NCBI RefSeq assembly: GCF_016862915.1
Contig: NZ_BONW01000004.1
Location: forward strand, 186,001-250,000
DNA: 64,000 nt
Direction of reading: 5' to 3'
From: Plantactinospora endophytica
GTDB lineage: Bacteria; Actinomycetota; Actinomycetes; Mycobacteriales; Micromonosporaceae
Position numbers and translations under genes: made by a program. How positions within the stretch are numbered: the stretch's first letter is position 1; the number at the start of each line of letters is the position of its first letter. The notes beneath the pieces were generated by a model. The model was given only the letters and a program-made list of their open reading frames with translations. It did no database searches and was not told where the DNA came from. Positions 1 through 64,000 of this stretch are shown one piece after another.

Positions 1-877
1 GCACGGCCTGCGCTGGGCGGTCGGAGCCGGACTGTTCCAACTGGTCTTCGCGGTCAACTGGCAGTGGACGTCGGAGGGCCAGGACGTGCAGCGGGCGATC
101 GGCGAGGTCGGCGGGGAGGCGCTCGGCCTGGCCCTGACGATCGCGGTCGCGGTCGCCCTCCGGAACTGGCTGCGCTGGCGTACCGAACTCGCCGCCGGGC
201 TGGCGCACGCCGAGCAGGAGCGGCGGCTGGAGGCCGGGCGCCGTACGGCGGAGGAGCGGTTGCAGATCGCCCGTGAGCTGCACGATGTGGTGGCGCACAC
301 GCTGACCGTGGTGGGTGTGCAGTTGCGGGTGGTGGACGAGGCACTGGACGACTCCACCGACGAGGCGCGGGCCGCGCTGCGTACCGCGCAGGAGATCCGG
401 GCCAAGGCGGTGGCCGACCTGCGGTCGCTGATCGACGTACTGCGTGGTCCGGACGACCGGTCCGCTGCCGGCGCCGTCCCGGCCCCGCAGGCCGACCTCG
501 GCGGCCTGGCCGAACTCACCACCCGGACCCGGGCCAGCGGCCTGGAGGTCGTCCTCGACGTCACCGGCGAGCCCGGCACCGTGGCCGCGCCGGTGGCGCT
601 GGCCTGCTACCGGGTGATCCAGGAGGCGCTGACCAACACGGTGAAGCACGCGGCTGCCCACCGGGCCATAGTGCGGTTGACGATCACCGACGACGAGGTC
701 GGCGTGGAGGTGGTCGACGACGGCATCGGTCCCGGTCCGGGCTCGGTGCCGGGGCACGGCGTCAACGGGATGCGGGAACGGGTCACCGCCCTCGGCGGCA
801 CCCTGACCGCCGGCCCGGCCGACGGCGGTGGCTACGCGGTGCGCGCGACGATTCCTGTGGCAGGCTTCCGGCCGTGA
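1..877 (+). CDS. Two-component sensor histidine kinase (NarL/DesK type), 5' end missing
   Basis: The frame is open to base 2, so the N-terminal sensor/membrane part lies outside the window. The visible part begins with the end of a hydrophobic segment, then a HisKA_3 dimerisation domain with the phosphoacceptor in ARELHDVVAHTL. A HATPase_c domain follows, with N box ALTNTVKHA and G boxes DDGIG and GHGVNGMRERV. The family autophosphorylates on His and passes the phosphate to a NarL-type regulator. The stop overlaps the start of the next gene (GTGA), so kinase and regulator are translationally coupled. The signal sensed cannot be read from this fragment. Confidence 0.9.
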   Translation, partial: HGLRWAVGAGLFQLVFAVNWQWTSEGQDVQRAIGEVGGEALGLALTIAVAVALRNWLRWRTELAAGLAHAEQERRLEAGRRTAEERLQIARELHDVVAHTLTVVGVQLRVVDEALDDSTDEARAALRTAQEIRAKAVADLRSLIDVLRGPDDRSAAGAVPAPQADLGGLAELTTRTRASGLEVVLDVTGEPGTVAAPVALACYRVIQEALTNTVKHAAAHRAIVRLTITDDEVGVEVVDDGIGPGPGSVPGHGVNGMRERVTALGGTLTAGPADGGGYAVRATIPVAGFRP

Positions 878-1557
878 CGATCAGGGTGCTGCTCGCCGAC
901 GACCAGGCCCTGGTGCGGGCCGGGTTCCGCAGCCTGCTGCGCCGGGGGCGGGAGATCGAGGTGGTGGGCGAGGCGGCCAGCGGCGACGAGGCGGTCCGGC
1001 TGGCCCGTACCCTGCGTCCGGACGTGGTGCTGATGGACATCCGGATGCCGGGCCTGGACGGTCTCGCAGCCACCGAACGGATCGTGACCGACCCGGCGAT
1101 GTCCGGCTGTCGGGTGATCATCCTGACCACGTTCGAGACCGACGAGTACGTCTTCGCCGCCCTGCGTGCCGGAGCCAGCGGGTTCCTCACCAAGGAGATC
1201 GAGCCTGCGCAGCTCCGTCAGGCGGTCGGGATCGTCGCCGCTGGCGAGGCGCTGCTCTCGCCGAGCGTCACCCGCCGGGTCGTCGAGCAGTTCGCGCACC
1301 GGCCGGTGGCGGCGACCGACACCGGGGCGCGGCTGGCGGTGCTCACCGAACGGGAGCGCGAGGTGCTCCGGCTGGTCGCCACCGGGCTGACCAACGACCA
1401 GATCGCCGGGCGGCTGTTCATCAGTCCGCTGACCGCCAAGACCCACATCACCCGGGCGATCGGCAAGCTCGGCGTCCGGGACCGGGTCCAGTTGGTGATC
1501 CTGGCGTACGAGACCGGCCTGGTCCGCCCCGGCACCCCGGCCGAACCGCCGGACTGA
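874..1557 (+). CDS. LuxR/NarL-family response regulator
   Basis: A 227-residue cytoplasmic response regulator and partner of the upstream kinase. The receiver domain (about residues 1-120) has acidic residues LLADDQ and the phosphorylated Asp in VVLMDIRMPG. The C-terminal LuxR HTH (about 150-215) reads LTEREREVLRLVATGLTNDQ, then TAKTHITRAIGKLGVRDR. The GTG start overlaps the kinase stop by 4 nt, which fixes it. Target genes are unknown. The convergent efflux gene is behind a terminator and is more likely controlled by its own TetR. Confidence 0.93.
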   Translation: MTIRVLLADDQALVRAGFRSLLRRGREIEVVGEAASGDEAVRLARTLRPDVVLMDIRMPGLDGLAATERIVTDPAMSGCRVIILTTFETDEYVFAALRAGASGFLTKEIEPAQLRQAVGIVAAGEALLSPSVTRRVVEQFAHRPVAATDTGARLAVLTEREREVLRLVATGLTNDQIAGRLFISPLTAKTHITRAIGKLGVRDRVQLVILAYETGLVRPGTPAEPPD

Positions 1558-1610
1558 GCCGGTGCGGTCGGTGGGGTCGGGAGGCGGAGGCGCCGAGGCG
1601 GCCGGGATCG

Positions 1611-1652
1611 CCGGGTCGGGGCGCCGCCCCGACGGGCGGCACCCCGACCCGG
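1611..1652. terminator. Bidirectional terminator between the response regulator and the MFS gene
   Basis: An 11-bp plus 7-bp stem (CCGGGTCGGGG, then GCCGCCC) broken by one C/A mismatch and closed by a 4-nt loop. It sits between convergent genes. No T-run follows, as is usual in high-GC actinobacteria. Confidence 0.75.
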
Positions 1653-1679
1653 CGAGGGGAGGTGGCGGGCGTTCCGGGG

Positions 1680-3107
1680 TCAGCCGACCGCCGCCGCCTC
1701 GGCTACCTGCTCGGCGTCCGGCCGGAGCTGCGGGGCGGCCAGGGTGAGGGCGATGTTGACGGCCGCGAACACGGCGGCGACCAGCAGTCCACGGTGGAAG
1801 CCCTCGACCAGCGCCTGCTGCTGGCCGGCTCCCTGGGCCAGCGCGTCGCCGACCCGGCTGCTGGACAGCGTGGTGACGACGCCCAGCCCGAGTGCGCCAC
1901 CGACCTGGAAGAAGGCGTTCAGCACGCCCGAGGCCGCGCCCGCCTCGTGGTTCGCCACGTCGGCCACCGCGACGATCTGGGCCGGCACGCTCAGCGTGAC
2001 GATGCCGAAGCCGAAGAGCAGCAGTCCGGGCAGCAGTTCGGTGGTGTAGTCGCCGGCCGCTCCGGCCCGGCTGAGCAGCAGCAGGCCGGCCAGGCCGACG
2101 GCGGCGCCGGCGAGCTGCACGGTACGGGTGCCGAGCCGGTGCACGAGCTGGCTGGCGAGTACTGCGCCGAGGATGGCCGTGAAGCCCATCGGCAGGAAGT
2201 GCAGTCCGGCCTCCAGCGCCGAGTCGCCGCGTACCTGCTGGAGGTAGATCGCGGTCAGGAAGAACATCGCGAGGAAGGCGGCACCGTTGAGCGCCAGGGC
2301 GGCACTCGACACGCCCAGCGCCCGGGACCGGAACAGCCGCAGCGGCACCAGCGGGGCGGCCGAGCGCGCCTCGACGGCGACGAAGGCGACAAGCAGGGCG
2401 GTGCCGCCGATCAGGAAGCCGAGCACCTCGAACGAGCCCCAGCCGCTCGGCTCGGCGCGTACGACTCCGAAGACGACCGCGAGCAGCCCGGTGGTGCCGA
2501 GCAGTGCGCCGGCCGCGTCGAAGGTGCGCGGGCCGGTCTGGTCGTGCCGGATGTCCCGTACGAAGGTGGGCAGGACGGCGACCAGCGCGAGCACGATCGG
2601 CACGTTGACGAAGAAGACCCAGCGCCAGGTCAGCGAGTCGACGAGCAGACCGCCGGCCACCACTCCGAGGGTGCCGCCGAGCCCGGCGAGGCCACCCCAG
2701 ACGCCCATCGCGATGTTGCGTTCCCGGCCGTGCGGGTACGTGACGGTGAGGATGGCGAGCGCGGCGGGGGAGAGCATGGCGCCGCCCAGTCCCTGTACGG
2801 CGCGGGCGCCGATCAGGAAGCCGGGTGAGTCGGCGAGGCCGGCGACCATCGAGGCGGCGCCGAAGAGCAGTAGCCCGGCGACGAAGACCCGCCGGGGGCC
2901 GAGCAGGTCGGCGGCCCGCCCGCCGAGCAGCAGGAAACCGCCGAAGAGCAGCGTGTACGCGCTGATCACCCATTGCAGGCTGTCGGGCGTGAAGCCCAGG
3001 TCGGTCTGGATGTGCGGGAGCGCGACGTTCACGATCGTCACGTCCAGCACCACGATGAACTGCGCGAGTGCCAACACCGCGAGGGTGGCCCAGGGACTGC
3101 GTCGCAT
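1680..3107 (-). CDS. MFS drug efflux transporter, DHA2 (EmrB/QacA-like) family
   Basis: A 475-residue polytopic membrane protein, a normal length for DHA2 proton-drug antiporters with about 14 helices. Helix 1 carries the family signature LDVTIVNVALPHI (motif D1). The loop GGRAADLLGPRRVF is motif A, and GGALGLGV-type glycine motifs follow later. The ATG at 3107 is preceded by AGAGGT. It is divergent from a TetR-family gene, with a long palindrome in the shared intergenic region, the standard arrangement for a substrate-inducible efflux pump. The drug specificity is not visible. Confidence 0.92.
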   Translation of the reverse strand: MRRSPWATLAVLALAQFIVVLDVTIVNVALPHIQTDLGFTPDSLQWVISAYTLLFGGFLLLGGRAADLLGPRRVFVAGLLLFGAASMVAGLADSPGFLIGARAVQGLGGAMLSPAALAILTVTYPHGRERNIAMGVWGGLAGLGGTLGVVAGGLLVDSLTWRWVFFVNVPIVLALVAVLPTFVRDIRHDQTGPRTFDAAGALLGTTGLLAVVFGVVRAEPSGWGSFEVLGFLIGGTALLVAFVAVEARSAAPLVPLRLFRSRALGVSSAALALNGAAFLAMFFLTAIYLQQVRGDSALEAGLHFLPMGFTAILGAVLASQLVHRLGTRTVQLAGAAVGLAGLLLLSRAGAAGDYTTELLPGLLLFGFGIVTLSVPAQIVAVADVANHEAGAASGVLNAFFQVGGALGLGVVTTLSSSRVGDALAQGAGQQQALVEGFHRGLLVAAVFAAVNIALTLAAPQLRPDAEQVAEAAAVG

Positions 3108-3170
3108 TAGCTACCTCTTTGCCGAAGCCGAGACCATGGAAGATGTGTACGCCATACGTCTACGCCGTAC

Positions 3171-3206
3171 GTATGCACCGTAGACAAGGAAGTCTACGGT
3201 GTATAC
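3171..3206. promoter_or_regulatory. TetR operator palindrome between the efflux and repressor genes
   Basis: Inverted repeat: CACCGTAGAC (3176-3185), 6 nt, GTCTACGGTG (3192-3201), perfect over 10 bp. It extends outward after one mismatch into GTAT/ATAC, so 14 of 15 positions pair. It covers the putative -35 (TAGACA 3181-3186) and -10 (TATACT 3202-3207) of the repressor gene, so bound protein would block its promoter. A partial GTCTACG half-site also occurs at 3158-3164 towards the efflux gene. Confidence 0.85.
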
Positions 3207-3214
3207 TTCGCGGT

Positions 3215-3919
3215 GTGGCAAGTATGAGCAAGGACACGTCCCGGCAGCGGCGGCTCGACCCGGACCGGCTGGTGGCGTCCGCCCTGGAACTCGCCGACGC
3301 CGAGGGACTGCCGGCGGTGACCGTCCGGCGGCTCGCCCAGAGCCACGGCGTCACCCCGATGGCCCTCTACCGGCACTTCCGGGACAAGGACGAGCTGCTC
3401 GACGCGCTGGCCGCACACCTGTTCGCCTCAGTCGTGGTGCCCGAGCCCAGCGACGCGCCCTGGCCCGAACAGTTCCGGGAGCTGCTGGCCGCGATCCTCG
3501 CCGCGCTGTCGCCGCACCCCAACGTCGCCGGGCTGACCCTCACCCGGATCTTCGCCTCGGACCCGGGGCTGGCCCTGGCCGAACGCACCCTCGGGCTGCT
3601 CGCCGAGGCGGGCTTCTCGGCCGAGCAGTCCGCCGAGGTCGGCAGCCAGGTCCTCTGCTCGCTGATCGCGATCGTCACCCCCGACCCGGCCGGCGCCGAC
3701 ACCCTGGACCCCGAGGCCCGGGAGGACCGGCTGCGGGCCAAGCGGCTCTCGCTCGCGGCGCTCCCGCCCCGGCGCTACCCGCACGTGGTCGCCGCCGCCG
3801 ACGCCCTGGTGCACTGCACCAGCGGACAACGCGACCCGGAACTGGCCGTGGACCTGATCGTCGCCGGGGTCCGCGCGGTCCGCCCGGCGGTGAAACCCGG
3901 ACGAGGCCGGGCGGGGTGA
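3215..3919 (+). CDS. TetR/AcrR-family repressor of the divergent efflux pump
   Basis: A 234-residue repressor. The N-terminal HTH is VRRLAQSHGVTPMALYRHF (about residues 28-50), followed by a TetR_C-like ligand domain. I chose GTG 3215 because TATACT lies exactly 7 nt upstream and there is no Shine-Dalgarno, a leaderless arrangement. ATG 3224 is the alternative and loses three residues. The operator at 3171-3206 overlaps its promoter, so autorepression as well as repression of the MFS gene is likely. The inducer is unknown. Confidence 0.9.
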   Translation: MASMSKDTSRQRRLDPDRLVASALELADAEGLPAVTVRRLAQSHGVTPMALYRHFRDKDELLDALAAHLFASVVVPEPSDAPWPEQFRELLAAILAALSPHPNVAGLTLTRIFASDPGLALAERTLGLLAEAGFSAEQSAEVGSQVLCSLIAIVTPDPAGADTLDPEAREDRLRAKRLSLAALPPRRYPHVVAAADALVHCTSGQRDPELAVDLIVAGVRAVRPAVKPGRGRAG

Positions 3920-3990
3920 ACGACTAGGCTTGCAGGGTTCTGTCCGGATGCCGCCGGGGGGCCGGCTGCCGCCCGAGAGCTGGAGTCTTG

Positions 3991-5508
3991 ATGAGCACGA
4001 CCGTCCTGCCCTCGTACGACGACGTCGTCGAGCGCTACGCCCCGGTGATCGGCCTGGAGACCCACGTCGAACTGGGCACGAAGACCAAGATGTTCTGCGG
4101 CTGCCCGACCGACTTCGGCGGCGAGCCGAACACCCGGGTCTGCCCGGTCTGCCTCGGGCTGCCCGGCTCGCTGCCGGTGGCCAACAAGGCGGCGATCGAG
4201 GCGACCATCCGGATCGGCCTCGCGCTGAACTGCTCGATCGCGCCGTGGGGCCGGTTCGCCCGGAAGAACTACTTCTACCCGGACATGCCGAAGAACTTCC
4301 AGATCAGCCAGTACGACGAGCCGCTCTGCGTGGACGGCTGGCTCGACGTGGAGATCGTCGGCGAGGACGGCCAGCCCGAGCTGTTCCGGGTCGGCATCGA
4401 GCGGGTGCACCTGGAGGAGGACACCGGCAAGAGCCTGCACGTCGGCGGGGCCACCGGGCGGATCCACGGCGCGACCGAGTCGCTTGTCGACTACAACCGG
4501 GCCGGCATCCCGCTGGTCGAAATCGTCACCAAGCCGGTCGCCGGTACCGGCGCGCAGGCCCCGATCGTGGCTCGGGCGTACGTCACCGAACTGCGCGACG
4601 TGATCCGCTCGCTGGGCGTCTCCGACGTCCGGATGGAGGAGGGCTCGCTGCGCTGCGACGTCAACACGTCGCTGTCGCCGGCCGGCTCCGCCGAGTGGGG
4701 CACCCGGACCGAGACCAAGAACGTCAACTCGCTGCGCTCGGTCGAGCGGGCCGTCCGTTCGGAGATGCTGCGCCAGGCCGCCGTGCTCGACGGCGGTGGC
4801 CGGATCGTCCAGGAGACCCGGCACTTCCACGAGGACACCGGCGACACCACCTCGGGCCGGTCCAAGGAGACCGCCACCGACTACCGCTACTTCCCCGAGC
4901 CCGACCTGGTGCCGCTGGCCCCGGACACGGACTGGGTGGCCGAGCTTAAGGCGGCGCTGCCGGAGCTGCCCCGGGTGCACCGGCGGCGGTTGCAGCAGGA
5001 GTGGGGCCTGAACGACCACGACATGCAGTCGGTGCTCAACGCCGGTGCGGTCGAGCTGATCGAGCAGACCGTGGCCGCCGGCACCACTCCGGCCGGTGCC
5101 CGGAAGTGGTGGCTGGGCGAGCTGTCCCGGCGGGCCAACGAGGCCGGCGTCGAGCTGGCCGCCGTCGGTGCCACCCCGGCGCAGGTGGCCGAGCTGCAGA
5201 AGCTGGTGGACGCGGGCAAGCTCAACGACAAGCTGGCCCGTACGGTGCTGGAGGGTGTGGTGGCGGGCGAGGGCTCGCCGAGCGAGATCATGGCCGCTCG
5301 CGGCCTGGAGGTGGTCTCCGACACCGGCGCGCTGACCGCCGCCGTGGACGAGGCCATCGCCGCCAACCCGGACATCGCGGCCAAGGTCCGCGACGGCAAG
5401 GTGGCGGCGGCCGGCGCGCTGGTCGGCGCCGTCATGAAGAGCACCCGGGGCGCGGACGCGAAGACCGTCCGCTCGCTGATCCTGTCCCGGCTCGGCGTCG
5501 AGGGCTGA
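3991..5508 (+). CDS. gatB: Aspartyl/glutamyl-tRNA amidotransferase subunit B
   Basis: Subunit B of the GatCAB amidotransferase, which converts misacylated Glu-tRNA(Gln) or Asp-tRNA(Asn) to the amide form by phosphorylating the acyl group and using ammonia from GatA. 505 residues, full length. Diagnostic N-terminal motif [10 protein letters not shown] (residues 20-30), then zinc-site cysteines CGCPTDFGG and CPVCLG. It has a conserved GatB core and a C-terminal YqeY-like tail domain. GGAG lies 5 nt before ATG 3991, better placed than for TTG 3988. gatA and gatC are not in the visible upstream stretch. The last codons belong to a 24-bp tandem repeat. Confidence 0.97.
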
Positions 5509-5556
5509 TCCCGGCTCGGCGTCGAGGGCTGATCCCGGCTCGGCGTCGAGGGCTGA
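5485..5556 (+). repeat. Three tandem 24-bp copies of the gatB 3' end, each with the stop codon
   Basis: Three identical 24-bp units at 5485-5508, 5509-5532 and 5533-5556. Each encodes SRLGVEG plus TGA in the gatB frame. The first unit is the true gene end and the other two lie downstream. A stop readthrough would add identical heptapeptides. Confidence 0.95.
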
Positions 5557-5566
5557 CCGGTACGCA

Positions 5567-5609
5567 AAGGGCTCCGTCCCGTCGCGATCCGCGCGGGGCC
5601 GGAGCCCTT
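5567..5609. terminator. Terminator hairpin between gatB and the metallophosphoesterase
   Basis: AAGGGCTCCG (5567-5576) pairs perfectly with CGGAGCCCTT (5600-5609). The 23-nt loop holds a smaller CCCG/CGGG pairing. It serves two convergent genes. Confidence 0.75.
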
Positions 5610-5692
5610 CGGCGTACCCGGGGGTCGGAACCCGCCGGCTCATCTGCGGGGGCCGGGGCGCCGTCGGCGTACCCGAAATCGGTGCGGCGGCG

Positions 5693-7336
5693 TCAGCCGG
5701 TGGGGGTCGGGTCCGGTGGCGGGGCACCGGCCGGCGGGATCGGACTGGCCGGGGTCGGCGTGCCGGGGGTCGGGGTTGCCGGGGTCGGCGGTTCCGGCTT
5801 CTCGACCACGTGCCGTTCCAGGTTGACCTGCGCCTCGCCGGTGCCGCCGAGCAGGATGTCGTCGTACGCCTGTAGCGCCCGCTGCTGGTCGAAGTAGAGC
5901 ACCGACATCGCCAGCGGGGTCGGCTTGTCGCCCTCCAGGCCACGCAGCCCGGCCCCGCCGGTGGAGCCCTGCACCTGGAGCTGGGTCGGCATCGCGCCCG
6001 GCACCTGTGGCAGTTCACGCACCTCGCGGCTGTGCGTGTGCCCGGCCAGCACCAGCGGTGTGACGCCGGAGAGCGCCTCGGCCGACGCCGGGTCGTGCAC
6101 CAGGGCGATGTCGACCGGCTTGCCGGAGGCCCGGATCGTCGAGGCCAACTTCTCGCCGGCCCCGGTCACCTGGTCGACCGTCTGCGGCAGGGCGCCGGAC
6201 CCGGCCGGCGAGGTCTCCTTGTCCGGGGTGAAGCGGGGGTCGCCGATGCCGGCGATGGTCAGCCCGGCGACGTTGACGATCGAGTTGTCGAGTACGACGG
6301 CGTTCGGCTGCCGGTCGACGGCGGCGGCGGTGGCCGGCGAGTCGTGGTTGCCCCGGATGAAGACGTACGGCACCTTGAGCAGGCCGATCGAGCCGACGAA
6401 GGACGCCTCCGGCTCGCTGCCCCAGTCGGTCATGTCCCCGGTGTCGATCACTACGTCGATCTTGAACTGCTCGACCACGGTCCGGACCACCTGCCAGGCG
6501 GTCGGGTTCAGGTGCAGGTCGGAGACGTGCAGCACGCGTACGGTGCCCTGCTCCTGGTCGAAGACCGGCAGGGTGGAGACGGTGGTGTAGAGCTGGCTGA
6601 CGTTGCCGACCATCCGCTGGAGCTGGTCGGCGTACCGGCCGTAGTCGTTGGCGATCCGTCGGGCGTCGCCGACGATGGCCGGGGCGTTGACCAGGAGTCC
6701 CTCGTACCGGGGTTCCTCGATCGAGTCCGGCCGGAAGGTCAGCGCGGCGATGCCGAGGCTGCCGCCGGTGATCAGCAGGGCGAGCCCGCCGGACCAGGCC
6801 ACCCGACGGGTACGCCGGAACACCAGCGCCGCCAGGATCATGCTGGCCAGTACGGAGACCGCGACCGTGCGTACGCCGACCCGGATCACGCCGTTGGTCA
6901 CGTCGCTGACGGCGGACTGGCTGGCCCGGCTGATGCTGGCCGGGTCGTCGATCAGTGCCTCGGTGCGGCGCTGGTCGAGCGAGCCGAGCCGGACCGAGAG
7001 GTGTGCCGGGCCGGAGTGGCTGCTGAGCTGGAGCGCGCCGAGCGGCGGGATGGTGACGGTGGTGCCGCCGTCGACCGACGGTGTGATCGCCATCTCCGCC
7101 CGGAACGGCCCGATGTCGGTCTGCATCCGGCCGCCGAGCAGGACTCCGACGACGATCCCGACCACCGTGACGGCGATGATCGACAACGCCGTACCGGTCC
7201 GCCGGCTCGGCTTCGACGTCACCACGGCCCTGACGCCACGTACGGCGGAACGCGACCAGCGCAGCACACGCCGAGCCGCCGGGGGCGACGTGCCCCCGGC
7301 GGCTCCGGTGTCGTTCCTCCGCCTGTCCATGCTCAA
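5693..7336 (-). CDS. Membrane-anchored calcineurin-type metallophosphoesterase
   Basis: About 547 residues. Topology: a cytoplasmic basic N-terminus, TM1 at about 49-68, an external segment, TM2/TM3 at about 156-203, then an external catalytic domain. Metal-binding motifs are in order: SDLH (272-275), DTGDMTDWG (298-306), GNHD (329-332) and GHTH (432-435), with LVHD before the last. The tail is a Pro/Thr-rich low-complexity segment. The substrate is unknown; the family includes nucleotidases and phosphodiesterases. AGGTGAT lies 6 nt before TTG 7336, so I prefer that start; ATG 7330 is possible. Confidence 0.85.
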   Translation of the reverse strand: MSMDRRRNDTGAAGGTSPPAARRVLRWSRSAVRGVRAVVTSKPSRRTGTALSIIAVTVVGIVVGVLLGGRMQTDIGPFRAEMAITPSVDGGTTVTIPPLGALQLSSHSGPAHLSVRLGSLDQRRTEALIDDPASISRASQSAVSDVTNGVIRVGVRTVAVSVLASMILAALVFRRTRRVAWSGGLALLITGGSLGIAALTFRPDSIEEPRYEGLLVNAPAIVGDARRIANDYGRYADQLQRMVGNVSQLYTTVSTLPVFDQEQGTVRVLHVSDLHLNPTAWQVVRTVVEQFKIDVVIDTGDMTDWGSEPEASFVGSIGLLKVPYVFIRGNHDSPATAAAVDRQPNAVVLDNSIVNVAGLTIAGIGDPRFTPDKETSPAGSGALPQTVDQVTGAGEKLASTIRASGKPVDIALVHDPASAEALSGVTPLVLAGHTHSREVRELPQVPGAMPTQLQVQGSTGGAGLRGLEGDKPTPLAMSVLYFDQQRALQAYDDILLGGTGEAQVNLERHVVEKPEPPTPATPTPGTPTPASPIPPAGAPPPDPTPTG

Positions 7337-7456
7337 TCATCACCTGCCCAAAGCGACATCTTCAAAACCCGCCGCAGGTCGCACGCCATTTCCACCGCGG
7401 GTATGAGCTAGCTCTCCCCGCGTGGCGGGGCCGGACCCGCCCCCGGGTGTCGGGCG

Positions 7457-8689
7457 TCAGCTCTTGCCGGCCGCGCCGCCGGAGAAGACCAGCCGGAAGA
7501 TCCGATCGTCCTCGGGGGCCGGGTCGCGCTTGCCGTCGTGGTTGGAGGTGGAGATCCACAGCGAGCCGTCCGGCGCGGCGACCGCCGTCCGGAGCCGACC
7601 GTACTCGCCGACCAGCAGCGGGCGGGGCTGGCCAAGTACCGTACCGGCGGCGGTGAGTTCCACCAGCCAGAGCCGCTCGCCCCGCAGGCAGGCCGCCACG
7701 AGGACGCGTTCGATCATCGCGGCCCCGGAGCAGGACGCCTCGGCGGTACTCCAGGTGACCAGCGGATCGACGTACTTCTCGGCGTCGGCGCCGCCCCCGC
7801 TGGTGCCCTCGACCTCGGGCCAGCCGTAGTTCTTGCCCGGCGTGATCAGGTTGATCTCGTCCCACTGGTTCTGCCCGAACTCGGTGGCGTAGAGCCGCTT
7901 GTTGGCGTCCCAGGCGATGCCCTGCACGTTCCGGTGCCCGTACGACCAGACCAGCGAGTTCGGGAACGGGTTGCCCGGTGCCGGCTTGCCGGCGGCGGTC
8001 ATCCGGAGGATCTTGCCGCCGAGGCTCTTCAGGTCCTGGGACAGCCCACGCTCAGAGGCGTCACCGGTGGTGGCGTAGAGGTAGCCGTCCGGCCCGAAGC
8101 CGAGCCGGCCGCCGTTGTGGATGCCGGAGAGCGGGATGCCGGTGACGATCGGCGTCGGCTCCGCACCCAGGGTCAGCTTGGCGACCCGGTTGTCCTCGCT
8201 GGTGGAGTAGTAGACAAAGACGGTCTTGTCCCGCTGGTAGGCCGGCGAGACGGCGATGCCCAGCAGGCCGCCCTCGCCGGCCGCGTCGACCTCGTCGAGG
8301 GTCTGCACGGTGGTGACCCTGAGCCCGTTGGTGTCCGACTCCGGGCCGACCTTGAGGATCTTGGCGGTGTCCCGCTCGGTCACCAGCGCGCCGCCGTCGG
8401 GCAGGAAGGCGATCCCCCACGGGATCTGCAAACGACGGGCGAGCACGGTCGCCGCCACCTGCTGCCCGGCTCCACCCTGACTGGGTGAGACGGACGGGGT
8501 CGGGAACCTCGGCGGCTCGCCGGCCGGATCCGGTTCCGGCTCGCCGAAGGCGCAACCACTGGTGACGAGCACGGCCGCCGCACAGAGCGCGACCGCCGCG
8601 CGCCGACGGCTGAGTCTGGGGTACGGGCGAGCGCTCACCCGGACCAGGGTAGTCCGATCCCGTCGTACGCCGTCGGTCCGCTCGATCAT
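7457..8689 (-). CDS. PQQ-dependent sugar dehydrogenase-like lipoprotein (GSDH family)
   Basis: A secreted lipoprotein. A basic N-region is followed by a hydrophobic stretch and lipobox VTSGC, then a six-bladed beta-propeller of the glucose/sorbosone dehydrogenase family. Family motifs: PWGIAFLPDG, GEGGLLGIAVSP, HNGGRLGFGPDGYLY, GHRNVQGIAW and PGKNYGWPEV. Related proteins oxidise sugar aldoses with PQQ and calcium, but actinobacterial members are largely uncharacterised. The start is uncertain: ATG 8689 is given, with ATG 8713 and GTG 8638 in the same frame. GTG 8638 gives the most usual signal-peptide length. No neighbour explains its substrate. Confidence 0.85.
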   Translation of the reverse strand: MIERTDGVRRDRTTLVRVSARPYPRLSRRRAAVALCAAAVLVTSGCAFGEPEPDPAGEPPRFPTPSVSPSQGGAGQQVAATVLARRLQIPWGIAFLPDGGALVTERDTAKILKVGPESDTNGLRVTTVQTLDEVDAAGEGGLLGIAVSPAYQRDKTVFVYYSTSEDNRVAKLTLGAEPTPIVTGIPLSGIHNGGRLGFGPDGYLYATTGDASERGLSQDLKSLGGKILRMTAAGKPAPGNPFPNSLVWSYGHRNVQGIAWDANKRLYATEFGQNQWDEINLITPGKNYGWPEVEGTSGGGADAEKYVDPLVTWSTAEASCSGAAMIERVLVAACLRGERLWLVELTAAGTVLGQPRPLLVGEYGRLRTAVAAPDGSLWISTSNHDGKRDPAPEDDRIFRLVFSGGAAGKS

Positions 8690-9157
8690 CCACACCGATC
8701 TTTCCTCGGTCATCCCACCGGTCTTTCGGAGTCGTCGCTGGCCGGAGCGCCGGTCGGCGCGACCGTGGCCGCGTCCGGACGCCGCCCGGTCGGGTCGCCG
8801 CACCGGTCGACCCGTCAGCGGAGAGAGTCTCCGTGCCCCCCGGCCGGTTCCCGCCCCGGTCCGCGTTCGCGCCGGTCGGGCTGGCGCGCTTCCCGCACTG
8901 CGTAATTCCGCACGGGAGTGCCGCCTTTCGGCCGACGCGGAAATCGACGCAACCTTCCTTCCGTGCCCCATTGGTGCCCGGCCGGAACGCCGGTCATTGC
9001 GGGCGTACGGGATGTTGCGGTCAACGACGGAGATCGACATCCGGCCGCCGTACCCCGGTCGGCGGTGCGGGATCGCGCAGCGGGTGAAGGCGCTGTGAAA
9101 AAACACCTGAGCCGACTTGCCCGGCCCGGCTTGAATTGTTGCCGGAGAGGGGGCGCG
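8690..9157. other. Divergent intergenic region with no gene called
   Basis: It holds the leaders of the PQQ lipoprotein gene (leftward) and the LuxR-like regulator (rightward). The leftward frame stays open across it, but the residues are Arg/Ala/Gly-rich and do not look coding. No clear promoter consensus or large palindrome was found. Confidence 0.5.
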
Positions 9158-10231
9158 ATGATCCACAGTAGCGACGAACTGCTCGTCGGGCCGTCGGTCC
9201 CGTCGTTGGTCCGGCTGGGACGCTCACCCGACGCCGATCTGGTGTACCGGACGCTCCTCGTCCTGGGGCCCGTGGCGGCCGGCGACCTCGGCCGTGGGCT
9301 GGGGCTGTCCCGGCAGCGGGTCACCGACGCGCTCGCCGAACTCGCGGCGGTCGACGCGGTCTGCGCCGGTCCCGGAGACCGGCCCGGCTGCCAGGTCTGG
9401 ACGCCCCGACCACCCGGGCACGTCTTCCGGACGCTCCGCGCCGCCCAGTCCACCGGCGCGGTGCGGCGGATCGTCCCCGTTCCCGGCCCGGCGCCCGGCG
9501 ACCCGGCCGGACCGGGGCTGCCCCGGGTCTCGCCCGCCGACCCCGGCGTACGGCTGCTGCCCACCCGGCGGGCCACCCGGGCCCGGCTCGCCCAACTGGT
9601 CGGCCTGGCCCGGCACGAACACCTGTCGATGAGTCCGGAGCAGGTCTTCGAGCCGGAGTCGGCCCGTTCGGGAGTGCCGCTCGACCAGGGGTTGCTGGAC
9701 CGTGGCGTACGGATGCGGGTGCTCGGCGTGCAGCCGGCGGACCCGGATCCGCTGCGGTCGTACCGCCGGCAGCCGGCGGAGAGCCGGCCGGACTACCGCC
9801 GGCAGTCGTCCGTACCGATGAAGCTCATCGTGATCGACCGGCGGGTGGCGCTGTTTCCGCTGGTCCCCGGCGACTACAACCTCGGCTACCTCGAGGTGAC
9901 CGAGCCCTCGGTGGTGGCCACCTTCGTCGCCATGTTCGAGCAGCAGTGGAGGACCGTCCCCGAGCGATCGGAGCCAGCCATGCCACAGATCGACCTCAGC
10001 GCCCGGGAGCATCAGTTGATCACCCTGCTGGCACAGGGGCACACGGATGCCAGCGCCGCACGGCAGATGCGGATCAGTGCCCGCTCGGTCACCAACATCC
10101 TGCGCACCCTGATGGACCGGGTCGGTGCCGAGAACCGCTTCCAGTTGGGCCTCGCGCTGGGCGCCCTGCGGGCCGTACCGGTTCCGGGGCCGCCGGGCGG
10201 TGTGCACAGATCGGCCGGACCGGCCCGGTGA
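9158..10231 (+). CDS. Regulator with N-terminal TrmB-like winged helix and C-terminal LuxR HTH
   Basis: 357 residues. The N-terminal winged-helix region (about 20-65, GDLGRGLGLSRQRVTDALAE) resembles TrmB-like regulators. The middle (about 160-260) resembles the phospholipase D-like effector domain of that group. The C-terminus (about 290-345) is a LuxR HTH with LSAREHQLITLLAQGHTDAS and SARSVTNILRTLMDRVGAENR. GGAGAGG lies 7 nt before ATG 9158. Such regulators are abundant in actinomycetes with mostly unknown ligands. It is followed closely by a small exported peptide gene, so a regulator-peptide pairing is possible. Confidence 0.88.
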   Translation: MIHSSDELLVGPSVPSLVRLGRSPDADLVYRTLLVLGPVAAGDLGRGLGLSRQRVTDALAELAAVDAVCAGPGDRPGCQVWTPRPPGHVFRTLRAAQSTGAVRRIVPVPGPAPGDPAGPGLPRVSPADPGVRLLPTRRATRARLAQLVGLARHEHLSMSPEQVFEPESARSGVPLDQGLLDRGVRMRVLGVQPADPDPLRSYRRQPAESRPDYRRQSSVPMKLIVIDRRVALFPLVPGDYNLGYLEVTEPSVVATFVAMFEQQWRTVPERSEPAMPQIDLSAREHQLITLLAQGHTDASAARQMRISARSVTNILRTLMDRVGAENRFQLGLALGALRAVPVPGPPGGVHRSAGPAR

Positions 10232-10297
10232 GCCGAGGCGGCACCACCGGCCGGACGGGAGATGTCAGCACCACAGGCGGAAGGGAGCAAGCATCGG

Positions 10298-10546
10298 ATG
10301 ACGGGTACGACGGGAAAGATCCGCGACGGCGGAGCCGACGCGGCGGTGACCAGATCGGGAGGTGGGGCCAGGATCGTCGTCGCGACCGTGCTGGCCGGGG
10401 CGATGTCGCTGCTCGACGCTGCCGCACCGGGCGAGTCCGACTGGCGGCGGGCGGGGCCGGACCGGGCGGCCTCGGCCTCCGGCGACGATCCGCCGCCCGG
10501 CGATTCGTTCCAGGAGTCCGGCGGCGTCTGCGGCAACTGCGTGTGA
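10298..10546 (+). CDS. Small putative exported peptide with a C-terminal CGNCV motif
   Basis: 82 residues, not recognised. A polar N-terminus is followed by one hydrophobic segment (VVATVLAGAMSLLDAA, about residues 26-42) that could be a signal or anchor. An acidic/Gly-rich stretch follows, ending in ESGGVCGNCV with two cysteines three apart. AAGGGAG lies 10 nt before ATG 10298. The in-frame ATG 10262 has its purine run directly abutting and is less likely. It lies 66 nt behind the LuxR-like regulator and could be co-transcribed. It could be a signal peptide, a RiPP-like precursor or an ordinary secreted protein; nothing decides between these. Confidence 0.55.
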   Translation: MTGTTGKIRDGGADAAVTRSGGGARIVVATVLAGAMSLLDAAAPGESDWRRAGPDRAASASGDDPPPGDSFQESGGVCGNCV

Positions 10547-10690
10547 CCGTACGAATCCGAACTGGCCGGGTACGCAGCGGGGGGTACCCAGACCGGTCAT
10601 CTGCTTCGGTAACGCGCGAGTGGTGCTGATCAGAAGAAACGGGCATGTCGCCGGGCGGATCAGCGTTCCGACCGTGCGAGACTGCCCGGC

Positions 10691-12286
10691 ATGGCGCTCG
10701 CCACCACACCGGAGCTGACCGAGCCGCCATCCCGGTCCGTCCGGCGGCGACCCACTCCCGGGTGGGTCGCCGCCGGGCTCGGCGGGCTCGGCGTCGGCTA
10801 CCGGCTGGTGCTGTTGCTCGCCGAGGTGCCACCGAGCAACAGCGACGAGGCCGTCACCGGACTGGTGGCCCGGCACATCGCGCAGGGGCGCGACTTCCCG
10901 CTCTTCTTCTACGGCCAGCACTACATGGGCGCCCTGGAGTCCTACCTCGCCGCACCGCTGTTCGCGGTCCTCGGCTCCTCCACCTTCGCGCTGCGCCTGC
11001 CCAACCTGCTGCTCTACGCGGCCTTCCTGGCGCTGATGTGGCAGCTCACCCGCCGGCTCTACAGTCCCTGGCTGGCGGCGGTGACCGTCGGCCTGCTGGC
11101 GCTCGGCTCGGACCGGATCCTGAAGAACCAGCTCATCGCGGGCGGCGGCTATCCGGAGATGAACCCGGCCGGCGCGCTGCTGGTGCTGCTGGCGGTCAAC
11201 CTCGGGCTCGGCGCCGTACGCCGGACCGGCCCGGCGTACGCGGGCTTCGGGCTGGTTGCCGGACTCACCCTCTGGGACGACTGGCTGATCCTGCCGTACG
11301 TCGGCGCGGCCGGTGCGCTGCTGCTCGGGTTCCGGTGGCGGGCGCTGGGCGGTCGCTCGGGGCTGGCGCTCGGCGCCGGCTCGGCGGTCGGACTCGTCCC
11401 GATCGTGCTGCACAACCTCACCGCCGCACCCGAACACCGCTCGCTGGCCGTCTACGCCGGACTGGGCGGTGGCGCCGGCTCCTGGCCGGACCGGCTGCAC
11501 GGTGCCGTCCTCTTCGGACTGCCGATGGGCACCGGGCTGTGTCCGCCGGGACGGTGCACGCCCTGGCAACTGTGGTGGGGCGTTGCCTATCCGGTGCTGC
11601 TCGGGGTCGCCGTCCTGCTCGCCTGGCGGGCACTGCGCCGCGCCACCGACCGGGTGACCCGGGTCCGGCAGGCCGGCCGGCTGGCCCTGCTGGCCGGGGC
11701 GGCGACCAGCCTGCTGGCGTACGCGGCCAGTGGCGCCGCCGCGACCAGCCCGGTGGAGAGCGCCCGTTACCTCTCCGTGCTGCTGATCTCGACGCCCGCC
11801 GTGCTCTGGCCGCTCTGGTCGGCGCTGACCCGGCCGTACCGGCCCGTCCGGCTGGCCGCCGCCGTCCCGCTGGCCGGGCTCGCGGTCAGCATGCTGCTGG
11901 CCAGCGCCTCCCTGCTGGTGGCGAGCCCGGAACTGGCCGGGCGGGCGACCCAGCGCCGGGACCTGGTCGCCGGGCTCGACCGGCTGGGCGTACGCGAGTT
12001 CTACACCGACTACTGGACCTGCAACACCGTCATCTTCCTCAGCCGGGAACGGATCGTCTGCGGGGTGATCGGCGAAGACCTGCGGGCCGGCTGGGACCGC
12101 CATCCCCGCTACCCGAGGCTGGTCGCCGAGGCGCCCCGGCCGGCGTTCGTGCTCGCCGAACGGTCGGCGCTGGACCTGGCGGTACGGGCCCACCTGCGCG
12201 GTGCGGGCGTGCCGGTCACCGAGACCATCCTCGCCGGACACTCCGTCTACCGGCCGTCCGCCCCGGTCGACCTGCCGCTCCACTGA
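10691..12286 (+). CDS. GT-C family membrane glycosyltransferase-like protein
   Basis: 531 residues with about 11-12 hydrophobic helices. The first external loop carries NSDEAVTG, the acidic pair typical of GT-C (ArnT/PMT-like, GT39/GT83) enzymes that use polyprenyl-phosphate sugars. A YGQHYMGALESY motif follows, as in the dolichyl-phosphate-mannose mannosyltransferase group. The C-terminal domain is external (about 410-531). The likely role is transfer of a sugar to a lipid, glycan or protein outside the membrane; donor and acceptor are not visible. No good ribosome-binding site precedes ATG 10691. It appears to be a single-gene unit. Confidence 0.8.
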   Translation: MALATTPELTEPPSRSVRRRPTPGWVAAGLGGLGVGYRLVLLLAEVPPSNSDEAVTGLVARHIAQGRDFPLFFYGQHYMGALESYLAAPLFAVLGSSTFALRLPNLLLYAAFLALMWQLTRRLYSPWLAAVTVGLLALGSDRILKNQLIAGGGYPEMNPAGALLVLLAVNLGLGAVRRTGPAYAGFGLVAGLTLWDDWLILPYVGAAGALLLGFRWRALGGRSGLALGAGSAVGLVPIVLHNLTAAPEHRSLAVYAGLGGGAGSWPDRLHGAVLFGLPMGTGLCPPGRCTPWQLWWGVAYPVLLGVAVLLAWRALRRATDRVTRVRQAGRLALLAGAATSLLAYAASGAAATSPVESARYLSVLLISTPAVLWPLWSALTRPYRPVRLAAAVPLAGLAVSMLLASASLLVASPELAGRATQRRDLVAGLDRLGVREFYTDYWTCNTVIFLSRERIVCGVIGEDLRAGWDRHPRYPRLVAEAPRPAFVLAERSALDLAVRAHLRGAGVPVTETILAGHSVYRPSAPVDLPLH

Positions 12287-12421
12287 CCCCGCGACCACAA
12301 CCGTGACCTCGACGGCAGCATGGGCATTGGCACCGGAACCGACACCGACGCCGGGCAGCCTGGGCTCCGCCGTCGAGGGTGATCGCCGGCATCCCGGTGC
12401 CGGGGACTATCGTCGGCGGAC

Positions 12422-13348
12422 GTGAAGGTGTGGATCCCCCATTCCGAGGGCCTTGAGCTGCTCGGCGAGATTCCCGACGGCGTCACGGTGGAGATCGCCC
12501 CGACGCCGGACCAGCTTCCGTCGGACCCGGCCGGAGTGCGCTTCTGGGTGCCGCCGTTCCTCGCCCAGGGCGCCGCCGTGCCGGTCGCGGCCAAGCTGCC
12601 CGACCTGCGGGTGGTCCAGTTGCTCTCCGCCGGGGCGGACATCTGGGCCGGCCGGCTGCCGGCAGAGGTCACCCTCTGCGACGCGCGCGGCGTGCACGAC
12701 TCGTCCACCGCGGAGTGGGTGGTCGCGGCGGTGCTGTCGTACCTGCGGTCGTTTCCGCTCTTCGCGGTCGCCCAGACCCGGCACGAGTGGGTGTACGACC
12801 GGGTCAACCCCACCGACGAGCTGGCCGGCAAGCGGGTGCTGATCGTCGGCGCGGGTTCGATCGGGGCGGCCACCCGGGCCCGGCTGGCGCCGTTCGAGGT
12901 CGACCTGACCATGGTCGCCCGGACCGCCCGCCCCGCCGAGGGCGTGTACGGCGTCGACGACCTGCCGGCGCTGCTGCCGGAGGCGGACGTGGTGGTGCTG
13001 CTGATACCGCTCACCGACGCCACCCGGGGTCTGGTCGACGCCGGATTCCTCGCCGCCATGGCCGACGGCGCCCTGCTGGTCAACGCCGCCCGTGGCCCGG
13101 TGGTCGACACCGACGCGCTGGTCGCCGAGGTGACGACCGGCCGGATCGCGGCGGCGCTGGACGTCACCGAGCCCGAGCCGCTGCCGCCCGGGCACCCGCT
13201 CTGGGACCTGCCCAACGTGCTGCTCACTCCCCACGTCGGCGGCTCGGTACGCGGGCTGCTGCCCCGCGCCTACCGGCTGGCCGGGGCGCAGTTGCGGCGG
13301 TTCGTCGCCGGAACCCCGCTGGTCAACGAGGTGGTCGACGGGTACTGA
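12422..13348 (+). CDS. D-isomer-specific 2-hydroxyacid dehydrogenase
   Basis: 308 residues. The NAD(P)-binding Rossmann domain has GAGSIG (about 142-147). Catalytic residues sit in NAARGPVVDTDAL (Arg), LDVTEPEPLPPGHPLW (Glu) and LLTPHVGGS (His). The family reduces 2-oxoacids such as glyoxylate or phenylpyruvate, or oxidises the reverse; the substrate is not predictable. The GTG start has TATCGT (12408-12413) 8 nt upstream and no Shine-Dalgarno, so a leaderless transcript is likely. It is separate from both neighbours. Confidence 0.9.
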   Translation: MKVWIPHSEGLELLGEIPDGVTVEIAPTPDQLPSDPAGVRFWVPPFLAQGAAVPVAAKLPDLRVVQLLSAGADIWAGRLPAEVTLCDARGVHDSSTAEWVVAAVLSYLRSFPLFAVAQTRHEWVYDRVNPTDELAGKRVLIVGAGSIGAATRARLAPFEVDLTMVARTARPAEGVYGVDDLPALLPEADVVVLLIPLTDATRGLVDAGFLAAMADGALLVNAARGPVVDTDALVAEVTTGRIAAALDVTEPEPLPPGHPLWDLPNVLLTPHVGGSVRGLLPRAYRLAGAQLRRFVAGTPLVNEVVDGY

Positions 13349-13389
13349 GCCGGCGCGGGTGCGACGGTCGGGCCGCCTGGCCGGGCGGG

Positions 13390-13779
13390 CTACGACGCCG
13401 CGTCGTCCCGGGACTCCCCGAGTGGCTGGCCGCTGGCACCGACCAGGTCGGGCAGGTCTGCGGCCCGGACCGCCGGCAGCGTCGCCGTGCGGCCGTCCCA
13501 GAGCAGGACCACCGCCTGGCCGCGCTGGTCGGACGTCAACTCCACGATCTCGGACCAGGCGATCCAGCGCTGGCCGAGCAACGCCCGGATCCGTATCCCG
13601 CCGGGGTCGGCGTCGGTGCCGGCCCGCCAACCCCAGACGCCGACCGCGACCGGTATCAGCAGCAGCGGGGAGAGATACCAGCGGGCGGTGGCCAGCGGCA
13701 CGGCGCCCAGGAACGCGAGAACGGCGGCCACCCAGATCGCCTGGCTGTGCCGGAAGCGGAGTGTGCCGGTCTTACCCAC
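13390..13779 (-). CDS. Small membrane protein with PH-like domain
   Basis: 129 residues. Two hydrophobic helices near the N-terminus (AIWVAAVLAFLGAVPLA and LSPLLLIPVAVGVWGW, about 13-52) are followed by a short beta-rich domain (IRIRALLGQRWIAWSEIVEL) of the bacterial PH type (bPH_6-like). Actinobacterial proteins of this layout are common and uncharacterised. GTG 13779 is chosen because the domain begins there; the longer upstream frame is not protein-like. Its 3' end lies 41 nt from the convergent dehydrogenase. Confidence 0.75.
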   Translation of the reverse strand: MGKTGTLRFRHSQAIWVAAVLAFLGAVPLATARWYLSPLLLIPVAVGVWGWRAGTDADPGGIRIRALLGQRWIAWSEIVELTSDQRGQAVVLLWDGRTATLPAVRAADLPDLVGASGQPLGESRDDAAS

Positions 13780-14354
13780 CCGCTGATTTTCGCACCCCGC
13801 CCGGACCGGCCCGGCGACGGCCTCGCCGGGGTGGCCTCCGTCGCTCCCGCCCTCTGCGGGCTGGCGTTGTCCGGGCTGGCGTGTACCGGCTGGCCGGGAG
13901 GCGCTGTCTGAAGCGTGACGACGAACGGCTGGATCTCGAATCCAGCCGCACCGGACCACGGTGGTCCTGCTCGACCGGTGTTCGACTCGTCGGGGGTGGT
14001 GCCGTGGCTTCGACCGGGGGAGTGTCGTCGCTCCCGGCCGGCGCCGGGCCGCCCCGAACGCCTTCGTCGAGCTGTCGCCGACGACGGCGCGGCCGGTGCC
14101 GGAGGCGACCGGTAGTGGATCGGCCGGGCGGTCCGAGTGGGGTCGGCCGGCCGGTCGACACCGCTGGCCGGGCCGGGGGTGGATCGGGCTTGACCGGCTG
14201 GGGGAAGATTCTCCCGAGCAACCCGGAGTGGGAGATCCCTACCAATACGTAACCACGCCCCCGGCCGATCGTTGGGGGTTGATAGGAATGGTCGGCTGTG
14301 CTGGCCGACCCGTCCTGCACCACGTCCGAGCCCCCTCTGCGAAGGCATCCCGCC
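13780..14354. other. Long intergenic region with two adjacent hairpins, no gene called
   Basis: At 13927-13947 GGCTGGAT and ATCCAGCC form a perfect 8-bp stem with a CTCGA loop. Right after it, 13953-13967 reads GGACCAC-G-GTGGTCC. Frames here are Arg/Pro-rich shadows. It is the 5' region of the downstream GGDEF-EAL gene. I checked for a c-di-GMP (GEMM) riboswitch core and for tRNA arms and saw neither convincingly. Confidence 0.5.
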
Positions 14355-17000
14355 ATGTTCGTGGCGCACATCGCGGACGGCCGAGCCCGCCGGCTCGTCG
14401 TCCGGGTCACCGAGACCGGTGCCCCACTGCTCGCCGTGGGCATCCTGTTCGCCGGTCACCTCGGCGCACTGCCGCCGTACGCCGCGGTCGCGGTCGCGGT
14501 CGGCGCGGTCGCCGCCGTGGCCGCCGCCCGGCTGGTCCGGCTGGCCATCAGACTCCACCGCGGCAGTACGGGCTTCGGCCCGTGCCGGGGCGCCGGCTTC
14601 CTCGGCTTCGGCCTGGTCGCCAGCGCGCTCTCCTCGTTCGCCCTGTTCCTGGCGCCACCGGACGCCCGGTCGACGGTGGCGCTCGGCGGTCTGTTGCTGA
14701 CGCTCGCCCTCTACCTGCTCGGGATGATGCTGCTGCCCGGCCGCGCGAGCACGGTGCCGGTACGGCTGCGCCGTGGCTTCGACGGGCTGAGTCTCGGCGT
14801 CAGCCTCGCCTTCTCAGCCTGGGTGATCCCGCCGCATCCGCTGCCGACCCTGGCCATGGTCGCCGCGCTGTTGGCCACCGCCGCGCTGCCGACCATCACC
14901 ATCACCACCCTCCGGGCGTACGAGCACCGGCGTTCCGCCGCACTCTGCGGCACCGGGGCCGGTCTGGCGGTGTTCGGGCACTCGCTGGTCGCCGTCCTGA
15001 TCGACTACGGCGCACCGGCGACGGCACTGCCGCTGGTCGCCATCTCGCTGGTCGCCGGGCCCGCGCTGATCGCCGCCGGAGCCCGCCGGGCGAATCCGGT
15101 CGCCCAGCCGAGCACCGGCCCGTCCGAGCCGCAGACCAACCTGACCGCCTATCCGCTGCTGACCATCCCGGCGATCGTGGCGACCCTCTCCGCGCTCTGG
15201 CGGCTGAGCACCGTCGGCACCTTCGACAGCACCCAGATCCTGCTGGGCCTGGCCGTGATCCCGACCCTGGTGGTCCGCGAGGTGCTGGTGATGCTGGACA
15301 TCCGCCGGTACGCCAAGAAGCTGGCGACCCAGGAGGCGCACTTCCGCTCCCTGGTCTCCGGGGCCAGCGACCTGACCATGATCGTCGGCGAGGACCTGCT
15401 CATCCGCTGGCAGTCGCAGACCGCGGCCCGGATCTTCGGGCTCTCCGACGCCGAGGTGCTCGGCCGGGCGTTCCCCGACCTGATGCATCCGGACGACGCC
15501 GCCGACGTCACCCGGGTGCTCACCGACGTGCTCGCCGGGCGCCAGGTGCCGACCGGGCGCCCGCAACTGGTCACGGCGCGGCTGCTCGACGGGCACGGCG
15601 CCTGGCGGGACACCGAGTCCACCATCAGCGACCAGCGGGCGGTGCCCGAGGTGGCCGCGCTGGTGGTGCACGTCCGGGACGTCAGCGAACGGCAGTTGCT
15701 GGAGCGCAAGCTGAACGAGCTGGCCTTCACCGACGAGCTGACCGGGCTGGCCAACCGGCGGGAGCTGATGCGCACCATCGTCACCCAGCGAGGGGTGAAG
15801 GGGCACACCGGGGCGCTGCTGGTGATCGACCTGCACGGCATGTCCGGGATCAACGACGCGCACGGGCGGCAGATGGGCGACGCCGTACTCGCCGAGGCGG
15901 GTCGGCGGTTGAAGTCCGGTGCCGGTGCCGACGACCTGGTGGCCCGGCTGGGCGGGGACGAGTTCGCGGTGGTGACGGTGGACCGGCCGGTGCTCGCGTA
16001 CGCGATGGGGACCCGGCTGCTGACCGCGCTGACCGAGCCGTACCCGATGCCGGGGGCGATGCTGCACCTCGGCACCAGCATCGGGCTTGCCGACCTCTCC
16101 GGCGGCGACGGTGTCGACGACGTGTTGCGCCGCGCCGACCTGGCCCGGCTGCGGGCCCGGCAGCTCGGCCGCAACCGCGTCGAGTGGTACGACGACCAGT
16201 TGGAGGAGCAGTTCACCCGGCGGCTGGACCTGGAACGCGAGTTGCCCGGTGCGGTGCAGCGGGGCGAACTGGACCTGGTCTACCAGCCGGTGCTCGACCT
16301 CGACGACGAGCAGCCGGTGGGCACCGAGGCGCTGCTGCGCTGGCGGAACCCGGCGCTCGGCACCGTGCTGCCGGCCGAACTCCTGCCGGTGGCCGAGGAC
16401 CTGATGCTGGTGGAGGAGCTGGGCCGGTGGGTGCTGGACACCGCGTGCCGGCAGCTCGCCGCCTGGTCGCAGCGGCCCCGCCGGCTCTGGATGTCGGTCA
16501 ACATCTCGTCCCGGGAGCTGACCGCGCCCGACTTCGTCCGCTGGGTGAGCACCTCGCTCGCCGAGCACCGGGTCGAGCCGGACCGGCTGGTACTGGAGAT
16601 CGCGGAACCCCGGGGCGGCGTCGACGTACCGGCGGTGGTCACCCAGCTCGCCGGGCTGCGGGCGCTCGGCGTACGGACGGCGCTGGACGACTTCGGCAGC
16701 GGGCAGGCGTCACTGGCGCAGCTCCGCCGGCTGCCGGTCGACTTCCTCAAGGTCGACCGGACGCTGGTGACCGAGGGCGGCAACCGGCAGGGCGAGAGCA
16801 AGCCGTTCATCGACGTGCTGGTGAGCCTCGGCAAGCGGTTCGGTCTGGAGATCATTGCCGAGGGGCTGGAGTCTCCCGTGCAGGTGGAGCAGGCCCGCCG
16901 GGCGGGCTGCCGGCTCGGCCAGGGGTACGCGCTGTCCCGGCCCGCTCCGGCGGAACGGGTCGAGGCGTACCTGGAGGAGTTCCCCAGCCCGTCCCGCTGA
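14355..17000 (+). CDS. Membrane PAS-GGDEF-EAL protein (c-di-GMP synthesis/breakdown)
   Basis: About 881 residues. N-terminal hydrophobic module of about 8-10 helices (1-310), then PAS (about 325-440), GGDEF (about 450-615) and EAL (about 630-875). The GGDEF site is intact (RLGGDEFAVV, with FTDELTGLANRR before it). The EAL site is also intact: TEALLRW, VNISSREL, LEIAEP, LDDFGSGQ, FLKVDR and AEGLES. Both diguanylate cyclase and phosphodiesterase chemistry are therefore possible. The membrane module probably senses a signal. The upstream in-frame GTG 14298 is an alternative start; ATG 14355 has GAAGG upstream. In actinomycetes c-di-GMP controls development through BldD. Confidence 0.9.
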   Translation: MFVAHIADGRARRLVVRVTETGAPLLAVGILFAGHLGALPPYAAVAVAVGAVAAVAAARLVRLAIRLHRGSTGFGPCRGAGFLGFGLVASALSSFALFLAPPDARSTVALGGLLLTLALYLLGMMLLPGRASTVPVRLRRGFDGLSLGVSLAFSAWVIPPHPLPTLAMVAALLATAALPTITITTLRAYEHRRSAALCGTGAGLAVFGHSLVAVLIDYGAPATALPLVAISLVAGPALIAAGARRANPVAQPSTGPSEPQTNLTAYPLLTIPAIVATLSALWRLSTVGTFDSTQILLGLAVIPTLVVREVLVMLDIRRYAKKLATQEAHFRSLVSGASDLTMIVGEDLLIRWQSQTAARIFGLSDAEVLGRAFPDLMHPDDAADVTRVLTDVLAGRQVPTGRPQLVTARLLDGHGAWRDTESTISDQRAVPEVAALVVHVRDVSERQLLERKLNELAFTDELTGLANRRELMRTIVTQRGVKGHTGALLVIDLHGMSGINDAHGRQMGDAVLAEAGRRLKSGAGADDLVARLGGDEFAVVTVDRPVLAYAMGTRLLTALTEPYPMPGAMLHLGTSIGLADLSGGDGVDDVLRRADLARLRARQLGRNRVEWYDDQLEEQFTRRLDLERELPGAVQRGELDLVYQPVLDLDDEQPVGTEALLRWRNPALGTVLPAELLPVAEDLMLVEELGRWVLDTACRQLAAWSQRPRRLWMSVNISSRELTAPDFVRWVSTSLAEHRVEPDRLVLEIAEPRGGVDVPAVVTQLAGLRALGVRTALDDFGSGQASLAQLRRLPVDFLKVDRTLVTEGGNRQGESKPFIDVLVSLGKRFGLEIIAEGLESPVQVEQARRAGCRLGQGYALSRPAPAERVEAYLEEFPSPSR

Positions 17001-17006
17001 CCTGGG

Positions 17007-18275
17007 TCAGTCGGCGGTGTAGCCCGGCATCGGGTAGCAGACGAGCAGGTCCCGGACCTCGCCGGCGACCCGGTCGAGGGTGGCCTCGTCGTCCTTGACC
17101 GCCGCCGTGACCGCCTCGTCCATCCAGGCCGCCACCTGCGGCATCTGCTCCTCGGTCAGCCCTCGGGTGGCCAGCGCGGCGGTGCCCAGCCGGATGCCGG
17201 ACGGGTCGAACGGCTTGCGCGGGTCGTACGGCACGGTGTTGTAGTTCAGTTCGATGCCGGCCCTGTCCAGCGCCTGCGCGGCCGGCTTGCCGGCGATGCC
17301 CTTGCTCGTCAGGTCGGCGAGGATCAGGTGGTTGTCGGTGCCGCCGGAGGAGAGCGTGAAGCCCCGCTCGACCAGCGCCGCCGCCAGCGCCTTGGCGTTC
17401 GCGACGACCTGGTGGGCGTACCGGCGGAAGTCCTCGGTGCCGGCCTCCCGCAGCGCGACCGCGATGCCGGCGGTGGTGTGGTTGTGCGGGCCGCCCTGGA
17501 GGCCCGGGAAGACGGCCTTGTCGACCGCGCTCGCGTGCTCGGCGGTCGTCATGATCATGGCGCCCCGGGGGCCGCGCAGGGTCTTGTGCGTCGTGGTGGT
17601 GATCACGTCGGCGTGCCCGACCGGCGACGGGTGGGCGCCACCGGCGACCAGGCCGGCGATGTGTGCGATGTCGGCGACCAGCACCGCGCCGACCTCGCGG
17701 GCGATCTCGGCGAAGCCGGCGAAGTCGATGGTGCGCGGCACGGCGGTGCCGCCGCAGAAGATCAGCTTGGGGTGCTCCCGGCGGGCCAGGTCGCGTACCT
17801 CGTCGAGGTCGATCCGGCCCGTCTCGGCGGAGACGCCGTAGCGGACCGGGTTGAACCACTTGCCCGTGGCCGAGACCGACCAGCCGTGCGTGAGGTGCCC
17901 GCCCATCGGCAGCGCCATCCCCAGCACCGTGTCGCCGGGGGAGAGGAACGCCAGGTAGACCGCGAGGTTGGCCGGGGAGCCCGAGTACGGCTGCACGTTG
18001 GCGTGGTCGACGCCGAAGAGTTCCCGGGCCCGGGTGACGGCGAGCGTCTCGATCGGGTCGATGAACTGCTGGCCCTCGTAGTAGCGGCGGCCGGGGTAAC
18101 CCTCCGAGTATTTGTTGGTCAGCACCGTGCCGCTGGCCTCCAGGACGGCGGCCGAGACGTAGTTCTCGGAGGCGATCATCCGCAGCTTGTCGTGCTGCCG
18201 AGTCGCCTCGGACTCGATCAGCGTCGCCAACTCCGGGTCGGCGGCGGTCAGGCTGGGAATCGGTGGTACGTGCAC
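17007..18275 (-). CDS. glyA: Serine hydroxymethyltransferase
   Basis: A 422-residue PLP enzyme that converts serine plus tetrahydrofolate to glycine plus methylene-THF, the main source of one-carbon units. Full length. Motifs: MIASENYVS and NKYSEGYPGRRYY near the N-terminus, VADIAHIAGLV, and PLP lysine in TTTHKTLRGPRG (about residue 230). GTG 18275 has AGGAGG 9 nt upstream. A second glyA elsewhere is common in actinobacteria but cannot be seen here. It is convergent with the GGDEF-EAL gene, only 6 nt apart, with no terminator between. Confidence 0.97.
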   Translation of the reverse strand: MHVPPIPSLTAADPELATLIESEATRQHDKLRMIASENYVSAAVLEASGTVLTNKYSEGYPGRRYYEGQQFIDPIETLAVTRARELFGVDHANVQPYSGSPANLAVYLAFLSPGDTVLGMALPMGGHLTHGWSVSATGKWFNPVRYGVSAETGRIDLDEVRDLARREHPKLIFCGGTAVPRTIDFAGFAEIAREVGAVLVADIAHIAGLVAGGAHPSPVGHADVITTTTHKTLRGPRGAMIMTTAEHASAVDKAVFPGLQGGPHNHTTAGIAVALREAGTEDFRRYAHQVVANAKALAAALVERGFTLSSGGTDNHLILADLTSKGIAGKPAAQALDRAGIELNYNTVPYDPRKPFDPSGIRLGTAALATRGLTEEQMPQVAAWMDEAVTAAVKDDEATLDRVAGEVRDLLVCYPMPGYTAD

Positions 18276-18384
18276 GGTGGTCGTCCTCCTGGCTGGTCTC
18301 CGCCTCGCCGCCGATGCTATCGGTTACCGGGCGATCGGCCCCGGCCGGTGCCCCGGGCTCAGAGCTGGCACGGCGGTGCTGGCC

Positions 18385-18483
18385 CCGATTGGAGCTGGCG
18401 GGGACGGGCCCCGATCAAAGCTCACGGTGCTGGCCGATCAGAGCTGGCGGGGCTGGCGCCGATCAGGGCTGGCGGGGCGGTGC
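18385..18483. repeat. Degenerate about 25-bp tandem repeat spanning the LacI gene stop
   Basis: Four diverged units begin with CCGAT at 18385, 18411, 18434 and 18459, each followed by a form of AGCTGGCGGGG. The last copy contains the stop codon of the leftward LacI gene at 18463-18465 (TCA on the + strand). At least one other unit also repeats that GATCA. Confidence 0.75.
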
Positions 18484-19482
18484 GGTGCTGCCGCGCGGGA
18501 TGAGGTGGGCGGTCTCGTCCTGGAAGTCGCCGAGCGGCTGGCCGGCGATGGCGGCGAGCAGCCGGCCGGCGGCGTGTGCCCCGTACGCGGGGATGTCCCG
18601 GCTCAGCGCGGTCAGCGACGGGTGGACGAGTTGGCACAGCGGCGAGTCGTCCCAGGCGACGATCGAGACGTCGGACGGTACGGTCAGCCCCATCTCCTGG
18701 GCGACCGAGAGGCCGGCGATCGCCATCACGTCGTTGTCGTACACGATCGCGGTGGGCCGGTCGGCAGAGCTGAGCAGCCGCCGGGTGGCCCGGGCGCCCT
18801 CCTCGCCGCTGTAGTCGGAGGAGACGGTGGTCGTACGCTCCAGGCCCAGCCGGCGGCAGACGGCGCCGAACGCCTGCGTACGGATCTCGGTGTGCCGCAG
18901 GCCGGGCAGGCCGCCGACCCGGGCGATCCGCCGGTGCCCGAGCGCGACGAGGTATTCGAGCACCTCGGCCAGGGCCACCGACTCGTCGGACCAGACGTAG
19001 TCCGGCCCGCCGTCCTCGCCCGGCCCGCCGATCACGACCGCCGGCAGCCGCAACTCCGCCAGCACCGGCAGCCGGCGGTCGTCGATACGCAGGTCGCAGA
19101 CGAGTACGCCGTCCACCCGCCGCTCGCCCCACCAGCGCCGGTAGACCGCGATCTCGGCCTCGGGGCTGGCCACCACCTGGAGGGTCAGCGCGTACGACCG
19201 GGCGGAGAGTTCCGCCTCGACGCCGCTGATCAGCTCCATGAAGAACGGCTCGATGCCGAGGATCCGGGCGGGTCGGCAGAGCGCCAGCCCGACCGCGTTC
19301 GAGGTGGCGCCGGAGAGTGCCCGGGCCGCGCTGTTCGGGTTGAAACCGATCTCCTGGGCGATGGCGAGAATGCGTTGCCGGGTGGCGTCCGAGACCCCGG
19401 GTTGTCCGTTCAGCGCGTAGGAGACGGCGCCCTTGGAGACCCCGGCCCGCCGGGCCACATCCGCGATCGTCGGCCGCTTCAC
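18463..19482 (-). CDS. LacI-family repressor of the mannan locus
   Basis: 339 residues. The N-terminal LacI HTH reads RPTIADVARRAGVSKGAVSY, with hinge NPNSAARALSG. A periplasmic-binding-protein-like effector domain follows, with YDNDVMAIAGL and DDSPLCQLVHPSLT near the end. GTG 19482 has AAGGAG 6 nt upstream. It is divergent from beta-mannosidase and beta-mannanase genes, so the effector is probably mannose, mannobiose or a related sugar. The sharing of CCGGTT sites on both sides of the intergenic region supports autoregulation. Confidence 0.92.
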   Translation of the reverse strand: MKRPTIADVARRAGVSKGAVSYALNGQPGVSDATRQRILAIAQEIGFNPNSAARALSGATSNAVGLALCRPARILGIEPFFMELISGVEAELSARSYALTLQVVASPEAEIAVYRRWWGERRVDGVLVCDLRIDDRRLPVLAELRLPAVVIGGPGEDGGPDYVWSDESVALAEVLEYLVALGHRRIARVGGLPGLRHTEIRTQAFGAVCRRLGLERTTTVSSDYSGEEGARATRRLLSSADRPTAIVYDNDVMAIAGLSVAQEMGLTVPSDVSIVAWDDSPLCQLVHPSLTALSRDIPAYGAHAAGRLLAAIAGQPLGDFQDETAHLIPRGSTAPPRQP

Positions 19483-19596
19483 CCGGCGCTCCTTCGTCTC
19501 CGACGAGCCGGGCCGGGGTGGGCCGGTCCGGGTCACCCGCACGTTGCGTCGTGCTGCCGGCCGAGCCGGAAGCTCGGACAGGCCACGGGAGTGAAC

Positions 19597-19610
19597 TTTT
19601 CCGGTTAAGC
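19597..19610. promoter_or_regulatory. Candidate LacI-repressor site 1
   Basis: TTTTCCGGTTAAGC, 115 nt upstream of the LacI-gene start, closely matches the site at 19801-19814 (shared TCCGGTT core). It is proposed only from the similarity of the two copies and the CCGG-centred composition common in LacI operators. Confidence 0.35.
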
Positions 19611-19763
19611 ATACCGATGCCGGCAATCTTGCCGGTACTGCCGGCAGCCCGATCCGGCCCCCGGACAGCGCCCGGATATTTCGAGGTCGAGAACTTCACG
19701 TCCCCGGTGACCTGGACCGTTTTATTGCCGTGGCTCGACCATTCGGGGCCGATTTGGCGGCCA

Positions 19764-19792
19764 TTGACAGGTCGGAAGGCCGCCCGTACGGT
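19764..19792 (+). promoter_or_regulatory. Promoter of the beta-mannosidase/mannanase genes
   Basis: TTGACA (19764-19769), a 17-bp spacer and TACGGT (19787-19792), a near-consensus SigA-type promoter. It leaves about 130 nt of leader before GTG 19930. Confidence 0.7.
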
Positions 19793-19800
19793 GACTTTAC

Positions 19801-19814
19801 TTATCCGGTTCAGT
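19801..19814. promoter_or_regulatory. Candidate LacI-repressor site 2
   Basis: TTATCCGGTTCAGT starts 9 nt after the -10 box of the mannosidase promoter, where a repressor would block initiation. It shares TCCGGTT and flanking bases with 19597-19610. Confidence 0.4.
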
Positions 19815-19929
19815 CGACATCTCTCGATGTCTGGAGTACGCCTCCCGGCCCCACCCGGGCCGGCGACGGTGCCCTCCACCAGCGAAGGCGCGGTGTGGTC
19901 ACGACCGACCGCGCCCCGAGGAAGTTGAG

Positions 19930-22449
19930 GTGCCCGTGACGTCCTGGCAGAGCCTGCACGACGGATGGTCGCTGACGGCAGTCCGCAACCCGGAGATGCC
20001 GGAGAACCCGGAGGTGCCGGAGTCCGTCGCCTCGGCCCGGGTCCCGGCCACCGTGCCCGGCTGCGTGCACACCGACCTGCTCGCCGCCGGCCTGGTCCCG
20101 GACCCCTACCTCGACGAGCACGAACTCGCGCTGGCCTGGATCGGCCGCACCGACTGGTGCTACGAGACCACCTTCCAGTGGGCGGCGGGCGGCCGTAACG
20201 GCGAACGGGTGGAACTGGTCTGTGCCGGTCTCGACACGGTGGCGACGGTTGTCCTCAACGACGTCGTGCTCGGCCGGACCGCCAACATGCATCGGAGCTA
20301 CCGGTTCGACGTGTCCGGGGCGCTGCGGATCGGCGACAACGTGTTGCGGGTGCGGTTCGACTCGGCGTACCGGTATGCCGAGGAGCAGCGGGAGCGGCTC
20401 GGCGGGCGGCCGAACGCGTATCCGACGCCGTTCAACTTCATCCGCAAGATGGCCTGCAACTTCGGTTGGGACTGGGGGCCGGAGCTGGTCACCGCCGGCA
20501 TCTGGCAGGAGATCGGACTGCGGACCTGGCGGACCGCGCGGCTGGCCGAGGTCCGCCCGCAGGTCACCGTCGCCGACGCCGAGGGCCGGGTCACGGTACG
20601 CGTCGAGGTCGACCGGGCCGACGGCGAATCCGACGGCGAATCCGACGGCAAATCCGGCGCCGAACCGCTGACCGTCCGGGCCACCGTCGCCGGTGAGGTT
20701 GCCGAGACCGTGCTGGCGGCCGGTCAGCGCACCGCCGAACTCGCCGTCACCGTTGCCGACCCGGAGCTGTGGTGGCCCCGGGGTTACGGCGAGCAGCCGC
20801 GCTACCCGCTGACCGTCACCCTGCACGCCGGGGACCGTGAGCTGGACGGCTGGCAACGGAAGATCGGCTTCCGTTCGGTACGCCTGGACACCGCTCCCGA
20901 CGAGCACGGCTCGGCCTTCACCGTCGTCGTCAACGACCTGCCGGTCTTCGTCCGGGGCGTGAACTGGATCCCGGACGACTGCTTTCCGCACCGGGTCACC
21001 CGGCAGCGGTACGCCGAACGCCTCCGCCAGGCCGCCGAGGCGAACGTCAACTTCCTGCGGGTCTGGGGCGGTGGCCGCTACGAGTCGGAGGACTTCTACG
21101 ACCTCGCCGACGAGTTGGGGTTGTTGGTCGGGCAGGACTTCCTCTTCGCCTGCGCCGCGTACCCGGAGGAGGAGCCGTTCCGCTCCGAGGTACGGGCCGA
21201 GGCGGTCGAGCAGGTCGTCCGGCTGGCCAGCCATCCGAGTCTGGTGCTCTGGTTCGGCAACAACGAGAACATCTGGGGCTGGCACGACTGGGGCTGGCAG
21301 GCCGAGCTGGCCGACCGGAGTTGGGGCGCCGGCTACTACTTCGAGCTGCTTCCCGCCGTCGTCGCCGAACACGACCCGAGCCGACCGTACTGGCCGGGCA
21401 GCCCGTGGTCGGGGCGGCCGGACATCCACCCGAACGATCCGGCACACGGCAGCATGCACATCTGGACGGTGTGGAACCAGCTCGACTACACGCACTACCG
21501 CGACTACCTGCCCCGGTTCGTCGCCGAGTTCGGCTGGCAGGGCCCGGCCGCGTACGCGACGCTGCGCCGGGCACTGCCCGGCAGAGAACTGGCCGAGGAC
21601 TCGGCCGCGCTGGCGCACCGGCAGAAGGCCGGCGACGGGCGGCTCAAGCTGGCCCGGGGGCTGGCCGCACACCTGCCCGCGCCGCGCGACTTCGACGACT
21701 GGCACTACCTGACCCAGCTCAACCAGGCCCGGGCGATCAGCGTCGGGGTCGAGCACCTGCGGTCGTACCGGCCGGTCTGCATGGGCAGCGTGGTCTGGCA
21801 GCTCAACGACTGCTGGCCGGTGACCTCGTGGGCCGCGGTCGACGGCGACGGCCGCCGCAAACCCCTCTGGTACGCGCTGCGCCGCGCGTACGCCGACCGA
21901 CTGCTCACCATCCAGCCGAGGCAGGGCGGGCTGGCCCTGGTGGCGGTCAACGACGGCGGCGCACCGTGGACGGGCAGGGTGGACGTGACCCGGCTGACCC
22001 TGGCCGGCGAGCCGAGGGGCAAGGCGACGGTCGCGCTGTCGGTACCGCCGTACTCGGAACTCACCTGGCCGTTGCCGGCGGACGTCGGCAGTTCGGACGA
22101 CCCCCGCAGCGAGCTGCTGGTCGCCGATCCCGGCGGTACCGCCGAACGGGCCTTCTGGTTCTTCGCCGAAGACCGCGAGGCGGCGTATCCGCCGGCCGAC
22201 TACGACGCCACGGTCGAGCCGGCGCCGGACGGGGTACGGGTCCGGGTGACCGCCCGGACGATCCTGCGCGACCTCGTGCTCGCCCCGGATCGGCTCGATC
22301 CGGCGGCGGAGGTCGACGAGGCGCTGGTCACGCTGTTGCCGGGGGAGTCGACCACCTTCACCGTACGCTCCGCGGTCGCCCTGGACCCGGCGGCGCTCAC
22401 CACCCGGCCGGTACTCCGGTACGTCAACGACATGGTTCCGAAGCAGTGA
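19930..22449 (+). CDS. Beta-mannosidase, glycoside hydrolase family 2
   Basis: 839 residues with no signal peptide, so it acts in the cytoplasm, releasing mannose from imported manno-oligosaccharides. GH2 layout: jelly-roll (1-190), Ig-like (195-300) and TIM-barrel domains. The acid/base Glu is in LWFGNNENIWGW (about 444) and the nucleophile in FVAEFGWQGP (about 533). NFGWDWGPEL and LRVWGGGRYE are typical of GH2 mannosidases. GAGGAAG lies 5 nt before GTG 19930; GTG 19936 is also possible. First gene of the mannan operon, 75 nt before the secreted mannanase. Confidence 0.93.
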   Translation: MPVTSWQSLHDGWSLTAVRNPEMPENPEVPESVASARVPATVPGCVHTDLLAAGLVPDPYLDEHELALAWIGRTDWCYETTFQWAAGGRNGERVELVCAGLDTVATVVLNDVVLGRTANMHRSYRFDVSGALRIGDNVLRVRFDSAYRYAEEQRERLGGRPNAYPTPFNFIRKMACNFGWDWGPELVTAGIWQEIGLRTWRTARLAEVRPQVTVADAEGRVTVRVEVDRADGESDGESDGKSGAEPLTVRATVAGEVAETVLAAGQRTAELAVTVADPELWWPRGYGEQPRYPLTVTLHAGDRELDGWQRKIGFRSVRLDTAPDEHGSAFTVVVNDLPVFVRGVNWIPDDCFPHRVTRQRYAERLRQAAEANVNFLRVWGGGRYESEDFYDLADELGLLVGQDFLFACAAYPEEEPFRSEVRAEAVEQVVRLASHPSLVLWFGNNENIWGWHDWGWQAELADRSWGAGYYFELLPAVVAEHDPSRPYWPGSPWSGRPDIHPNDPAHGSMHIWTVWNQLDYTHYRDYLPRFVAEFGWQGPAAYATLRRALPGRELAEDSAALAHRQKAGDGRLKLARGLAAHLPAPRDFDDWHYLTQLNQARAISVGVEHLRSYRPVCMGSVVWQLNDCWPVTSWAAVDGDGRRKPLWYALRRAYADRLLTIQPRQGGLALVAVNDGGAPWTGRVDVTRLTLAGEPRGKATVALSVPPYSELTWPLPADVGSSDDPRSELLVADPGGTAERAFWFFAEDREAAYPPADYDATVEPAPDGVRVRVTARTILRDLVLAPDRLDPAAEVDEALVTLLPGESTTFTVRSAVALDPAALTTRPVLRYVNDMVPKQ
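20620..20655 (+). repeat. Three in-frame 12-bp repeats inside the beta-mannosidase gene
   Basis: GACGGCGAATCC twice, then GACGGCAAATCC, encoding DGES DGES DGKS in a surface loop of the Ig-like domain. It looks like recent slippage. Confidence 0.85.
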
Positions 22450-22524
22450 TCCCTTGCCCTGCGCTCTCGCTCTGATCCGTACCCCTGTTCCCGGACACCG
22501 CTCCCGGAAAGGATCACCACCGCC

Positions 22525-24576
22525 ATGAAGCGCCACGTCCCCCTGCTGTTGGCGCTGGCCGGGCTGCTGCTCGCGGCCTCGCCGGCACCCGTCTCCGCCG
22601 CCCCGGACGACCCGTCCGCCCCGTCCACCCCGTCCACCCTGTTCACCCCGGCCGGCTCCGGACAGGCCGGTAACTCTGGGCAGTCCACCGCCGGCTTCGT
22701 CGTCCGCAAGGGCGACCAACTGATGCTCGACGGCAAGCGGTTCCGGTTCGCCGGGACCAACAACTACTACCTGATGTACAAGTCGCGGGCGATGGTCGAC
22801 GACGTCTTCGCCGACGCGAAGGGGGCCGGATTCACCGTGCTGCGGCACTGGGGCTTCCTGGACATCGGCACCCCGGGCGGGACGGACTCGGTCGCCGGTC
22901 CCGCCGACGGCGTCTACTTCCAGTACTGGGACGGGCAGCGGCCGGCGTACAACGACGGGCCGGACGGGCTGGAACGCCTCGACTACGTCCTCTACGCCGC
23001 CAGGCAGGCCGGGATCAAACTGGTGATCCCGCTGACCAACAACTGGCGCGACTTCGGCGGCATCGACCAGTACGTCCGCTGGCGCGGCGGCCAGTACCAC
23101 GACGAGTTCTACACCGACCCGGTTATCCGGGGCTGGTACAGGGACTGGATCTCGCACGTACTCAACCGGACCAACACGCTGACCGGGGTGGCGTACAAGG
23201 ACGACCCGACGGTGATGACCTGGGAGCTGGGCAACGAGCCGAGGTGCAAGGGCTCCGGCGTCTACCCGATGTCACCGACCTGCACCCCGGCGGTGTTGAC
23301 CGCGTGGGCCGACGAGATGACCCGGCATATCAAGTCGATCGACCGTCGGCACCTGGCCAGCGTCGGCGACGAGGGCTTCTACTGCGACGACCCGGCCAGC
23401 GCGGACTGGACCGTCAACTGCGGCGAGGGCGTGGACTCGATCGCGCTGACCCGGCTGCCGGCGGTGGACGTGGTGTCGTACCACCTCTACCCCGACCACT
23501 GGGGCAAGGACGCCGCCTGGGGAGTCGAGTGGATCAAGCGGCACAACCGGGACGCCCGCCGGCTCGGCAAACCGGTGATGCTCGGCGAGTTCGGTTACGT
23601 CGACAAGGCCACCCGGAACCCGGTCTACCAACAGTGGACGGACGCGCACATCGCCAGCGGTGGCACCGGCTTCCTCTACTGGATCCTCTCCGGCATCCAG
23701 GACGACGGCAGCCTCTACCCGGACTACGACGGCTACACCGTCTACTGCCCGAGCCCGGTCTGCACCACGCTGGGCAATGCCGGTGACGAACTCGTCCGGG
23801 GCCAGCGCTCCCGACCGCCGGTCGCCGACCACGACAGCGGGGTCACCGAATCGGGTACGCCGCTGACGCTGACCCCGGCCACGAACGACATCGCGTACCG
23901 GACGACGGTGCGGCCGGCCAGCATCGACCTGGACCCGTCGACCGCCGGCCAGCAGCGTACGGTCACCGGCCCCGGTGGCGTCTTCACGCTCGACCCGGCC
24001 AACGGGACTGTGCGGTTCGTACCGGCGGACGGCTTTCAGGGTCGGGCGGTCGCCGCCTACACCATCCGCGACCAGGCCGGACGCGTCTCGAACGTTGCCG
24101 AGTTGACGGTGACGGTCAAGCCGGCACCGGGCGACCCGATCCTGATCGCCTCCTGGGAGACCGGGGTCGAGGGCTGGGCGCCGGGCAACTGGCAGCCCGA
24201 CGCCGGAACGGTGGCCCAGACGACGGACTTCCACACCCAGGGCGCGGCCGGGCTGCGGGTCGCGGCCACCGGCGGCGGCTGGTTCGGGGTGACCCTGCCG
24301 ACCCCGGTCGACCTGTCGGCGAAGGCGACGCTGAAGTACGACCTGCGGGTGGACCCGACGGTCGGCACGTCGACCTCCATCGCCCTACAGACTGGGGAGG
24401 GGTGGGCGTGGTGCCAGTCCACCTTCGGCTGGGTATCGCAGGGTACCGAGACGACGGTGACGGTCGACCTGCTCACCGAGATGTCGTGTGACGCGGCGGC
24501 GCTGGCCGACGTACGCGGAATCCTGATCTATGTCAGCCCGGGCACCCACGACCTGGACCATCTGCGCGCCGAGTGA
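22525..24576 (+). CDS. Secreted endo-beta-1,4-mannanase (GH5) with Ig-like and carbohydrate-binding domains
   Basis: 683 residues. Sec signal peptide (1 to about 27, ending PVSAAPD), Pro/Ser/Thr linker, then a GH5_7-type catalytic barrel (about 55-420). Acid/base Glu in WELGNEPRC (about 237) and nucleophile in MLGEFGY (about 355). A CshA/Ig-like module follows (about 430-535, PATNDIAYRTTV... AAYTIRDQAG). The C-terminal beta-sandwich (about 540-683, ASWETGVEGWAPGNWQ) looks like a mannan-binding CBM. GGAAAGGA precedes the ATG. It cuts mannan outside the cell, and the products would be imported and finished by the upstream mannosidase. Confidence 0.9.
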   Translation: MKRHVPLLLALAGLLLAASPAPVSAAPDDPSAPSTPSTLFTPAGSGQAGNSGQSTAGFVVRKGDQLMLDGKRFRFAGTNNYYLMYKSRAMVDDVFADAKGAGFTVLRHWGFLDIGTPGGTDSVAGPADGVYFQYWDGQRPAYNDGPDGLERLDYVLYAARQAGIKLVIPLTNNWRDFGGIDQYVRWRGGQYHDEFYTDPVIRGWYRDWISHVLNRTNTLTGVAYKDDPTVMTWELGNEPRCKGSGVYPMSPTCTPAVLTAWADEMTRHIKSIDRRHLASVGDEGFYCDDPASADWTVNCGEGVDSIALTRLPAVDVVSYHLYPDHWGKDAAWGVEWIKRHNRDARRLGKPVMLGEFGYVDKATRNPVYQQWTDAHIASGGTGFLYWILSGIQDDGSLYPDYDGYTVYCPSPVCTTLGNAGDELVRGQRSRPPVADHDSGVTESGTPLTLTPATNDIAYRTTVRPASIDLDPSTAGQQRTVTGPGGVFTLDPANGTVRFVPADGFQGRAVAAYTIRDQAGRVSNVAELTVTVKPAPGDPILIASWETGVEGWAPGNWQPDAGTVAQTTDFHTQGAAGLRVAATGGGWFGVTLPTPVDLSAKATLKYDLRVDPTVGTSTSIALQTGEGWAWCQSTFGWVSQGTETTVTVDLLTEMSCDAAALADVRGILIYVSPGTHDLDHLRAE

Positions 24577-24584
24577 GGCGGGCG

Positions 24585-24620
24585 GGCCGGTTGCGGGCGG
24601 ACGTGCGCCCGCAACCGGCC
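24585..24620 (+). terminator. Strong terminator after the mannanase gene
   Basis: A perfect 15-bp stem, GGCCGGTTGCGGGCG (24585-24599) with its complement (24606-24620), and a 6-nt loop GACGTG. It starts 9 nt after the stop. Confidence 0.85.
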
Positions 24621-24754
24621 GCAGTGGATCTGCCGGAGCTGGCTTCGTGATAGCTTCGGTCCCAGCGTCGCGTGCCGGTGGCAGACCGTGTCAGGCATGG
24701 AGGCGCCGGACCGAAGGGAACACGACGTGTCAGTCGTCCCTTCGCCCTCCACCT

Positions 24755-25225
24755 GTGGTTGAGGGCGAGAAGGCCAGGCTGGTGGCCTGGAGTCGAGAGT
24801 TGCGCCGGGTCCACGGAAGGCTCCGCGAGGCACTGCGGGTCACCCGGGAGGCCGTGGCCGACGGTGAGCCGGCGGAGCCGGCGACCAGAGAACTGCTGCT
24901 GTTCTGCCACGGGTTCTGCACCGCCCTGAGCGCACATCACGAGGGCGAGGACCGGGAGCTGTTCCCGGCGATTGCCGAGCAGTTTCCGGAGCTGCGGGAG
25001 ACGTTGCGCTATCTGCGGCAGGACCACTCGATGATCGAGCATCTGCTCTCCGGCCTCCAGGCCGCCGTGACCCGGGCCGCTCCGCCGAAGGAGCTGAATC
25101 GGCACCTGGAGGGCGTGGCGGCGATCATGGAGTCGCACTTCAGGTACGAGGAACGCCAACTCCTGGTGGTACTGGAGACTCTGGCGCTGGACGCGAATCC
25201 GGACGTCGTGCTGGGACCGCTGTGA
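24755..25225 (+). CDS. Hemerythrin-like HHE-domain protein, 5' end probably frameshifted
   Basis: 156 residues from GTG 24755. A four-helix HHE domain: His in LLLFCHGFCTALSAHHEGEDRE (helix 2), DHSMIEHLL, and SHFRYEERQLL at the end. Such domains bind a di-iron site for oxygen or NO sensing, or other redox work. GTG 24755 has no Shine-Dalgarno. The good start signal (GAAGGGA, 9 nt before GTG 24727) reads VSVVPSPST and then stops at 24760-24762 in another frame. Two added bases near 24751-24755 would join it to PVVEGEK. Either the gene is frameshifted or this is a sequence error. Confidence 0.7.
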   Translation: MVEGEKARLVAWSRELRRVHGRLREALRVTREAVADGEPAEPATRELLLFCHGFCTALSAHHEGEDRELFPAIAEQFPELRETLRYLRQDHSMIEHLLSGLQAAVTRAAPPKELNRHLEGVAAIMESHFRYEERQLLVVLETLALDANPDVVLGPL

Positions 25226-25282
25226 CCGTCAGAGGTAGCTGGTGCATTACGCGGCCGTGAGGCGCTGGTAGCGCGGGAAGAG

Positions 25283-25756
25283 TCAGAGGTCCGACTGGTT
25301 GGCGTAGTTGCCGGCAGCGATGTCCCACGAGAGGCAGTCCCAATAGCTGTCCCCGATCATCGCCGGCGCATCCCACCTCGCGATGACCCACTGCATCTCG
25401 TTCTTGGCGTCTTCCCAGCCGTCGGGGTCGGCACCGACGATCGCGGGCACAAGATCGGCGACCAGGCGTAGCGAGCGGGCGTACAGATCGAGCGACGAGT
25501 TCACGAACGTGAGTGCCTGGTGGTGATCGATGACCTGTACGGCACCCGTGTCCAGGTCGAGACAGAACTCGCCGCCCCATGCGTCGGTGCCGTAGCCGAA
25601 TCGCAACAGTCCATTTCGGAAGATCAGGTTCGGGCCGGGCAGAAACAGGTCGGCATCGTCGAGTCGCAGCGATTCCGGCAGGTCGGCCGTTGCCAGTCGG
25701 TCCCGCAACTCAGGCGGCAGCGAGCCCCACCCGTCGAGTTCTGCCAGCACGGACAT
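25283..25756 (-). CDS. SUKH-4-like (SMI1/KNR4-type) protein, possible immunity protein
   Basis: 157 residues, cytoplasmic. Features resembling the SUKH-4 group: LRFGYGTDAWGGEFCLDLDTG in the core strand region, then HHQALTFVNSSLDLYARSLR, with an acidic/aromatic C-terminus. SUKH proteins often protect against toxins of polymorphic toxin or contact systems. No toxin gene is recognised next to it, so it may be an orphan immunity gene. GGTAGG lies about 9 nt before ATG 25756. Base composition is lower in GC than flanking genes. Family assignment is by eye. Confidence 0.6.
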   Translation of the reverse strand: MSVLAELDGWGSLPPELRDRLATADLPESLRLDDADLFLPGPNLIFRNGLLRFGYGTDAWGGEFCLDLDTGAVQVIDHHQALTFVNSSLDLYARSLRLVADLVPAIVGADPDGWEDAKNEMQWVIARWDAPAMIGDSYWDCLSWDIAAGNYANQSDL

Positions 25757-26017
25757 GGCGGTCAACCTACCGAGCGCCAGCCGGCAGCGCGGGGATCAAC
25801 TCGGCCAGGACGACCCCCGGGCCGATCCGGTAGGGATCTGCGGTCGCTGCCTTCGAGCCGGGGACCGTACCGGCGCGGACCTCGATGCGGAGAGATAGAA
25901 GGCCGTCGACATTGTCCTGGCGAGCACGTAACGTGTTTACCTGCATACCGAGAGGTGTGTGCGGATCACTCGGTTCACTGGCGATTGCCGGCAACGAATC
26001 CGTGAGGTGGTCGCCGC
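25757..26017. other. Intergenic region; short leftward frame of doubtful value
   Basis: A leftward open frame (25767-25946, about 59 codons from an ATG) reads plausible residues such as GPGVVLAELIPALPAGAR and ends just before the SUKH-like gene. It has no ribosome-binding site. It could be a gene remnant; I do not call it. Confidence 0.3.
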
Positions 26018-26896
26018 ATGGACGGCAGGAAGCACAGCGCTCGTTGTGAGAAGGCCCTCAAGGACGGTTGCCGGTGTACCGGCTGCGGAGGATCCCAGCA
26101 CGGCTGGGGTGGCTCGATGGACCTGGTCAACGGTAATCCCGACGACCGCCTGCGGCGCCGCGAGGCGTACGAGGAGAAGTTGCGGGCAGAGCCGGGCTCG
26201 CGGTGGCCGAGCAACCAGGCTCGTTCGATCGTCGCTCACCTGGCGCGACTGGACGCGGTGGACTGGCTGGCCCGCTCGACACAGCACGGCATGCCGGATC
26301 GGGCGCGGCCGGCACCGGCACAGCCATCCGGCGGAAGGCGCGAGGTCGAGGACCGCATCAGACCGGTCGAGCAGGTATCTCTCGTTGCCGAGGCGATCAC
26401 GACCGGAACCTGGCCAAGAATCACGAGAGACGTCGCCCGGGTCGCGTCGGATCCGACAGGCGTACGGCGAGAGTTGGCCAACCATGGCTGGTGTGACCTG
26501 CTGGTCGGAATGATCCGGGCAATCGAGCTGGTCAAGGGGCCGCTCAACAGCCTCTCCGAATGGCCGGTCACGATGATCAGCGAGGCCGTCCTGACGTCAT
26601 CCATGCAGGCCGGACGTCCGCATGTCACCGGCACCGTCGTGGACCTCGTGGTGTCCGAGGTCTGGCGGGGCTTCAGGGCAGCCGCGTGTGGTGGGATCCC
26701 ACTGATCGAGCTGCTCACCGGCGAGGAGGCTTTGCGCGCCCTGCGAATCCTGGCCGTGTTTATCTGTCCCGCGCCGAGCAGGCATGCCGAGGTACGGAGG
26801 TATGCGCTGAAGCCGCTCGGCGAAGACGTTCACCACGTCCTCAGCGAGCAGACGGAAGCGCGGTTGGCCGAGATGTTCGTCGAATGGCTGCCGTAG
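26018..26896 (+). CDS. Uncharacterised protein with N-terminal Cys-rich zinc-ribbon-like motif
   Basis: 292 residues, not recognised. The N-terminus has CEKALKDGCRCTGCGGSQHG (residues 10-29), four Cys plus a His that could bind zinc. A charged region with RWPSNQARSIVAHLARLD follows, and the rest is mostly helical (VRRELANHGWCDLLVGMI; ALRILAVFICPAP). Similar CxCxCGGxxHG motifs occur in proteins of actinobacterial accessory DNA, but I cannot assign a function. There is no clear Shine-Dalgarno before ATG 26018, so the start is uncertain. It lies between leftward genes as a single rightward unit. Confidence 0.6.
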   Translation: MDGRKHSARCEKALKDGCRCTGCGGSQHGWGGSMDLVNGNPDDRLRRREAYEEKLRAEPGSRWPSNQARSIVAHLARLDAVDWLARSTQHGMPDRARPAPAQPSGGRREVEDRIRPVEQVSLVAEAITTGTWPRITRDVARVASDPTGVRRELANHGWCDLLVGMIRAIELVKGPLNSLSEWPVTMISEAVLTSSMQAGRPHVTGTVVDLVVSEVWRGFRAAACGGIPLIELLTGEEALRALRILAVFICPAPSRHAEVRRYALKPLGEDVHHVLSEQTEARLAEMFVEWLP

Positions 26897-26927
26897 CACG
26901 GCCAGTTCAACCTCCTGAGGTCCAGAC

Positions 26928-27356
26928 CTAGGAGCGACTGGCGATCGCAGTTGCCTCGGCGAGCAGCGCGTCGAGTTCGTCATCTGTGATCTTTTCGTCG
27001 GTCAGCACCTTGTACGTGACCGCAGCCTGAATCTTTCCGATCGAACTCGGCTCGATGTCGTAGTCGGCGTCCGGGTCGATGTTGGCTCTGATGAGCGCCT
27101 CCGCGTCCTGAGCATCGATAGCGGGCGCATCGTCTGCCAGACCGGCCCGCAGGTCTGCCACGAACCTGATCACCTCTGCTGACGTTGCGTTCTCCCCGAA
27201 GCGTCGGTCGACGGCAAGGAAGAAGAGTGCAGCCAGAAACCGAGGAAACCCGTCCCAGCCCTCAGCGTCCAGTTGCGTTTCGATCCTCTCGTTGGCCTCG
27301 TTGTCACCCCTGACCAGGGTCCGGATGTAGGCTGCAAGCTCAGGTTTGGTCGTCAT
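26928..27356 (-). CDS. Uncharacterised small acidic protein, third gene of a coupled trio
   Basis: 142 residues, not recognised. Helical and strongly acidic, with one hydrophobic helix FPRFLAALFFLAVDRRFG (about 37-54) and an acidic stretch NIDPDADYDIEPSS. ATG 27356 has AGAGAG directly upstream. The start lies inside the 3' end of the preceding gene (17-nt overlap), so translation is coupled. The frame continues further upstream but that part is not protein-like. It may act with the two proteins before it. Confidence 0.6.
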   Translation of the reverse strand: MTTKPELAAYIRTLVRGDNEANERIETQLDAEGWDGFPRFLAALFFLAVDRRFGENATSAEVIRFVADLRAGLADDAPAIDAQDAEALIRANIDPDADYDIEPSSIGKIQAAVTYKVLTDEKITDDELDALLAEATAIASRS

Positions 27357-27993
27357 CTCTCTTTTTCTCTCGCTGCTTCCTGGCGCTGTTCCACACCGAC
27401 TTGGCCGCGACGGCAACCGCGCCAGTGGCCATGATCGCTGCTGTCACCGGGTTGTCGATCTGTGGGCGCTCCTGCGACTGAGGTGGTTTCGGGGGAGCCG
27501 TGCCGGCAGATGTCGTTCCCGAAGGGCCGTGCTGCTGCCGAAAGTACTTCAGGACCGCCTTCCCGCCATCCTCGACCTGCTTCAAAGTGGATTCATGGTC
27601 CTCGGCCTTCTGCATCTGCTTGCGCCAGATGATGTCTGCTTTGCGGCCCCGTCGTCCAGCTTCGTCCAGGAGACGTTCACCCGGGGGCATCTCGGTGTCC
27701 TGCACCTCGTCGTCCGACGCTGAGCCGGGTGCAATCCGGTTCGAGTATGTGGTGAAGCGTGCTCTGGCCTCCGTCAACAGACGGGCTGTCCTGGCAGCCT
27801 TCTCGCCGGCGGTCCGGATATCGGTGATCGCTTCCTGCATCTGGGGATGGTCGCTGCCCGATGCTGCCTCGGAGTACCGCTGGCGAGCTTGTTTGGCGTC
27901 GGCTTCGGCGCGCATCGCGATGACCGCTGTGGCGGCGAGTCGTTCCCGCACCGCTTGCAGTTGAGCCACGATGTCGGCGATGGAGCTGGTCAT
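27340..27993 (-). CDS. Uncharacterised coiled-coil protein, second gene of a coupled trio
   Basis: 217 residues. A long amphipathic helical N-terminal half (ADIVAQLQAVRERLAATA... YSEAASGSDHPQMQEAITDI) suggests coiled coil and vaguely recalls DUF6244/WXG-like helical proteins. A Pro/Gln/Thr-rich linker (about 155-180) follows, then a hydrophobic stretch VTAAIMATGAVAVAAKSVW (about 182-200) and a highly basic tail. Its ATG overlaps the previous stop by 4 nt (ATGA), and its 3' end overlaps the next gene by 17 nt. It could be tail-anchored in the membrane. Function unknown. Confidence 0.62.
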   Translation of the reverse strand: MTSSIADIVAQLQAVRERLAATAVIAMRAEADAKQARQRYSEAASGSDHPQMQEAITDIRTAGEKAARTARLLTEARARFTTYSNRIAPGSASDDEVQDTEMPPGERLLDEAGRRGRKADIIWRKQMQKAEDHESTLKQVEDGGKAVLKYFRQQHGPSGTTSAGTAPPKPPQSQERPQIDNPVTAAIMATGAVAVAAKSVWNSARKQREKKRDDDQT

Positions 27994-28250
27994 CCGAGCG
28001 TCGCGAGGTAGGCGTCGGCGTGCTCAACTGCCGCGTCGATGCGGCGTACGGTCAGGTCGACCTCTCGGCCGAAGTCCTCCAGAATCTTCAAGCCGGCCTG
28101 GGCGTCGTCATCCCGGCTGTCGTGCACGGTGAGCCGGGCGAGCTGTTCTGCCTCAGCGGCCTCTGTGCCCACCGTGACCAGGATTTTCTTGGCTTCTTGT
28201 GCAGCCAGAGATCCCTGGCGGATCGTCCGCTTGACCTCGTCGATGTTCAC
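27990..28250 (-). CDS. Small helical protein of WXG100-like size, first gene of a coupled trio
   Basis: 86 residues, all helix by appearance. Two helical stretches (VKRTIRQGSLAAQEAKKILV and LKILEDFGREVDLTVRRIDA) flank a short polar turn. The size and hairpin shape recall WXG100/ESX secreted proteins, but there is no WXG motif, so this is only analogy. GTG 28250 has AGGGG 8 nt upstream. Its stop overlaps the next gene's start by 4 nt. The three genes form one transcription unit running leftward. Confidence 0.6.
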   Translation of the reverse strand: MNIDEVKRTIRQGSLAAQEAKKILVTVGTEAAEAEQLARLTVHDSRDDDAQAGLKILEDFGREVDLTVRRIDAAVEHADAYLATLG

Positions 28251-28552
28251 CGCGTCGCCCCTGATCAGACCAGGACGATTGCACACGCACGGGCGGCGGT
28301 CGCGCTGCCCTGGACAAGGGCGATGGGCTGTGCGTGTGTGCTTTCGGCTCCCTCGGTCCTGGGCATTCGGTGTCCTCCCCGGTCGCCAGACGACGGCGAT
28401 GCGCGCAGACACGTGGGAGGTGTCGGGTTACCGCCGCGTGGTCGATCGAACACTAACCGAAGGGACCGGCGAGAGCAGCCCCGGAAACGCAGTTCTCATT
28501 GCCTGAAAGACGGCGGACGCAGCCCCTGGCCAGGATTCCGGGCCGCTGTTGG
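28251..28552. other. Intergenic region upstream of the trio, nothing clear
   Basis: It holds the leader of the trio (leftward) and the 3' flank of the DUF397 gene. No strong promoter, palindrome or terminator was found. Open frames here are shadows. Confidence 0.4.
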
Positions 28553-28753
28553 TCAGCGCGGGTCGGCCTGGATGGTGGCGACGAAGCCGGACCAGGCCGG
28601 GCCCGTGAAGGCGAGGATCGGTCCGCCGAGGTCCTTTGAGTCGCGTACGGCCACAGCCCCGCCCGCGTACCGCACCTCGACGCAGGCGGCGTTGTTCGCG
28701 CTGCGGGACGACTTGAACCAGTCCCGTTCAGGAGTGTGCTCGATGGGGGTCAC
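28553..28753 (-). CDS. DUF397 protein
   Basis: 66 residues with the DUF397 signature: WFKSSRSANNAACVEVRY, then VAVRDSKDLGGPIL and a C-terminal Trp/Phe helix. In actinomycetes DUF397 proteins are coded next to an XRE-type DUF5753 regulator and act with it, often in developmental control (as with BldB/WhiJ-type pairs). The GTG start overlaps the stop of that regulator (GTGA), so both are made from one message. Confidence 0.9.
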   Translation of the reverse strand: MTPIEHTPERDWFKSSRSANNAACVEVRYAGGAVAVRDSKDLGGPILAFTGPAWSGFVATIQADPR

Positions 28754-29658
28754 GTCATCTCCTTGGCGATTCGCCGGATTAACGCCAGCGACTCGTCCGA
28801 GCTTAACGCGCGTTCCAACGTCTCCTCGAAGGTGATCACGTAGTCGGCTACCCGGCCCGACTGGTCGATGATGTCACTGGAGGTCAGGATCTCCTGCCAG
28901 ACCAGCTCGGGCAGCCGAGGCGAGGGGAAGGAGAGGATCTGGAACGGTCCACCCAGCGCGGGATAGGCGCCTGCGGTGAACGGCACGATCCTGATCTGGA
29001 TCTGCTCCGGCCGCTTGGTGACCAGCGTGGCGAGGTGTTGGAGCTGGTCCCGCATCACCGCCGGTCCGCCGACTTGCTGCCGAAGCACACCCTCGCCGAG
29101 CACGGCGATGAGGGTGAGCGCGTTATCCCCGGTCAGTCGCGTCTGCCGAGCCATCCGGACCGCAATCCGGCGGTTGACCTCGGTGAGCCGAACGTAGGTG
29201 TTGCCGCCACGCATGATCGCGCGGGCGTACGCCTCGGTCTGCAACAGGCCGTCGATCACGTCGCTCTGGTAGCTGCGGACATGGTCAGCGCCGGCTTCGT
29301 AGCCGAGGAACCGGAGGAACTCGGCGGGGAAAAGCTGGGAGTACTGGTGCCACCAGGCACGTTTGGTCGACGATTCCCGTAGCTGCTCAAGCTCTGCCGC
29401 GTCGTTGGGCTCGATCTCGTAGACCTGCACGAGCTGGGCCAGGCGGTCAGCGGGCAGCTTGACCTTGCCCGCTTCCACACCCGACACGTACGCCTGGGCG
29501 ATGCCCGTGGCCCGACCGGCCGCTACGGCGGTCATGCCCAGCTCCTCGCGTCGCTCGCGCAACCGGAGACCAAGCTCCCACGCCTGCACGGTCGGCGACT
29601 CCACCGGGCTCGGCTTCGACCGACGCGACCTTGACGCTCCAGACGACCCGGCGCTCAT
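28750..29658 (-). CDS. XRE-family regulator with DUF5753 effector domain
   Basis: 302 residues. HTH_XRE about 28-82 (LGLRLRERREELGMTAVAAG, then GIAQAYVSGVEAGKVKLPA), then the DUF5753 domain (about 110-290: YQSDVIDGLLQTEAYARAIM, IRIVPFTAGAYPALGGPF). It belongs to the WhiJ-like regulators of actinomycetes and is paired with a DUF397 protein by a 4-nt overlap. ATG 29658 has AGGAGG about 8 nt upstream. Palindromes over its own promoter (29712-29734) suggest autoregulation. Confidence 0.92.
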   Translation of the reverse strand: MSAGSSGASRSRRSKPSPVESPTVQAWELGLRLRERREELGMTAVAAGRATGIAQAYVSGVEAGKVKLPADRLAQLVQVYEIEPNDAAELEQLRESSTKRAWWHQYSQLFPAEFLRFLGYEAGADHVRSYQSDVIDGLLQTEAYARAIMRGGNTYVRLTEVNRRIAVRMARQTRLTGDNALTLIAVLGEGVLRQQVGGPAVMRDQLQHLATLVTKRPEQIQIRIVPFTAGAYPALGGPFQILSFPSPRLPELVWQEILTSSDIIDQSGRVADYVITFEETLERALSSDESLALIRRIAKEMT

Positions 29659-29691
29659 CACGACTCCTCCTGTCCACAACGATGATGGCAG

Positions 29692-29734
29692 ATAGTACGC
29701 GGAGAATCTCTTGACGTCATCCTCTTGATATCAA
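29692..29734 (-). promoter_or_regulatory. Promoter and palindromes upstream of the XRE/DUF397 pair
   Basis: On the minus strand, -10 TACTAT (29692-29697) and -35 ATGACG (29715-29720) are 17 bp apart. The palindrome TGACGTCA (29712-29719) overlaps the -35, and TTGATATCAA (29725-29734) lies just upstream. They are candidate operators for the XRE protein. Confidence 0.55.
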
Positions 29735-30020
29735 CGCGATCATCCTTAATCCTAGTCACTGCAGGTTGGTGATGACGTCGTCACAAGTTGCCCTGGAGGT
29801 ATTGGGTCGACATGGAGTCACTTCACCTGTCCGAAGCGGCCGGGACGGCCAGCTTGTACGGGTTGTCCGTCCCGGTTTCTGAGTCACGCCCTGCTGCCGT
29901 ACGTGTTGCTCGTGCTTGCGGTGGTGGGGCGGGGTGGCCCCGGTCTGGGGTGAGCGCGCCGGACTGTCCGGCCGGGGCCACCCGTCCACGTCCTGTTCTC
30001 GGAGAGGCTGGTGAGGGGTC
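29735..30020. other. Intergenic region before the DivIVA-like gene
   Basis: The left end is AT-richer and contains TGATGACGTCGTCA (29770-29783), a further GACGTC-centred site. The rest is Gly/Pro/Arg-coding-like shadow. No gene is called. Confidence 0.4.
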
Positions 30021-30347
30021 ATGCGTGCACTGCTCCGGTGGTCGTTCCGGCAGGAGGGGCGGGAGGGGCAGCCGCTGCGGCGGCTCGGTGCTTCCTACCG
30101 GTCGGCGAAGCGCCGGCCGTTGTTGCCGTCGCAGGTGCGGCTACGCCGGTTCACCCCGGTCGGCTTCGGTCGGCGGGGGATCGATCCGGACGAGGTGACC
30201 GAGTTCCTGGAGCAGGTCGCCGGTGACCTCGCCAGGGCGTACGCCGAGTTGGCCGGCGTCCGGGAGCAGAACGCCCGGATCAAGGACGCGTTGCGGCGGT
30301 GGCAGTCCCGGCAGGTGTCGACGGCGCACGGGTTGGCGCGGCGCTGA
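30021..30347 (+). CDS. Small DivIVA-domain protein
   Basis: 108 residues. After a basic N-terminus it carries a DivIVA-type motif FTPVGFGRRGIDPDEVTEFL (about 44-63) and a coiled coil (LEQVAGDLARAYAELAGVRE). DivIVA proteins bind membrane curvature and organise poles and septa. This short form lacks the usual extreme N-terminal position of the motif, so it is a relative and not the main polar-growth protein. GAGGGG precedes ATG 30021. Its stop overlaps the next start (TGATG), so the two are coupled. Confidence 0.78.
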   Translation: MRALLRWSFRQEGREGQPLRRLGASYRSAKRRPLLPSQVRLRRFTPVGFGRRGIDPDEVTEFLEQVAGDLARAYAELAGVREQNARIKDALRRWQSRQVSTAHGLARR

Positions 30348-32566
30348 TGGCCGAGACTGCGGTGGTGCAGTGCCGGTCGTGTGACGGCCTCTCCTTCACC
30401 CTCGACCCGTGCCGCTGCACCTACGGCGGCAACCGCCTCCTGATCGGCGAGAGCATCGGCGAAAGCGAGGCGGACCGGCGGACAGCGGGGAAGGCGTACC
30501 AGGACTGCCTGGAGTGTCAGGGGGTCGGCACGGTCGGCCGGCCCTGCCACGACTGCGGGCAGACCGGGCGGCGTCGCGCCCAACTCGTACTCACGATGGC
30601 GAACCTGGATACCGGGGCGGTGGCCTCGGCGAACGTCGTACCCGGGGTGGTGGAACCGGCGCCGTGGCCAGACGACGGCGGTGGGAGCTGGTATCTGCCG
30701 CTCGCCCCGCTGCTCCGCGACTTGGCCGCCGCCGTCGGCGTCGGCGCCGGCTCGTGGACGGACGTTCGCCAGCCCGGTGATCCGGACGGCCCGCTCGTCT
30801 TCCTGCCCCGCGCCTGGCGGCCGGAGCACTCCGCGTCGGCCCGCGAGACGCTGGAGGCCGAGGCCATCGCCGGGGAGAGCACCGAGGCGTGGCGGCTCTA
30901 TCTCGGCCGGTCAACGGTCGCGCCGCCCCGGGAGCCGGCGACCGAGCTGGGCCGGCTCTGCCGGCTGGCCGATCTGCTCTGCCTGGACCTGGTGGTCGAG
31001 GCCCGCCGCCTGATCGCCACCGACGGGCTGACCTGGGCGATCCGGTTCGAGGTGCCAGGCGGGCCGGTGCCGTCCGAGGCCCGGGGCTACGCCGACGACC
31101 TGACCACCGCGATCACCACCACGACAATCCTCGACGCCTGCTACGGCCTGGAGGAGCGCGGCCTGACCGCCCCCGCCCACCATGTCACCATCGGGCAGCC
31201 ACCACCCGACCCACCCACGATCGACCTGGACCAGCTAGAACGGCGGATCCTCGCCGACTGTCTCGACCTGGCGACCGGCAGCCCGACCGCCGGGGCGCAG
31301 GCGATCTGGCGGGACGGCCGCTGGTGGCACACCAGCCTGCGTACCGCCGGGACCTTGGAAACGCTCACTGAGTGGTCGACCGGGCAGATCTACAGCCGGC
31401 GTGCGACGAAACTGCGCCGGGGATGGCAGCCGCCGGCACCGTCGTGGCAGGACTCGCCCATCCCGTACGTCGACTGCCTCGACTGCGACCCGCACAGTCG
31501 ACTCCGGCGCTGCGACTGCCGACTCGGCACCGACCGCGCCGATCCCGACTGCCCGAAGTGTGCCGGCTCCGGCCGCAGCCCGTCACTGCTGCGCTGCCAC
31601 ACCTGCCGGGGCAGCCGCCGACTCCACTCAGAGGCGGCGATCACGATCACCGACCTCGCCGGCCGGGTCGTGCACCTCAGTTGGCGCGGCGACGCGTCCG
31701 GCTGGCGTACCGGTGAATTCGCCTGGCAGGACGACCCCGCCGACCACCAGGCCGATCATGCCGGACCCGGCGGCGACGGCCGGGCCGGGCCGGCGGGGGA
31801 GCAGACCTGGCGGACCGGCAATCAGGTGCTGGCACCGCACGTGGCAACCCATCCCGGCGGCAAGCCGCTGCACCAGCTTCCCGACCACTTCCGGCTCGCC
31901 GGCTGGGCCAACCACTTCGGGGTACGCCCGGAGGACCTGGTCGAACTCGACGGCGGCGGCAACCTCGACCACGGTCTCCGGAACGGCACCGTCACCCTGC
32001 ACCGGCCCGACGCCGACCCGCTCACCGAATACCTGCGCTGGGCCGCCCGGGGCCGACCCGGCGGCCGGCTCCTCGTCCTCGCCCGCCGACCCGACGTGCC
32101 ACCCCTGGCCGACCTGGTCCGGCTCGTCCTCGGGCTGCGCCTGAGCGTCACGATCACCCTTACCGATCACATCCGCAATGCCGGCGACCTCCGCCTCCTC
32201 CAGGGCGAAAGCTGGGACGTCACCGTCAACATCTCCAGTCGACTGCCCGCCCCGGCCGACCCGCCCACCCGATCCACCCCGGAAGCCGCGATCGCGCACT
32301 GCCTCGACTATCTCGAACTCGCCATCTCTGGCAACGTCCCCGACAACCCCGACCAGCCGATCCCAGTCCCGCAGACCCCGACCCCGATCGCGGTCGACGA
32401 CCCCGTACCCCTGCTCCGTCGGCTCGCCCACCACCACCCCGGACAACCCGTCGCCGTCCACTACGACGGCGTCACCTGTCAGGTGTGGCTCCGCGAACGC
32501 GACGACGTACGCCAGCTCGCCACCGCGCCCACCCTCCCCGCCGCCATCGGCGCCCTCGGTCTCTGA
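30347..32566 (+). CDS. Large uncharacterised protein with two DnaJ-type zinc clusters
   Basis: 739 residues, not recognised. Cluster 1 (about 9-70): CRSC, CRC, CLECQGVGTVGRPCHDCGQTG. Cluster 2 (about 375-430): CLDCDP, RRCDCRL, CPKCAGSG and CHTCRGS. CxxCxGxG spacing is that of the DnaJ zinc domain, but there is no J domain. Between and after the clusters lie large Trp/Pro-rich domains without known motifs. ATG 30347 overlaps the DivIVA-like stop. The last 88 nt overlap the convergent EamA gene. It is probably cytoplasmic, with no signal peptide or TM. Confidence 0.75.
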   Translation: MAETAVVQCRSCDGLSFTLDPCRCTYGGNRLLIGESIGESEADRRTAGKAYQDCLECQGVGTVGRPCHDCGQTGRRRAQLVLTMANLDTGAVASANVVPGVVEPAPWPDDGGGSWYLPLAPLLRDLAAAVGVGAGSWTDVRQPGDPDGPLVFLPRAWRPEHSASARETLEAEAIAGESTEAWRLYLGRSTVAPPREPATELGRLCRLADLLCLDLVVEARRLIATDGLTWAIRFEVPGGPVPSEARGYADDLTTAITTTTILDACYGLEERGLTAPAHHVTIGQPPPDPPTIDLDQLERRILADCLDLATGSPTAGAQAIWRDGRWWHTSLRTAGTLETLTEWSTGQIYSRRATKLRRGWQPPAPSWQDSPIPYVDCLDCDPHSRLRRCDCRLGTDRADPDCPKCAGSGRSPSLLRCHTCRGSRRLHSEAAITITDLAGRVVHLSWRGDASGWRTGEFAWQDDPADHQADHAGPGGDGRAGPAGEQTWRTGNQVLAPHVATHPGGKPLHQLPDHFRLAGWANHFGVRPEDLVELDGGGNLDHGLRNGTVTLHRPDADPLTEYLRWAARGRPGGRLLVLARRPDVPPLADLVRLVLGLRLSVTITLTDHIRNAGDLRLLQGESWDVTVNISSRLPAPADPPTRSTPEAAIAHCLDYLELAISGNVPDNPDQPIPVPQTPTPIAVDDPVPLLRRLAHHHPGQPVAVHYDGVTCQVWLRERDDVRQLATAPTLPAAIGALGL

Positions 32567-33432
32567 ACGGTGGTCGGTGCGGTGGCGTCGCGACGGGTTG
32601 CCAGCACCGAGCCGCCGAGGATCAGCGTGAACGCGGCGACGACCGGGACGGTGAGCGGCTCGCCGAGCAGCAGCACTCCGGCGACGACCGCTACCACCGG
32701 GTTCACGTACGTGAAGACCAGTGCCCGGCTGACGCCGACCTCGCGGATCAGCGCGGCGAAGATGACGAACGCCGCCGCCGTGCAGACCACGGCCAACCCG
32801 GCGAGGGCAGCCAGGACCCGGCCGCTGGGCAGCGCCGCCGGCCAACTCAACACTGCCGGTGGGGCATACACCAGCGCGGCTCCGCCGAGGCAGACGGCGG
32901 ACAACGGCAACACCGGTACGTCGGCCAGCCGGCGCGCCAGGATCAGCGGTGCGATCCCGTAGCAGAGGGCGGCGAGCAGCACCTCGACGATCGAGAGCAC
33001 GTTGCCGCCGCGCAGACCGGGCGCGGCCAGCACCGCCACCCCGGCGAGTCCGACGCCCAGACCCGCCCAGCGTCGCCTGCCCAGCCGCTCGACGTCACCG
33101 GCCAACCGCCCGACCAGTACGGCGATGATCGGCGACGCGGCGATCAGCAGGCCCGTCATCGAGCTGCTGATCTGCCGTTCGGCGTCGGTGAGCAGCCACC
33201 ACGGGACGATGATCTCAAGCGCCGCGAAGGCGGCCAGCGGTCGCCAGTGCCGGTGCAGTCCCCGGGCACCGCGTACGGCCAGCGGCAGCAGCACGGCGGC
33301 GCCCACCGCCGTCCGGACGAAGACCAGCACCGGTACCGGGACGCCGCCCTCCACGGCTACCTTGATCAGCAGATACGGAATGCCCCAGATCACACTCATC
33401 AGGGCGAAGAGCAGCCAACCCCGCCTCGTCAC
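32479..33432 (-). CDS. EamA/DMT-family metabolite exporter
   Basis: 317 residues with ten predicted helices in two EamA repeats (about 5-140 and 150-285). Signatures: MSVIWGIPYLLIKVAV, SSMTGLLIAASPIIAVL, and in repeat 2 ALVFTYVNPVVAVVAGVLLLGE. It exports small metabolites or amino acids; the substrate is unknown. GTG 33432 has GAGGAG upstream. The last about 30 residues are a non-family tail that overlaps the 3' end of the zinc-cluster gene. It lies 10 nt behind the DsbA-like gene, so the two form an operon. Confidence 0.88.
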   Translation of the reverse strand: MTRRGWLLFALMSVIWGIPYLLIKVAVEGGVPVPVLVFVRTAVGAAVLLPLAVRGARGLHRHWRPLAAFAALEIIVPWWLLTDAERQISSSMTGLLIAASPIIAVLVGRLAGDVERLGRRRWAGLGVGLAGVAVLAAPGLRGGNVLSIVEVLLAALCYGIAPLILARRLADVPVLPLSAVCLGGAALVYAPPAVLSWPAALPSGRVLAALAGLAVVCTAAAFVIFAALIREVGVSRALVFTYVNPVVAVVAGVLLLGEPLTVPVVAAFTLILGGSVLATRRDATAPTTVQRPRAPMAAGRVGAVASWRTSSRSRSHT

Positions 33433-33442
33433 CGCGCTCTCC

Positions 33443-34066
33443 TCAGTGGAATTCCGGGTCCCGGGTGCGGGTCCGCTTCAGTTCGAAGAAGCCGTCGGTG
33501 CCGGCGACCAGCAGCACACCGTCCCAGAGCCGGCCGGCTGCCTCACCGCGTGGGATCGGCGTCACCACCGGCCCGAAGAACGCGATCCGCCGACCGTCCG
33601 GCCCGGGTACGTGGATCACCGGCGTACCGACCTCCTCGCCGACCGGCTCCATCCCGGCCAGGTGGCTACGCCGGAGTTCCTCGTCGTACTCCGTCGAGTC
33701 GGCGGCGTCGGCGAGTTCGACCCCGAGCCCCACCTCGGTCAGCGCGGCGACGTAGAGGTCCCGGCCGATCGGCTGCCGGTCGTGGTGGTGCCGGGTGCCG
33801 AGGGCGGTGTAGAGCGGACCGAGCACCTCCGCGCCGTACTTCCGCTCGGCGGCGACGGCCACCCGGACCGGCCCCCAGCCGACCTCGAAGAGGTCGTGGT
33901 ACCGCTGCGGCAGGTCCGTCCGGCCCTCGTTGAGGACCGACAGGCTCATCACGTGGAACCGCACCTCGATCTTCCGCATCTGCTGGACCTCCAGCAGCCA
34001 GCGGGAGGTGATCCAGGCCCACGGGCAGATCGGGTCGAACCACATGTCGACGGAGGTCGGCGTCAT
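33443..34066 (-). CDS. DsbA-fold oxidoreductase, Rv2466c (mycothiol-dependent nitroreductase) type
   Basis: 207 residues, cytoplasmic. The active-site region MWFDPICPWAWITSRW resembles the Rv2466c family, followed by RFHVMSLSVLNEG and a thioredoxin-like end GTPVIHVPGPDGRRIAFFGP. The site is C-P-W-A, so only the first Cys (residue 14) is present. That suits a monothiol, mycothiol-using mechanism, not disulfide exchange. GAAGGGAT precedes ATG 34066. First gene of an operon with the EamA exporter and divergent from a MocR regulator. Confidence 0.82.
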   Translation of the reverse strand: MTPTSVDMWFDPICPWAWITSRWLLEVQQMRKIEVRFHVMSLSVLNEGRTDLPQRYHDLFEVGWGPVRVAVAAERKYGAEVLGPLYTALGTRHHHDRQPIGRDLYVAALTEVGLGVELADAADSTEYDEELRRSHLAGMEPVGEEVGTPVIHVPGPDGRRIAFFGPVVTPIPRGEAAGRLWDGVLLVAGTDGFFELKRTRTRDPEFH

Positions 34067-34117
34067 CGAGATCCCTTCGCAGAGGTTCGCTGTGCTGCCA
34101 GTGACGTTAGGTGGCAT

Positions 34118-34164
34118 ATTGGCTGTGCAGAAGCGCCAATTCTCGGCAAACTGATTGGGCCAAT
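34118..34164. promoter_or_regulatory. Four CCAAT half-sites between the DsbA-like and MocR genes
   Basis: ATTGGC (34118-34123) and GCCAAT (34135-34140) form an inverted pair. ATTGG-G-CCAAT (34154-34164) is a second, tight one just before the MocR start. MocR/PdxR regulators use similar ATTGG-type repeats, so this is the likely operator for both directions. Confidence 0.6.
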
Positions 34165-34175
34165 TGAGGGGGAAA

Positions 34176-35603
34176 GTGGAGGTCCACGTACGGCTGGTCG
34201 GCGGTGACGACCTGACCAGTCAGATCTACCGACAGTTACGGGAGGCCGTGCTCGACGGGCGACTGCGGCCGGGCGAGCGGCTGCCGCCCACCCGCGAGCT
34301 GGCGGAGCGGCTCGGGGTCGCCCGGAACACCGTGGCGGCGGCGTACGACCGGCTCACCGCGGAGGGCTTCCTGGTCGGCCGGGTCGGCTCCGGAACGTAC
34401 GTCGGCGATCGCCGGCTGATCGGCGAGGCGCGACCCCGGTCCGCCCCGGTCGGCCGAGGCGTCCGACCCCGTCCGATCTGGGACTCCGTCCCGGAGACGC
34501 CGCGACACCCCGCCCCGAGGTACGACTTCCGGGTCGGCGCCCCCGATCCGGCGCTGTTCCCGCTGGAGACCTGGCGGCGGCTCGTCGCCCGGCAACTCCG
34601 GGCCGCGACCGTCCGGTATCCGGCCTACACCGAGCCGGCCGGGCATCCCGAGTTGCGCGCGGCCCTCGCCCGGCACGTCGGCGTATCCCGATCGGTGCGG
34701 GCCGGCGCCGACGACGTCCTGGTCACCCAGGGCGCGCAGCAGGCGCTCGACCTGATCGGTCGGGTGCTGATCGAGCCGGGCGACCGGGTGGTGGTGGAGG
34801 AACCGGGCTATCCGCCGGCACGTCGCCTGTTCCAGACCCTCGGCGCCCGGGTCACCGGGGTACCGGTCGACGCGGAGGGACTCGTCGTCGCCGCGCTGCC
34901 GGCCGGCAGCCGGCTGGTCTACGTCACCCCGTCCCACCAGTTCCCGCTTGGCGTACCGATGTCGTTGGCCCGGCGTACCGCCCTGCTCGACTGGGCGGGG
35001 CGGCACGGCGCGGTGGTGGTCGAGGACGACTACGACAGCGAGTACCGGTTCGCCGGCCGCCCGCTGGAACCGTTGCAGAGCCTGGACCGGCACGGTCGGG
35101 TTGTCTACGTCGGTTCGTTCTCCAAGACCCTGCTGCCGATCCTGCGGGTCGGCTTCCTGGTCGCGCCGGCCTCGCTGCGGCCCGCGCTGCGCACCGCGCG
35201 GCAGCTCACCGACTGGCACGGCGACCTGACCACCCAGGGCGCGCTGGCCGAGTTCATCGACGAGGGCCTGCTGGCCCGGCACATCCGCCGGACCAGCCGG
35301 GAGTACGGGGCCCGCCGTGAACGCATCCTGGCCGCCCTGGCCGCGCACCTCGCCGGACGGCTGCACCCGGTGCCCTCGGCCGCCGGGCTCCACCTCGCCG
35401 TCCGGCCCGGCCCGGACCCGACCGGAGATCTGACCGCGGTGGCGGCGCGGGCCCGCGAGAACGGGGTCGCGGTGGAGGACCTGGCCCGCTACTGCGCCGA
35501 GCGGCCCGCGCAGCCCGGCCTGGTCATCGGGTACGGCGGCATCGCGCTGACCGACATCGACGAGGGAATCCGCCGCCTCGCCGCCGGGTTCGTCCAGCGG
35601 TAG
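34176..35603 (+). CDS. MocR/PdxR-type regulator (GntR HTH fused to aminotransferase domain)
   Basis: 475 residues. N-terminal GntR winged helix (about 10-75: LTSQIYRQLREAVLDGRLRP, LAERLGVARNTVAAAYDRL), then a fold-type I aminotransferase-like domain with PLP lysine in YVGSFSKTLLPILRVGF. Members sense PLP or amino compounds; some control pyridoxine synthesis, others neighbouring genes. GTG 34176 has GAGGGGG just upstream; TTG 34155 is an alternative. CCAAT repeats before it suggest control of itself and the divergent DsbA-EamA operon. Confidence 0.92.
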   Translation: MEVHVRLVGGDDLTSQIYRQLREAVLDGRLRPGERLPPTRELAERLGVARNTVAAAYDRLTAEGFLVGRVGSGTYVGDRRLIGEARPRSAPVGRGVRPRPIWDSVPETPRHPAPRYDFRVGAPDPALFPLETWRRLVARQLRAATVRYPAYTEPAGHPELRAALARHVGVSRSVRAGADDVLVTQGAQQALDLIGRVLIEPGDRVVVEEPGYPPARRLFQTLGARVTGVPVDAEGLVVAALPAGSRLVYVTPSHQFPLGVPMSLARRTALLDWAGRHGAVVVEDDYDSEYRFAGRPLEPLQSLDRHGRVVYVGSFSKTLLPILRVGFLVAPASLRPALRTARQLTDWHGDLTTQGALAEFIDEGLLARHIRRTSREYGARRERILAALAAHLAGRLHPVPSAAGLHLAVRPGPDPTGDLTAVAARARENGVAVEDLARYCAERPAQPGLVIGYGGIALTDIDEGIRRLAAGFVQR

Positions 35604-35738
35604 AACGGATCAGCAGCGGGCTGACCGGGCGACGTTCGGGGTGAGCACCTGGCTCTCGAACCACTCGGCGCGGGAAGCCGTCGACTTACTCGCCCGACTG
35701 GCCGCCGAGCGCGCGCCGGTCGGCTGAGCGCCCATGCC

Positions 35739-35782
35739 GAGCGGGCCCCTCCTGCCGCGATGTGCGGAGGAAGGGCCCGCTC
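35739..35782. terminator. Bidirectional terminator between MocR and xylanase genes
   Basis: GAGCGGGCCC (35739-35748) and GGGCCCGCTC (35773-35782) pair perfectly. Inside, TCC/GGA and CCGC/GCGG continue the stem with small bulges. It sits between convergent genes. Confidence 0.8.
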
Positions 35783-35823
35783 TCGACCGGGCGCCGCATC
35801 CGGCGGTCCGGTTCGCGCCGAGG

Positions 35824-38800
35824 TCAGCGGTTGGCGCAGTAGCCCACGCTGAAGGTGCTGGCTCCCGGCTTCAGGGTCCTGTTCCAGGCATCGCCGTGGA
35901 TCCGGTAGCTGCCGTCGCCCTGGAGTTGCCGTTGGAAGTTCCAGGCCGTGTAGATCTGGCCGCCGAGTTCGACATAGCCGTACCAGTCGACGGGCTTGTC
36001 GGTCCTGTTGGTGGCGACGACGTTCGCGCAGTAGCCGCCGCCGCTGTCCGAGCCCCACTGGGTGAAGTTCGTGACCTTGATGTCGACGTTGCCGTCGGCC
36101 GGGCCGACCAACCGGCCCACACCCCAGCGGGAGGTGGTCTGGTAACCGGTACCCAACTGGTCGGCCCAGTTCCGGATCGCGGTACGGGTGCCGCCGGTGG
36201 CGTCGTTGACCTGGAAGTCCAGGCCGTGGAACGTGTCGAGGCCGCCGTACTCCAGGAGGCTGATCGCCGCCTCGACGGTGTAGCCGGTCTCGGTGCGGAC
36301 CGTCGCGCTGGTCAGTCGGCCCCGCTGGAACGTTTCGTCACCGGTGCCGAACGAGACGCCGTTGTCCGCGTTGATCCGGATCTGGGTGTCGTCGTAGCGG
36401 TAGGGGCCGTTCTTGGCGTTGCCCCCGTCGACGTAGATCTCCACCGAGTCCCGGGTCCACGGATCGGAACCGGAGACGTCGACGACCGGGTCGGCGACTT
36501 CGGCGAGCACGTAGAGCGTCTGGTCCCGCCACAGGGTGCGGACCGTGGCGGTCGCGCCGTCCGCGCCCGAGACCGCCTTGGCGGTGGTGACCGCGCGGGC
36601 GTCGGCCCAGGTGGTGTCCACGGTGCCGTCGACCACCGGCGCCGTACGGGCCTGGGTGACCTCCAGGTACGACAGCTCCTCGACCAGGCCCAGGGTGCCC
36701 AGCGCGCCCGGGGCGTTCCAGCCGGCGGTGCGACCGTCGTTGCCCACCTGGACGTCCAGGGTGAGCGTGTCGCCCTCGGCCGCGTCGGTCAGCGGCAGGT
36801 GGGCGACGATGTCGTAGCCACCGCTGCGCTCCTTGGCCACGGCGGGCACGTTCCCGCTGCCGTTCCGGGCCACCGTGTACGTCTGGTCAGCCAGCACGAA
36901 GCTGACCTCGTCGCCGGCCGAGGCGGCGGCGTCGGAGACCGTCACGAAGGCCGTCAGATGATCCGGAGCCCAGCGAAGTTGGAACTTTGCCAGGTCCTCC
37001 ACCGCATGCAGCGGAAGCTTCCTCCAGGTCAGGTCGGAGGTGGCGGTGTCGGAGAGGGCGACGTCGCCGGCAAAGACGTTCGCCGTACGCAGCCGGGCCG
37101 GAAGCTCGCCGTCCACCGCGCCGTGGTACGCGGGCTTGGCCTTGAGGTTGTCGTCGAAGACGAGCGGGGCACCGTTGCCGGCCCGCCAGGACCGACCGTC
37201 GGTCAGGCCCCACACGGTGACCACGAACAGGTCGTCCGCGTACGTCCGGAAGAGTCGGAACGCGTCCCGGAAGTAGTAGCCCTGCTCGATCAGGTTCGCC
37301 CGGGTCACCGGGGTACCCGTGACGACGTCGAGTTCGGTGACGGCCTGGGTCACCGGCAGGTCCTCGAACGCCGCCAGCGCGGTGCCGAGGTTGGCGACCG
37401 GGGTGGCCAGTGACACGTGGAACTGGTGGCCCACCCCGTCGACCGGTACCCCACGGGCGATCAGCCGCTGCACCAGCGCCTTGTACCGCCCCTGCTTGCC
37501 AAGCTGCTCGGTGTTGTAGTCGTTGATGAACAGGGTGACCGGGTCGGTGCCGGCGACGGCGTGGACGTCGTTGAACGCCTCGTCCGCGTACCGGAACGCG
37601 AGGTCGATGTACTCCTCGCCCAGGATCCGGTACCACTCGCTGCGGCGCAGTCCGTCGCCGAACTCGCCACTGTCGGCGACGACCTCGTTGACGACGTCGA
37701 AGGCCCGCATCGGGTTGGTGGCGGAGCCGAACGGACCGTACCGGTCACTCAGCGACTCGGCGACGGCGAAGACGTGCGTACGCAGCCGGTCGCGGAGGAC
37801 CTGTTGGTGCGCCGCCGACGTGCTGAGCGGGGCGCCGGCCTCGTCCTGGAAGAACCAGGCCGGAGTCTGGCTGTGCCAGACGAGTACGTGCCCGTAGACG
37901 CCGAGGTTGTTCGCCCGGGCGAAGTCCATCAGCGCGATCGCCTGGTCGTGCGGGCGGAAGGTGCGCTCCGCGTCGTACCACGCCTCCGGCTTCATGTGGT
38001 TCTCCGGGGTGATGTTGTTGAAGTGCCGGGTCAACAGTTGGGCGGCGGCGCCCACCGTCTCGCGGCTGTCGATCGCGACGCCCATCGGGAAGTCGGTGGT
38101 CTCGTGGATCGGCGCGAGGTCCTCGATGACCGGCGGCTCCGGCACCCGTACGACGATGTCGTCGACGAGGAAGTTGCTGGTGTTTCCGGCCTCGCCGTTC
38201 TGCCACCGGGTCTCGAAGTAGAGCAGGGCGCTGTCGGCCGCCGGCATCGTGAAGCTCGCGGTCACCTCGGTCCAGCCGGTGTTCGTGATCCCGTCGAACT
38301 GGGCGAGCGTGCTGAACGACTGGCTGCCGCCGCTCGTGCTGGCGAGGCTGAGCCAGATCTGGTCGGTCGGCTGTCCCTCGGCGAACCGCAGCCACGCACG
38401 GAACTCGTAGGTCACGCCGGTCTCGAACAGGGCGCTCACGTCGCGGCCGATGCCGGCGCCCTGGTTCACCCGGTTGCCGACCAGGGCCGCGGCCTCGCCG
38501 CCGTGCGCGAGGTCGGTCAGCCCGACCGTCGGGGCGCCGGGTCCGCCGTCGCGCGGGCCCCACCCGTCGAGCCCGTCCTCGAAGTCGGTGTCGACCACGA
38601 CCGCGCCGGGTTCCGGCCCGCCCTGCGGGGTGGTGATGCTGATGTCGTCCAGGAGGTACGGAGTGGTGCCCTCGGCCTCGACGTAGAGGTTGGCCGCGGT
38701 CAGGCCCGCGGGCATGGTGTAGCTGCCGCCGATCCGTACCCAGTTCTCCGCAGTGGTGGGGACGTTGTCGCCGATCCAGGTGTAGGTGTTGGCACCACCG

Positions 38801-39189
38801 TCGGCCGGGGTGGCCTCCATCGTGAAGTGCACCCCCGCCGACCCGGTGGTACCGGCCGGAAGTTTCGCCCATGCGCTGATAACGTACGTCCCGCCGGGCT
38901 CGAATCTCGCGGCCGCGTCGATCGCCGCTCCCTGCCAGTTTGCGGTGCGGCCGGTGACCGAAAGGCTATTCGCGCTCTCGTGCCCCTCCGCCGTTATCCC
39001 GAGGGTGACGGCTCCGCGCGGCCCCCAGGGAGCGTAGGAACCCGACTCGAAATCGTTGGCCAGGACGACCCGGTCCGCGGCCTGGGCGGGGGCGGCGAAC
39101 GCGACCGACCCAACGATGGTGAGCAGTAATGATGTGACAAAAGCGGTCATTCTTCGAGCGGGTTTCACCGGTCTGTGTCCGATGCGCAT
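35824..39189 (-). CDS. Secreted multidomain endo-beta-1,4-xylanase (GH10)
   Basis: 1121 residues. Signal peptide 1 to about 38 (AFAAPAQA|AD). Two CBM4_9-type beta-sandwich repeats (about 40-190 and 195-350: DFESGSYAPWGPRG and DFEDGLDGWGPRDG). GH10 barrel (about 360-690) with PENHMKPE, GHVLVWHSQTP, acid/base in DVVNEVV and nucleophile in VTELDVV. Two CBM9-like regions (about 695-1030: APVVDGTVDTTWADA; TRDSVEIYVDGGN) and a CBM2-like end with two Cys (GGYCANV ... VGYCANR). It degrades xylan outside the cell. GGGAG lies before ATG 39189. No regulator is adjacent apart from MocR across the terminator. Confidence 0.93.
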   Translation of the reverse strand: MRIGHRPVKPARRMTAFVTSLLLTIVGSVAFAAPAQAADRVVLANDFESGSYAPWGPRGAVTLGITAEGHESANSLSVTGRTANWQGAAIDAAARFEPGGTYVISAWAKLPAGTTGSAGVHFTMEATPADGGANTYTWIGDNVPTTAENWVRIGGSYTMPAGLTAANLYVEAEGTTPYLLDDISITTPQGGPEPGAVVVDTDFEDGLDGWGPRDGGPGAPTVGLTDLAHGGEAAALVGNRVNQGAGIGRDVSALFETGVTYEFRAWLRFAEGQPTDQIWLSLASTSGGSQSFSTLAQFDGITNTGWTEVTASFTMPAADSALLYFETRWQNGEAGNTSNFLVDDIVVRVPEPPVIEDLAPIHETTDFPMGVAIDSRETVGAAAQLLTRHFNNITPENHMKPEAWYDAERTFRPHDQAIALMDFARANNLGVYGHVLVWHSQTPAWFFQDEAGAPLSTSAAHQQVLRDRLRTHVFAVAESLSDRYGPFGSATNPMRAFDVVNEVVADSGEFGDGLRRSEWYRILGEEYIDLAFRYADEAFNDVHAVAGTDPVTLFINDYNTEQLGKQGRYKALVQRLIARGVPVDGVGHQFHVSLATPVANLGTALAAFEDLPVTQAVTELDVVTGTPVTRANLIEQGYYFRDAFRLFRTYADDLFVVTVWGLTDGRSWRAGNGAPLVFDDNLKAKPAYHGAVDGELPARLRTANVFAGDVALSDTATSDLTWRKLPLHAVEDLAKFQLRWAPDHLTAFVTVSDAAASAGDEVSFVLADQTYTVARNGSGNVPAVAKERSGGYDIVAHLPLTDAAEGDTLTLDVQVGNDGRTAGWNAPGALGTLGLVEELSYLEVTQARTAPVVDGTVDTTWADARAVTTAKAVSGADGATATVRTLWRDQTLYVLAEVADPVVDVSGSDPWTRDSVEIYVDGGNAKNGPYRYDDTQIRINADNGVSFGTGDETFQRGRLTSATVRTETGYTVEAAISLLEYGGLDTFHGLDFQVNDATGGTRTAIRNWADQLGTGYQTTSRWGVGRLVGPADGNVDIKVTNFTQWGSDSGGGYCANVVATNRTDKPVDWYGYVELGGQIYTAWNFQRQLQGDGSYRIHGDAWNRTLKPGASTFSVGYCANR

Positions 39190-39454
39190 CAGGGGCTCCC
39201 TAGCCGGGCGGGACGGCGCGATGGTGGTGTCTCCGAACCGAACTCGCGGATTCAGTCGCGCGAATGTTAGCCGGGTGACGTGGGCTAGTCGAGATGCCCT
39301 GTCCGACCGGACGCCACCTCTCCGCCGGACGGTCAGAAGACCGAAAGTTTCGGCTAGCGGGGTGCCGATGTTTCGGAGCCAGTCCATGGTCGGGGCTGGG
39401 CGTACCACCGCTCGGATCGGAGGCCCTTCCGGTCGCGCTGGTCGGCTACCTCGC

Positions 39455-39490
39455 CCCAGGGGTGGCGCCGGGGCGACAGCCACCCCTGGG
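39455..39490 (-). terminator. Terminator of the Calx-beta-like gene
   Basis: CCCAGGGGTGGC (39455-39466) pairs perfectly over 12 bp with GCCACCCCTGGG (39479-39490), with a 12-nt loop. Confidence 0.75.
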
Positions 39491-39535
39491 CACGTCAAGA
39501 GGACGACGGCAGGTACCGGATCCTGCTGGGCCGGC

Positions 39536-39588
39536 CCGACCGGTGGCTTGGCCCGAGCGACCGGTGGCTTGGTCCGAGTGTGCGGTGG
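39536..39588. repeat. About 21-bp tandem repeat downstream of the Calx-beta-like gene
   Basis: Two and a half units of CGACCGGTGGCTTGGCCCGAG type, just past the stop of the leftward gene ending at 39601. Confidence 0.7.
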
Positions 39589-39600
39589 ACGCGCGCCACG

Positions 39601-40032
39601 TCAGCGGTATCGCGGCCGGTCGTCGTCGATCTGGGTGAAGGTGACGGTGTCGGAGAGGTAACCCGGGAAGCTGAGTGTGATGACGAGAACGTTGTCGATC
39701 GTGTCCTCGTCCTGCGCGCTCCCCAGCCCGAATCCCTGCCAGTTGCTCCAGTTGGTCGGGGTGAACCGCAGCATCACCGGCTGGCTGATCCACCTGCCGG
39801 TGCCCCGCATCGTCATCTGGAGATAGGCTGCCTCGGCCGGCGGGTGGCTCAGGCGTACCCGGAAGCCGGCGCCGGTGCCCTCCGGGATCGAGGTCGAGGC
39901 GGGCTCGGCGATCACCGTCGGCAAGTCGCCGACGGCGGCCTGCGTCGGTCCGGCGGGGGCGATGATCGCGACGGCGGCGAGCGCGAGCGCGCCGACCGCG
40001 CCGGACCAGCGGCGTACGGGAATGACGGGCAT
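39601..40032 (-). CDS. Small secreted Calx-beta-like protein
   Basis: 143 residues. Signal peptide 1 to about 33 (ALALAAVAIIAPAGPTQAAV), then one beta-sandwich repeat with Calx-beta-like features (TSIPEGTGAGFRVRLSHPP near the start, DTVTFTQIDDDRP at the end; Asp-rich ends bind calcium in this fold). GAAAGGA lies 7 nt before ATG 40032. A single small exported domain like this usually binds other surface or matrix components; the partner is unknown. It is in the same direction as the xylanase but separated from it by a terminator. Confidence 0.65.
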   Translation of the reverse strand: MPVIPVRRWSGAVGALALAAVAIIAPAGPTQAAVGDLPTVIAEPASTSIPEGTGAGFRVRLSHPPAEAAYLQMTMRGTGRWISQPVMLRFTPTNWSNWQGFGLGSAQDEDTIDNVLVITLSFPGYLSDTVTFTQIDDDRPRYR

Positions 40033-40318
40033 CGGAATCCTTTCGGGCAGCAACGGACGTCACGGCGGCACCGCCGGAGCCCGCCAGCGGCGCTGATCTG
40101 CGTGCCCTACCCGCGCGAAGGCATTGAGATCCTCCCATGTCCCGAGGTCGATCGGAACTTCCCGCCGCGAGCGCGGTCGGTCAGGGACCCCGCCCCCGGC
40201 TCGCCGAGCGACGGGATCCACCTCGGCCGGGCATGTAAGTCGGAATCGATCAGATCTGACCCGCGGATCAGCAGTCGCCCCGGGTCAATCTGTGGAAAGG
40301 CCCCTACAGTCGAAGGAT

Positions 40319-41203
40319 GTGCAGTCTGGCGGTCTCGCGGTGACGGCGGCGCTCGGCAGCGGGACGGACCTCCGGGCGGAGCCCTCGGAGGTCGGGGAGC
40401 CGGCAGGCCGTAGCCGAGCCGCGCGGCTGCGCCGGAAGGTACTGGTCGGCCTCGTGCTGGCCTGGGCCCTGGCGATCACGGCGGCGGTCGTGCTGCGCGG
40501 GGGCGGGGACTCGCCGCAGCCGGGTTCGGCGGCGCCGTCGACCTCGCCGTCCGCTTCGGAGGGACCGCTCGACGCGACCCAGGTCTACCGGACGCTGCTG
40601 CCCTCGGTGGTGCTGATCCGGACGACGGCGGGTGCGGCCTCCGCCGAGAACGCGAACGCCATGACCGAGTCGGCGACCGGTACCGGTGTGATCGTCAACG
40701 CCGACGGCACCATCCTCACCGCCGCACACGTGGTGGACGGCGCCGGCCGGATCACCGTGACGTACGCCGACGGGACCGAGTCCGCCGCGACGGTCGCCGC
40801 CGCCGACGCCAAGCAGGACATCGCCACCCTGACTCCGGCGACGTTGCCGCAGACGGTCGTACCGGCGGTGCTCGGCGGTGCCGCCGAGGTCGGCGACGAC
40901 GTGGTGGCCATCGGCAACCCGCTCGGGTTGACCGCGAGCACCACCAGCGGGGTCGTCTCCGGGCTGGACCGGGTCGCCCGGGGCGGGCCGACGGCGATCT
41001 CCGGACTCATCCAGTTCGACGCGGCAGTCAACCCGGGCAGCTCGGGCGGCCCACTCGTCAACGACCGCGCCCAGGTGGTCGGTGTCGTCATCGCGCTCGC
41101 CAACCCCACCGACGCCGGCACCTTCATCGGGATCGGCTTCGCCGTACCGATCGGGGCGGCGCTCGGTGCCGGCCGGGGCGACGGACAGGTGCCGCTGCTG
41201 TGA
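40319..41203 (+). CDS. Membrane-anchored HtrA-like trypsin-type serine protease without PDZ
   Basis: 294 residues. A cytoplasmic basic N-terminus is followed by TM VLVGLVLAWALAITAAVVLR (about 41-60), a Ser/Pro-rich linker and an external S1C protease domain. Triad: His in ILTAAHVVDG, Asp in AKQDIATL, Ser in NPGSSGGPL. It lacks a PDZ domain, unlike DegP. TACAGT (40305-40310) lies 8 nt before GTG 40319 with no proper leader, so it is probably leaderless; GTG 40340 is another option. 40 nt before the MoxR gene, it may lead that operon. Confidence 0.85.
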   Translation: MQSGGLAVTAALGSGTDLRAEPSEVGEPAGRSRAARLRRKVLVGLVLAWALAITAAVVLRGGGDSPQPGSAAPSTSPSASEGPLDATQVYRTLLPSVVLIRTTAGAASAENANAMTESATGTGVIVNADGTILTAAHVVDGAGRITVTYADGTESAATVAAADAKQDIATLTPATLPQTVVPAVLGGAAEVGDDVVAIGNPLGLTASTTSGVVSGLDRVARGGPTAISGLIQFDAAVNPGSSGGPLVNDRAQVVGVVIALANPTDAGTFIGIGFAVPIGAALGAGRGDGQVPLL

Positions 41204-41243
41204 CCAACTTCTCCCGACCAGAGCCAGCACAGAGGACGGACCG

Positions 41244-42266
41244 ATGAACATGCCGCAACGCGACGCCGGGAACTGGGCCGGAACCGGAGCCGCGCCGGCC
41301 TCCGCCGGTCCGATCGAAAAGGTGCGCTACGAGGTCAAGAAGACCATCGTCGGCCAGGACCCGCTGCTCGAACGGCTGATCGTGGCGCTGCTCGCCCGGG
41401 GGCACATCCTGGTCGAGGGGGTACCCGGGCTGGCCAAGACGCTCGCGGTCAAGTCGCTGGCCGAGGCGATCGGCGGGGACTTCCACCGGGTGCAGTTCAC
41501 CCCCGACCTGGTACCCGCCGACATCATCGGTACCCGGGTCTACCACCAGCCGACCGGCGAGTTCCAGGTGTCGCTCGGGCCGGTCTTCACCAACCTGCTG
41601 CTCGCCGACGAGATCAACCGGGCGCCGGCCAAGGTGCAGAGCGCACTGCTGGAGGTGATGCAGGAGCGGCAGGTCACCATCGGCCGGGAGACGCACCCGG
41701 TACCGAATCCGTTCCTCGTGATGGCCACCCAGAACCCGATCGAGTCCGAGGGCACGTATCCGCTGCCGGAGGCGCAGGTCGACCGCTTCATGATGAAGGT
41801 GGTCGTCGACTATCCGAGCGTGACCGAGGAGTTCGTCGTGGTCGAGCGGGCGCTCGCGCCGGCCACCCCGATCCAGCGCATCGTCGACCCGGCGACGCTC
41901 GTCGGGCTCCAGCAGGAGGCGGACCGGGTCTACGTCGACCCGTCCCTGATCGAGTACGCCGTCCAGCTCGCCCACGCCACCCGCGATCCTCGCCGGGTCG
42001 GCCTGACCGACCTGGCCCGGTACGTGACGTTCGGCGCCAGCCCCCGGTCGTCGATCAGTCTGGTGCTCGCGGCCCGCGCCCTCGCCTACGTCCGGGGCCG
42101 GGAGTACGCCGTGCCCGAGGATCTCACCGACCTCGCTCTGGACGTGCTGCGGCACCGGCTCGTCCTCTCCTACGAGGCGCTCTCCGACGAGGTCACCCCC
42201 GACCTGATCCTGTCGAAGATCCTGGCGAACGTGGCGATGCCGGAGCCCGCCGGCCGTGGTCGCTGA
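41244..42266 (+). CDS. MoxR-family AAA+ ATPase
   Basis: 340 residues. Walker A EGVPGLAKT, Walker B LLLADEINRAP, sensor 1 ATQNPIESEGTYPLPEAQ, sensor 2 region near the end. MoxR ATPases act as chaperones that mature complexes with VWA-domain proteins, which here follow directly (DUF58 and two VWA genes). ATG 41244 has AGAGGA 7 nt upstream. It ends 3 nt before the DUF58 gene. Confidence 0.94.
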   Translation: MNMPQRDAGNWAGTGAAPASAGPIEKVRYEVKKTIVGQDPLLERLIVALLARGHILVEGVPGLAKTLAVKSLAEAIGGDFHRVQFTPDLVPADIIGTRVYHQPTGEFQVSLGPVFTNLLLADEINRAPAKVQSALLEVMQERQVTIGRETHPVPNPFLVMATQNPIESEGTYPLPEAQVDRFMMKVVVDYPSVTEEFVVVERALAPATPIQRIVDPATLVGLQQEADRVYVDPSLIEYAVQLAHATRDPRRVGLTDLARYVTFGASPRSSISLVLAARALAYVRGREYAVPEDLTDLALDVLRHRLVLSYEALSDEVTPDLILSKILANVAMPEPAGRGR

Positions 42267-42269
42267 CCG

Positions 42270-43322
42270 ATGGCGACCGTTCCCGAGCGGTTGCTGCGGC
42301 GGCTGGAGTGGCGGCTCCGCCGCCGCCTCGACGGGCGCCTCCAGGGCGCGTACCGCACGGTGTGGCAGGGCAGCGGTATCGACTTCACGGACCTGCGCGC
42401 CTACACGCCGGAGGACGACGTCCGGCACATCGACTGGAACGTCACCGCTCGGCTGGACGAGCCGTACGTCCGGCAGTACACCGAGGACCGGGAGCTGACC
42501 GCCTGGCTGGTCGTCGACCGTTCCGCCTCGATGCGCTTTGGCCGTCCGCCGGACCCGAGCGGGGCGGACGGGGCGGGCACGGTCGGCAGGGCGGGCGCGG
42601 CCGACGGCTCGGGCAAGGCGGCCAACGGTGACGGGGCGGCCGAGGGTGACGGGGCGGCCAGGGGAGACAGGGCGGGCCGGGGCGACGGGGCGAGGCGGGA
42701 CGGCGGGACGGCGCGGGGCAAGGAGTTCGTGGCGACCGAGTTGGCGGTCGCGCTGGGCCGGCTGGTGGCGCAGGGTGGCAACCGGCTCGGCGCGATTCTC
42801 TACGACAACCACGCCCACCGGGTGATCCCGCCCCGGACCGGCCGCGACCAGGTGCTGCGCATCGCGCACGAACTGCTGCGCCCGCCACCCGCCGCCGGCA
42901 GCGGCGCCACCACCGACCTGGCCGCGATGCTGCGGCTGGCCGCCAGCACGACCGCCCGACGCCGCAGCCTGGTCTTCGTGGTCTCCGACTTCATCGGCGA
43001 CCCGGGTTGGGAACGTCCGCTCGCCATGCTCACCCACCGGCACGAGGTGGTGGTGATCCGGGTGGTCGACCCGGCCGAACTGGAGCTGCCCGACCTCGGC
43101 CTGATCCTGGTCGAGGACGCGGAGACCGGCGAACAACTCCTCGTCGACACCAGCGATCCACTGCTGCGTGGCCGCCTCGCGGCCGAGGTCGACGCCCGGG
43201 AGGACGCGCTGGCGGAGCGGATGCGGCGGGCCGGGGTGGACCCCCGACACGTCAGCACCGACCAGGACCTGCTCGCCGTACTCGTCGGGTTGGCCGGGCA
43301 GTCGGGTCGGGGGCGGCGATGA
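42270..43322 (+). CDS. DUF58/VWA-like protein of the MoxR operon, with low-complexity insertion
   Basis: 350 residues. The DUF58 signature DFTDLRAYTPEDDVRHIDWN (about 38-57) is followed by a VWA-like domain with MIDAS DRSASM (about 83-88), FVVSDF as the second metal loop, and a helical end. Between DRSASM and the next helix lies about 55 residues of Gly/Ala/Asp/Arg-rich sequence (42540-42720), absent from the family as I know it. It is a likely MoxR partner. ATG 42270 starts 3 nt after moxR; its stop overlaps the next ATG (ATGA). Confidence 0.88.
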   Translation: MATVPERLLRRLEWRLRRRLDGRLQGAYRTVWQGSGIDFTDLRAYTPEDDVRHIDWNVTARLDEPYVRQYTEDRELTAWLVVDRSASMRFGRPPDPSGADGAGTVGRAGAADGSGKAANGDGAAEGDGAARGDRAGRGDGARRDGGTARGKEFVATELAVALGRLVAQGGNRLGAILYDNHAHRVIPPRTGRDQVLRIAHELLRPPPAAGSGATTDLAAMLRLAASTTARRRSLVFVVSDFIGDPGWERPLAMLTHRHEVVVIRVVDPAELELPDLGLILVEDAETGEQLLVDTSDPLLRGRLAAEVDAREDALAERMRRAGVDPRHVSTDQDLLAVLVGLAGQSGRGRR

Positions 43323-44302
43323 GCTTCGACTACCCGCTGGTGCTGGCCGTCGCCGTACTGGTCACCGCCGCCGCGATCCTCGGCTACGTCGCGCTGCAAC
43401 GCCGTCGTACCGCCGCGCTGGCGGCTGCCGGCTTTGGGGTGCCGGCGGGCGGCAGTACGCGGCGGGCGGCACTGCGCCGACACCTGCCGTACGCGCTGCT
43501 GCTCGCCGCCCTGCCGATCCTGCTGCTGGGAGTGGCCCGCCCGCAGGCCGAGGTCGTCGTGCCGAGGGCCGCCGGCACGGTGATCCTTGCCTTCGACGTC
43601 TCCAACAGCATGTCCGCCGAGGACGTGGCACCGAGCCGGCTCGCCGCCGCGCAGGCCGCCGCGACCGGCTTCGTGGAGGAGCAGCCGGACTCGGTCGACG
43701 TCGGCGTACTCGTCTTCGGCGACCAGGCACTGCTGACCCAGGCTCCGACCGACGACCACGCCGCCGCCGTGTCCGCGATCGGGCGGCTCTCCTCGGGCGG
43801 CGGTACCGCGCTCGGGCAGGCGATCCTCGTCGCGCTCGGCACCATCACCGGCAAGCAGGTCAGCCTGCCGGCCGACGGCGGAATCGCGACCACGGAGGAT
43901 CTCGGCTACTGGCCGTCGGCGACGATCGTGGTCTTCTCCGACGGCCAGCAGACCGGTGGCCCCGACCCGTCGGCGGCGGCCGAACTCGCCGCTGCCGCCG
44001 GGGTACGCATCCAGACCGTCGGGGTCGGCACCGCCGAGGGCGCCACCGTCGAGGTCGACGGCTACCAGCTCGGTACGGCGCTGGACGAGGCGTTGTTGAG
44101 CACGGTCGCGCAGATGACCGGCGGCAGTCACCACCGGGCCGGCGACGCGGAAGCGCTGGCCGAGACGACCCGCTCGATCGACCTGCGCCTGACCAGCCGG
44201 AAGGAGCCCGTCGAGCTGACGGCGCCGTTCGCCGGTGTCGCCCTGCTGCTGCTGACCCTCGGTGGACTGCTCGGCATCCGCTGGCACGGAAGGATCGTCT
44301 GA
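43319..44302 (+). CDS. BatA-like VWA membrane protein 1
   Basis: 327 residues. TM at about 5-25 and 55-75, an external or cytosolic VWA domain with MIDAS DVSNSMSAED (about 96-105), VVFSDGQQTGG as second loop, and a C-terminal TM (FAGVALLLLTLGGLLGIRW). It is part of a MoxR-DUF58-BatA operon, which supports envelope stress tolerance in other bacteria. ATG overlaps the DUF58 stop. The last codons, stop and following sequence belong to an 80-bp duplication. Confidence 0.9.
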   Translation: MSFDYPLVLAVAVLVTAAAILGYVALQRRRTAALAAAGFGVPAGGSTRRAALRRHLPYALLLAALPILLLGVARPQAEVVVPRAAGTVILAFDVSNSMSAEDVAPSRLAAAQAAATGFVEEQPDSVDVGVLVFGDQALLTQAPTDDHAAAVSAIGRLSSGGGTALGQAILVALGTITGKQVSLPADGGIATTEDLGYWPSATIVVFSDGQQTGGPDPSAAAELAAAAGVRIQTVGVGTAEGATVEVDGYQLGTALDEALLSTVAQMTGGSHHRAGDAEALAETTRSIDLRLTSRKEPVELTAPFAGVALLLLTLGGLLGIRWHGRIV

Positions 44303-44429
44303 TGTCGTCCAGGTGGCCGTGGGCGCTGCTCGGGCTGCTGGCCGTAGCGCTCGGCATCCGCTGGCACGGGAGGATCGTCTGATGTCGCTCAGTTGGCCGT
44401 GGGCGCTGCTCGCACTGCTGGCCGTACCC
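44270..44429 (+). repeat. 80-bp tandem duplication across the junction of two VWA genes
   Basis: Copy 1 is 44270-44349 and copy 2 is 44350-44429, differing at a handful of positions. Each holds the 3' end of VWA gene 1 (LGIRWHGRIV, stop), the overlapping ATG and the first codons of VWA gene 2. It creates an extra ORF at 44302-44382. Confidence 0.93.
44302..44382 (+). CDS. 26-residue chimeric membrane microprotein created by duplication
   Basis: The ORF starts in the overlap TGATG at 44302 and ends in an identical TGATG at 44382, so it would be translationally coupled on both sides. The N-half (MSSRWPWALLGLLAV) copies the start of VWA protein 2, and the C-half (LGIRWHGRIV) copies the end of VWA protein 1. 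It is essentially one TM helix. It may be a neutral by-product, but it preserves coupling between the two VWA genes. Confidence 0.5.
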   Translation: MSSRWPWALLGLLAVALGIRWHGRIV

Positions 44430-45494
44430 CTGTTGCTGGTGGCCCGGTGGTGGCTGAACCGGCGGCGTAGCCGGGCGGCGGTCACCGTTTCCAGCATCGC
44501 GTTGATCCGGGCCGCGCTGCCCGGCCGTACCTCGTGGCGCCGCCGCATCCCGGTCTTCCTCTTCCTCGCCGGACTGCTCGCGCTGGCGGCCGGGCTGGCC
44601 CGGCCGCAGGCGTCGGTGGCGGTGCCGTCGAACGACACCTCGATCCTGCTGGCGCTGGACGTCTCCGGTTCGATGTGCAGCACCGACGTCGCGCCGAACC
44701 GGCTGGCCGTGGCGAGCGACGCGGCCCGCGACTTCATCGAGGCACAGGACGGCGAGACCCGGATCGGTCTGGTCGCGTTCTCCGGGATCGCCGCCCTGGT
44801 GGTGCCGCCGACCAGCGACAAGAAGGCGTTGCTCGACGCGATCGGCACCCTCACCACCGCCCGGGGTACGGCGATCGGCCAGGCGATCCTGGCCGCCATC
44901 GACGCGATCGCCGAGACGAACCCGAACGTCGCCGCGACCGGTGTCGACCTCGGTGACGTCAGCCCTGACTCGCTCGGCGAGCACCAGCCGGACACCATCG
45001 TCGTGCTCACCGACGGCTCGAACACCACCGGCGTCGACCCGGTCACCGCCGCCGAACAGGCCGCCGCCCGCCGGCTGCGGGTCTACACGATCGGGTTCGG
45101 CACCACCGAGCCCGCCCCGATGGTCTGTACACCCGACCAGATCGGCGGCGAGCCCGCCTTCGGCGGCGGCCCGCGCGGCGAGGTCTTCGGTGGCGGGGGC
45201 CGGTTCCGCCGGGAGATCGACGAGGACGCGCTGACCCGGGTCGCGGACGTCTCGGGCGGGCGCTACTTCCGGGCCGAGGACGCCGGCGAGCTGACCGAGG
45301 TACTCGCCGACCTGCCCCGGGAGTTCGGTCTGCGTAAGCAGGACGTCGAGATCAGTGTCTGGTTCGTCCTCGCCGGAGGGTTGCTGGCCTTCACGGGTGT
45401 CGGGCTCGCGCTCTGGTGGAATCGGGTCCCGGGCCGGCGGGCAGCGGTACCGACCGGGGCCGGCGCCCGGCCAGCACCAGGACGGCGCCCGTGA
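44382..45494 (+). CDS. BatA-like VWA membrane protein 2
   Basis: 370 residues. TM at about 5-25 and 57-75, then a VWA domain with MIDAS DVSGSMCSTD (about 92-101) and VVLTDGSNTTG. A long Gly-rich loop (GGGPRGEVFGGGGRF) follows, then a C-terminal TM (WFVLAGGLLAFTGVGLALWW) and a basic tail. It is paralogous to the preceding VWA protein and coded in the same operon. The start is coupled by TGATG to the duplicated mini-ORF. The last gene of the operon. Confidence 0.9.
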   Translation: MSLSWPWALLALLAVPLLLVARWWLNRRRSRAAVTVSSIALIRAALPGRTSWRRRIPVFLFLAGLLALAAGLARPQASVAVPSNDTSILLALDVSGSMCSTDVAPNRLAVASDAARDFIEAQDGETRIGLVAFSGIAALVVPPTSDKKALLDAIGTLTTARGTAIGQAILAAIDAIAETNPNVAATGVDLGDVSPDSLGEHQPDTIVVLTDGSNTTGVDPVTAAEQAAARRLRVYTIGFGTTEPAPMVCTPDQIGGEPAFGGGPRGEVFGGGGRFRREIDEDALTRVADVSGGRYFRAEDAGELTEVLADLPREFGLRKQDVEISVWFVLAGGLLAFTGVGLALWWNRVPGRRAAVPTGAGARPAPGRRP

Positions 45495-45543
45495 CGAGCC
45501 CTGGTTCGCCGGCCGAGGTGAACACTCCTCATCGGACCGGACC

Positions 45544-45564
45544 AAAGTGATAAATGGTCACTTT
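45544..45564. promoter_or_regulatory. Inverted repeat upstream of the SulP-carbonic anhydrase gene
   Basis: AAAGTGA-TAAATGG-TCACTTT, perfect 7-bp arms in an unusually AT-rich patch 147 nt before the start. A candidate -10 TAGAAT lies at 45587-45592. It is a possible operator for a CO2- or bicarbonate-linked regulator. Confidence 0.5.
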
Positions 45565-45710
45565 AGGGAATGTGGGTACTTAACGCTAGAATTCTGACGG
45601 GCAGTGACGCCTCCCTCCACAACCCAATTGTCGGGACCGGCATCGGATACGGATGCCGCTCGGAACCCCACTCCGCCGCCGTGAACCGGAGCGGAGCCGG
45701 AGGAGGCATC

Positions 45711-48050
45711 ATGTTGCCGATGTCGATCGGCCTGGCCGACACATCCACCCGACTCCGCAGCTGGATTCGCGGAAACCTGCGGTACGACCTACCGGCCTCG
45801 CTCGTCGTCTTCCTGGTCGCCGTGCCGCTGTCGCTGGGCATCGCCGCCGCCTCCGACGCCCCGGTGGCGGCCGGGCTGATCGCGGCCGTGGTCGGCGGGG
45901 TGGTCGCCGGTCTGCTCGGCGGCTCCGCGCTCCAGGTCACCGGCCCGGCGGCCGGCCTGACGGTGGTCGTCGCGGAACTGGTCGGCCGGTTCGGCTGGGC
46001 GGCCACCTGCGCGATCACCGTTGCGGCCGGGCTGTTGCAGGTCGCGTTCGGGCTGTGCCGGGTCGCCCGGACCGCGCTGGCCCTCTCGCCTGCCATCGTG
46101 CACGGCATGCTCGCCGGGATCGGGGTCACGATCGTCCTCGGTCAACTGCACGTACTGCTCGGCGACGAACCCGGAAGCACGCCGATCCGGAACCTCCTCG
46201 ACCTGCCCGCCCAGTTGGCGAACCTGCACGACCACGCGGCGCTGATCGGGCTGACCGTGATCGGCCTGCTGGTCCTCTGGCCCCGGCTGCCGGGACCGGT
46301 ACGTCGGATACCCGGCCCGCTGGTCGCCGTCACCCTGGCCACCCTCGCCGCCGTGGTCTGGAACGACGTCGACCTGGCCCGGGTGGAGATGCCCGGGTCA
46401 CTGCTGGCCGCCGTACACCTGCCGGCGCTGCCCGACGGGGACTGGTCGGCCGTCGTCGCCGCCGTACTGACCGTTGCCGTGATCGCCAGCGTGGAGAGCC
46501 TGCTCTCGGCCACCGCGGTCGACCGGCTGGCCGCCGACCGGGCCGCCCCGGGCGACCGTCCGCCCAGGCCGACCAACCTGGATCGGGAGATGATCGGCCA
46601 GGGGGTGGCGAACAGCCTCTCCGGCCTGCTCGGCGGGTTGCCGGTCACCGGGGTCATCGTGCGCAGCTCCACGAACGTCAACGCGGGAGCCCGGACCCGG
46701 GGTTCGGCCGTCCTGCACGGGGTGTGGGTGCTGCTCTTCGCGGTGCTGCTCGTCGTACTCGTCGAGCGGATCCCGATGGCCGCGCTGGCCGGGCTGCTCG
46801 TCGTGGTGGGCCTGCAACTGGTGAAGATCTCCGACATCCAGCGGGTACGCCGGCACCGCGAACTGGCCGTCTACGTCGCCACCGCGCTCGGCGTGGTGGT
46901 CTTCAACCTGCTGGAGGGCGTACTCATCGGACTCGCCCTGGCGGTCGTACTGATCCTTCGCCGGGTGGTCTGGGCGAGGGTGCACGCCGAGCGGGTACGC
47001 GCCACCCCGGCGGGTCGCGAGCACTGGTCCGTGCACGTCGAGGGGACGCTGAGCTTCCTCGCCATCCCACGGCTCTCCGTCGTGCTCGGCCGGGTGCCGC
47101 CGGGCAGTGCGGTCGAACTGGAACTGGCCACCGACTACCTGGACCACGCGGCCTTCGACCACCTCGACGGCTGGGTACGCCAACACGAGACCACCGGCGG
47201 CAGCGTGCATCTGGACCAGGTCGGTCCCGCCGCCCTGCGTGGCGACCAGCCCCGGCCGCGCCGCCGGATCCACGCCCTGGTGCCGCCGCGCTGGTTCTCG
47301 CCCTGGTCGAGTTGGCAGGCCCGGCATCCGGACAACGGCGGCGAGCCGCACCTTTCCGAACAGGCGGACTCGCCGCAGGCCGCGCTCCGGCCGCTGCACG
47401 TCGGGGTACGCGAGTACCACCGCCGCTCGGCCGCCCGGCTGTTGCCGTTCCTGACCGAGCTGACCGGCCGGCATCGGCCGAACAGTCTCTTTCTGACCTG
47501 TGCGGACGCCCGGATCGTGCCGAACGTGATCACCAGCAGCGGGCCGGGTGACCTCTTCACGGTGCGCAACATCGGCAACCTCGTCCCCACCGACCACGTC
47601 GCGGAGTCCTCGGTCGCCGCCGCCGTCTCGTACGCCGTCGACGTGCTCTCCGTGCCGCTGCTGCTGGTCTGCGGGCACTCCGGCTGCGGCGCCATGCAGG
47701 GGCTGCTGGGCGGACGCGCCGAGGAGGAGAGTCACGTCGGGCGGTGGCTGCGTTGGGGACGGCCGAGCCTGGCGGCCTGGCGGGCCGGGCATCCGGTCGG
47801 TTCGGCCGCCGTCGCCGACGGGCGCGCCGAGGTGGACCAGTTGGCGATGGTGAACGTCGCCCGCCAGGTCGCGGTGCTCCGGGAGTTCCTCGCCGCCCGT
47901 GGTGTCGAACCGGGGAAGGTGTCGGTGCACGGGCTCTTCTTCGACATCCCGACCGGCCTGCTGCTGGTCCTCGACGAGCAGCGGCAGCGGTTCACCTGGC
48001 CGCCGCACCACGAGCTGGAAACCAGCGGCGCCGGCTTCGTCCGCCCGTAG
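45711..48050 (+). CDS. SulP-type bicarbonate/anion transporter fused to beta-carbonic anhydrase
   Basis: 779 residues in three parts. The SulP transporter (about 20-430) begins with LPASLVVFLVAVPLSLGIAA. A STAS-like domain follows (about 440-510, WSVHVEGTLSFLAIPR). The C-terminal beta-carbonic anhydrase (about 555-770) has zinc ligands and the Asp-Arg dyad in LTCADARIVP and CGHSGCGAM. Such fusions are thought to couple bicarbonate uptake to CO2 interconversion on the inner face. GGAGGAGG lies 6 nt before ATG 45711. The substrate could also be sulfate, but the fused anhydrase favours bicarbonate. Confidence 0.92.
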   Translation: MLPMSIGLADTSTRLRSWIRGNLRYDLPASLVVFLVAVPLSLGIAAASDAPVAAGLIAAVVGGVVAGLLGGSALQVTGPAAGLTVVVAELVGRFGWAATCAITVAAGLLQVAFGLCRVARTALALSPAIVHGMLAGIGVTIVLGQLHVLLGDEPGSTPIRNLLDLPAQLANLHDHAALIGLTVIGLLVLWPRLPGPVRRIPGPLVAVTLATLAAVVWNDVDLARVEMPGSLLAAVHLPALPDGDWSAVVAAVLTVAVIASVESLLSATAVDRLAADRAAPGDRPPRPTNLDREMIGQGVANSLSGLLGGLPVTGVIVRSSTNVNAGARTRGSAVLHGVWVLLFAVLLVVLVERIPMAALAGLLVVVGLQLVKISDIQRVRRHRELAVYVATALGVVVFNLLEGVLIGLALAVVLILRRVVWARVHAERVRATPAGREHWSVHVEGTLSFLAIPRLSVVLGRVPPGSAVELELATDYLDHAAFDHLDGWVRQHETTGGSVHLDQVGPAALRGDQPRPRRRIHALVPPRWFSPWSSWQARHPDNGGEPHLSEQADSPQAALRPLHVGVREYHRRSAARLLPFLTELTGRHRPNSLFLTCADARIVPNVITSSGPGDLFTVRNIGNLVPTDHVAESSVAAAVSYAVDVLSVPLLLVCGHSGCGAMQGLLGGRAEEESHVGRWLRWGRPSLAAWRAGHPVGSAAVADGRAEVDQLAMVNVARQVAVLREFLAARGVEPGKVSVHGLFFDIPTGLLLVLDEQRQRFTWPPHHELETSGAGFVRP

Positions 48051-48356
48051 CCGGCGGAGTCGGGTGGGTTCCGGTCCCGGTCGGGCACGGCGCGGGTGGC
48101 GGCCACCGTCGCTTGTGGAATACACGACGACCCGGGGGTTGTCGCCGATATCGGCGCCCGGCACCTTCGTCGTACGCCGGGTGCTGCCGCCGACGTGTCC
48201 GTCGTACGGGTGGGGCAATGTAGTCCGGTGAGGGTGTCGGGGCAAGTGAACCCGGCATGAACTGACACCGAACTATGTGGAGTGTGCCGGATAGTGGCGC
48301 AGACAACTCCCAGCAAGCATTCAGGTTCGTGCCCACGCGGCGTACGTTCACGATTC
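48051..48356. other. Intergenic region between the two carbonic anhydrase genes
   Basis: It contains a hairpin-like CCCGGC ... GCCGGG (about 48160-48182) and, at its end, TTCAGG (48320-48325), 17 nt, TACGTT (48343-48348), a leaderless promoter for the next gene. No gene is called. Confidence 0.5.
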
Positions 48357-49073
48357 GTGAAGAACTTTCCTCGACAGTCGACCCTCTCCCGACGCTCGCT
48401 CCTCGCCGCCGGTGGCCTGACCGCCGTCGGTACCGTCGCGCTGGCCGGCCCGGCCACCGCCCAGTCGGCCGGCGACCCGCCGGTCGACAACCCGCAGGCG
48501 GCGCTGGCCCGGCTGCTGGACGGCAACCGGCGCTTCGTGCAGGGTCAAGGTCGACACCCGCACCAGTCCCCCCGACGCATCCACGACCTGGCGGCCGGGC
48601 AGGACCCGTTCGCGATCGTCGTCGGCTGCGCCGACTCCCGGGTACCCCCGGAGGTTCTCTTCGACCAGGGTCTCGGTGACCTTTTCGACAACCGGGTCGC
48701 CGGCAACATCGTTGACACAATCATGCTGGGCAGCATCGAGTACGCCGTCGAGCACTTCGCCTCGCCGCTGCTGGTGGTCCTCGGCCACGAGCGGTGCGGT
48801 GCCGTCTCCGCCGCCGTCGACACGATCGCGAGCGGTGGTACCGCCCCGGGCTCGATCCAGGCCATCGTCGAGGCGCTGCGGCCGGTCGTCGAGCCGCTGC
48901 TCGGCGGCACGGGCGACATCGTGGAGGCGGCGGTCCGGGCCAACGTGCTGGCCCAGGCGCAGCACCTGGTCGAGGCCAGCGAGATCATCGCCGAGCAGGT
49001 GCACGCCGGTCACCTGGAGATCGTCGGCGCCCGCTACGACCTGGACAACGGCCGGGTCACCCTGGTGAGCTGA
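48357..49073 (+). CDS. Tat-exported beta-carbonic anhydrase
   Basis: 238 residues. The twin-arginine signal LSRRSLLAAGG is followed by a hydrophobic stretch and GPATAQSA cleavage region (about residue 36). The beta-class domain has VVGCADSRVPPE (Cys, Asp, Arg) and LGHERCGAV (His, Cys). It interconverts CO2 and bicarbonate outside the membrane, feeding the SulP-CA transporter just upstream. TACGTT sits 8 nt before GTG 48357 with no Shine-Dalgarno, so it is leaderless. The gene's last codons and stop are part of a tandem repeat. Confidence 0.93.
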   Translation: MKNFPRQSTLSRRSLLAAGGLTAVGTVALAGPATAQSAGDPPVDNPQAALARLLDGNRRFVQGQGRHPHQSPRRIHDLAAGQDPFAIVVGCADSRVPPEVLFDQGLGDLFDNRVAGNIVDTIMLGSIEYAVEHFASPLLVVLGHERCGAVSAAVDTIASGGTAPGSIQAIVEALRPVVEPLLGGTGDIVEAAVRANVLAQAQHLVEASEIIAEQVHAGHLEIVGARYDLDNGRVTLVS

Positions 49074-49146
49074 CGTTTCGGTTCCCGGCCGGTGAGCTGA
49101 CGTTGTCTTCCCGGCCGGTGAGCTGACGTTGTGTTCCCGGCCGGCT
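49065..49146 (+). repeat. Three 26/27-bp tandem copies of the carbonic anhydrase 3' end with stop
   Basis: GGTGAGCTGACGTT recurs at 49065, 49092 and 49118, with CCCGGCC spacers. Each copy contains the TGA of the gene. Confidence 0.9.
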
Positions 49147-49172
49147 CGCCGCTCGCCGTCGAGCCGGCCGGC
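49138..49172 (+). terminator. Terminator hairpin 1 after the carbonic anhydrase gene
   Basis: CCGGCCGGCTCG (49138-49149) pairs perfectly with CGAGCCGGCCGG (49161-49172), with an 11-nt loop. Confidence 0.75.
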
Positions 49173-49181
49173 ACCGGCTGG

Positions 49182-49231
49182 GGGCTGTCTTTCGGATCCT
49201 CTCGCTTCACCGAGATCCAGGAGACAGCCCC
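49182..49231. terminator. Terminator hairpin 2, shared by convergent genes
   Basis: GGGGCTGTCT (49182-49191) and AGACAGCCCC (49222-49231), perfect 10 bp, loop 30 nt. It serves the leftward gene that ends at 49252. Confidence 0.65.
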
Positions 49232-49251
49232 TGATCCGTCCCGCCCGCGCG

Positions 49252-52206
49252 TCAGTGCTGGGGGCCGTTGGCCCGGGACCAGAGTCCCGCCCAGCCGCCC
49301 CCGGCCAGCCACGACGACGGCAGCAGCAGCCCGTGCCCCGCGATCCGGTCCCAGAACCCGTCCGGTACGGCACCCAACTCGACGGCGTCGGGCCAACTCG
49401 ACTGCCAGCTCTCGTCCCGGAGCGAGGACTGTGGAAAGCCCGGCACCCGTACCCGGCGTCGCGGCACCACGACGGTGACGCGCTCGGCTGACGGCCGGAG
49501 TACGGCGGACCCGGGAGCGGACTGTCCGGTGGCGAGGCCACTCCAGGAGGTCACCCCGAGCGCGGCGGCCCGGAGCAGCCCGGCGTGCGGCCGGGACCGC
49601 ACCGCGTTGGCCAGTTCGGGGCAGTCCTGCCGGAGCAGGGTGCCCAGGGCGGCGCGCAGGCGCAGCGCGACCAGGTCGGCGGTGCGGGCGACCGCGACGT
49701 ACCCGACCCGGGCCAGCGGCCGGAGCGAGCCGGGCAGTGGCGCGTCCAGCAGCAGCGGGGCCAGCCGGTCCGATGTGGACGACGACGGGACCCCGGCGGT
49801 GGACGGCGCCAGGGCGTGTACCGCCCGGGCCAGCGGTCGGTGCCCGCTCGCCCGCCACAGCCCGACCAGACCGGGGCCGGCCGGGTCGGCCAGGGTGAGC
49901 CGGCAGGCCCGGGCGACCGCTCCGGGCGTGGCCCGGCGCAGCGCGGTCAGCGCGTCGTGCGGATCGGCCGGCGGTGTCGTCGGTGCGCCGGCCAGTCGGG
50001 TCGCCAGCACGGCCAGCACCTCGGCCGCCGGAACGGTTTCCGGCTGGGCGAGCGTACCGGCCGCCACCTCGTCGAGCCGGCGGCCGAGGTCACGCAGCAC
50101 CCGTACGGCGGAGGCGGGCCGCCGGCCGGTCCGGGGCGTCGTCGCCCCGGTCCCGTCGTGCGGGGCGGCGCGGCGAGGCTGCGGGATGGCCCGCTCGGGA
50201 AGGGCGAGGGCGGCCATCCAGGCGCTGGTCCGGTGCAGCAGTGTCGGATCGGGGTCCTCGTTGAACCGGGCGCGGATCTCTTCGAGTCGCCAACCCCGCG
50301 CGCCGGGCCGGAGTTCGGCGTTGACCAGGATGCGGCCGTCCGGTGCGCGGAGCGCGACCAGCACGCTCCGGCCTCGGGCGGCGTCCTCGACGTAGTGCGG
50401 GCTGGCGATGCAGTTGCCCATGTAGCCGGACCAGTCCGCCAACTGCCGGGCCGTCCGGGCCAGCTCGATCCGCGCGTCGGTGCCCGGCAGCACCGTGCCG
50501 TCGAACCGCTCGACCGGAGGCGGGACGGTGAAGGCGCCGGTCAGCGCGGTGGCGATGGTGGCGTGGTCGGTCAGCCCGGCGACGAGTTCCGGCCAGGTCC
50601 GACAGCGGGGCGGGACCTGTCCGCCGAGGTCCACCAGCTGCGCGGCACCGGCGACGGCGAGCGGGATCGACTGCGGTCGGGGTACCAGTGGTTCGTCCGG
50701 CGGCGGCGGGTCGGTGGCGACGGTCGGAGCGTTCCGACCCGGGGTGACCACGGCCGTCGGATGACCGTTCAACCGGGCCAGCGCGTCGGCGAGTTCGGCG
50801 TACCAGAGCAGGTCGCCGATGGTCTCGACCTCGGCCGTCGTGCGGTCCGGTGCGGCGCGCAGCCGCGCGGCCAGCGGCGGTACCGGCTCCGCCGGAAGGA
50901 TCGGCTGCTGGTCCCAGGATGCGGGGCGGTCCGGCGACAGATAGCCGACCCGGTTCCGCCAGACCCCGAGTGAGCAGCCGGCCCAGCCGACGAGGTGTGC
51001 GCGCAGTGCGACCGAGTCCGGCTGGACGATCGCGTTGGCCAGGTGCTCCGCGACGTTCAGGACGACCCGACCGTAGTCGCCGGCTCGGGCCAGCCGTTGG
51101 CCGAGGTAGGGCGCCCACCGGCGGTCGAGCGGTTCGTCGGGCGCGGTCCGGGCGAGGATGTCCCGCAGGTACGACCCGGGTCGGGCCGGCAGGCCGGTCA
51201 GCCCGGATATCCGCCGCGCCGACATCGACACCTCGGACGGGGACAGTTCGGCGACCGCCGCCTCGATCTCGTGCCGGTGTGCGGCCAGGGCGGCGTCCAG
51301 GCCACGGTCGACCGCGCTCACCGCGACCCGGGCCAGCACCGTCGCCGCCATCGCGTCCCGGAGCACCCGGTTCGCCCGGGTCAGCCAGTACCCGGCCGAC
51401 GGCTGCCACAGCGCGGCCCGGTGCATCGTCGGCTCGCCCCACAGCTCGGTACGCAGCCGCTCGGTGAGTTCGTCCTCCTCGTACCGCCGGTAGCGGGCGG
51501 CGAGGTCGGCGGTGCGGTCCTGCCGGCCCTGCGACGCGCGCAGCCGCTCCCGCCGCAGCCGCCGCGTGCCGTGTGCGCAGACCTGCTGCCACAGGTCGGT
51601 CAGCAGGGCGAGGCGGCGCGGCCGGGGCACCTGCCGGAGTACCCGGGTCAGGTGCCCGCCGACCACCGAGGGCAGCCCGCCCGGGAACGGGTCGACGCCG
51701 TCGGGCGCTCGCAGGTCCAGCACCGTGACGAGCTGCTCCGGCCCGAGTACGTCGCTCGCCGCGACCGCGAACCGCAGCACCGGCCACCGGCGTTCGTCGA
51801 GTACGGCCTGGGCGGCGGCGCCGAGCGGCTTCGTCGCGTCCGGGCCGAACAGCGCGACGAGTACCGCCCGCCGGTCGCCGAGCCGTCCACTCAGCGCCGG
51901 CACCATCAGGGCGGCGAGTACGGCGTCGCGGCGGTCTCCGGCGGCACCCTCGGTCCGGGCCGACCGGAACCCGTCGCCGAGGTCGACGCCGGCACCGGCG
52001 GCCGGTACACCGCCGGCCGCGATCAGCCGGTGCAGTTCCGCCACGGCCCGGTCGACGGACTCCGGGGCGGCCGAGCGGGGTCCCAGCACGACCGGGCTGC
52101 CCGGGGCGAGTTCCGGGGACGGCTCGACGGACCGGCCGCGCGGTCCGGCGGTCCAGATCCGCGAGTCCGGCCCCGGCACCACCCCGCCCGACAGCCGCAA
52201 CGTCAC
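49252..52206 (-). CDS. Large uncharacterised protein with PcfJ-like motif
   Basis: 984 residues from GTG 52206, without signal peptide or TM. No known catalytic domain is evident. Residues about 640-720 resemble the PcfJ-like family: LADWSGYMGNCIASPHYVED, GRILVNAELRP and IRARFNEDPD, where the NC and the final N are the conserved features. PcfJ proteins are linked to conjugative plasmids but their function is unknown. Long helical Ala/Arg/Leu-rich flanks surround it. The open frame continues 165 nt upstream but that part is unlike protein; AGGA lies about 11 nt before GTG 52206. Divergent from nudC. Confidence 0.7.
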   Translation of the reverse strand: MTLRLSGGVVPGPDSRIWTAGPRGRSVEPSPELAPGSPVVLGPRSAAPESVDRAVAELHRLIAAGGVPAAGAGVDLGDGFRSARTEGAAGDRRDAVLAALMVPALSGRLGDRRAVLVALFGPDATKPLGAAAQAVLDERRWPVLRFAVAASDVLGPEQLVTVLDLRAPDGVDPFPGGLPSVVGGHLTRVLRQVPRPRRLALLTDLWQQVCAHGTRRLRRERLRASQGRQDRTADLAARYRRYEEDELTERLRTELWGEPTMHRAALWQPSAGYWLTRANRVLRDAMAATVLARVAVSAVDRGLDAALAAHRHEIEAAVAELSPSEVSMSARRISGLTGLPARPGSYLRDILARTAPDEPLDRRWAPYLGQRLARAGDYGRVVLNVAEHLANAIVQPDSVALRAHLVGWAGCSLGVWRNRVGYLSPDRPASWDQQPILPAEPVPPLAARLRAAPDRTTAEVETIGDLLWYAELADALARLNGHPTAVVTPGRNAPTVATDPPPPDEPLVPRPQSIPLAVAGAAQLVDLGGQVPPRCRTWPELVAGLTDHATIATALTGAFTVPPPVERFDGTVLPGTDARIELARTARQLADWSGYMGNCIASPHYVEDAARGRSVLVALRAPDGRILVNAELRPGARGWRLEEIRARFNEDPDPTLLHRTSAWMAALALPERAIPQPRRAAPHDGTGATTPRTGRRPASAVRVLRDLGRRLDEVAAGTLAQPETVPAAEVLAVLATRLAGAPTTPPADPHDALTALRRATPGAVARACRLTLADPAGPGLVGLWRASGHRPLARAVHALAPSTAGVPSSSTSDRLAPLLLDAPLPGSLRPLARVGYVAVARTADLVALRLRAALGTLLRQDCPELANAVRSRPHAGLLRAAALGVTSWSGLATGQSAPGSAVLRPSAERVTVVVPRRRVRVPGFPQSSLRDESWQSSWPDAVELGAVPDGFWDRIAGHGLLLPSSWLAGGGWAGLWSRANGPQH

Positions 52207-52453
52207 GAATTCAGGATCCTCGCACTGTCCAGCCGATTTGCCGGGCCGGAGTGCGCAGGCGTCGACATCAGCCAGCGGGCGTCCACGCCCTGCCGCCTGC
52301 CGGATGAGCACGCCCTGCCGCCTGCCGGACGAGATCTGCCCGGGTCCACGGGACAGGAAGCACCCGGGCATACCATGCGGTGATGCCGCTGATTACCTCC
52401 AACGCCTCGCAGGTCAGGTTGGCGCTACCCACCGATCGACCCGGTGGCGTCGG

Positions 52454-53374
52454 ATGCTGAGCGGCGGCGTCGTCACCGCGTACGCGGGCGGAGCCCTCGA
52501 CCGCGCGGGTGGGCTGCGGCGCGACTCCGACGGGGTGCGCCGGCTGTTCGAGAGTGACCGAGCCGAGGTCGTGCCGCTGTGGCGGGACCGGTGTCTGGTG
52601 ACGGGCGAGTCGGTGCTGCGGTTGGCCGGCGACGGTCAACACCGGTTGCCGGCCGGGATCGGCGAGCCGGTCCTCCTCGGCCTCGACGGTGACCGCCCGG
52701 TGTTCGCCGTGGACCTGACCGACCTGTCCGAGGACGAGGCGCTCGGCGTGGTCGGCGCCGACCGGACGGTGGACGTACGCCGGCTGGTGCACGGGCTCGA
52801 CCCGGCCGAGGCAGCCGTGCTCGGGTACGCCCGAGGGCTCTGCCACTGGCACCGTAACCAGCGTTTCTGCGGCACCTGCGGCAGCCCGGCACGATCGGTG
52901 CAGGGCGGTGCGGCCCGGCAGTGCACCGGCTGCGACCAGCTTCTCTTCCCACGGATCAGCCCAGCGGTGATCATGTTGGTGGAACTGCCGGGCCCGCCGG
53001 CACGCTGCCTGCTGGCCCGGCACGCCGGAGCGGGGCCGGACTCGTTCGGGCTGCTGGCCGGCTTCCTGGAGGTCGGCGAGAGCCTGGAGGACGCGGTACG
53101 GCGCGAGGTGGCCGAGGAGGCCGGCCTGGTGGTCGACTCGGTACGCTACTTCGCCTCGCAGCCGTGGCCGTTTCCGTCCGGCCTGATGGTGGGCTTCTTC
53201 GCCACCGCCCACTCCGAGGTGACCACCGTCGACGGCGAGGAACTGCTGGAGACCCGCTGGTTCAGCCGGGCGGAGTTGCGGGACCGGCGGGCGGCACGCG
53301 GCCGGCTCGGCAATCCGGACTCGATCGACCGGCTGCTGCTGGAAACCTGGCTCGACGCCCCGGACCGCTCGTAG
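52454..53374 (+). CDS. nudC: NAD+ diphosphatase / NADH pyrophosphatase (NudC-type Nudix hydrolase)
   Basis: 306 residues. A zinc ribbon CGTCGSPARS...CTGC (about 137-160), Nudix box GFLEVGESLEDAVRREVAEE (GX5EX7REUXEEXGU intact), then the NudC signature SQPWPFPSGLM. It splits NAD(H) to NMN(H) and AMP and in some bacteria removes NAD caps from RNA. It is the only ATG in frame after the last upstream stop region, with GGTGG upstream. Divergent from the PcfJ-like gene. Its stop codon lies inside a tandem repeat. Confidence 0.93.
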   Translation: MLSGGVVTAYAGGALDRAGGLRRDSDGVRRLFESDRAEVVPLWRDRCLVTGESVLRLAGDGQHRLPAGIGEPVLLGLDGDRPVFAVDLTDLSEDEALGVVGADRTVDVRRLVHGLDPAEAAVLGYARGLCHWHRNQRFCGTCGSPARSVQGGAARQCTGCDQLLFPRISPAVIMLVELPGPPARCLLARHAGAGPDSFGLLAGFLEVGESLEDAVRREVAEEAGLVVDSVRYFASQPWPFPSGLMVGFFATAHSEVTTVDGEELLETRWFSRAELRDRRAARGRLGNPDSIDRLLLETWLDAPDRS

Positions 53375-53470
53375 CTCCGGACGGCTCGTAGCTTCGGACC
53401 GCCCGTGCTCCGGACGGCTCGTAGCTCCGGACCGCGCGTGCTTCGGACCGCCGTGCTTCGGACCGCGCGG
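53361..53470 (+). repeat. About seven degenerate 15-17-bp tandem units across the nudC stop
   Basis: Units begin with CGGAC at 53361, 53378, 53395, 53411, 53428, 53444 and 53459. Unit 1 contains the nudC TAG (CTCGTAGCTC), and units 2 and 4 repeat it. Confidence 0.9.
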
Positions 53471-53548
53471 AAATGCCCGGACCACCGGGAGCCCGGAGAC
53501 GGGTGTCCCCGCCCCGCAGGATCGCGGGGCGGGGACGGCGAGCGGTGG

Positions 53549-55564
53549 TCAGCGCAGCCGTACCGGTGCGGAGTCGAGCCCGCCCCGGACGCTGACCGCC
53601 CGGACGGTGGCCGCCTCGGTCCCGGTCTTGGTGACCCGGAGCGTCACCCGCTGCTTCTTTCCGCCGTCCAGGAAGAACTGCGGCGCGTCGCCGACCAGCC
53701 GGGCGCCCTGCACCTGCACGGTGTCCGGAGCGACGATCTTGACTTCCTTCGCCTGCTCCAGGGCGGTGGGCATCCGGCCGGTGTTGGTGACGGTCGCGGT
53801 GATCTCGTGCGTCGCGCCGTCGGTCTGACCGGCCCGCAGCGGCTTGACGCCGACCTGCGAGAGCGCCACCTGCGGAAGCGACTCGGTCAGGTACAGGTTG
53901 AACTTCGCCTGGTTCGCGGCCCACTGCCCGATCAGGTCCGGCGAGGGGTTCTGCGCCCAGAACTTCGGGTTGATCCCGCCGACCTCGACCGCGCCGAGCT
54001 TCGGGTGCTCGATCTTCGTCCAGGGCAGGAAGCAGTTGGTCCGTCGGTTCTCGACGCACCACCGCGAGCGTTCCCAGTCGGCGAACCGCTCGTCGGAGTC
54101 GTAGTCGACGAAGTCGCCGCCGTTCCAGATCTCGTCGCCGTACCAGACGGCGCCGTACTGGAAGTAGCCGAAGTCGGGGCCGTGTCCGAACAGCGCCTCC
54201 GGGTCGCCGCCGTTGCGGGTGGCGTAGTCGATGTAGACGCTGCCGGAGTACCGGTAGCCGGTGAAGCCGACGCCGGCCCGGTCGAAGTGCTCGTACAGCT
54301 TGCGGTCGTCGGTGTACATGCACTCGACCGGGTCGCAGGTCGACGGGCCGCGCAGGTGCATCGGTACCCGGGTGTCCATGCTGTTCACCGCGCCGATGTT
54401 GGTGTGCGACATCAGCCAGGTGTAGACGTGCCTGGTCTCCGGCTCCGACAGCGGGTACTCGCCGGCGCCGACCTGGGTGAGGTTCCGGCCGGTCTCGTCG
54501 TACCCGGGCATCACGTGCCAGTTGTACGGGTAGTTCCGGTGCAGGTCGAGGCCGCCGACCCCGTCCTCGTTGTCCCGGCCGTCGCCGTCGTTGTCGACGC
54601 CCTCGGAGAACATCAGGTAGTCGCCGTTGCCGGCGCCGACGCTGCGCATCGTGACCTTGGCCGGATCGCGGTCGTCGACCACGTGGGTGCCCTTGCCCGC
54701 GCCGACGTACTGGCGTAGCTGGCTCAGGTAGCCGTCGCCGTTGAGGTCCTCACCGGGGTCCTCGTCGAGCTTGCCGTCGGCGTCGTTGTCGGTTGGTCGG
54801 ACCGACGAGCGGTTCGTCTGGGCGGTGTAGAGGTAGAGGTTGTGCCCGTCGGGGTTGTTCACCGGCCGGATGTAGACGGCCTTGTCGTCGAGGAGCTTGT
54901 CCACCTGCCGGTCCCGGCCGGCCTTGCTGATCAGGTGGTGTGCCAGCCACAGCGAGCTCTCGGCCGAGGAGATCTCGCCGGAGTGCCGGTTGCCCTCGAA
55001 GAACGCGGCCGGCTTGTCGGTGTCCTTACCGGTCGACTTGTCGGTGATGGTGACCTGGTAGATCGGTTCGCCGCCGAAGCTCTCGCCGACGATGTAGAGG
55101 TCGACGATGTCCGGTCGCTCGTGCGCCCACTTCTTCAGCCACCACTGGATCTCGATCCCGGTGTGGAAGTGGTCGAAGTCCATCTGGCCGGGCTTCTTCG
55201 GCTGCACCTGCGGATACCGGACCACGTCGAAGGTGCTCTCGCCGTCCCGCTCACCGGCGATGGTGACGGTCGGGGTGGTCGGGGTGACGCTGCCGGGGAA
55301 CGGTCCGGGGTCCGTCGCCGGCTGCAACCCGATCGTGTACGTCGGGGCTGCGGAAAGTTCGGCGTTGTCCAGGGTGGCCCGGTCGGCACCGCCCCAGAGC
55401 GGGGTACTGGCCAGCACGACGGCGGCGCCGGCCAGCAGGGTCACCAGCTTCGAGGTCGGCCGCCGGGCCTGCCTGGTCCAGATGGTCCGGGGTACGGGTG
55501 GCGGGGTCGGGCCGCCGGTGGCGTCGGGGCGGTCGGGTGAGGATCGGGTGATCTCGGAGCTCAC
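53549..55564 (-). CDS. Secreted M14-type zinc carboxypeptidase-like protein with EF-hand-like loops
   Basis: 671 residues. A signal-like TM at about 38-55, then an M14 domain. Zinc ligands H194 and E197 in GNRHSGE, NPDGHN (239-242), LDLHRNYPYNW, and a probable catalytic Glu in AVEVGG. The third zinc ligand position (VNSMDTRVP) has Asp 397 where relatives have His. Three calcium-type loops (DNDADGKLDED, DLNGDGY, DNDGDGRDNED; 259-334) are inserted. The C-terminal Ig-like domain (about 570-671) is adhesive. GTG 55564 has AGGAGATCT upstream. Confidence 0.88.
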   Translation of the reverse strand: MSSEITRSSPDRPDATGGPTPPPVPRTIWTRQARRPTSKLVTLLAGAAVVLASTPLWGGADRATLDNAELSAAPTYTIGLQPATDPGPFPGSVTPTTPTVTIAGERDGESTFDVVRYPQVQPKKPGQMDFDHFHTGIEIQWWLKKWAHERPDIVDLYIVGESFGGEPIYQVTITDKSTGKDTDKPAAFFEGNRHSGEISSAESSLWLAHHLISKAGRDRQVDKLLDDKAVYIRPVNNPDGHNLYLYTAQTNRSSVRPTDNDADGKLDEDPGEDLNGDGYLSQLRQYVGAGKGTHVVDDRDPAKVTMRSVGAGNGDYLMFSEGVDNDGDGRDNEDGVGGLDLHRNYPYNWHVMPGYDETGRNLTQVGAGEYPLSEPETRHVYTWLMSHTNIGAVNSMDTRVPMHLRGPSTCDPVECMYTDDRKLYEHFDRAGVGFTGYRYSGSVYIDYATRNGGDPEALFGHGPDFGYFQYGAVWYGDEIWNGGDFVDYDSDERFADWERSRWCVENRRTNCFLPWTKIEHPKLGAVEVGGINPKFWAQNPSPDLIGQWAANQAKFNLYLTESLPQVALSQVGVKPLRAGQTDGATHEITATVTNTGRMPTALEQAKEVKIVAPDTVQVQGARLVGDAPQFFLDGGKKQRVTLRVTKTGTEAATVRAVSVRGGLDSAPVRLR

Positions 55565-55826
55565 GGCAGATCTCCTGTCGTCACTTCGGTGACGGCCTGC
55601 CCGGGTGTGGCAGGTTAGTCACTTTCCGTGTCGGGGGCGCCACCCAACGTGTACTCACTGGTGATCATGCTAATCGAGGCTTGTGCCGGTGTAAATATCC
55701 CGTCCCCGCAACCGGCGAGGTCACGGGGCGGCGCGGCGGCGGATCGGCCCGGGAGAAATCACGGGCCGCCGGTTGATCGCCCTTGTTAGGCTGCCCGCCG
55801 TTGCTCGCTCACCACGGGGGTTATTC

Positions 55827-56303
55827 GTGATCATTCGTCTTGTTCGGGTCGGCGCCGTCGCCCTCTCCCTGGCCACCGTCGCCGTACTCGGTGCCGGCTG
55901 CCAGCCGGGGGAGTCGACCGGCGACGCGGCCGGTACGCCGACCGCCGGCCCGACCACGGCCGCGCCCAGCCCGACCGCCGCGCCGAACACCAAGGAGGTC
56001 TGCCAGGCCGTCACCGACATCTTCCTCGACGGCAGTGTCAAGATCGCGGACGACTCGGTGAAGGCGATCGAGAAGGGACTGAGCGTGGCCCAGCAGAACA
56101 AGCAGCTCAAGACCACGCTCACCGGGCTCGCCGGCCAGTTGGAAGCCGAGGCGGCCAAGGCGACCGACCCGAAGGTCAAGGCACTGGTCGAGGGGATCGT
56201 CACCGACATCCAGACCGGCGCGAAGTCGGCCGACCCGGTCAAGTTCCTGCAGACCGACTTCGTCAAGGTCGGTACGGCGATCGACAAGGAGTGCGTCGCC
56301 TGA
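55827..56303 (+). CDS. Small lipoprotein of unknown function
   Basis: 158 residues. A signal peptide ending in lipobox LGAGC (about residue 25) is followed by a Thr/Pro/Ala-rich linker and a helical domain with two Cys (KEVCQAVTDIFLDG near the start, IDKECVA at the end) likely bridged. A four-helix-type exported lipoprotein; partner and role unknown. GGGGG lies before GTG 55827. The frame is open upstream but the lipoprotein signal fixes the start. Confidence 0.75.
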   Translation: MIIRLVRVGAVALSLATVAVLGAGCQPGESTGDAAGTPTAGPTTAAPSPTAAPNTKEVCQAVTDIFLDGSVKIADDSVKAIEKGLSVAQQNKQLKTTLTGLAGQLEAEAAKATDPKVKALVEGIVTDIQTGAKSADPVKFLQTDFVKVGTAIDKECVA

Positions 56304-56604
56304 CCGTTCTGCCGACCGCCGGTGGCCCGTGCCGTCACCGCGCCACCGGCGGTCGGCCAGGTTCCCGGGATACATCGCCGCTGATCCGGCCGGTCCTCGC
56401 CGCCTCGGTGATGCTGCGCCATCGGCGGTCGGCCGGGTTCCCGGGATACACCGGGTTTGGCCAGGTGGTCGGCGGATCGGCCGGCCGGTCCGGTCTCGTC
56501 TGCCGAGAGCGGCAGAGTCTCGCCGTGGAGCTTGCCGGAGTCCGGTGCCGCTGTGTTTGAGTGGCCCGGAAGCGCCGGAAGCGCTCCCAGCGAAGGAGTC
56601 CACC
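56304..56604. other. Intergenic region with two 34-bp direct repeats
   Basis: It holds the direct repeat listed next and the leader of the PEBP gene. No promoter is clear and no gene is called. Confidence 0.5.
56341..56450. repeat. Direct repeat of 34 bp, 76 bp apart
   Basis: CGCCACCGGCGGTCGGCCAG (56341 on) and its copy from 56417 differ at 2 of 34 positions. Both end in GGTTCCCGGGATACA or its near copy. Confidence 0.85.
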
Positions 56605-57243
56605 ATGCCGAGACTGTCCAACATGGACGGAAGTGCCGCACCCCGGCCGGTACCACCGGAGCAGCGGCCCGGGCGCCGGACCGGTCGACGTGGGCTCGGC
56701 CTCGGCCTGGCCGTGGTCGTGCTGCTGGCCGGCACCGCGACCGGCTGCGGTAGCGGTACGGACGAGCCGGCCGGGTCGACCGGCACCACCACCCCGCCGC
56801 AGCGGCTCACGGTGACCAGCCCGGCCTTCGAGGAGGGCGAGCCGATTCCCGAGCGGTACACCTGCCGGGGCAGCGGGGAACGGCCGGCGCTCGCCTGGTC
56901 GGGCCAGCTCGACGGGGTGGTGTCGTACGCGGTGGTGGTGGACGATCCGGACGCGCCCGGCCTCACCTACCTGCACTGGGTGGTCTACGACATCCCCGCC
57001 GACGTCCAGGGGCTCGCCGCCGCCGACCTGCCGGCCGGAGCACTGGAGGGACAGAACTCGGCGGGCCTGGCCACCTGGGCGCCGCCCTGCCCACCCAGCG
57101 GCCAGCACCGGTACCGCTTCCACGTCTACGCGCTCGGCGCGAAGAGTGGCCTGGCCGCCGACGCCGAGGGGAACGAGGCACGCCGGGTGATCGAGTCCCT
57201 CGCACTCGGCACCGGCACGTTGACCGGCCTCTTCGGTAGCTGA
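56605..57243 (+). CDS. YbhB/YbcL-like phosphatidylethanolamine-binding family lipoprotein
   Basis: 212 residues. A Tat/Sec-like basic N-terminus, hydrophobic stretch and lipobox TATGC (about residue 47), then a PEBP domain: TCRGSGERPALAWSG, VVVDDPDAPG, HWVVYDIP and PCPPSGQHRYRFHVYAL. The PEBP fold binds phosphate-bearing or lipid ligands; bacterial roles are poorly known. GAAGGAG lies 7 nt before ATG 56605. It follows another lipoprotein gene on the same strand but with 300 nt between. Confidence 0.88.
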   Translation: MPRLSNMDGSAAPRPVPPEQRPGRRTGRRGLGLGLAVVVLLAGTATGCGSGTDEPAGSTGTTTPPQRLTVTSPAFEEGEPIPERYTCRGSGERPALAWSGQLDGVVSYAVVVDDPDAPGLTYLHWVVYDIPADVQGLAAADLPAGALEGQNSAGLATWAPPCPPSGQHRYRFHVYALGAKSGLAADAEGNEARRVIESLALGTGTLTGLFGS

Positions 57244-57482
57244 CCGGCCGGGTGCGGTGCCGGGAGCGGGTCCGTCGCCGGGGCAAGTGCCGGGGGCGGG
57301 TCCGGATTTCGGGGGCGCGGTCCGGGTCCCCGTCCGGGAGCGTGTACAACGTTCGGGTTCCGGTCCGGAGCGTGGACAACGGGCCGGAGGGTCGGCGGTA
57401 CGTCGGAGCCAGCGGGCATGATGGCGGATGTCGCGCCGGACGTTCCGGAGCCGGCGACGTACGAGCCGGGAGACAGGAAGAC

Positions 57483-58274
57483 ATGGCCACTACTGCCGAC
57501 ACGATCATCGCCGCCCTCCGCTCGGGCCACGACGAGCTCGCGGCGCTGGTCCGCGACCTCGGCCCGACCGACCTGACCCGGCCGTCCGGTGCCGACGAGT
57601 GGCAGGTGTCGCAGGTGCTCAGCCATCTCGGCAGTGGCGCCGAGATCAACGAGGCCACCCTGGAGGTGGCGCTGGGCGAGCGCCCCGCGTTGGAGGCGGA
57701 CTTCAACAAGCAGGTCTGGGCCCGGTGGGACGCGATGACCCCGATCGAGCACGCCGAGGGGTTCCTGGAGGCCAACCGGCGGCTCGTCGAGCGGTACGAG
57801 TCGCTGGACGCGACCGCCCGGGAGAGCGTACGGATCGATCTCGGTTTCCTGCCTGCCCCGGTCGACCTCGCGACCGCGGCCGGGATGCGGCTCAGCGAGT
57901 TCGCCCTGCACCAGTGGGACGTGGAGGTCGCCTTCAACCGGTGGGCGACGGTGGCGCCGGAGGCGGTGCCGCTGCTGCTCGACCGGCTCGCCGGCCTGCT
58001 CGGCTGGATCGCCCGGCCGGACGCGATCGCCGACCGTCCGGTGGAGCTGGCGCTCCGGCTGAGCGATCCCGACCGTTCCCTCGGGCTGCGGCTCACCGAC
58101 CGGGTGGAGCTGTCCGAGCTGCCCGAGCAGCCGGCAGGCGAGATCGTTGCGCCGGCCGAGACGTTCCTGCGGCTGGCCGCCGGCCGGCTGGCGCCGGAGC
58201 ACACGCCGGAGACCATCACCGTGACCGGCCCGCTCGGCCTGGACGACCTGCGCCGGGTCTTCCCCGGCTACTGA
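57483..58274 (+). CDS. Mycothiol-dependent maleylpyruvate isomerase-like (DinB-fold) enzyme
   Basis: 263 residues. DinB-like four-helix bundle with metal-site residues in EWQVSQVLSHLGS (His about 48) and FALHQWDVEVAF (His about 143, Asp). The C-terminal MDMPI_C-like domain is about 170-263. Proteins of this family (TIGR03083) use mycothiol as cofactor; the reaction of this one is not known. ACAGGAAG lies just before ATG 57483. A single gene with repeats on both sides. Confidence 0.85.
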   Translation: MATTADTIIAALRSGHDELAALVRDLGPTDLTRPSGADEWQVSQVLSHLGSGAEINEATLEVALGERPALEADFNKQVWARWDAMTPIEHAEGFLEANRRLVERYESLDATARESVRIDLGFLPAPVDLATAAGMRLSEFALHQWDVEVAFNRWATVAPEAVPLLLDRLAGLLGWIARPDAIADRPVELALRLSDPDRSLGLRLTDRVELSELPEQPAGEIVAPAETFLRLAAGRLAPEHTPETITVTGPLGLDDLRRVFPGY

Positions 58275-58335
58275 GCCAGGCCGGCCGCCGGCCCGGCAGT
58301 GGCCGACCGAGCGCACCGAGGCGGCGGACCGACCC

Positions 58336-58475
58336 GCCGGGCTGCCGGGCTGACCTGGGGTTGCGGGGCCGGGTTGCCGGGCTGACCTGCCGGGCTGCCG
58401 GGCTGACGGCCGGGGTGCGGGGCCGGGCTGCCGGGCTGACCTGCCGGGTTGCGGGCCGGGCTGCCGGGTCGGGTC
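58336..58475. repeat. GC-rich degenerate tandem repeat downstream of the DinB-fold gene
   Basis: Runs of GCCGGGCTG, CCGGGCTGACCTG and GGGTTGCGGGGCC recur about six times, repeating TGA-containing GGGCTGAC units 60 nt after the gene's stop. Confidence 0.8.
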
Positions 58476-58515
58476 ACGCTGGCGGGGGACCGGATCGGCG
58501 GGTGGTGGGCGGGGT

Positions 58516-59235
58516 TCAGTCGAGGCCCCGCCGGCCCGGTGCCCAGAACGGCTTGACGACGACCTGGCGCCGCGCCCAACCCCGGTCCCGGACCAGGTGA
58601 TCCCGGACGGCCTGGCAGGTGCGCGCCTCGCCGGCCAGGTAGGCGACACCCGGCTGGTCGGGCAGGTCGAGTGCGCGTACCGCTCGGAGCAGGGTGCTGC
58701 CGTCGGCCGGGTCGGCGTCGCCCCGGTGCACCCAGGGCAGCCGCCGGTCGGCCGGCAGCGGTACCTCCCCGTCGGGGCGGTCGGTGACCAGCACCCCGTA
58801 CGCCGGGGTCCGGGCGGGCAGCGCGCGCAGCATGGCAGCGAAGGGGACGGCCGCGGTCTCGTCCCCGACGAACAGGTGGTACGCCGACTCGCGTAGCGTC
58901 AGCCGCCCCTCGGGACGGGACAGGCTGATCGGCTGCCCCGGCCGGGCGTTACGGGCCCAGGCGGCGCCCGGACCATCGCCGTGGTCGAGTACACACAGGT
59001 CGAGGCTGCCCCGGTCGCGGTCCAACTCCCAGACCGAGTAGCTGCGCCGGGCGTCGCCGGGGCGACGCAGCCAGTCGCGCGGCGGTGTGACGTTGACGCG
59101 TACGTGCTGGCCGGGGAGCCACGGGACGGTCCGGAGCCGGTCGCCGGTGACGCGTACCCGGCGCATCCGGCGGGTCAGCGGCTCGACCTCCTCGACGGTG
59201 CCGGTCAGGAAGAGCAGTTCGGCGGCGCTTTTCAT
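58516..59235 (-). CDS. Siderophore-interacting protein (FAD-binding ferric-siderophore reductase)
   Basis: 239 residues. FAD-binding barrel (about 10-115) with RRSYSVWELDRDRG and LCVLDHGDGPGAAW; SIP NAD(P)H domain (about 120-239) with VGDETAAVPFAAML and YLAGEARTCQAVRDHLV. These flavoproteins reduce Fe(III)-siderophores to release iron. GAGAGGA lies 8 nt before ATG 59235. The next upstream ATG (59322) would add a Thr/Gly-rich tail encoded by a microsatellite. Divergent from a TetR gene with two palindromes between. Confidence 0.9.
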   Translation of the reverse strand: MKSAAELLFLTGTVEEVEPLTRRMRRVRVTGDRLRTVPWLPGQHVRVNVTPPRDWLRRPGDARRSYSVWELDRDRGSLDLCVLDHGDGPGAAWARNARPGQPISLSRPEGRLTLRESAYHLFVGDETAAVPFAAMLRALPARTPAYGVLVTDRPDGEVPLPADRRLPWVHRGDADPADGSTLLRAVRALDLPDQPGVAYLAGEARTCQAVRDHLVRDRGWARRQVVVKPFWAPGRRGLD

Positions 59236-59251
59236 CCTCGGTCCTCTCTGG

Positions 59252-59299
59252 CCGGTGCCGGTGCCGGTGCCGGTGCCGGCGTTGGTGCTGGTGCTGGTG
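59252..59299. repeat. CCGGTG hexanucleotide microsatellite in the leader of the SIP gene
   Basis: About five CCGGTG units (59252-59280) followed by GGTGCT units, 17 nt upstream of ATG 59235. It may encode Thr/Gly repeats if the longer start is used. Confidence 0.75.
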
Positions 59300-59424
59300 T
59301 CCGTGGCCGGGTCCGTGTTCATGTCCGTGCCGGGAGGCCGAGGTCGGGGCTGGGGCCGGGAATCCGAGAGAACACGGGGCGGTCCCGACCCGCGGGCGGG
59401 GTGGCCGAGGGCCCTGCACATCAG

Positions 59425-59443
59425 CCGACCGACCGTCGGTCGG
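59425..59443. promoter_or_regulatory. TetR operator 1 (SIP/TetR intergenic)
   Basis: CCGACCGAC-C-GTCGGTCGG, perfect 9-bp arms, 19 bp. A strong TetR-type palindrome towards the SIP gene. Confidence 0.8.
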
Positions 59444-59460
59444 TAAGTGTGACCCAACCT

Positions 59461-59477
59461 ACCGACCGCTGGTCGGT
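59461..59477. promoter_or_regulatory. TetR operator 2 overlapping the TetR-gene promoter
   Basis: ACCGACC-GCT-GGTCGGT (17 bp) shares the ACCGACC/GGTCGGT arms with operator 1. It lies 16 bp before the TetR -10 box (TAGGCT, 59493-59498). Confidence 0.75.
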
Positions 59478-59506
59478 TGTCAAGGCCGGCGATAGGCTCC
59501 GGCGCT

Positions 59507-60115
59507 ATGAGCGGCACCAGAGCGACCGGACGGCGGCCCCGCGCGGCCCGGGCCCCGGCCGAGCGACCGGCCCAGATCCTGGACGCGGCGGCCCGGGTGC
59601 TGTTGCGGGACGGGGTCGACGCGACGATCGACGGCATCGCCGCCGAGGCCGGTCTCGGCAAGGGCACCGTCTACGAGTACTTCGGTTCCAAGGCCCAGGT
59701 CTTCACCGCGTTGCGGAACCGCTGCAACGAACAGATCCTGGCCGCCGGTGCGACGGCGGTCTCGACCGCACCGGACGCGCCGGCCCTCGACCGGGTACGC
59801 CGGTTCGTGGCCGGGATGTTCGAGTTCGGGGTGGCGAACGCCGCGCTGGTGGCGTTGCTGTTCCACGAGGCCGGCATCGAGGAGCCCGACGAACTCGGAC
59901 CGATCCGGGCCAGCCTGCTCGACCTGGTGGAGTCGGGCGTACGGGCCGGCGAGCTGGCGGTCGAGGATCCCGCCTTCACGGTCGAGTTCCTGCTGCACGG
60001 GTTGCACGGGGTGATGGAGACCGCGCTCGCCGCCGGAACGGCCGCCGGCCCGCTGCTCGACCGGTTGGACGGGGTGCTGGTCGCGCTACTCGATCCGGTC
60101 CACCCGGTGGCCTGA
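59507..60115 (+). CDS. TetR-family repressor next to the siderophore-interacting protein
   Basis: 202 residues. HTH region IDGIAAEAGLGKGTVYEYFG (about 40-60), then an all-helical ligand domain. ATG 59507 has TAGGCT 8 nt upstream and no Shine-Dalgarno, so it is leaderless. The palindromes at 59425-59443 and 59461-59477 are the likely sites, giving control of the SIP gene and itself. Ferric or heme-like effectors are unproven. The in-frame upstream ATG 59477 would lie inside the operator and is rejected. Confidence 0.9.
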   Translation: MSGTRATGRRPRAARAPAERPAQILDAAARVLLRDGVDATIDGIAAEAGLGKGTVYEYFGSKAQVFTALRNRCNEQILAAGATAVSTAPDAPALDRVRRFVAGMFEFGVANAALVALLFHEAGIEEPDELGPIRASLLDLVESGVRAGELAVEDPAFTVEFLLHGLHGVMETALAAGTAAGPLLDRLDGVLVALLDPVHPVA

Positions 60116-60232
60116 CCGCTCGTGACTCCCGGGCCGGTCCGCAGTAGCCCCGTCGACCAGATCCCGGCCAGCCCCGTCGACCGGAACCCGACCAGCGCCG
60201 GACCGACCTCGGCCATCGTGCCGACTCTAGTG

Positions 60233-60272
60233 CTTGACAGTAGCCGTCAAGTACTTGACACTAAACGTCAAG
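60233..60272 (+). promoter_or_regulatory. Two identical-type inverted-repeat operators 21 bp apart
   Basis: CTTGAC-N7-GTCAAG at 60233-60251 and again at 60254-60272. A centre-to-centre distance of 21 bp puts both on one face of the helix. TTGACA in each could also serve as -35. They lie just upstream of the next gene, a small HTH-like protein. Confidence 0.75.
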
Positions 60273-60285
60273 TGAGGAGGACGGC

Positions 60286-60756
60286 ATGCCGCCGACCCGT
60301 GACGAACTCGTCGAACAGCTTCTCCGGACGATGGACGTCCGGCTGCTCGATCCGCTGGAGATCCTGCTCGACGGCGACGACGTGGTCGACGCGCTGCGTA
60401 CGGTCGTCCGGGTCCGGGCCGAGGCGTGGGCGTACCGGTTGGTCGACGGCGACGACCGGGAGTCCGTCGGCACCGCGATGCGGATCGTCTCGACGCTCTA
60501 TCCCGGCGACGGCCCGTTCGAGCCCCCGCTCGACTGGTGGCGCAGCCCGCTGGGCCAGGTCGTCGCGCGGCGGGTCGGGCACCCCACCGCCGACTCGGTG
60601 ACGTACGCGGTGGCCGGGGCGATGCTCGGGATCACCCGTCAGGGGGTCCACGACCTGGTCAACCGGGGCAAGCTGATCCGGCATCCGGAAGGCGGTGTGC
60701 TGCCCTCCTCGGTTCGTGACCGGCTACTCGAGGAAGGACGGCCCCGCCGTGCCTGA
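60286..60756 (+). CDS. Small HTH-type DNA-binding protein of unknown function
   Basis: 156 residues. The C-terminal part (about 115-150) contains an excisionase/MerR-like HTH, LGITRQGVHDLVNRGKLIRH. The N-terminal domain (DELVEQLLRTMDVRLLDPLE) is unrecognised and could bind a ligand or oligomerise. GAGGAGG lies 5 nt before ATG 60286. Two CTTGAC-N7-GTCAAG operators sit directly before it, so autoregulation is likely. Its stop overlaps the next start by 8 nt. Confidence 0.68.
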   Translation: MPPTRDELVEQLLRTMDVRLLDPLEILLDGDDVVDALRTVVRVRAEAWAYRLVDGDDRESVGTAMRIVSTLYPGDGPFEPPLDWWRSPLGQVVARRVGHPTADSVTYAVAGAMLGITRQGVHDLVNRGKLIRHPEGGVLPSSVRDRLLEEGRPRRA

Positions 60757-61756
60757 ACTGACCAGCAACTCCGAGTCGACCAGCAACTCCGCTACACCCG
60801 CCGAAGCCGGTATGACCGGAGGCGCCGCGACGAGCGGCGACGCCGAGCGGACCGTTGGCTCCGGTGTGGTGCCGATCGTCGTCCGGGACTTCGGTGGCAC
60901 CGGCGCTCCGATGCTGCTGCTGCACGGCGGCGGCGGCAACCTCGTCACGATGACCGCGCTGGCCGAGCTGTTCCGGCCGGCGTACCGGGTGGTCACGGTG
61001 GACCTGCGTGGTCACGGCCGGTCCGGCGACGGCCCGTGGGAGTGGGACGCGGTGCTGGCCGACCTCGACACCGTCGTCGACGAGTTGGCCCTGGACCGTC
61101 CGGCGGTGGTCGGCCTGTCGCTGGGCGGGATGATCGCCACCCTCTGGGCGGCCCGCCATCCGGACTGTCGCGGTGCGGTCAACCTGGACGGCAACCCGCC
61201 GCCGAGCCGACCGGACGATCTCGCCGGTCTGGAACCGGACCGGGCGGTGGCCGAACTCGCCCGGCTCCGCGAGGTCTTCGCCGGGATGTCCGCCGGGATG
61301 GCCCGGCCGTTGCCCGCCGACCAGGTCGCGGCGGCGATCGACGGATGGCGGGCGCTCGCCCGGCGGTACGGCGCCGACGAGGAGGTCTGGGCGGAGGCGT
61401 TCCGGCGGAACCTGGTACCGGTCGACGGGGACGCGAGCCGGCTGCGGCCCGGTGCGGAACTGGCCGAGGAGCTGCGACTGGCGATGGAGGCACTGGACCT
61501 GGTTCCGGCCTACCGCGACGTGCGCTGTCCGCTGCTGCTGGTGCTGGCCACCGAGGACCTGCCCGAACAGCGCCCGTTCCACGACCTGTACGCCGCGCAC
61601 CGGCGCCGGATCCAGGAGCGACTGGCGACCGTGCGGGACAACCCGTGGCTGAAGGTGGTCCGGCTCGACGGCGCCAGCCACGCCATGGTGGCCGAACGCC
61701 CGCGCCAGGTGGCGGAACTCGTCACGGACTTCCTGGCGAGCCGCCGGTCGGGCTGA
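60749..61756 (+). CDS. Alpha/beta hydrolase coupled to the small DNA-binding protein
   Basis: 335 residues. Alpha/beta-hydrolase fold: oxyanion LLLHGGGGN, nucleophile Ser in GLSLGGMI, catalytic Asp around LATEDLPEQ, His in DGASHAMV. The long N-terminal Ser/Thr/Ala extension (TSNSESTSNSATPAEAG) repeats TSNSEST. GAGGAAGG is upstream; GTG 60749 overlaps the previous ORF, so the two proteins are made together. Substrate unknown; the DNA-binding partner may sense it. Confidence 0.85.
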   Translation: MPELTSNSESTSNSATPAEAGMTGGAATSGDAERTVGSGVVPIVVRDFGGTGAPMLLLHGGGGNLVTMTALAELFRPAYRVVTVDLRGHGRSGDGPWEWDAVLADLDTVVDELALDRPAVVGLSLGGMIATLWAARHPDCRGAVNLDGNPPPSRPDDLAGLEPDRAVAELARLREVFAGMSAGMARPLPADQVAAAIDGWRALARRYGADEEVWAEAFRRNLVPVDGDASRLRPGAELAEELRLAMEALDLVPAYRDVRCPLLLVLATEDLPEQRPFHDLYAAHRRRIQERLATVRDNPWLKVVRLDGASHAMVAERPRQVAELVTDFLASRRSG

Positions 61757-61840
61757 GTCGACGGTCGGCCCGGGTCCACACGCGACGGAGTGCGGTTCGG
61801 GGCTTGCGTCTAGTGCCACTTGTTCTAGTAGAATGCGAAC

Positions 61841-62209
61841 ATGTTGTTCAGGGTGGCGCCGGAGAGTGGCGTACCGCTGGCCGAGCAGATCGCCGGCAGC
61901 GTGCGCCGGGCAATGTCCGACGGGGTACTCGCCAGGGGCGACCGGCTGCCCGCCGCGCGGGAACTGGCCGGCACGCTCGACGTCAACATGCACACCGTGC
62001 TCCGGGCGTACGGGGCGCTCCGCGAGGAGGGCCTGATCGAGCTTCGCCGGGGACGCGGTGCGGTGGTGACCGGGGAGATCCCACACGAGCGGGCCCGGGT
62101 GATCGAGTCGGTACGGGAGTTGGTGATGGTGGCCCGCCGCGCTGGCGTCGGCCTGGACGAGGCCGTCGCGCTGGTGCGGCAGCAGTATTCGAGAGAGGTG
62201 AGCGCATGA
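61841..62209 (+). CDS. GntR-family regulator, YtrA subfamily
   Basis: 122 residues. Winged helix about 12-75 (PLAEQIAGSVRRAMSDGVL, LPAARELAGTLDVNMHTVL), then a short helical tail typical of YtrA regulators of adjacent membrane proteins. TAGAAT lies 6 nt before ATG 61841, so it is leaderless. CTAGT repeats at 61810-61814 and 61825-61829 overlap the promoter. It overlaps the DUF1648 gene by 4 nt (ATGA), so both are co-expressed. Confidence 0.9.
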   Translation: MLFRVAPESGVPLAEQIAGSVRRAMSDGVLARGDRLPAARELAGTLDVNMHTVLRAYGALREEGLIELRRGRGAVVTGEIPHERARVIESVRELVMVARRAGVGLDEAVALVRQQYSREVSA

Positions 62210-63243
62210 GGAGCATCCGCTGGACTGTCGGCACCGGCCTGCTGCCCACCGCCCTGATCGGCGGTACGGTGGCGGTCACCCTGGCCTGGCGGAGCCGGCT
62301 GCCGGAAAGCCTGCCCAACTCCGGCGGCGTCGGTGACCGGCCGGTGGTGGCGACCATCGGCGTCGACACCCTGGCCGGAGTGCTGCTCGGCGCGGCGCTC
62401 GCCGTCTGGGCGGTCGGGCTGCTGGTGTTCGCGTCGACCCGCCGGCATTCCGGCGCCGGACGGCACTGGCTGCGGCTCGGCGCCCAGGTCGCGGTGAACG
62501 CCTTCGCTGCGGCCGCGGCCACGGCGCTGCTGATGCTGTTCGCGGCGGCACTGGACGCGCCGACAGCGGCGGACGTACGCCTGAGCTGGAGCTATCTCGT
62601 CGCGGTGACGGTGCTGCCGATGGTGGCCGCGGTGCTGTTCGGCCTGCTGGCGTACCTGCTGGCCGGAACGGCACCCCCGGCGTCGGCCGGCGGCGGACCT
62701 GCCGTCCCCGCCCCGGCGGCAGTCGCCGGGCCGGGTGCGCCGGAGCGGGCGGCCGAGGCGGGACCGGTGCTGGCGGCCGGTGCGGACGAGCGGTTGGTCT
62801 GGTGGGAGATCCGGCCGCTGCGGCTGATGCTCTGGACCATCGGAGCGCTGGCCCTGACCGGCGTGCTGATGGCCGCCGTGCTGGTGCCGCTGGTCGGCGT
62901 CACCGGCTGGGCGGGCGCCGCACCGACGGTGACCGCCCTGGCGATGCTGCCCTTCACCAGCTACCGGCTGACCATCGACGGCGAGGCCGTCCGGGTCGCG
63001 GTCGGCCCGCTGCGGCGGCGGGTGCCGATCTCGGCCATCGCCGCCGCCGAGCCGGACCACCTGGCCCTCGAGGACTGGCTGCTCCGCTCGATCGTGCGCG
63101 GCGCCAACGCCCCCGACGTGCCGCTGCTGCCCGGCCCGGCACTGGCGCTCCGGCTGACCGACGGCAGCCGGCGGCTGGTCACCTGCCGGGACGTGCCGAC
63201 CGCCGTGGCGATGGTGAACACCCTGCGGGCCCGCCGGGCCTGA
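62206..63243 (+). CDS. DUF1648-like membrane protein with C-terminal PH-like domain
   Basis: 345 residues. N-terminal TM plus DUF1648-like segment (AWRSRLPESLPNSGGVGD, about 27-44), three further TM helices (about 50-165), a Pro/Ala-rich linker, two TM helices (about 210-250), and a PH/bPH-like beta domain (YRLTIDGEAVRVAVGPLRRR ... NTLRARRA). GntR-DUF1648 pairs are common in Gram-positive bacteria and probably handle envelope or transport tasks. Coupled to the GntR gene by ATGA. Confidence 0.8.
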   Translation: MRSIRWTVGTGLLPTALIGGTVAVTLAWRSRLPESLPNSGGVGDRPVVATIGVDTLAGVLLGAALAVWAVGLLVFASTRRHSGAGRHWLRLGAQVAVNAFAAAAATALLMLFAAALDAPTAADVRLSWSYLVAVTVLPMVAAVLFGLLAYLLAGTAPPASAGGGPAVPAPAAVAGPGAPERAAEAGPVLAAGADERLVWWEIRPLRLMLWTIGALALTGVLMAAVLVPLVGVTGWAGAAPTVTALAMLPFTSYRLTIDGEAVRVAVGPLRRRVPISAIAAAEPDHLALEDWLLRSIVRGANAPDVPLLPGPALALRLTDGSRRLVTCRDVPTAVAMVNTLRARRA

Positions 63244-63250
63244 CGACGAC

Positions 63251-63296
63251 CGGCGGGCGTGGGGTCATCCGGAGACGGGTGGCCCCACGCCCGCCG
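63251..63296. terminator. Bidirectional terminator between the DUF1648-like gene and ilvD
   Basis: CGGCGGGCGTGGGG (63251-63264) pairs perfectly over 14 bp with CCCCACGCCCGCCG (63283-63296), with an 18-nt loop. Confidence 0.8.
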
Positions 63297-63302
63297 TCGT
63301 GC

Positions 63303-64000
63303 TCACTCCGGTACGCGCCGGTACGCGCCGTCGCTGGCCGAGGTCGCCATCGAGGCGTACGCGCGCAGTGCGGCGGAGACCGGCCGCTCCCGGTCCACCG
63401 GCGTGTACGGCCGTTCCCGCTTCTCCTGCGCGATCCGGCGTGCCTCCAGCACCTCCGGGGCCACCGCCAGTTCCATGCTCCGGTTCGGGATGTCGATGAC
63501 GATCTCGTCACCGTCCTCGACCAGCGCGATCAGCCCACCGCCGGCCGCCTCCGGGGAGACGTGCCCGATGGAGAGCCCGGAGGTGCCGCCGGAGAACCGG
63601 CCGTCGGTGATCAGCGCACACTCCCGGCCGAGGCCGCGCCCCTTGAGGAACGAGGTCGGGTAGAGCATCTCCTGCATCCCCGGCCCGCCCTTCGGACCCT
63701 CGTAGCGGATCACCACCACGTCACCGGCGACGACCCGCTTGCCGAGGATGGCGTCGACGGCGGCGTCCTGCGACTCGTAGACCTTGGCCGGACCCCGGAA
63801 GGTGAGGCACTCGGCCGGCACACCGGCGGTCTTCACCACCGCGCCGTCCGGGGCGAGGTTGCCGTGCAGGATGGCCAGCCCGCCGTCGGCGGTGTACGCG
63901 TGCTCCCGGTCCCGGATGCAGCCCTCGGCCGCGTCGGTGTCCAGCTTGGACCAGCGGTTGGTGGTGGAGAACGGCTCGGTGGTGCGTACCCCGCCGGGGG
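63303..64000 (-). CDS. ilvD: Dihydroxy-acid dehydratase, C-terminal part
   Basis: The 3' part only, open through the window end; about 232 residues visible. It dehydrates dihydroxy-acids to 2-oxo acids in valine, leucine and isoleucine synthesis, using a [2Fe-2S] cluster bound in the N-terminal half. Visible conserved motifs: [54 protein letters not shown] and [20 protein letters not shown] (with the catalytic Ser). The reading frame is clean. Convergent with the DUF1648-like gene. Confidence 0.95.

Follow-up and report, generated by a model that had tools for sequence, protein, structure and literature searches.

Why should stop codons lie inside tandem repeats? The question is raised by a 64,000-nucleotide stretch of DNA, here called the window, that spans positions 186001-250000 of its contig in a genome of the genus Plantactinospora (Micromonosporaceae). 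The sequence-only reading described five loci at which the stop codon sits within a tandem array, namely, gatB, a LacI-family gene, the VWA1/VWA2 pair, an exported-type carbonic anhydrase gene, and nudC. All five arrays are present, and each covers its stop codon (Table 1). The gene names are supported by Pfam matches of the window genes to GatB, LacI, VWA/BatA (two genes), Pro_CA, and NUDIX, and at all five named loci the first repeat unit is the gene's own 3' end.

Table 1. Tandem arrays and associated features in the window
Feature	Coordinates	Strand	Description
gatB array	5485..5556	+	24-bp unit x3.0, copies 100% identical
gatB array, copy 1	TGA at 5506-5508	+	Gene 3' end, including the TGA
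Degenerate array	5595..5675	.	26 bp; shares its convergent gap with the gatB array
LacI-family gene array	18372..18478	-	25-bp unit x4.3, 76%, spans stop
LacI-family gene	18463-19482	-	Stop at 18463
VWA1/VWA2 array	44269..44426	+	80-bp unit x2.0, 92%; covers VWA1 stop and VWA2 start
VWA1/VWA2 TGATG junction		+	Duplicated within the 80-bp x2.0 array
Candidate 26-codon open frame	44302..44382	+	Created by the 80-bp VWA1/VWA2 duplication
Carbonic anhydrase array	49064..49144	+	26-bp unit x3.1, 92%, spans stop; exported-type gene
nudC array	53360..53466	+	15-17-bp unit, spans stop
Array past PF01161 gene	57323-57381		About 80 bp beyond gene
Array after MDMPI_N (DinB-fold) gene	58331..58456	.	Degenerate GCCGGGCT-type units, convergent gap
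Array past TetR-family gene	60146..60200	.	24-bp unit x2.3, 31 bp beyond stop

At a Tandem Repeats Finder (TRF) score of at least 60, the window contains 22 arrays, of which 5 cover a stop codon (1 of these also covers a start), 9 are intragenic, and 8 are intergenic. The arrays are mostly imperfect and GC-rich, not perfect and A-enriched. The nudC array can be fitted with periods of 17, 33, or 50 bp and has 6.6 copies at 17 bp. Similar repeats had also been noted beside a DinB-fold gene and a Calx-beta-like gene. The first of these exists, following a gene with Pfam matches to MDMPI_N and, weakly, to DinB_2, but it begins 57 bp beyond the stop codon and leaves it uncovered; no Calx-beta gene was found among the 20 window proteins, a subset of the window genes, that were scanned with Pfam. 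The candidate frame between VWA1 and VWA2 overlaps the VWA1 stop by 1 base and the VWA2 start by 1 base.

The genome comprises 9.68 Mb in 90 contigs, of which 1.65 Mb was read for the counts, and where TRF rows of one array overlapped the best row was kept. A count of stops against starts, as the sequence-only reading had proposed, shows that the pattern is genome-wide and biased toward 3' ends: at a score of at least 80, 67 of the 1349 called stop codons lie in arrays, compared with 6 of the 1349 starts. About 5% of the stop codons in these 1.65 Mb are thus inside arrays. Counted as distinct arrays, 63 lie over stops, 6 over starts, and 2 over both (binomial p 4e-14). A count over 850 kb gave 30/683 stops and 4/683 starts at the same threshold. 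Of four null sequences, two made by local shuffling and two by an order-3 Markov model, two had 0 covered stops and two had 1. Genes were called with a custom script that, when compared with an annotated Streptomyces plasmid, recovered 24 of 39 annotated stops, called no unannotated ones, and placed 8 of the 24 starts exactly; judging from the offsets, called genes are often too short. Retraining brought no improvement on the plasmid (20/39 stops) and yielded 69 stops versus 6 starts in arrays among 1348 genes in the Plantactinospora genome, where the two versions of the caller had 1335 of 1349 stops in common. Some missed genes probably still lie in the gaps, because arrays that do not span a stop have too many periods divisible by three (34/54).

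Stop-covering arrays occur in related genomes at rates that vary by lineage. Coverage was highest in P. mayteni (G003; 9/99 stops) and was 1/117 in G004, 1/97 in G001, 2/99 in G005, 2/89 in G007, and 3/78 in G016. G036, from another family of the same order, had 0/68 stops covered and 0 intergenic arrays in 15 kb. Over these seven relatives together, 1 of 647 starts was covered. The gatB loci of other actinomycetes were likewise surveyed, with 58 of 80 loci analyzed (20 were not chosen, mostly metagenome-assembled ones, and 2 contained runs of N), and 12/840 stops and 2/840 starts were covered. Noncoding arrays at these loci were present in Micromonosporaceae, Streptosporangiales, Nocardioides, and Streptomyces and were few or absent in the small samples of Glycomycetaceae, Kitasatospora, and others.

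The individual arrays are rarely shared. The gatB triplication is unique to this genome, the stop region being present as a single copy in G001, G002, G003, G004, G005, and G006 (plus-strand rows only for G002 and G006), although G006 has a different array 10 bp beyond. At the LacI-family stop, G003 carries a different 14-bp array and none is listed in G001, G004, or G005; at the carbonic anhydrase stop there is no array in G001, G003, or G005. The nudC stop is covered by different units in this genome, G003, and G005, while in G001 an array begins 16 bp after the stop and G004 has none. The relatives' GatB, LacI, carbonic anhydrase, and NudC proteins end at the identical residue or at most about ten residues away. 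VWA1 had no relative at 55% identity or more in the compared stretches of the relatives. Across all shared gaps, co-occurrence of arrays between species was not significant in any orientation: convergent gaps had arrays in both species in 7 of 72 comparisons, in a single species in 20 and 11, and in neither in 34 (odds ratio 1.08, p=1); co-directional gaps had 8, 31 and 23, and 166 (228 comparisons; odds ratio 1.86, p=0.20); and divergent gaps had 2, 7 and 8, and 66 (83 comparisons; odds ratio 2.36, p=0.30). Where both species did have an array, the units differed in 14 of the 17 gaps. The other three unit pairs exceeded the 95% level of random pairs; one is an operator-like repeat, and the two at nudC are both derived from the gene end or from a common GC-rich motif. 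Because arrays do not co-occur between species and their units differ in most shared gaps, they come and go quickly; the turnover was compared between species, the relatives listed including no second strain of the same species. The idea that particular gaps are recurrently hot was suggested by nudC, with arrays in 4 of 5 Plantactinospora genomes, and was abandoned given the lack of significant co-occurrence over all shared gaps.

If the stop codon itself were a hot spot, array coverage should be highest there; a frequency at stops no higher than at other intergenic positions was the outcome that the sequence-only reading had named as refuting its view. Coverage is in fact 0.040 over the last 20 coding bases, 0.077 over the first 20 bases past the stop, and 0.139 at 60 to 79 bases, with a peak 60 to 100 bp past the stop that is higher than the value at the stop itself. 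This shape is that of a permissive zone that starts at the stop, because an array can reach over the stop only if its first unit lies within the gene. Binning insertions by absolute distance at first gave the impression of a strong hot spot, the rate declining even away from starts (at score 80, 16 to 27 insertions per 10 kb up to 20 bp from a stop and 3 to 5 beyond 150 bp), but events in the middle of convergent gaps drop out of such a count, which was superseded by a within-gap test. In the latter, for each array-bearing gap the unit was placed uniformly wherever it would disrupt neither gene, with co-directional gaps restricted to sites 100 bp or more from the next start; 10 of 73 convergent and 65 of 140 co-directional arrays were excluded because the gap was no longer than the unit or the array lay within 100 bp of the next start. 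Observed placement is near uniform. In co-directional gaps at score 60 (75/140 arrays usable), 13 stops were covered against 13.4+-3.1 expected, and at score 80, 9 were covered against 11.6+-2.8. In convergent gaps, 33 were covered against 24.5+-3.4 (63/73 usable) and, at score 80, 26 against 17.8+-2.9; rerunning TRF on the simulated placements moved these expectations to 24.7 (z 2.1) and 18.5 (z 2.3). Addition of six relatives gave 41 against 34.8+-4.0 in convergent and 18 against 16.4+-3.4 in co-directional gaps at score 60 and 32 against 24.5+-3.3 and 11 against 12.8+-2.9, respectively, at score 80. The excess at stops over uniform placement is therefore mild, at most about 1.3- to 1.4-fold, and confined to convergent gaps. 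For the most part the stop codon is not a target but the place where the permitted zone begins. Within co-directional gaps, arrays with a period not divisible by three did lie nearer to the stop than uniform placement would give (Kolmogorov-Smirnov p 0.0018 and 0.0015).

The boundary at the stop is sharp: per 10 kb there are 1.5 to 3.7 insertions over the final 20 coding bases and 12 to 39 over the 20 bases that follow the stop. Deep in divergent gaps, at distances above 150 bp from each of the two starts, the rate is 2.2 to 4.4 per 10 kb. The elevation near stops extends to other types of change. Compared with DNA deep in gaps, DNA near stops has 2.0 to 2.3 times as many other indels of at least 10 bp and 1.4 times as many substitutions; it is therefore less constrained in general. 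Its composition also differs, with array-free near-stop DNA having a GC content of 0.737 versus 0.672 and 0.67 versus 0.28 7-mer direct repeats per 60 bp. High GC and abundant direct repeats may give slippage more substrate near stops, but some of these repeats may themselves be worn-down arrays, in which case the argument is possibly circular. Together, these differences between near-stop and deep-gap DNA multiply roughly to the observed enrichment, which is an estimate and not a fitted model. Among 774 indels of at least 10 bp in orthologous gaps, tandem ones are overrepresented within 150 bp of stops. Counted by record, where the same gap of this genome recurs against several relatives, the odds ratios for tandem versus other indels were 2.3, 3.0, 5.6, and 6.1 at four identity cutoffs (p 0.0002, 0.001, 0.0003, and 0.018); counted by distinct gap, they were 1.6, 1.8, 3.4, and 3.9 (p 0.15, 0.14, 0.025, and 0.14). 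What remains is a weak 3' excess of tandem duplications over large indels of other kinds, significant at one of the four cutoffs.

The pooled set contained 64 exact two-copy duplications in noncoding DNA, 23 of them clean. A border microhomology of at least 3 bp is found at 17 of the 23 clean duplications (13 of 19 after exclusion of four clean ones that overlap by half a unit or more) and at 75% of all 64, whereas only 8% of 5000 blunt duplications simulated in array-free noncoding DNA had a border overlap of this length. Flanking microhomology at clean two-copy duplications is as replication slippage predicts. The gatB array, which consists of three whole copies without a partial one beside them, lacks this microhomology. 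In the mechanism that we propose, short direct repeats would allow slippage or template switching during DNA synthesis to produce a tandem duplication of 10 to 100 bp, a step favored in the GC-rich, microhomology-rich DNA 3' of genes. A copy inserted past the stop would leave the protein, the promoter, and the ribosome site unchanged and so would be tolerated, and arrays may be commonest 3' of genes because such copies leave these parts unaltered. Where the duplicated segment reaches into the gene, the true stop would stay in the first copy and the extra copies would carry spare stops. If a copy past the stop is harmless, a stop inside an array would therefore mark the left edge of a permissive zone and no target. 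Further slippage would then extend the arrays or remove them, making them short-lived. From the patterns described above we infer both that slippage took place and that the copies are neutral, and we consider it probable that the arrays are ordinary, short-lived slippage duplications tolerated where coding sequence and promoters are undisturbed.

The principal alternative is a mutational process tied to transcript ends, in which RNA polymerase pausing, R-loops, head-on or convergent transcription, or supercoiling would make tandem duplications there more often than elsewhere. Such a process, which the sequence-only reading suggested, retains some of its footing: the insertion gradient runs toward the stop, the excess at convergent stops is mild (z 2.1 to 2.3), tandem duplications are overrepresented 3' of genes relative to other indels, and the rate in the first 20 bp is higher at convergent than at co-directional stops (33/8457 versus 15/7701 bp, p=0.029; 26/8486 versus 9/7727 bp, p=0.010). 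The last difference did not hold, however, once gaps were matched for length, since no class of at least 40 bp differs significantly; it remains significant in gaps shorter than 40 bp, in which there is interference from the next start, and a convergent-transcription effect was on this account set aside. In addition, the 3' excess by distinct gap reaches significance at a single cutoff, composition and microhomology differ in the same direction, and the positions used here are gene ends and not mapped transcript ends. We regard such a process as the main cause as unlikely; as a contribution it is possible and weakly supported but not required. Its broader form appears doubtful to us as well. 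There, transcript ends, chiefly convergent ones, would provoke tandem duplication at the gene 3' ends of high-GC actinomycetes (Plantactinospora and others) beyond what tolerance and composition allow, with several percent of stops continually recopied with species-specific units and occasionally with small coupled frames as at VWA1/VWA2.

Explanations that give the arrays a function, a mobile origin, or no biological reality fare worse. A mobile or palindromic repeat family of the MIRU, REP, or BIME type, dispersed over the genome and settling at the ends of genes, might have supplied the arrays as copies of itself. In MIRUs, which are mobile repeats, an internal frame becomes coupled to a gene (PMC12548453), and the VWA1/VWA2 duplication likewise gives a small frame that would be coupled to its neighbors at both ends; the gatB stretch also has three short partial matches of 26 to 54 bp elsewhere in the genome. 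The whole gatB stretch is nevertheless found once in the genome, and MIRUs are described as one mobile family inserting at start codons, whereas the units here are local copies of a gene's own end, located at stops (5/5 cases), and differ between species in most shared gaps. We consider a mobile family very improbable. Selection for stop redundancy, in which the extra copies would be kept as back-up stop codons, had also been put forward. Additional stops are present in every array, and of the 67 periods at covered stops, 29 (43%) are divisible by three (one-sided p=0.057, two-sided p=0.09), but the stricter sets, arrays with the stop in the first unit, give 18/46 at score 80 (p=0.44) and 21/59 at score 60 (p=0.78). 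With periods showing no significant preference for multiples of three, redundancy by reading-frame phase was ruled out, and the idea as a whole finds no clear support here. Moreover, the arrays are not retained across species, and a survey of eubacteria found no evidence that additional stops are selected (PMC6764699); we give back-up stops hardly any credence. Tandem repeats cause misassembly, and the assembly that contains the window is in 90 contigs. Assembly errors are, even so, an extremely improbable source, since the single-contig relatives G001, G005, G007, and G016 have gene-end arrays too, the copies are mostly imperfect, and the arrays are shorter than the usual reads.

Ordinary slippage duplication, the reading that we prefer, places the arrays close to known repeat systems. 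Their head-to-tail units of about 10 to 100 bp and rapid turnover between relatives are those of bacterial minisatellites. Small variable segments in bacteria are described as arising via slippage between short repeats, and minisatellites (variable-number tandem repeats) resemble the present arrays also in their bordering short direct repeats and often intergenic location (PMC2884548); what differs here is that the 3' bias is quantified. Similarly, the tandem repeats of archaeal Borgs are rapidly evolving and of independent origin, have flanking partial copies, and often start in gene ends, about half being intergenic or starting in a gene end, and intergenic periods are mostly not multiples of three (PMC9879509). 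Borg units are perfect, A-enriched, and extrachromosomal, in contrast to the GC-rich, often imperfect, chromosomal units described here. A literature search to which subscription papers were mostly outside found no report of stop-covering tandem arrays in actinomycetes.

The results put measurements on the speed of turnover of 3' intergenic DNA in high-GC actinomycetes. They also advise caution: repeats that cover stop codons give an impression of purpose, yet for the most part they are as expected of a permissive zone beside a gene. Should the remaining 3' excess of tandem duplications prove mutational, transcription-linked duplication would become testable in bacteria at natural loci.

The 80-bp duplication at the adjoining genes VWA1 and VWA2 places their TGATG stop/start junction in the sequence twice, and the copied junction creates a predicted 26-codon hydrophobic frame that overlaps each of the two genes by one base. 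Between nudC and the M14 peptidase gene, arrays were found in four of the five Plantactinospora genomes read, and these were unrelated to one another. A pair of palindromes at 60229-60273 has similar counterparts in three relatives (G001, G004, and G005) and resembles a conserved operator pair; in this it would differ from the arrays covering stop codons, for which no conservation is seen.

Features discussed, in window positions
Feature	Position	Strand	Remark
Predicted 26-codon frame	44302-44382	+	Product of the 80-bp duplication
nudC/M14 peptidase gap	53374-53548		Convergent genes
CTTGACA-N6-GTCAAG-type palindrome, two copies	60229-60273		Just upstream of the predicted gene start at 60286

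Lineages with similar GC content and coding density can have very different array densities: arrays covered 9 of 99 stops in Plantactinospora mayteni (stretches L075 to L081), whereas G036, a genome from another family of the same order, contained no intergenic arrays in 15 kb (L111 to L114).
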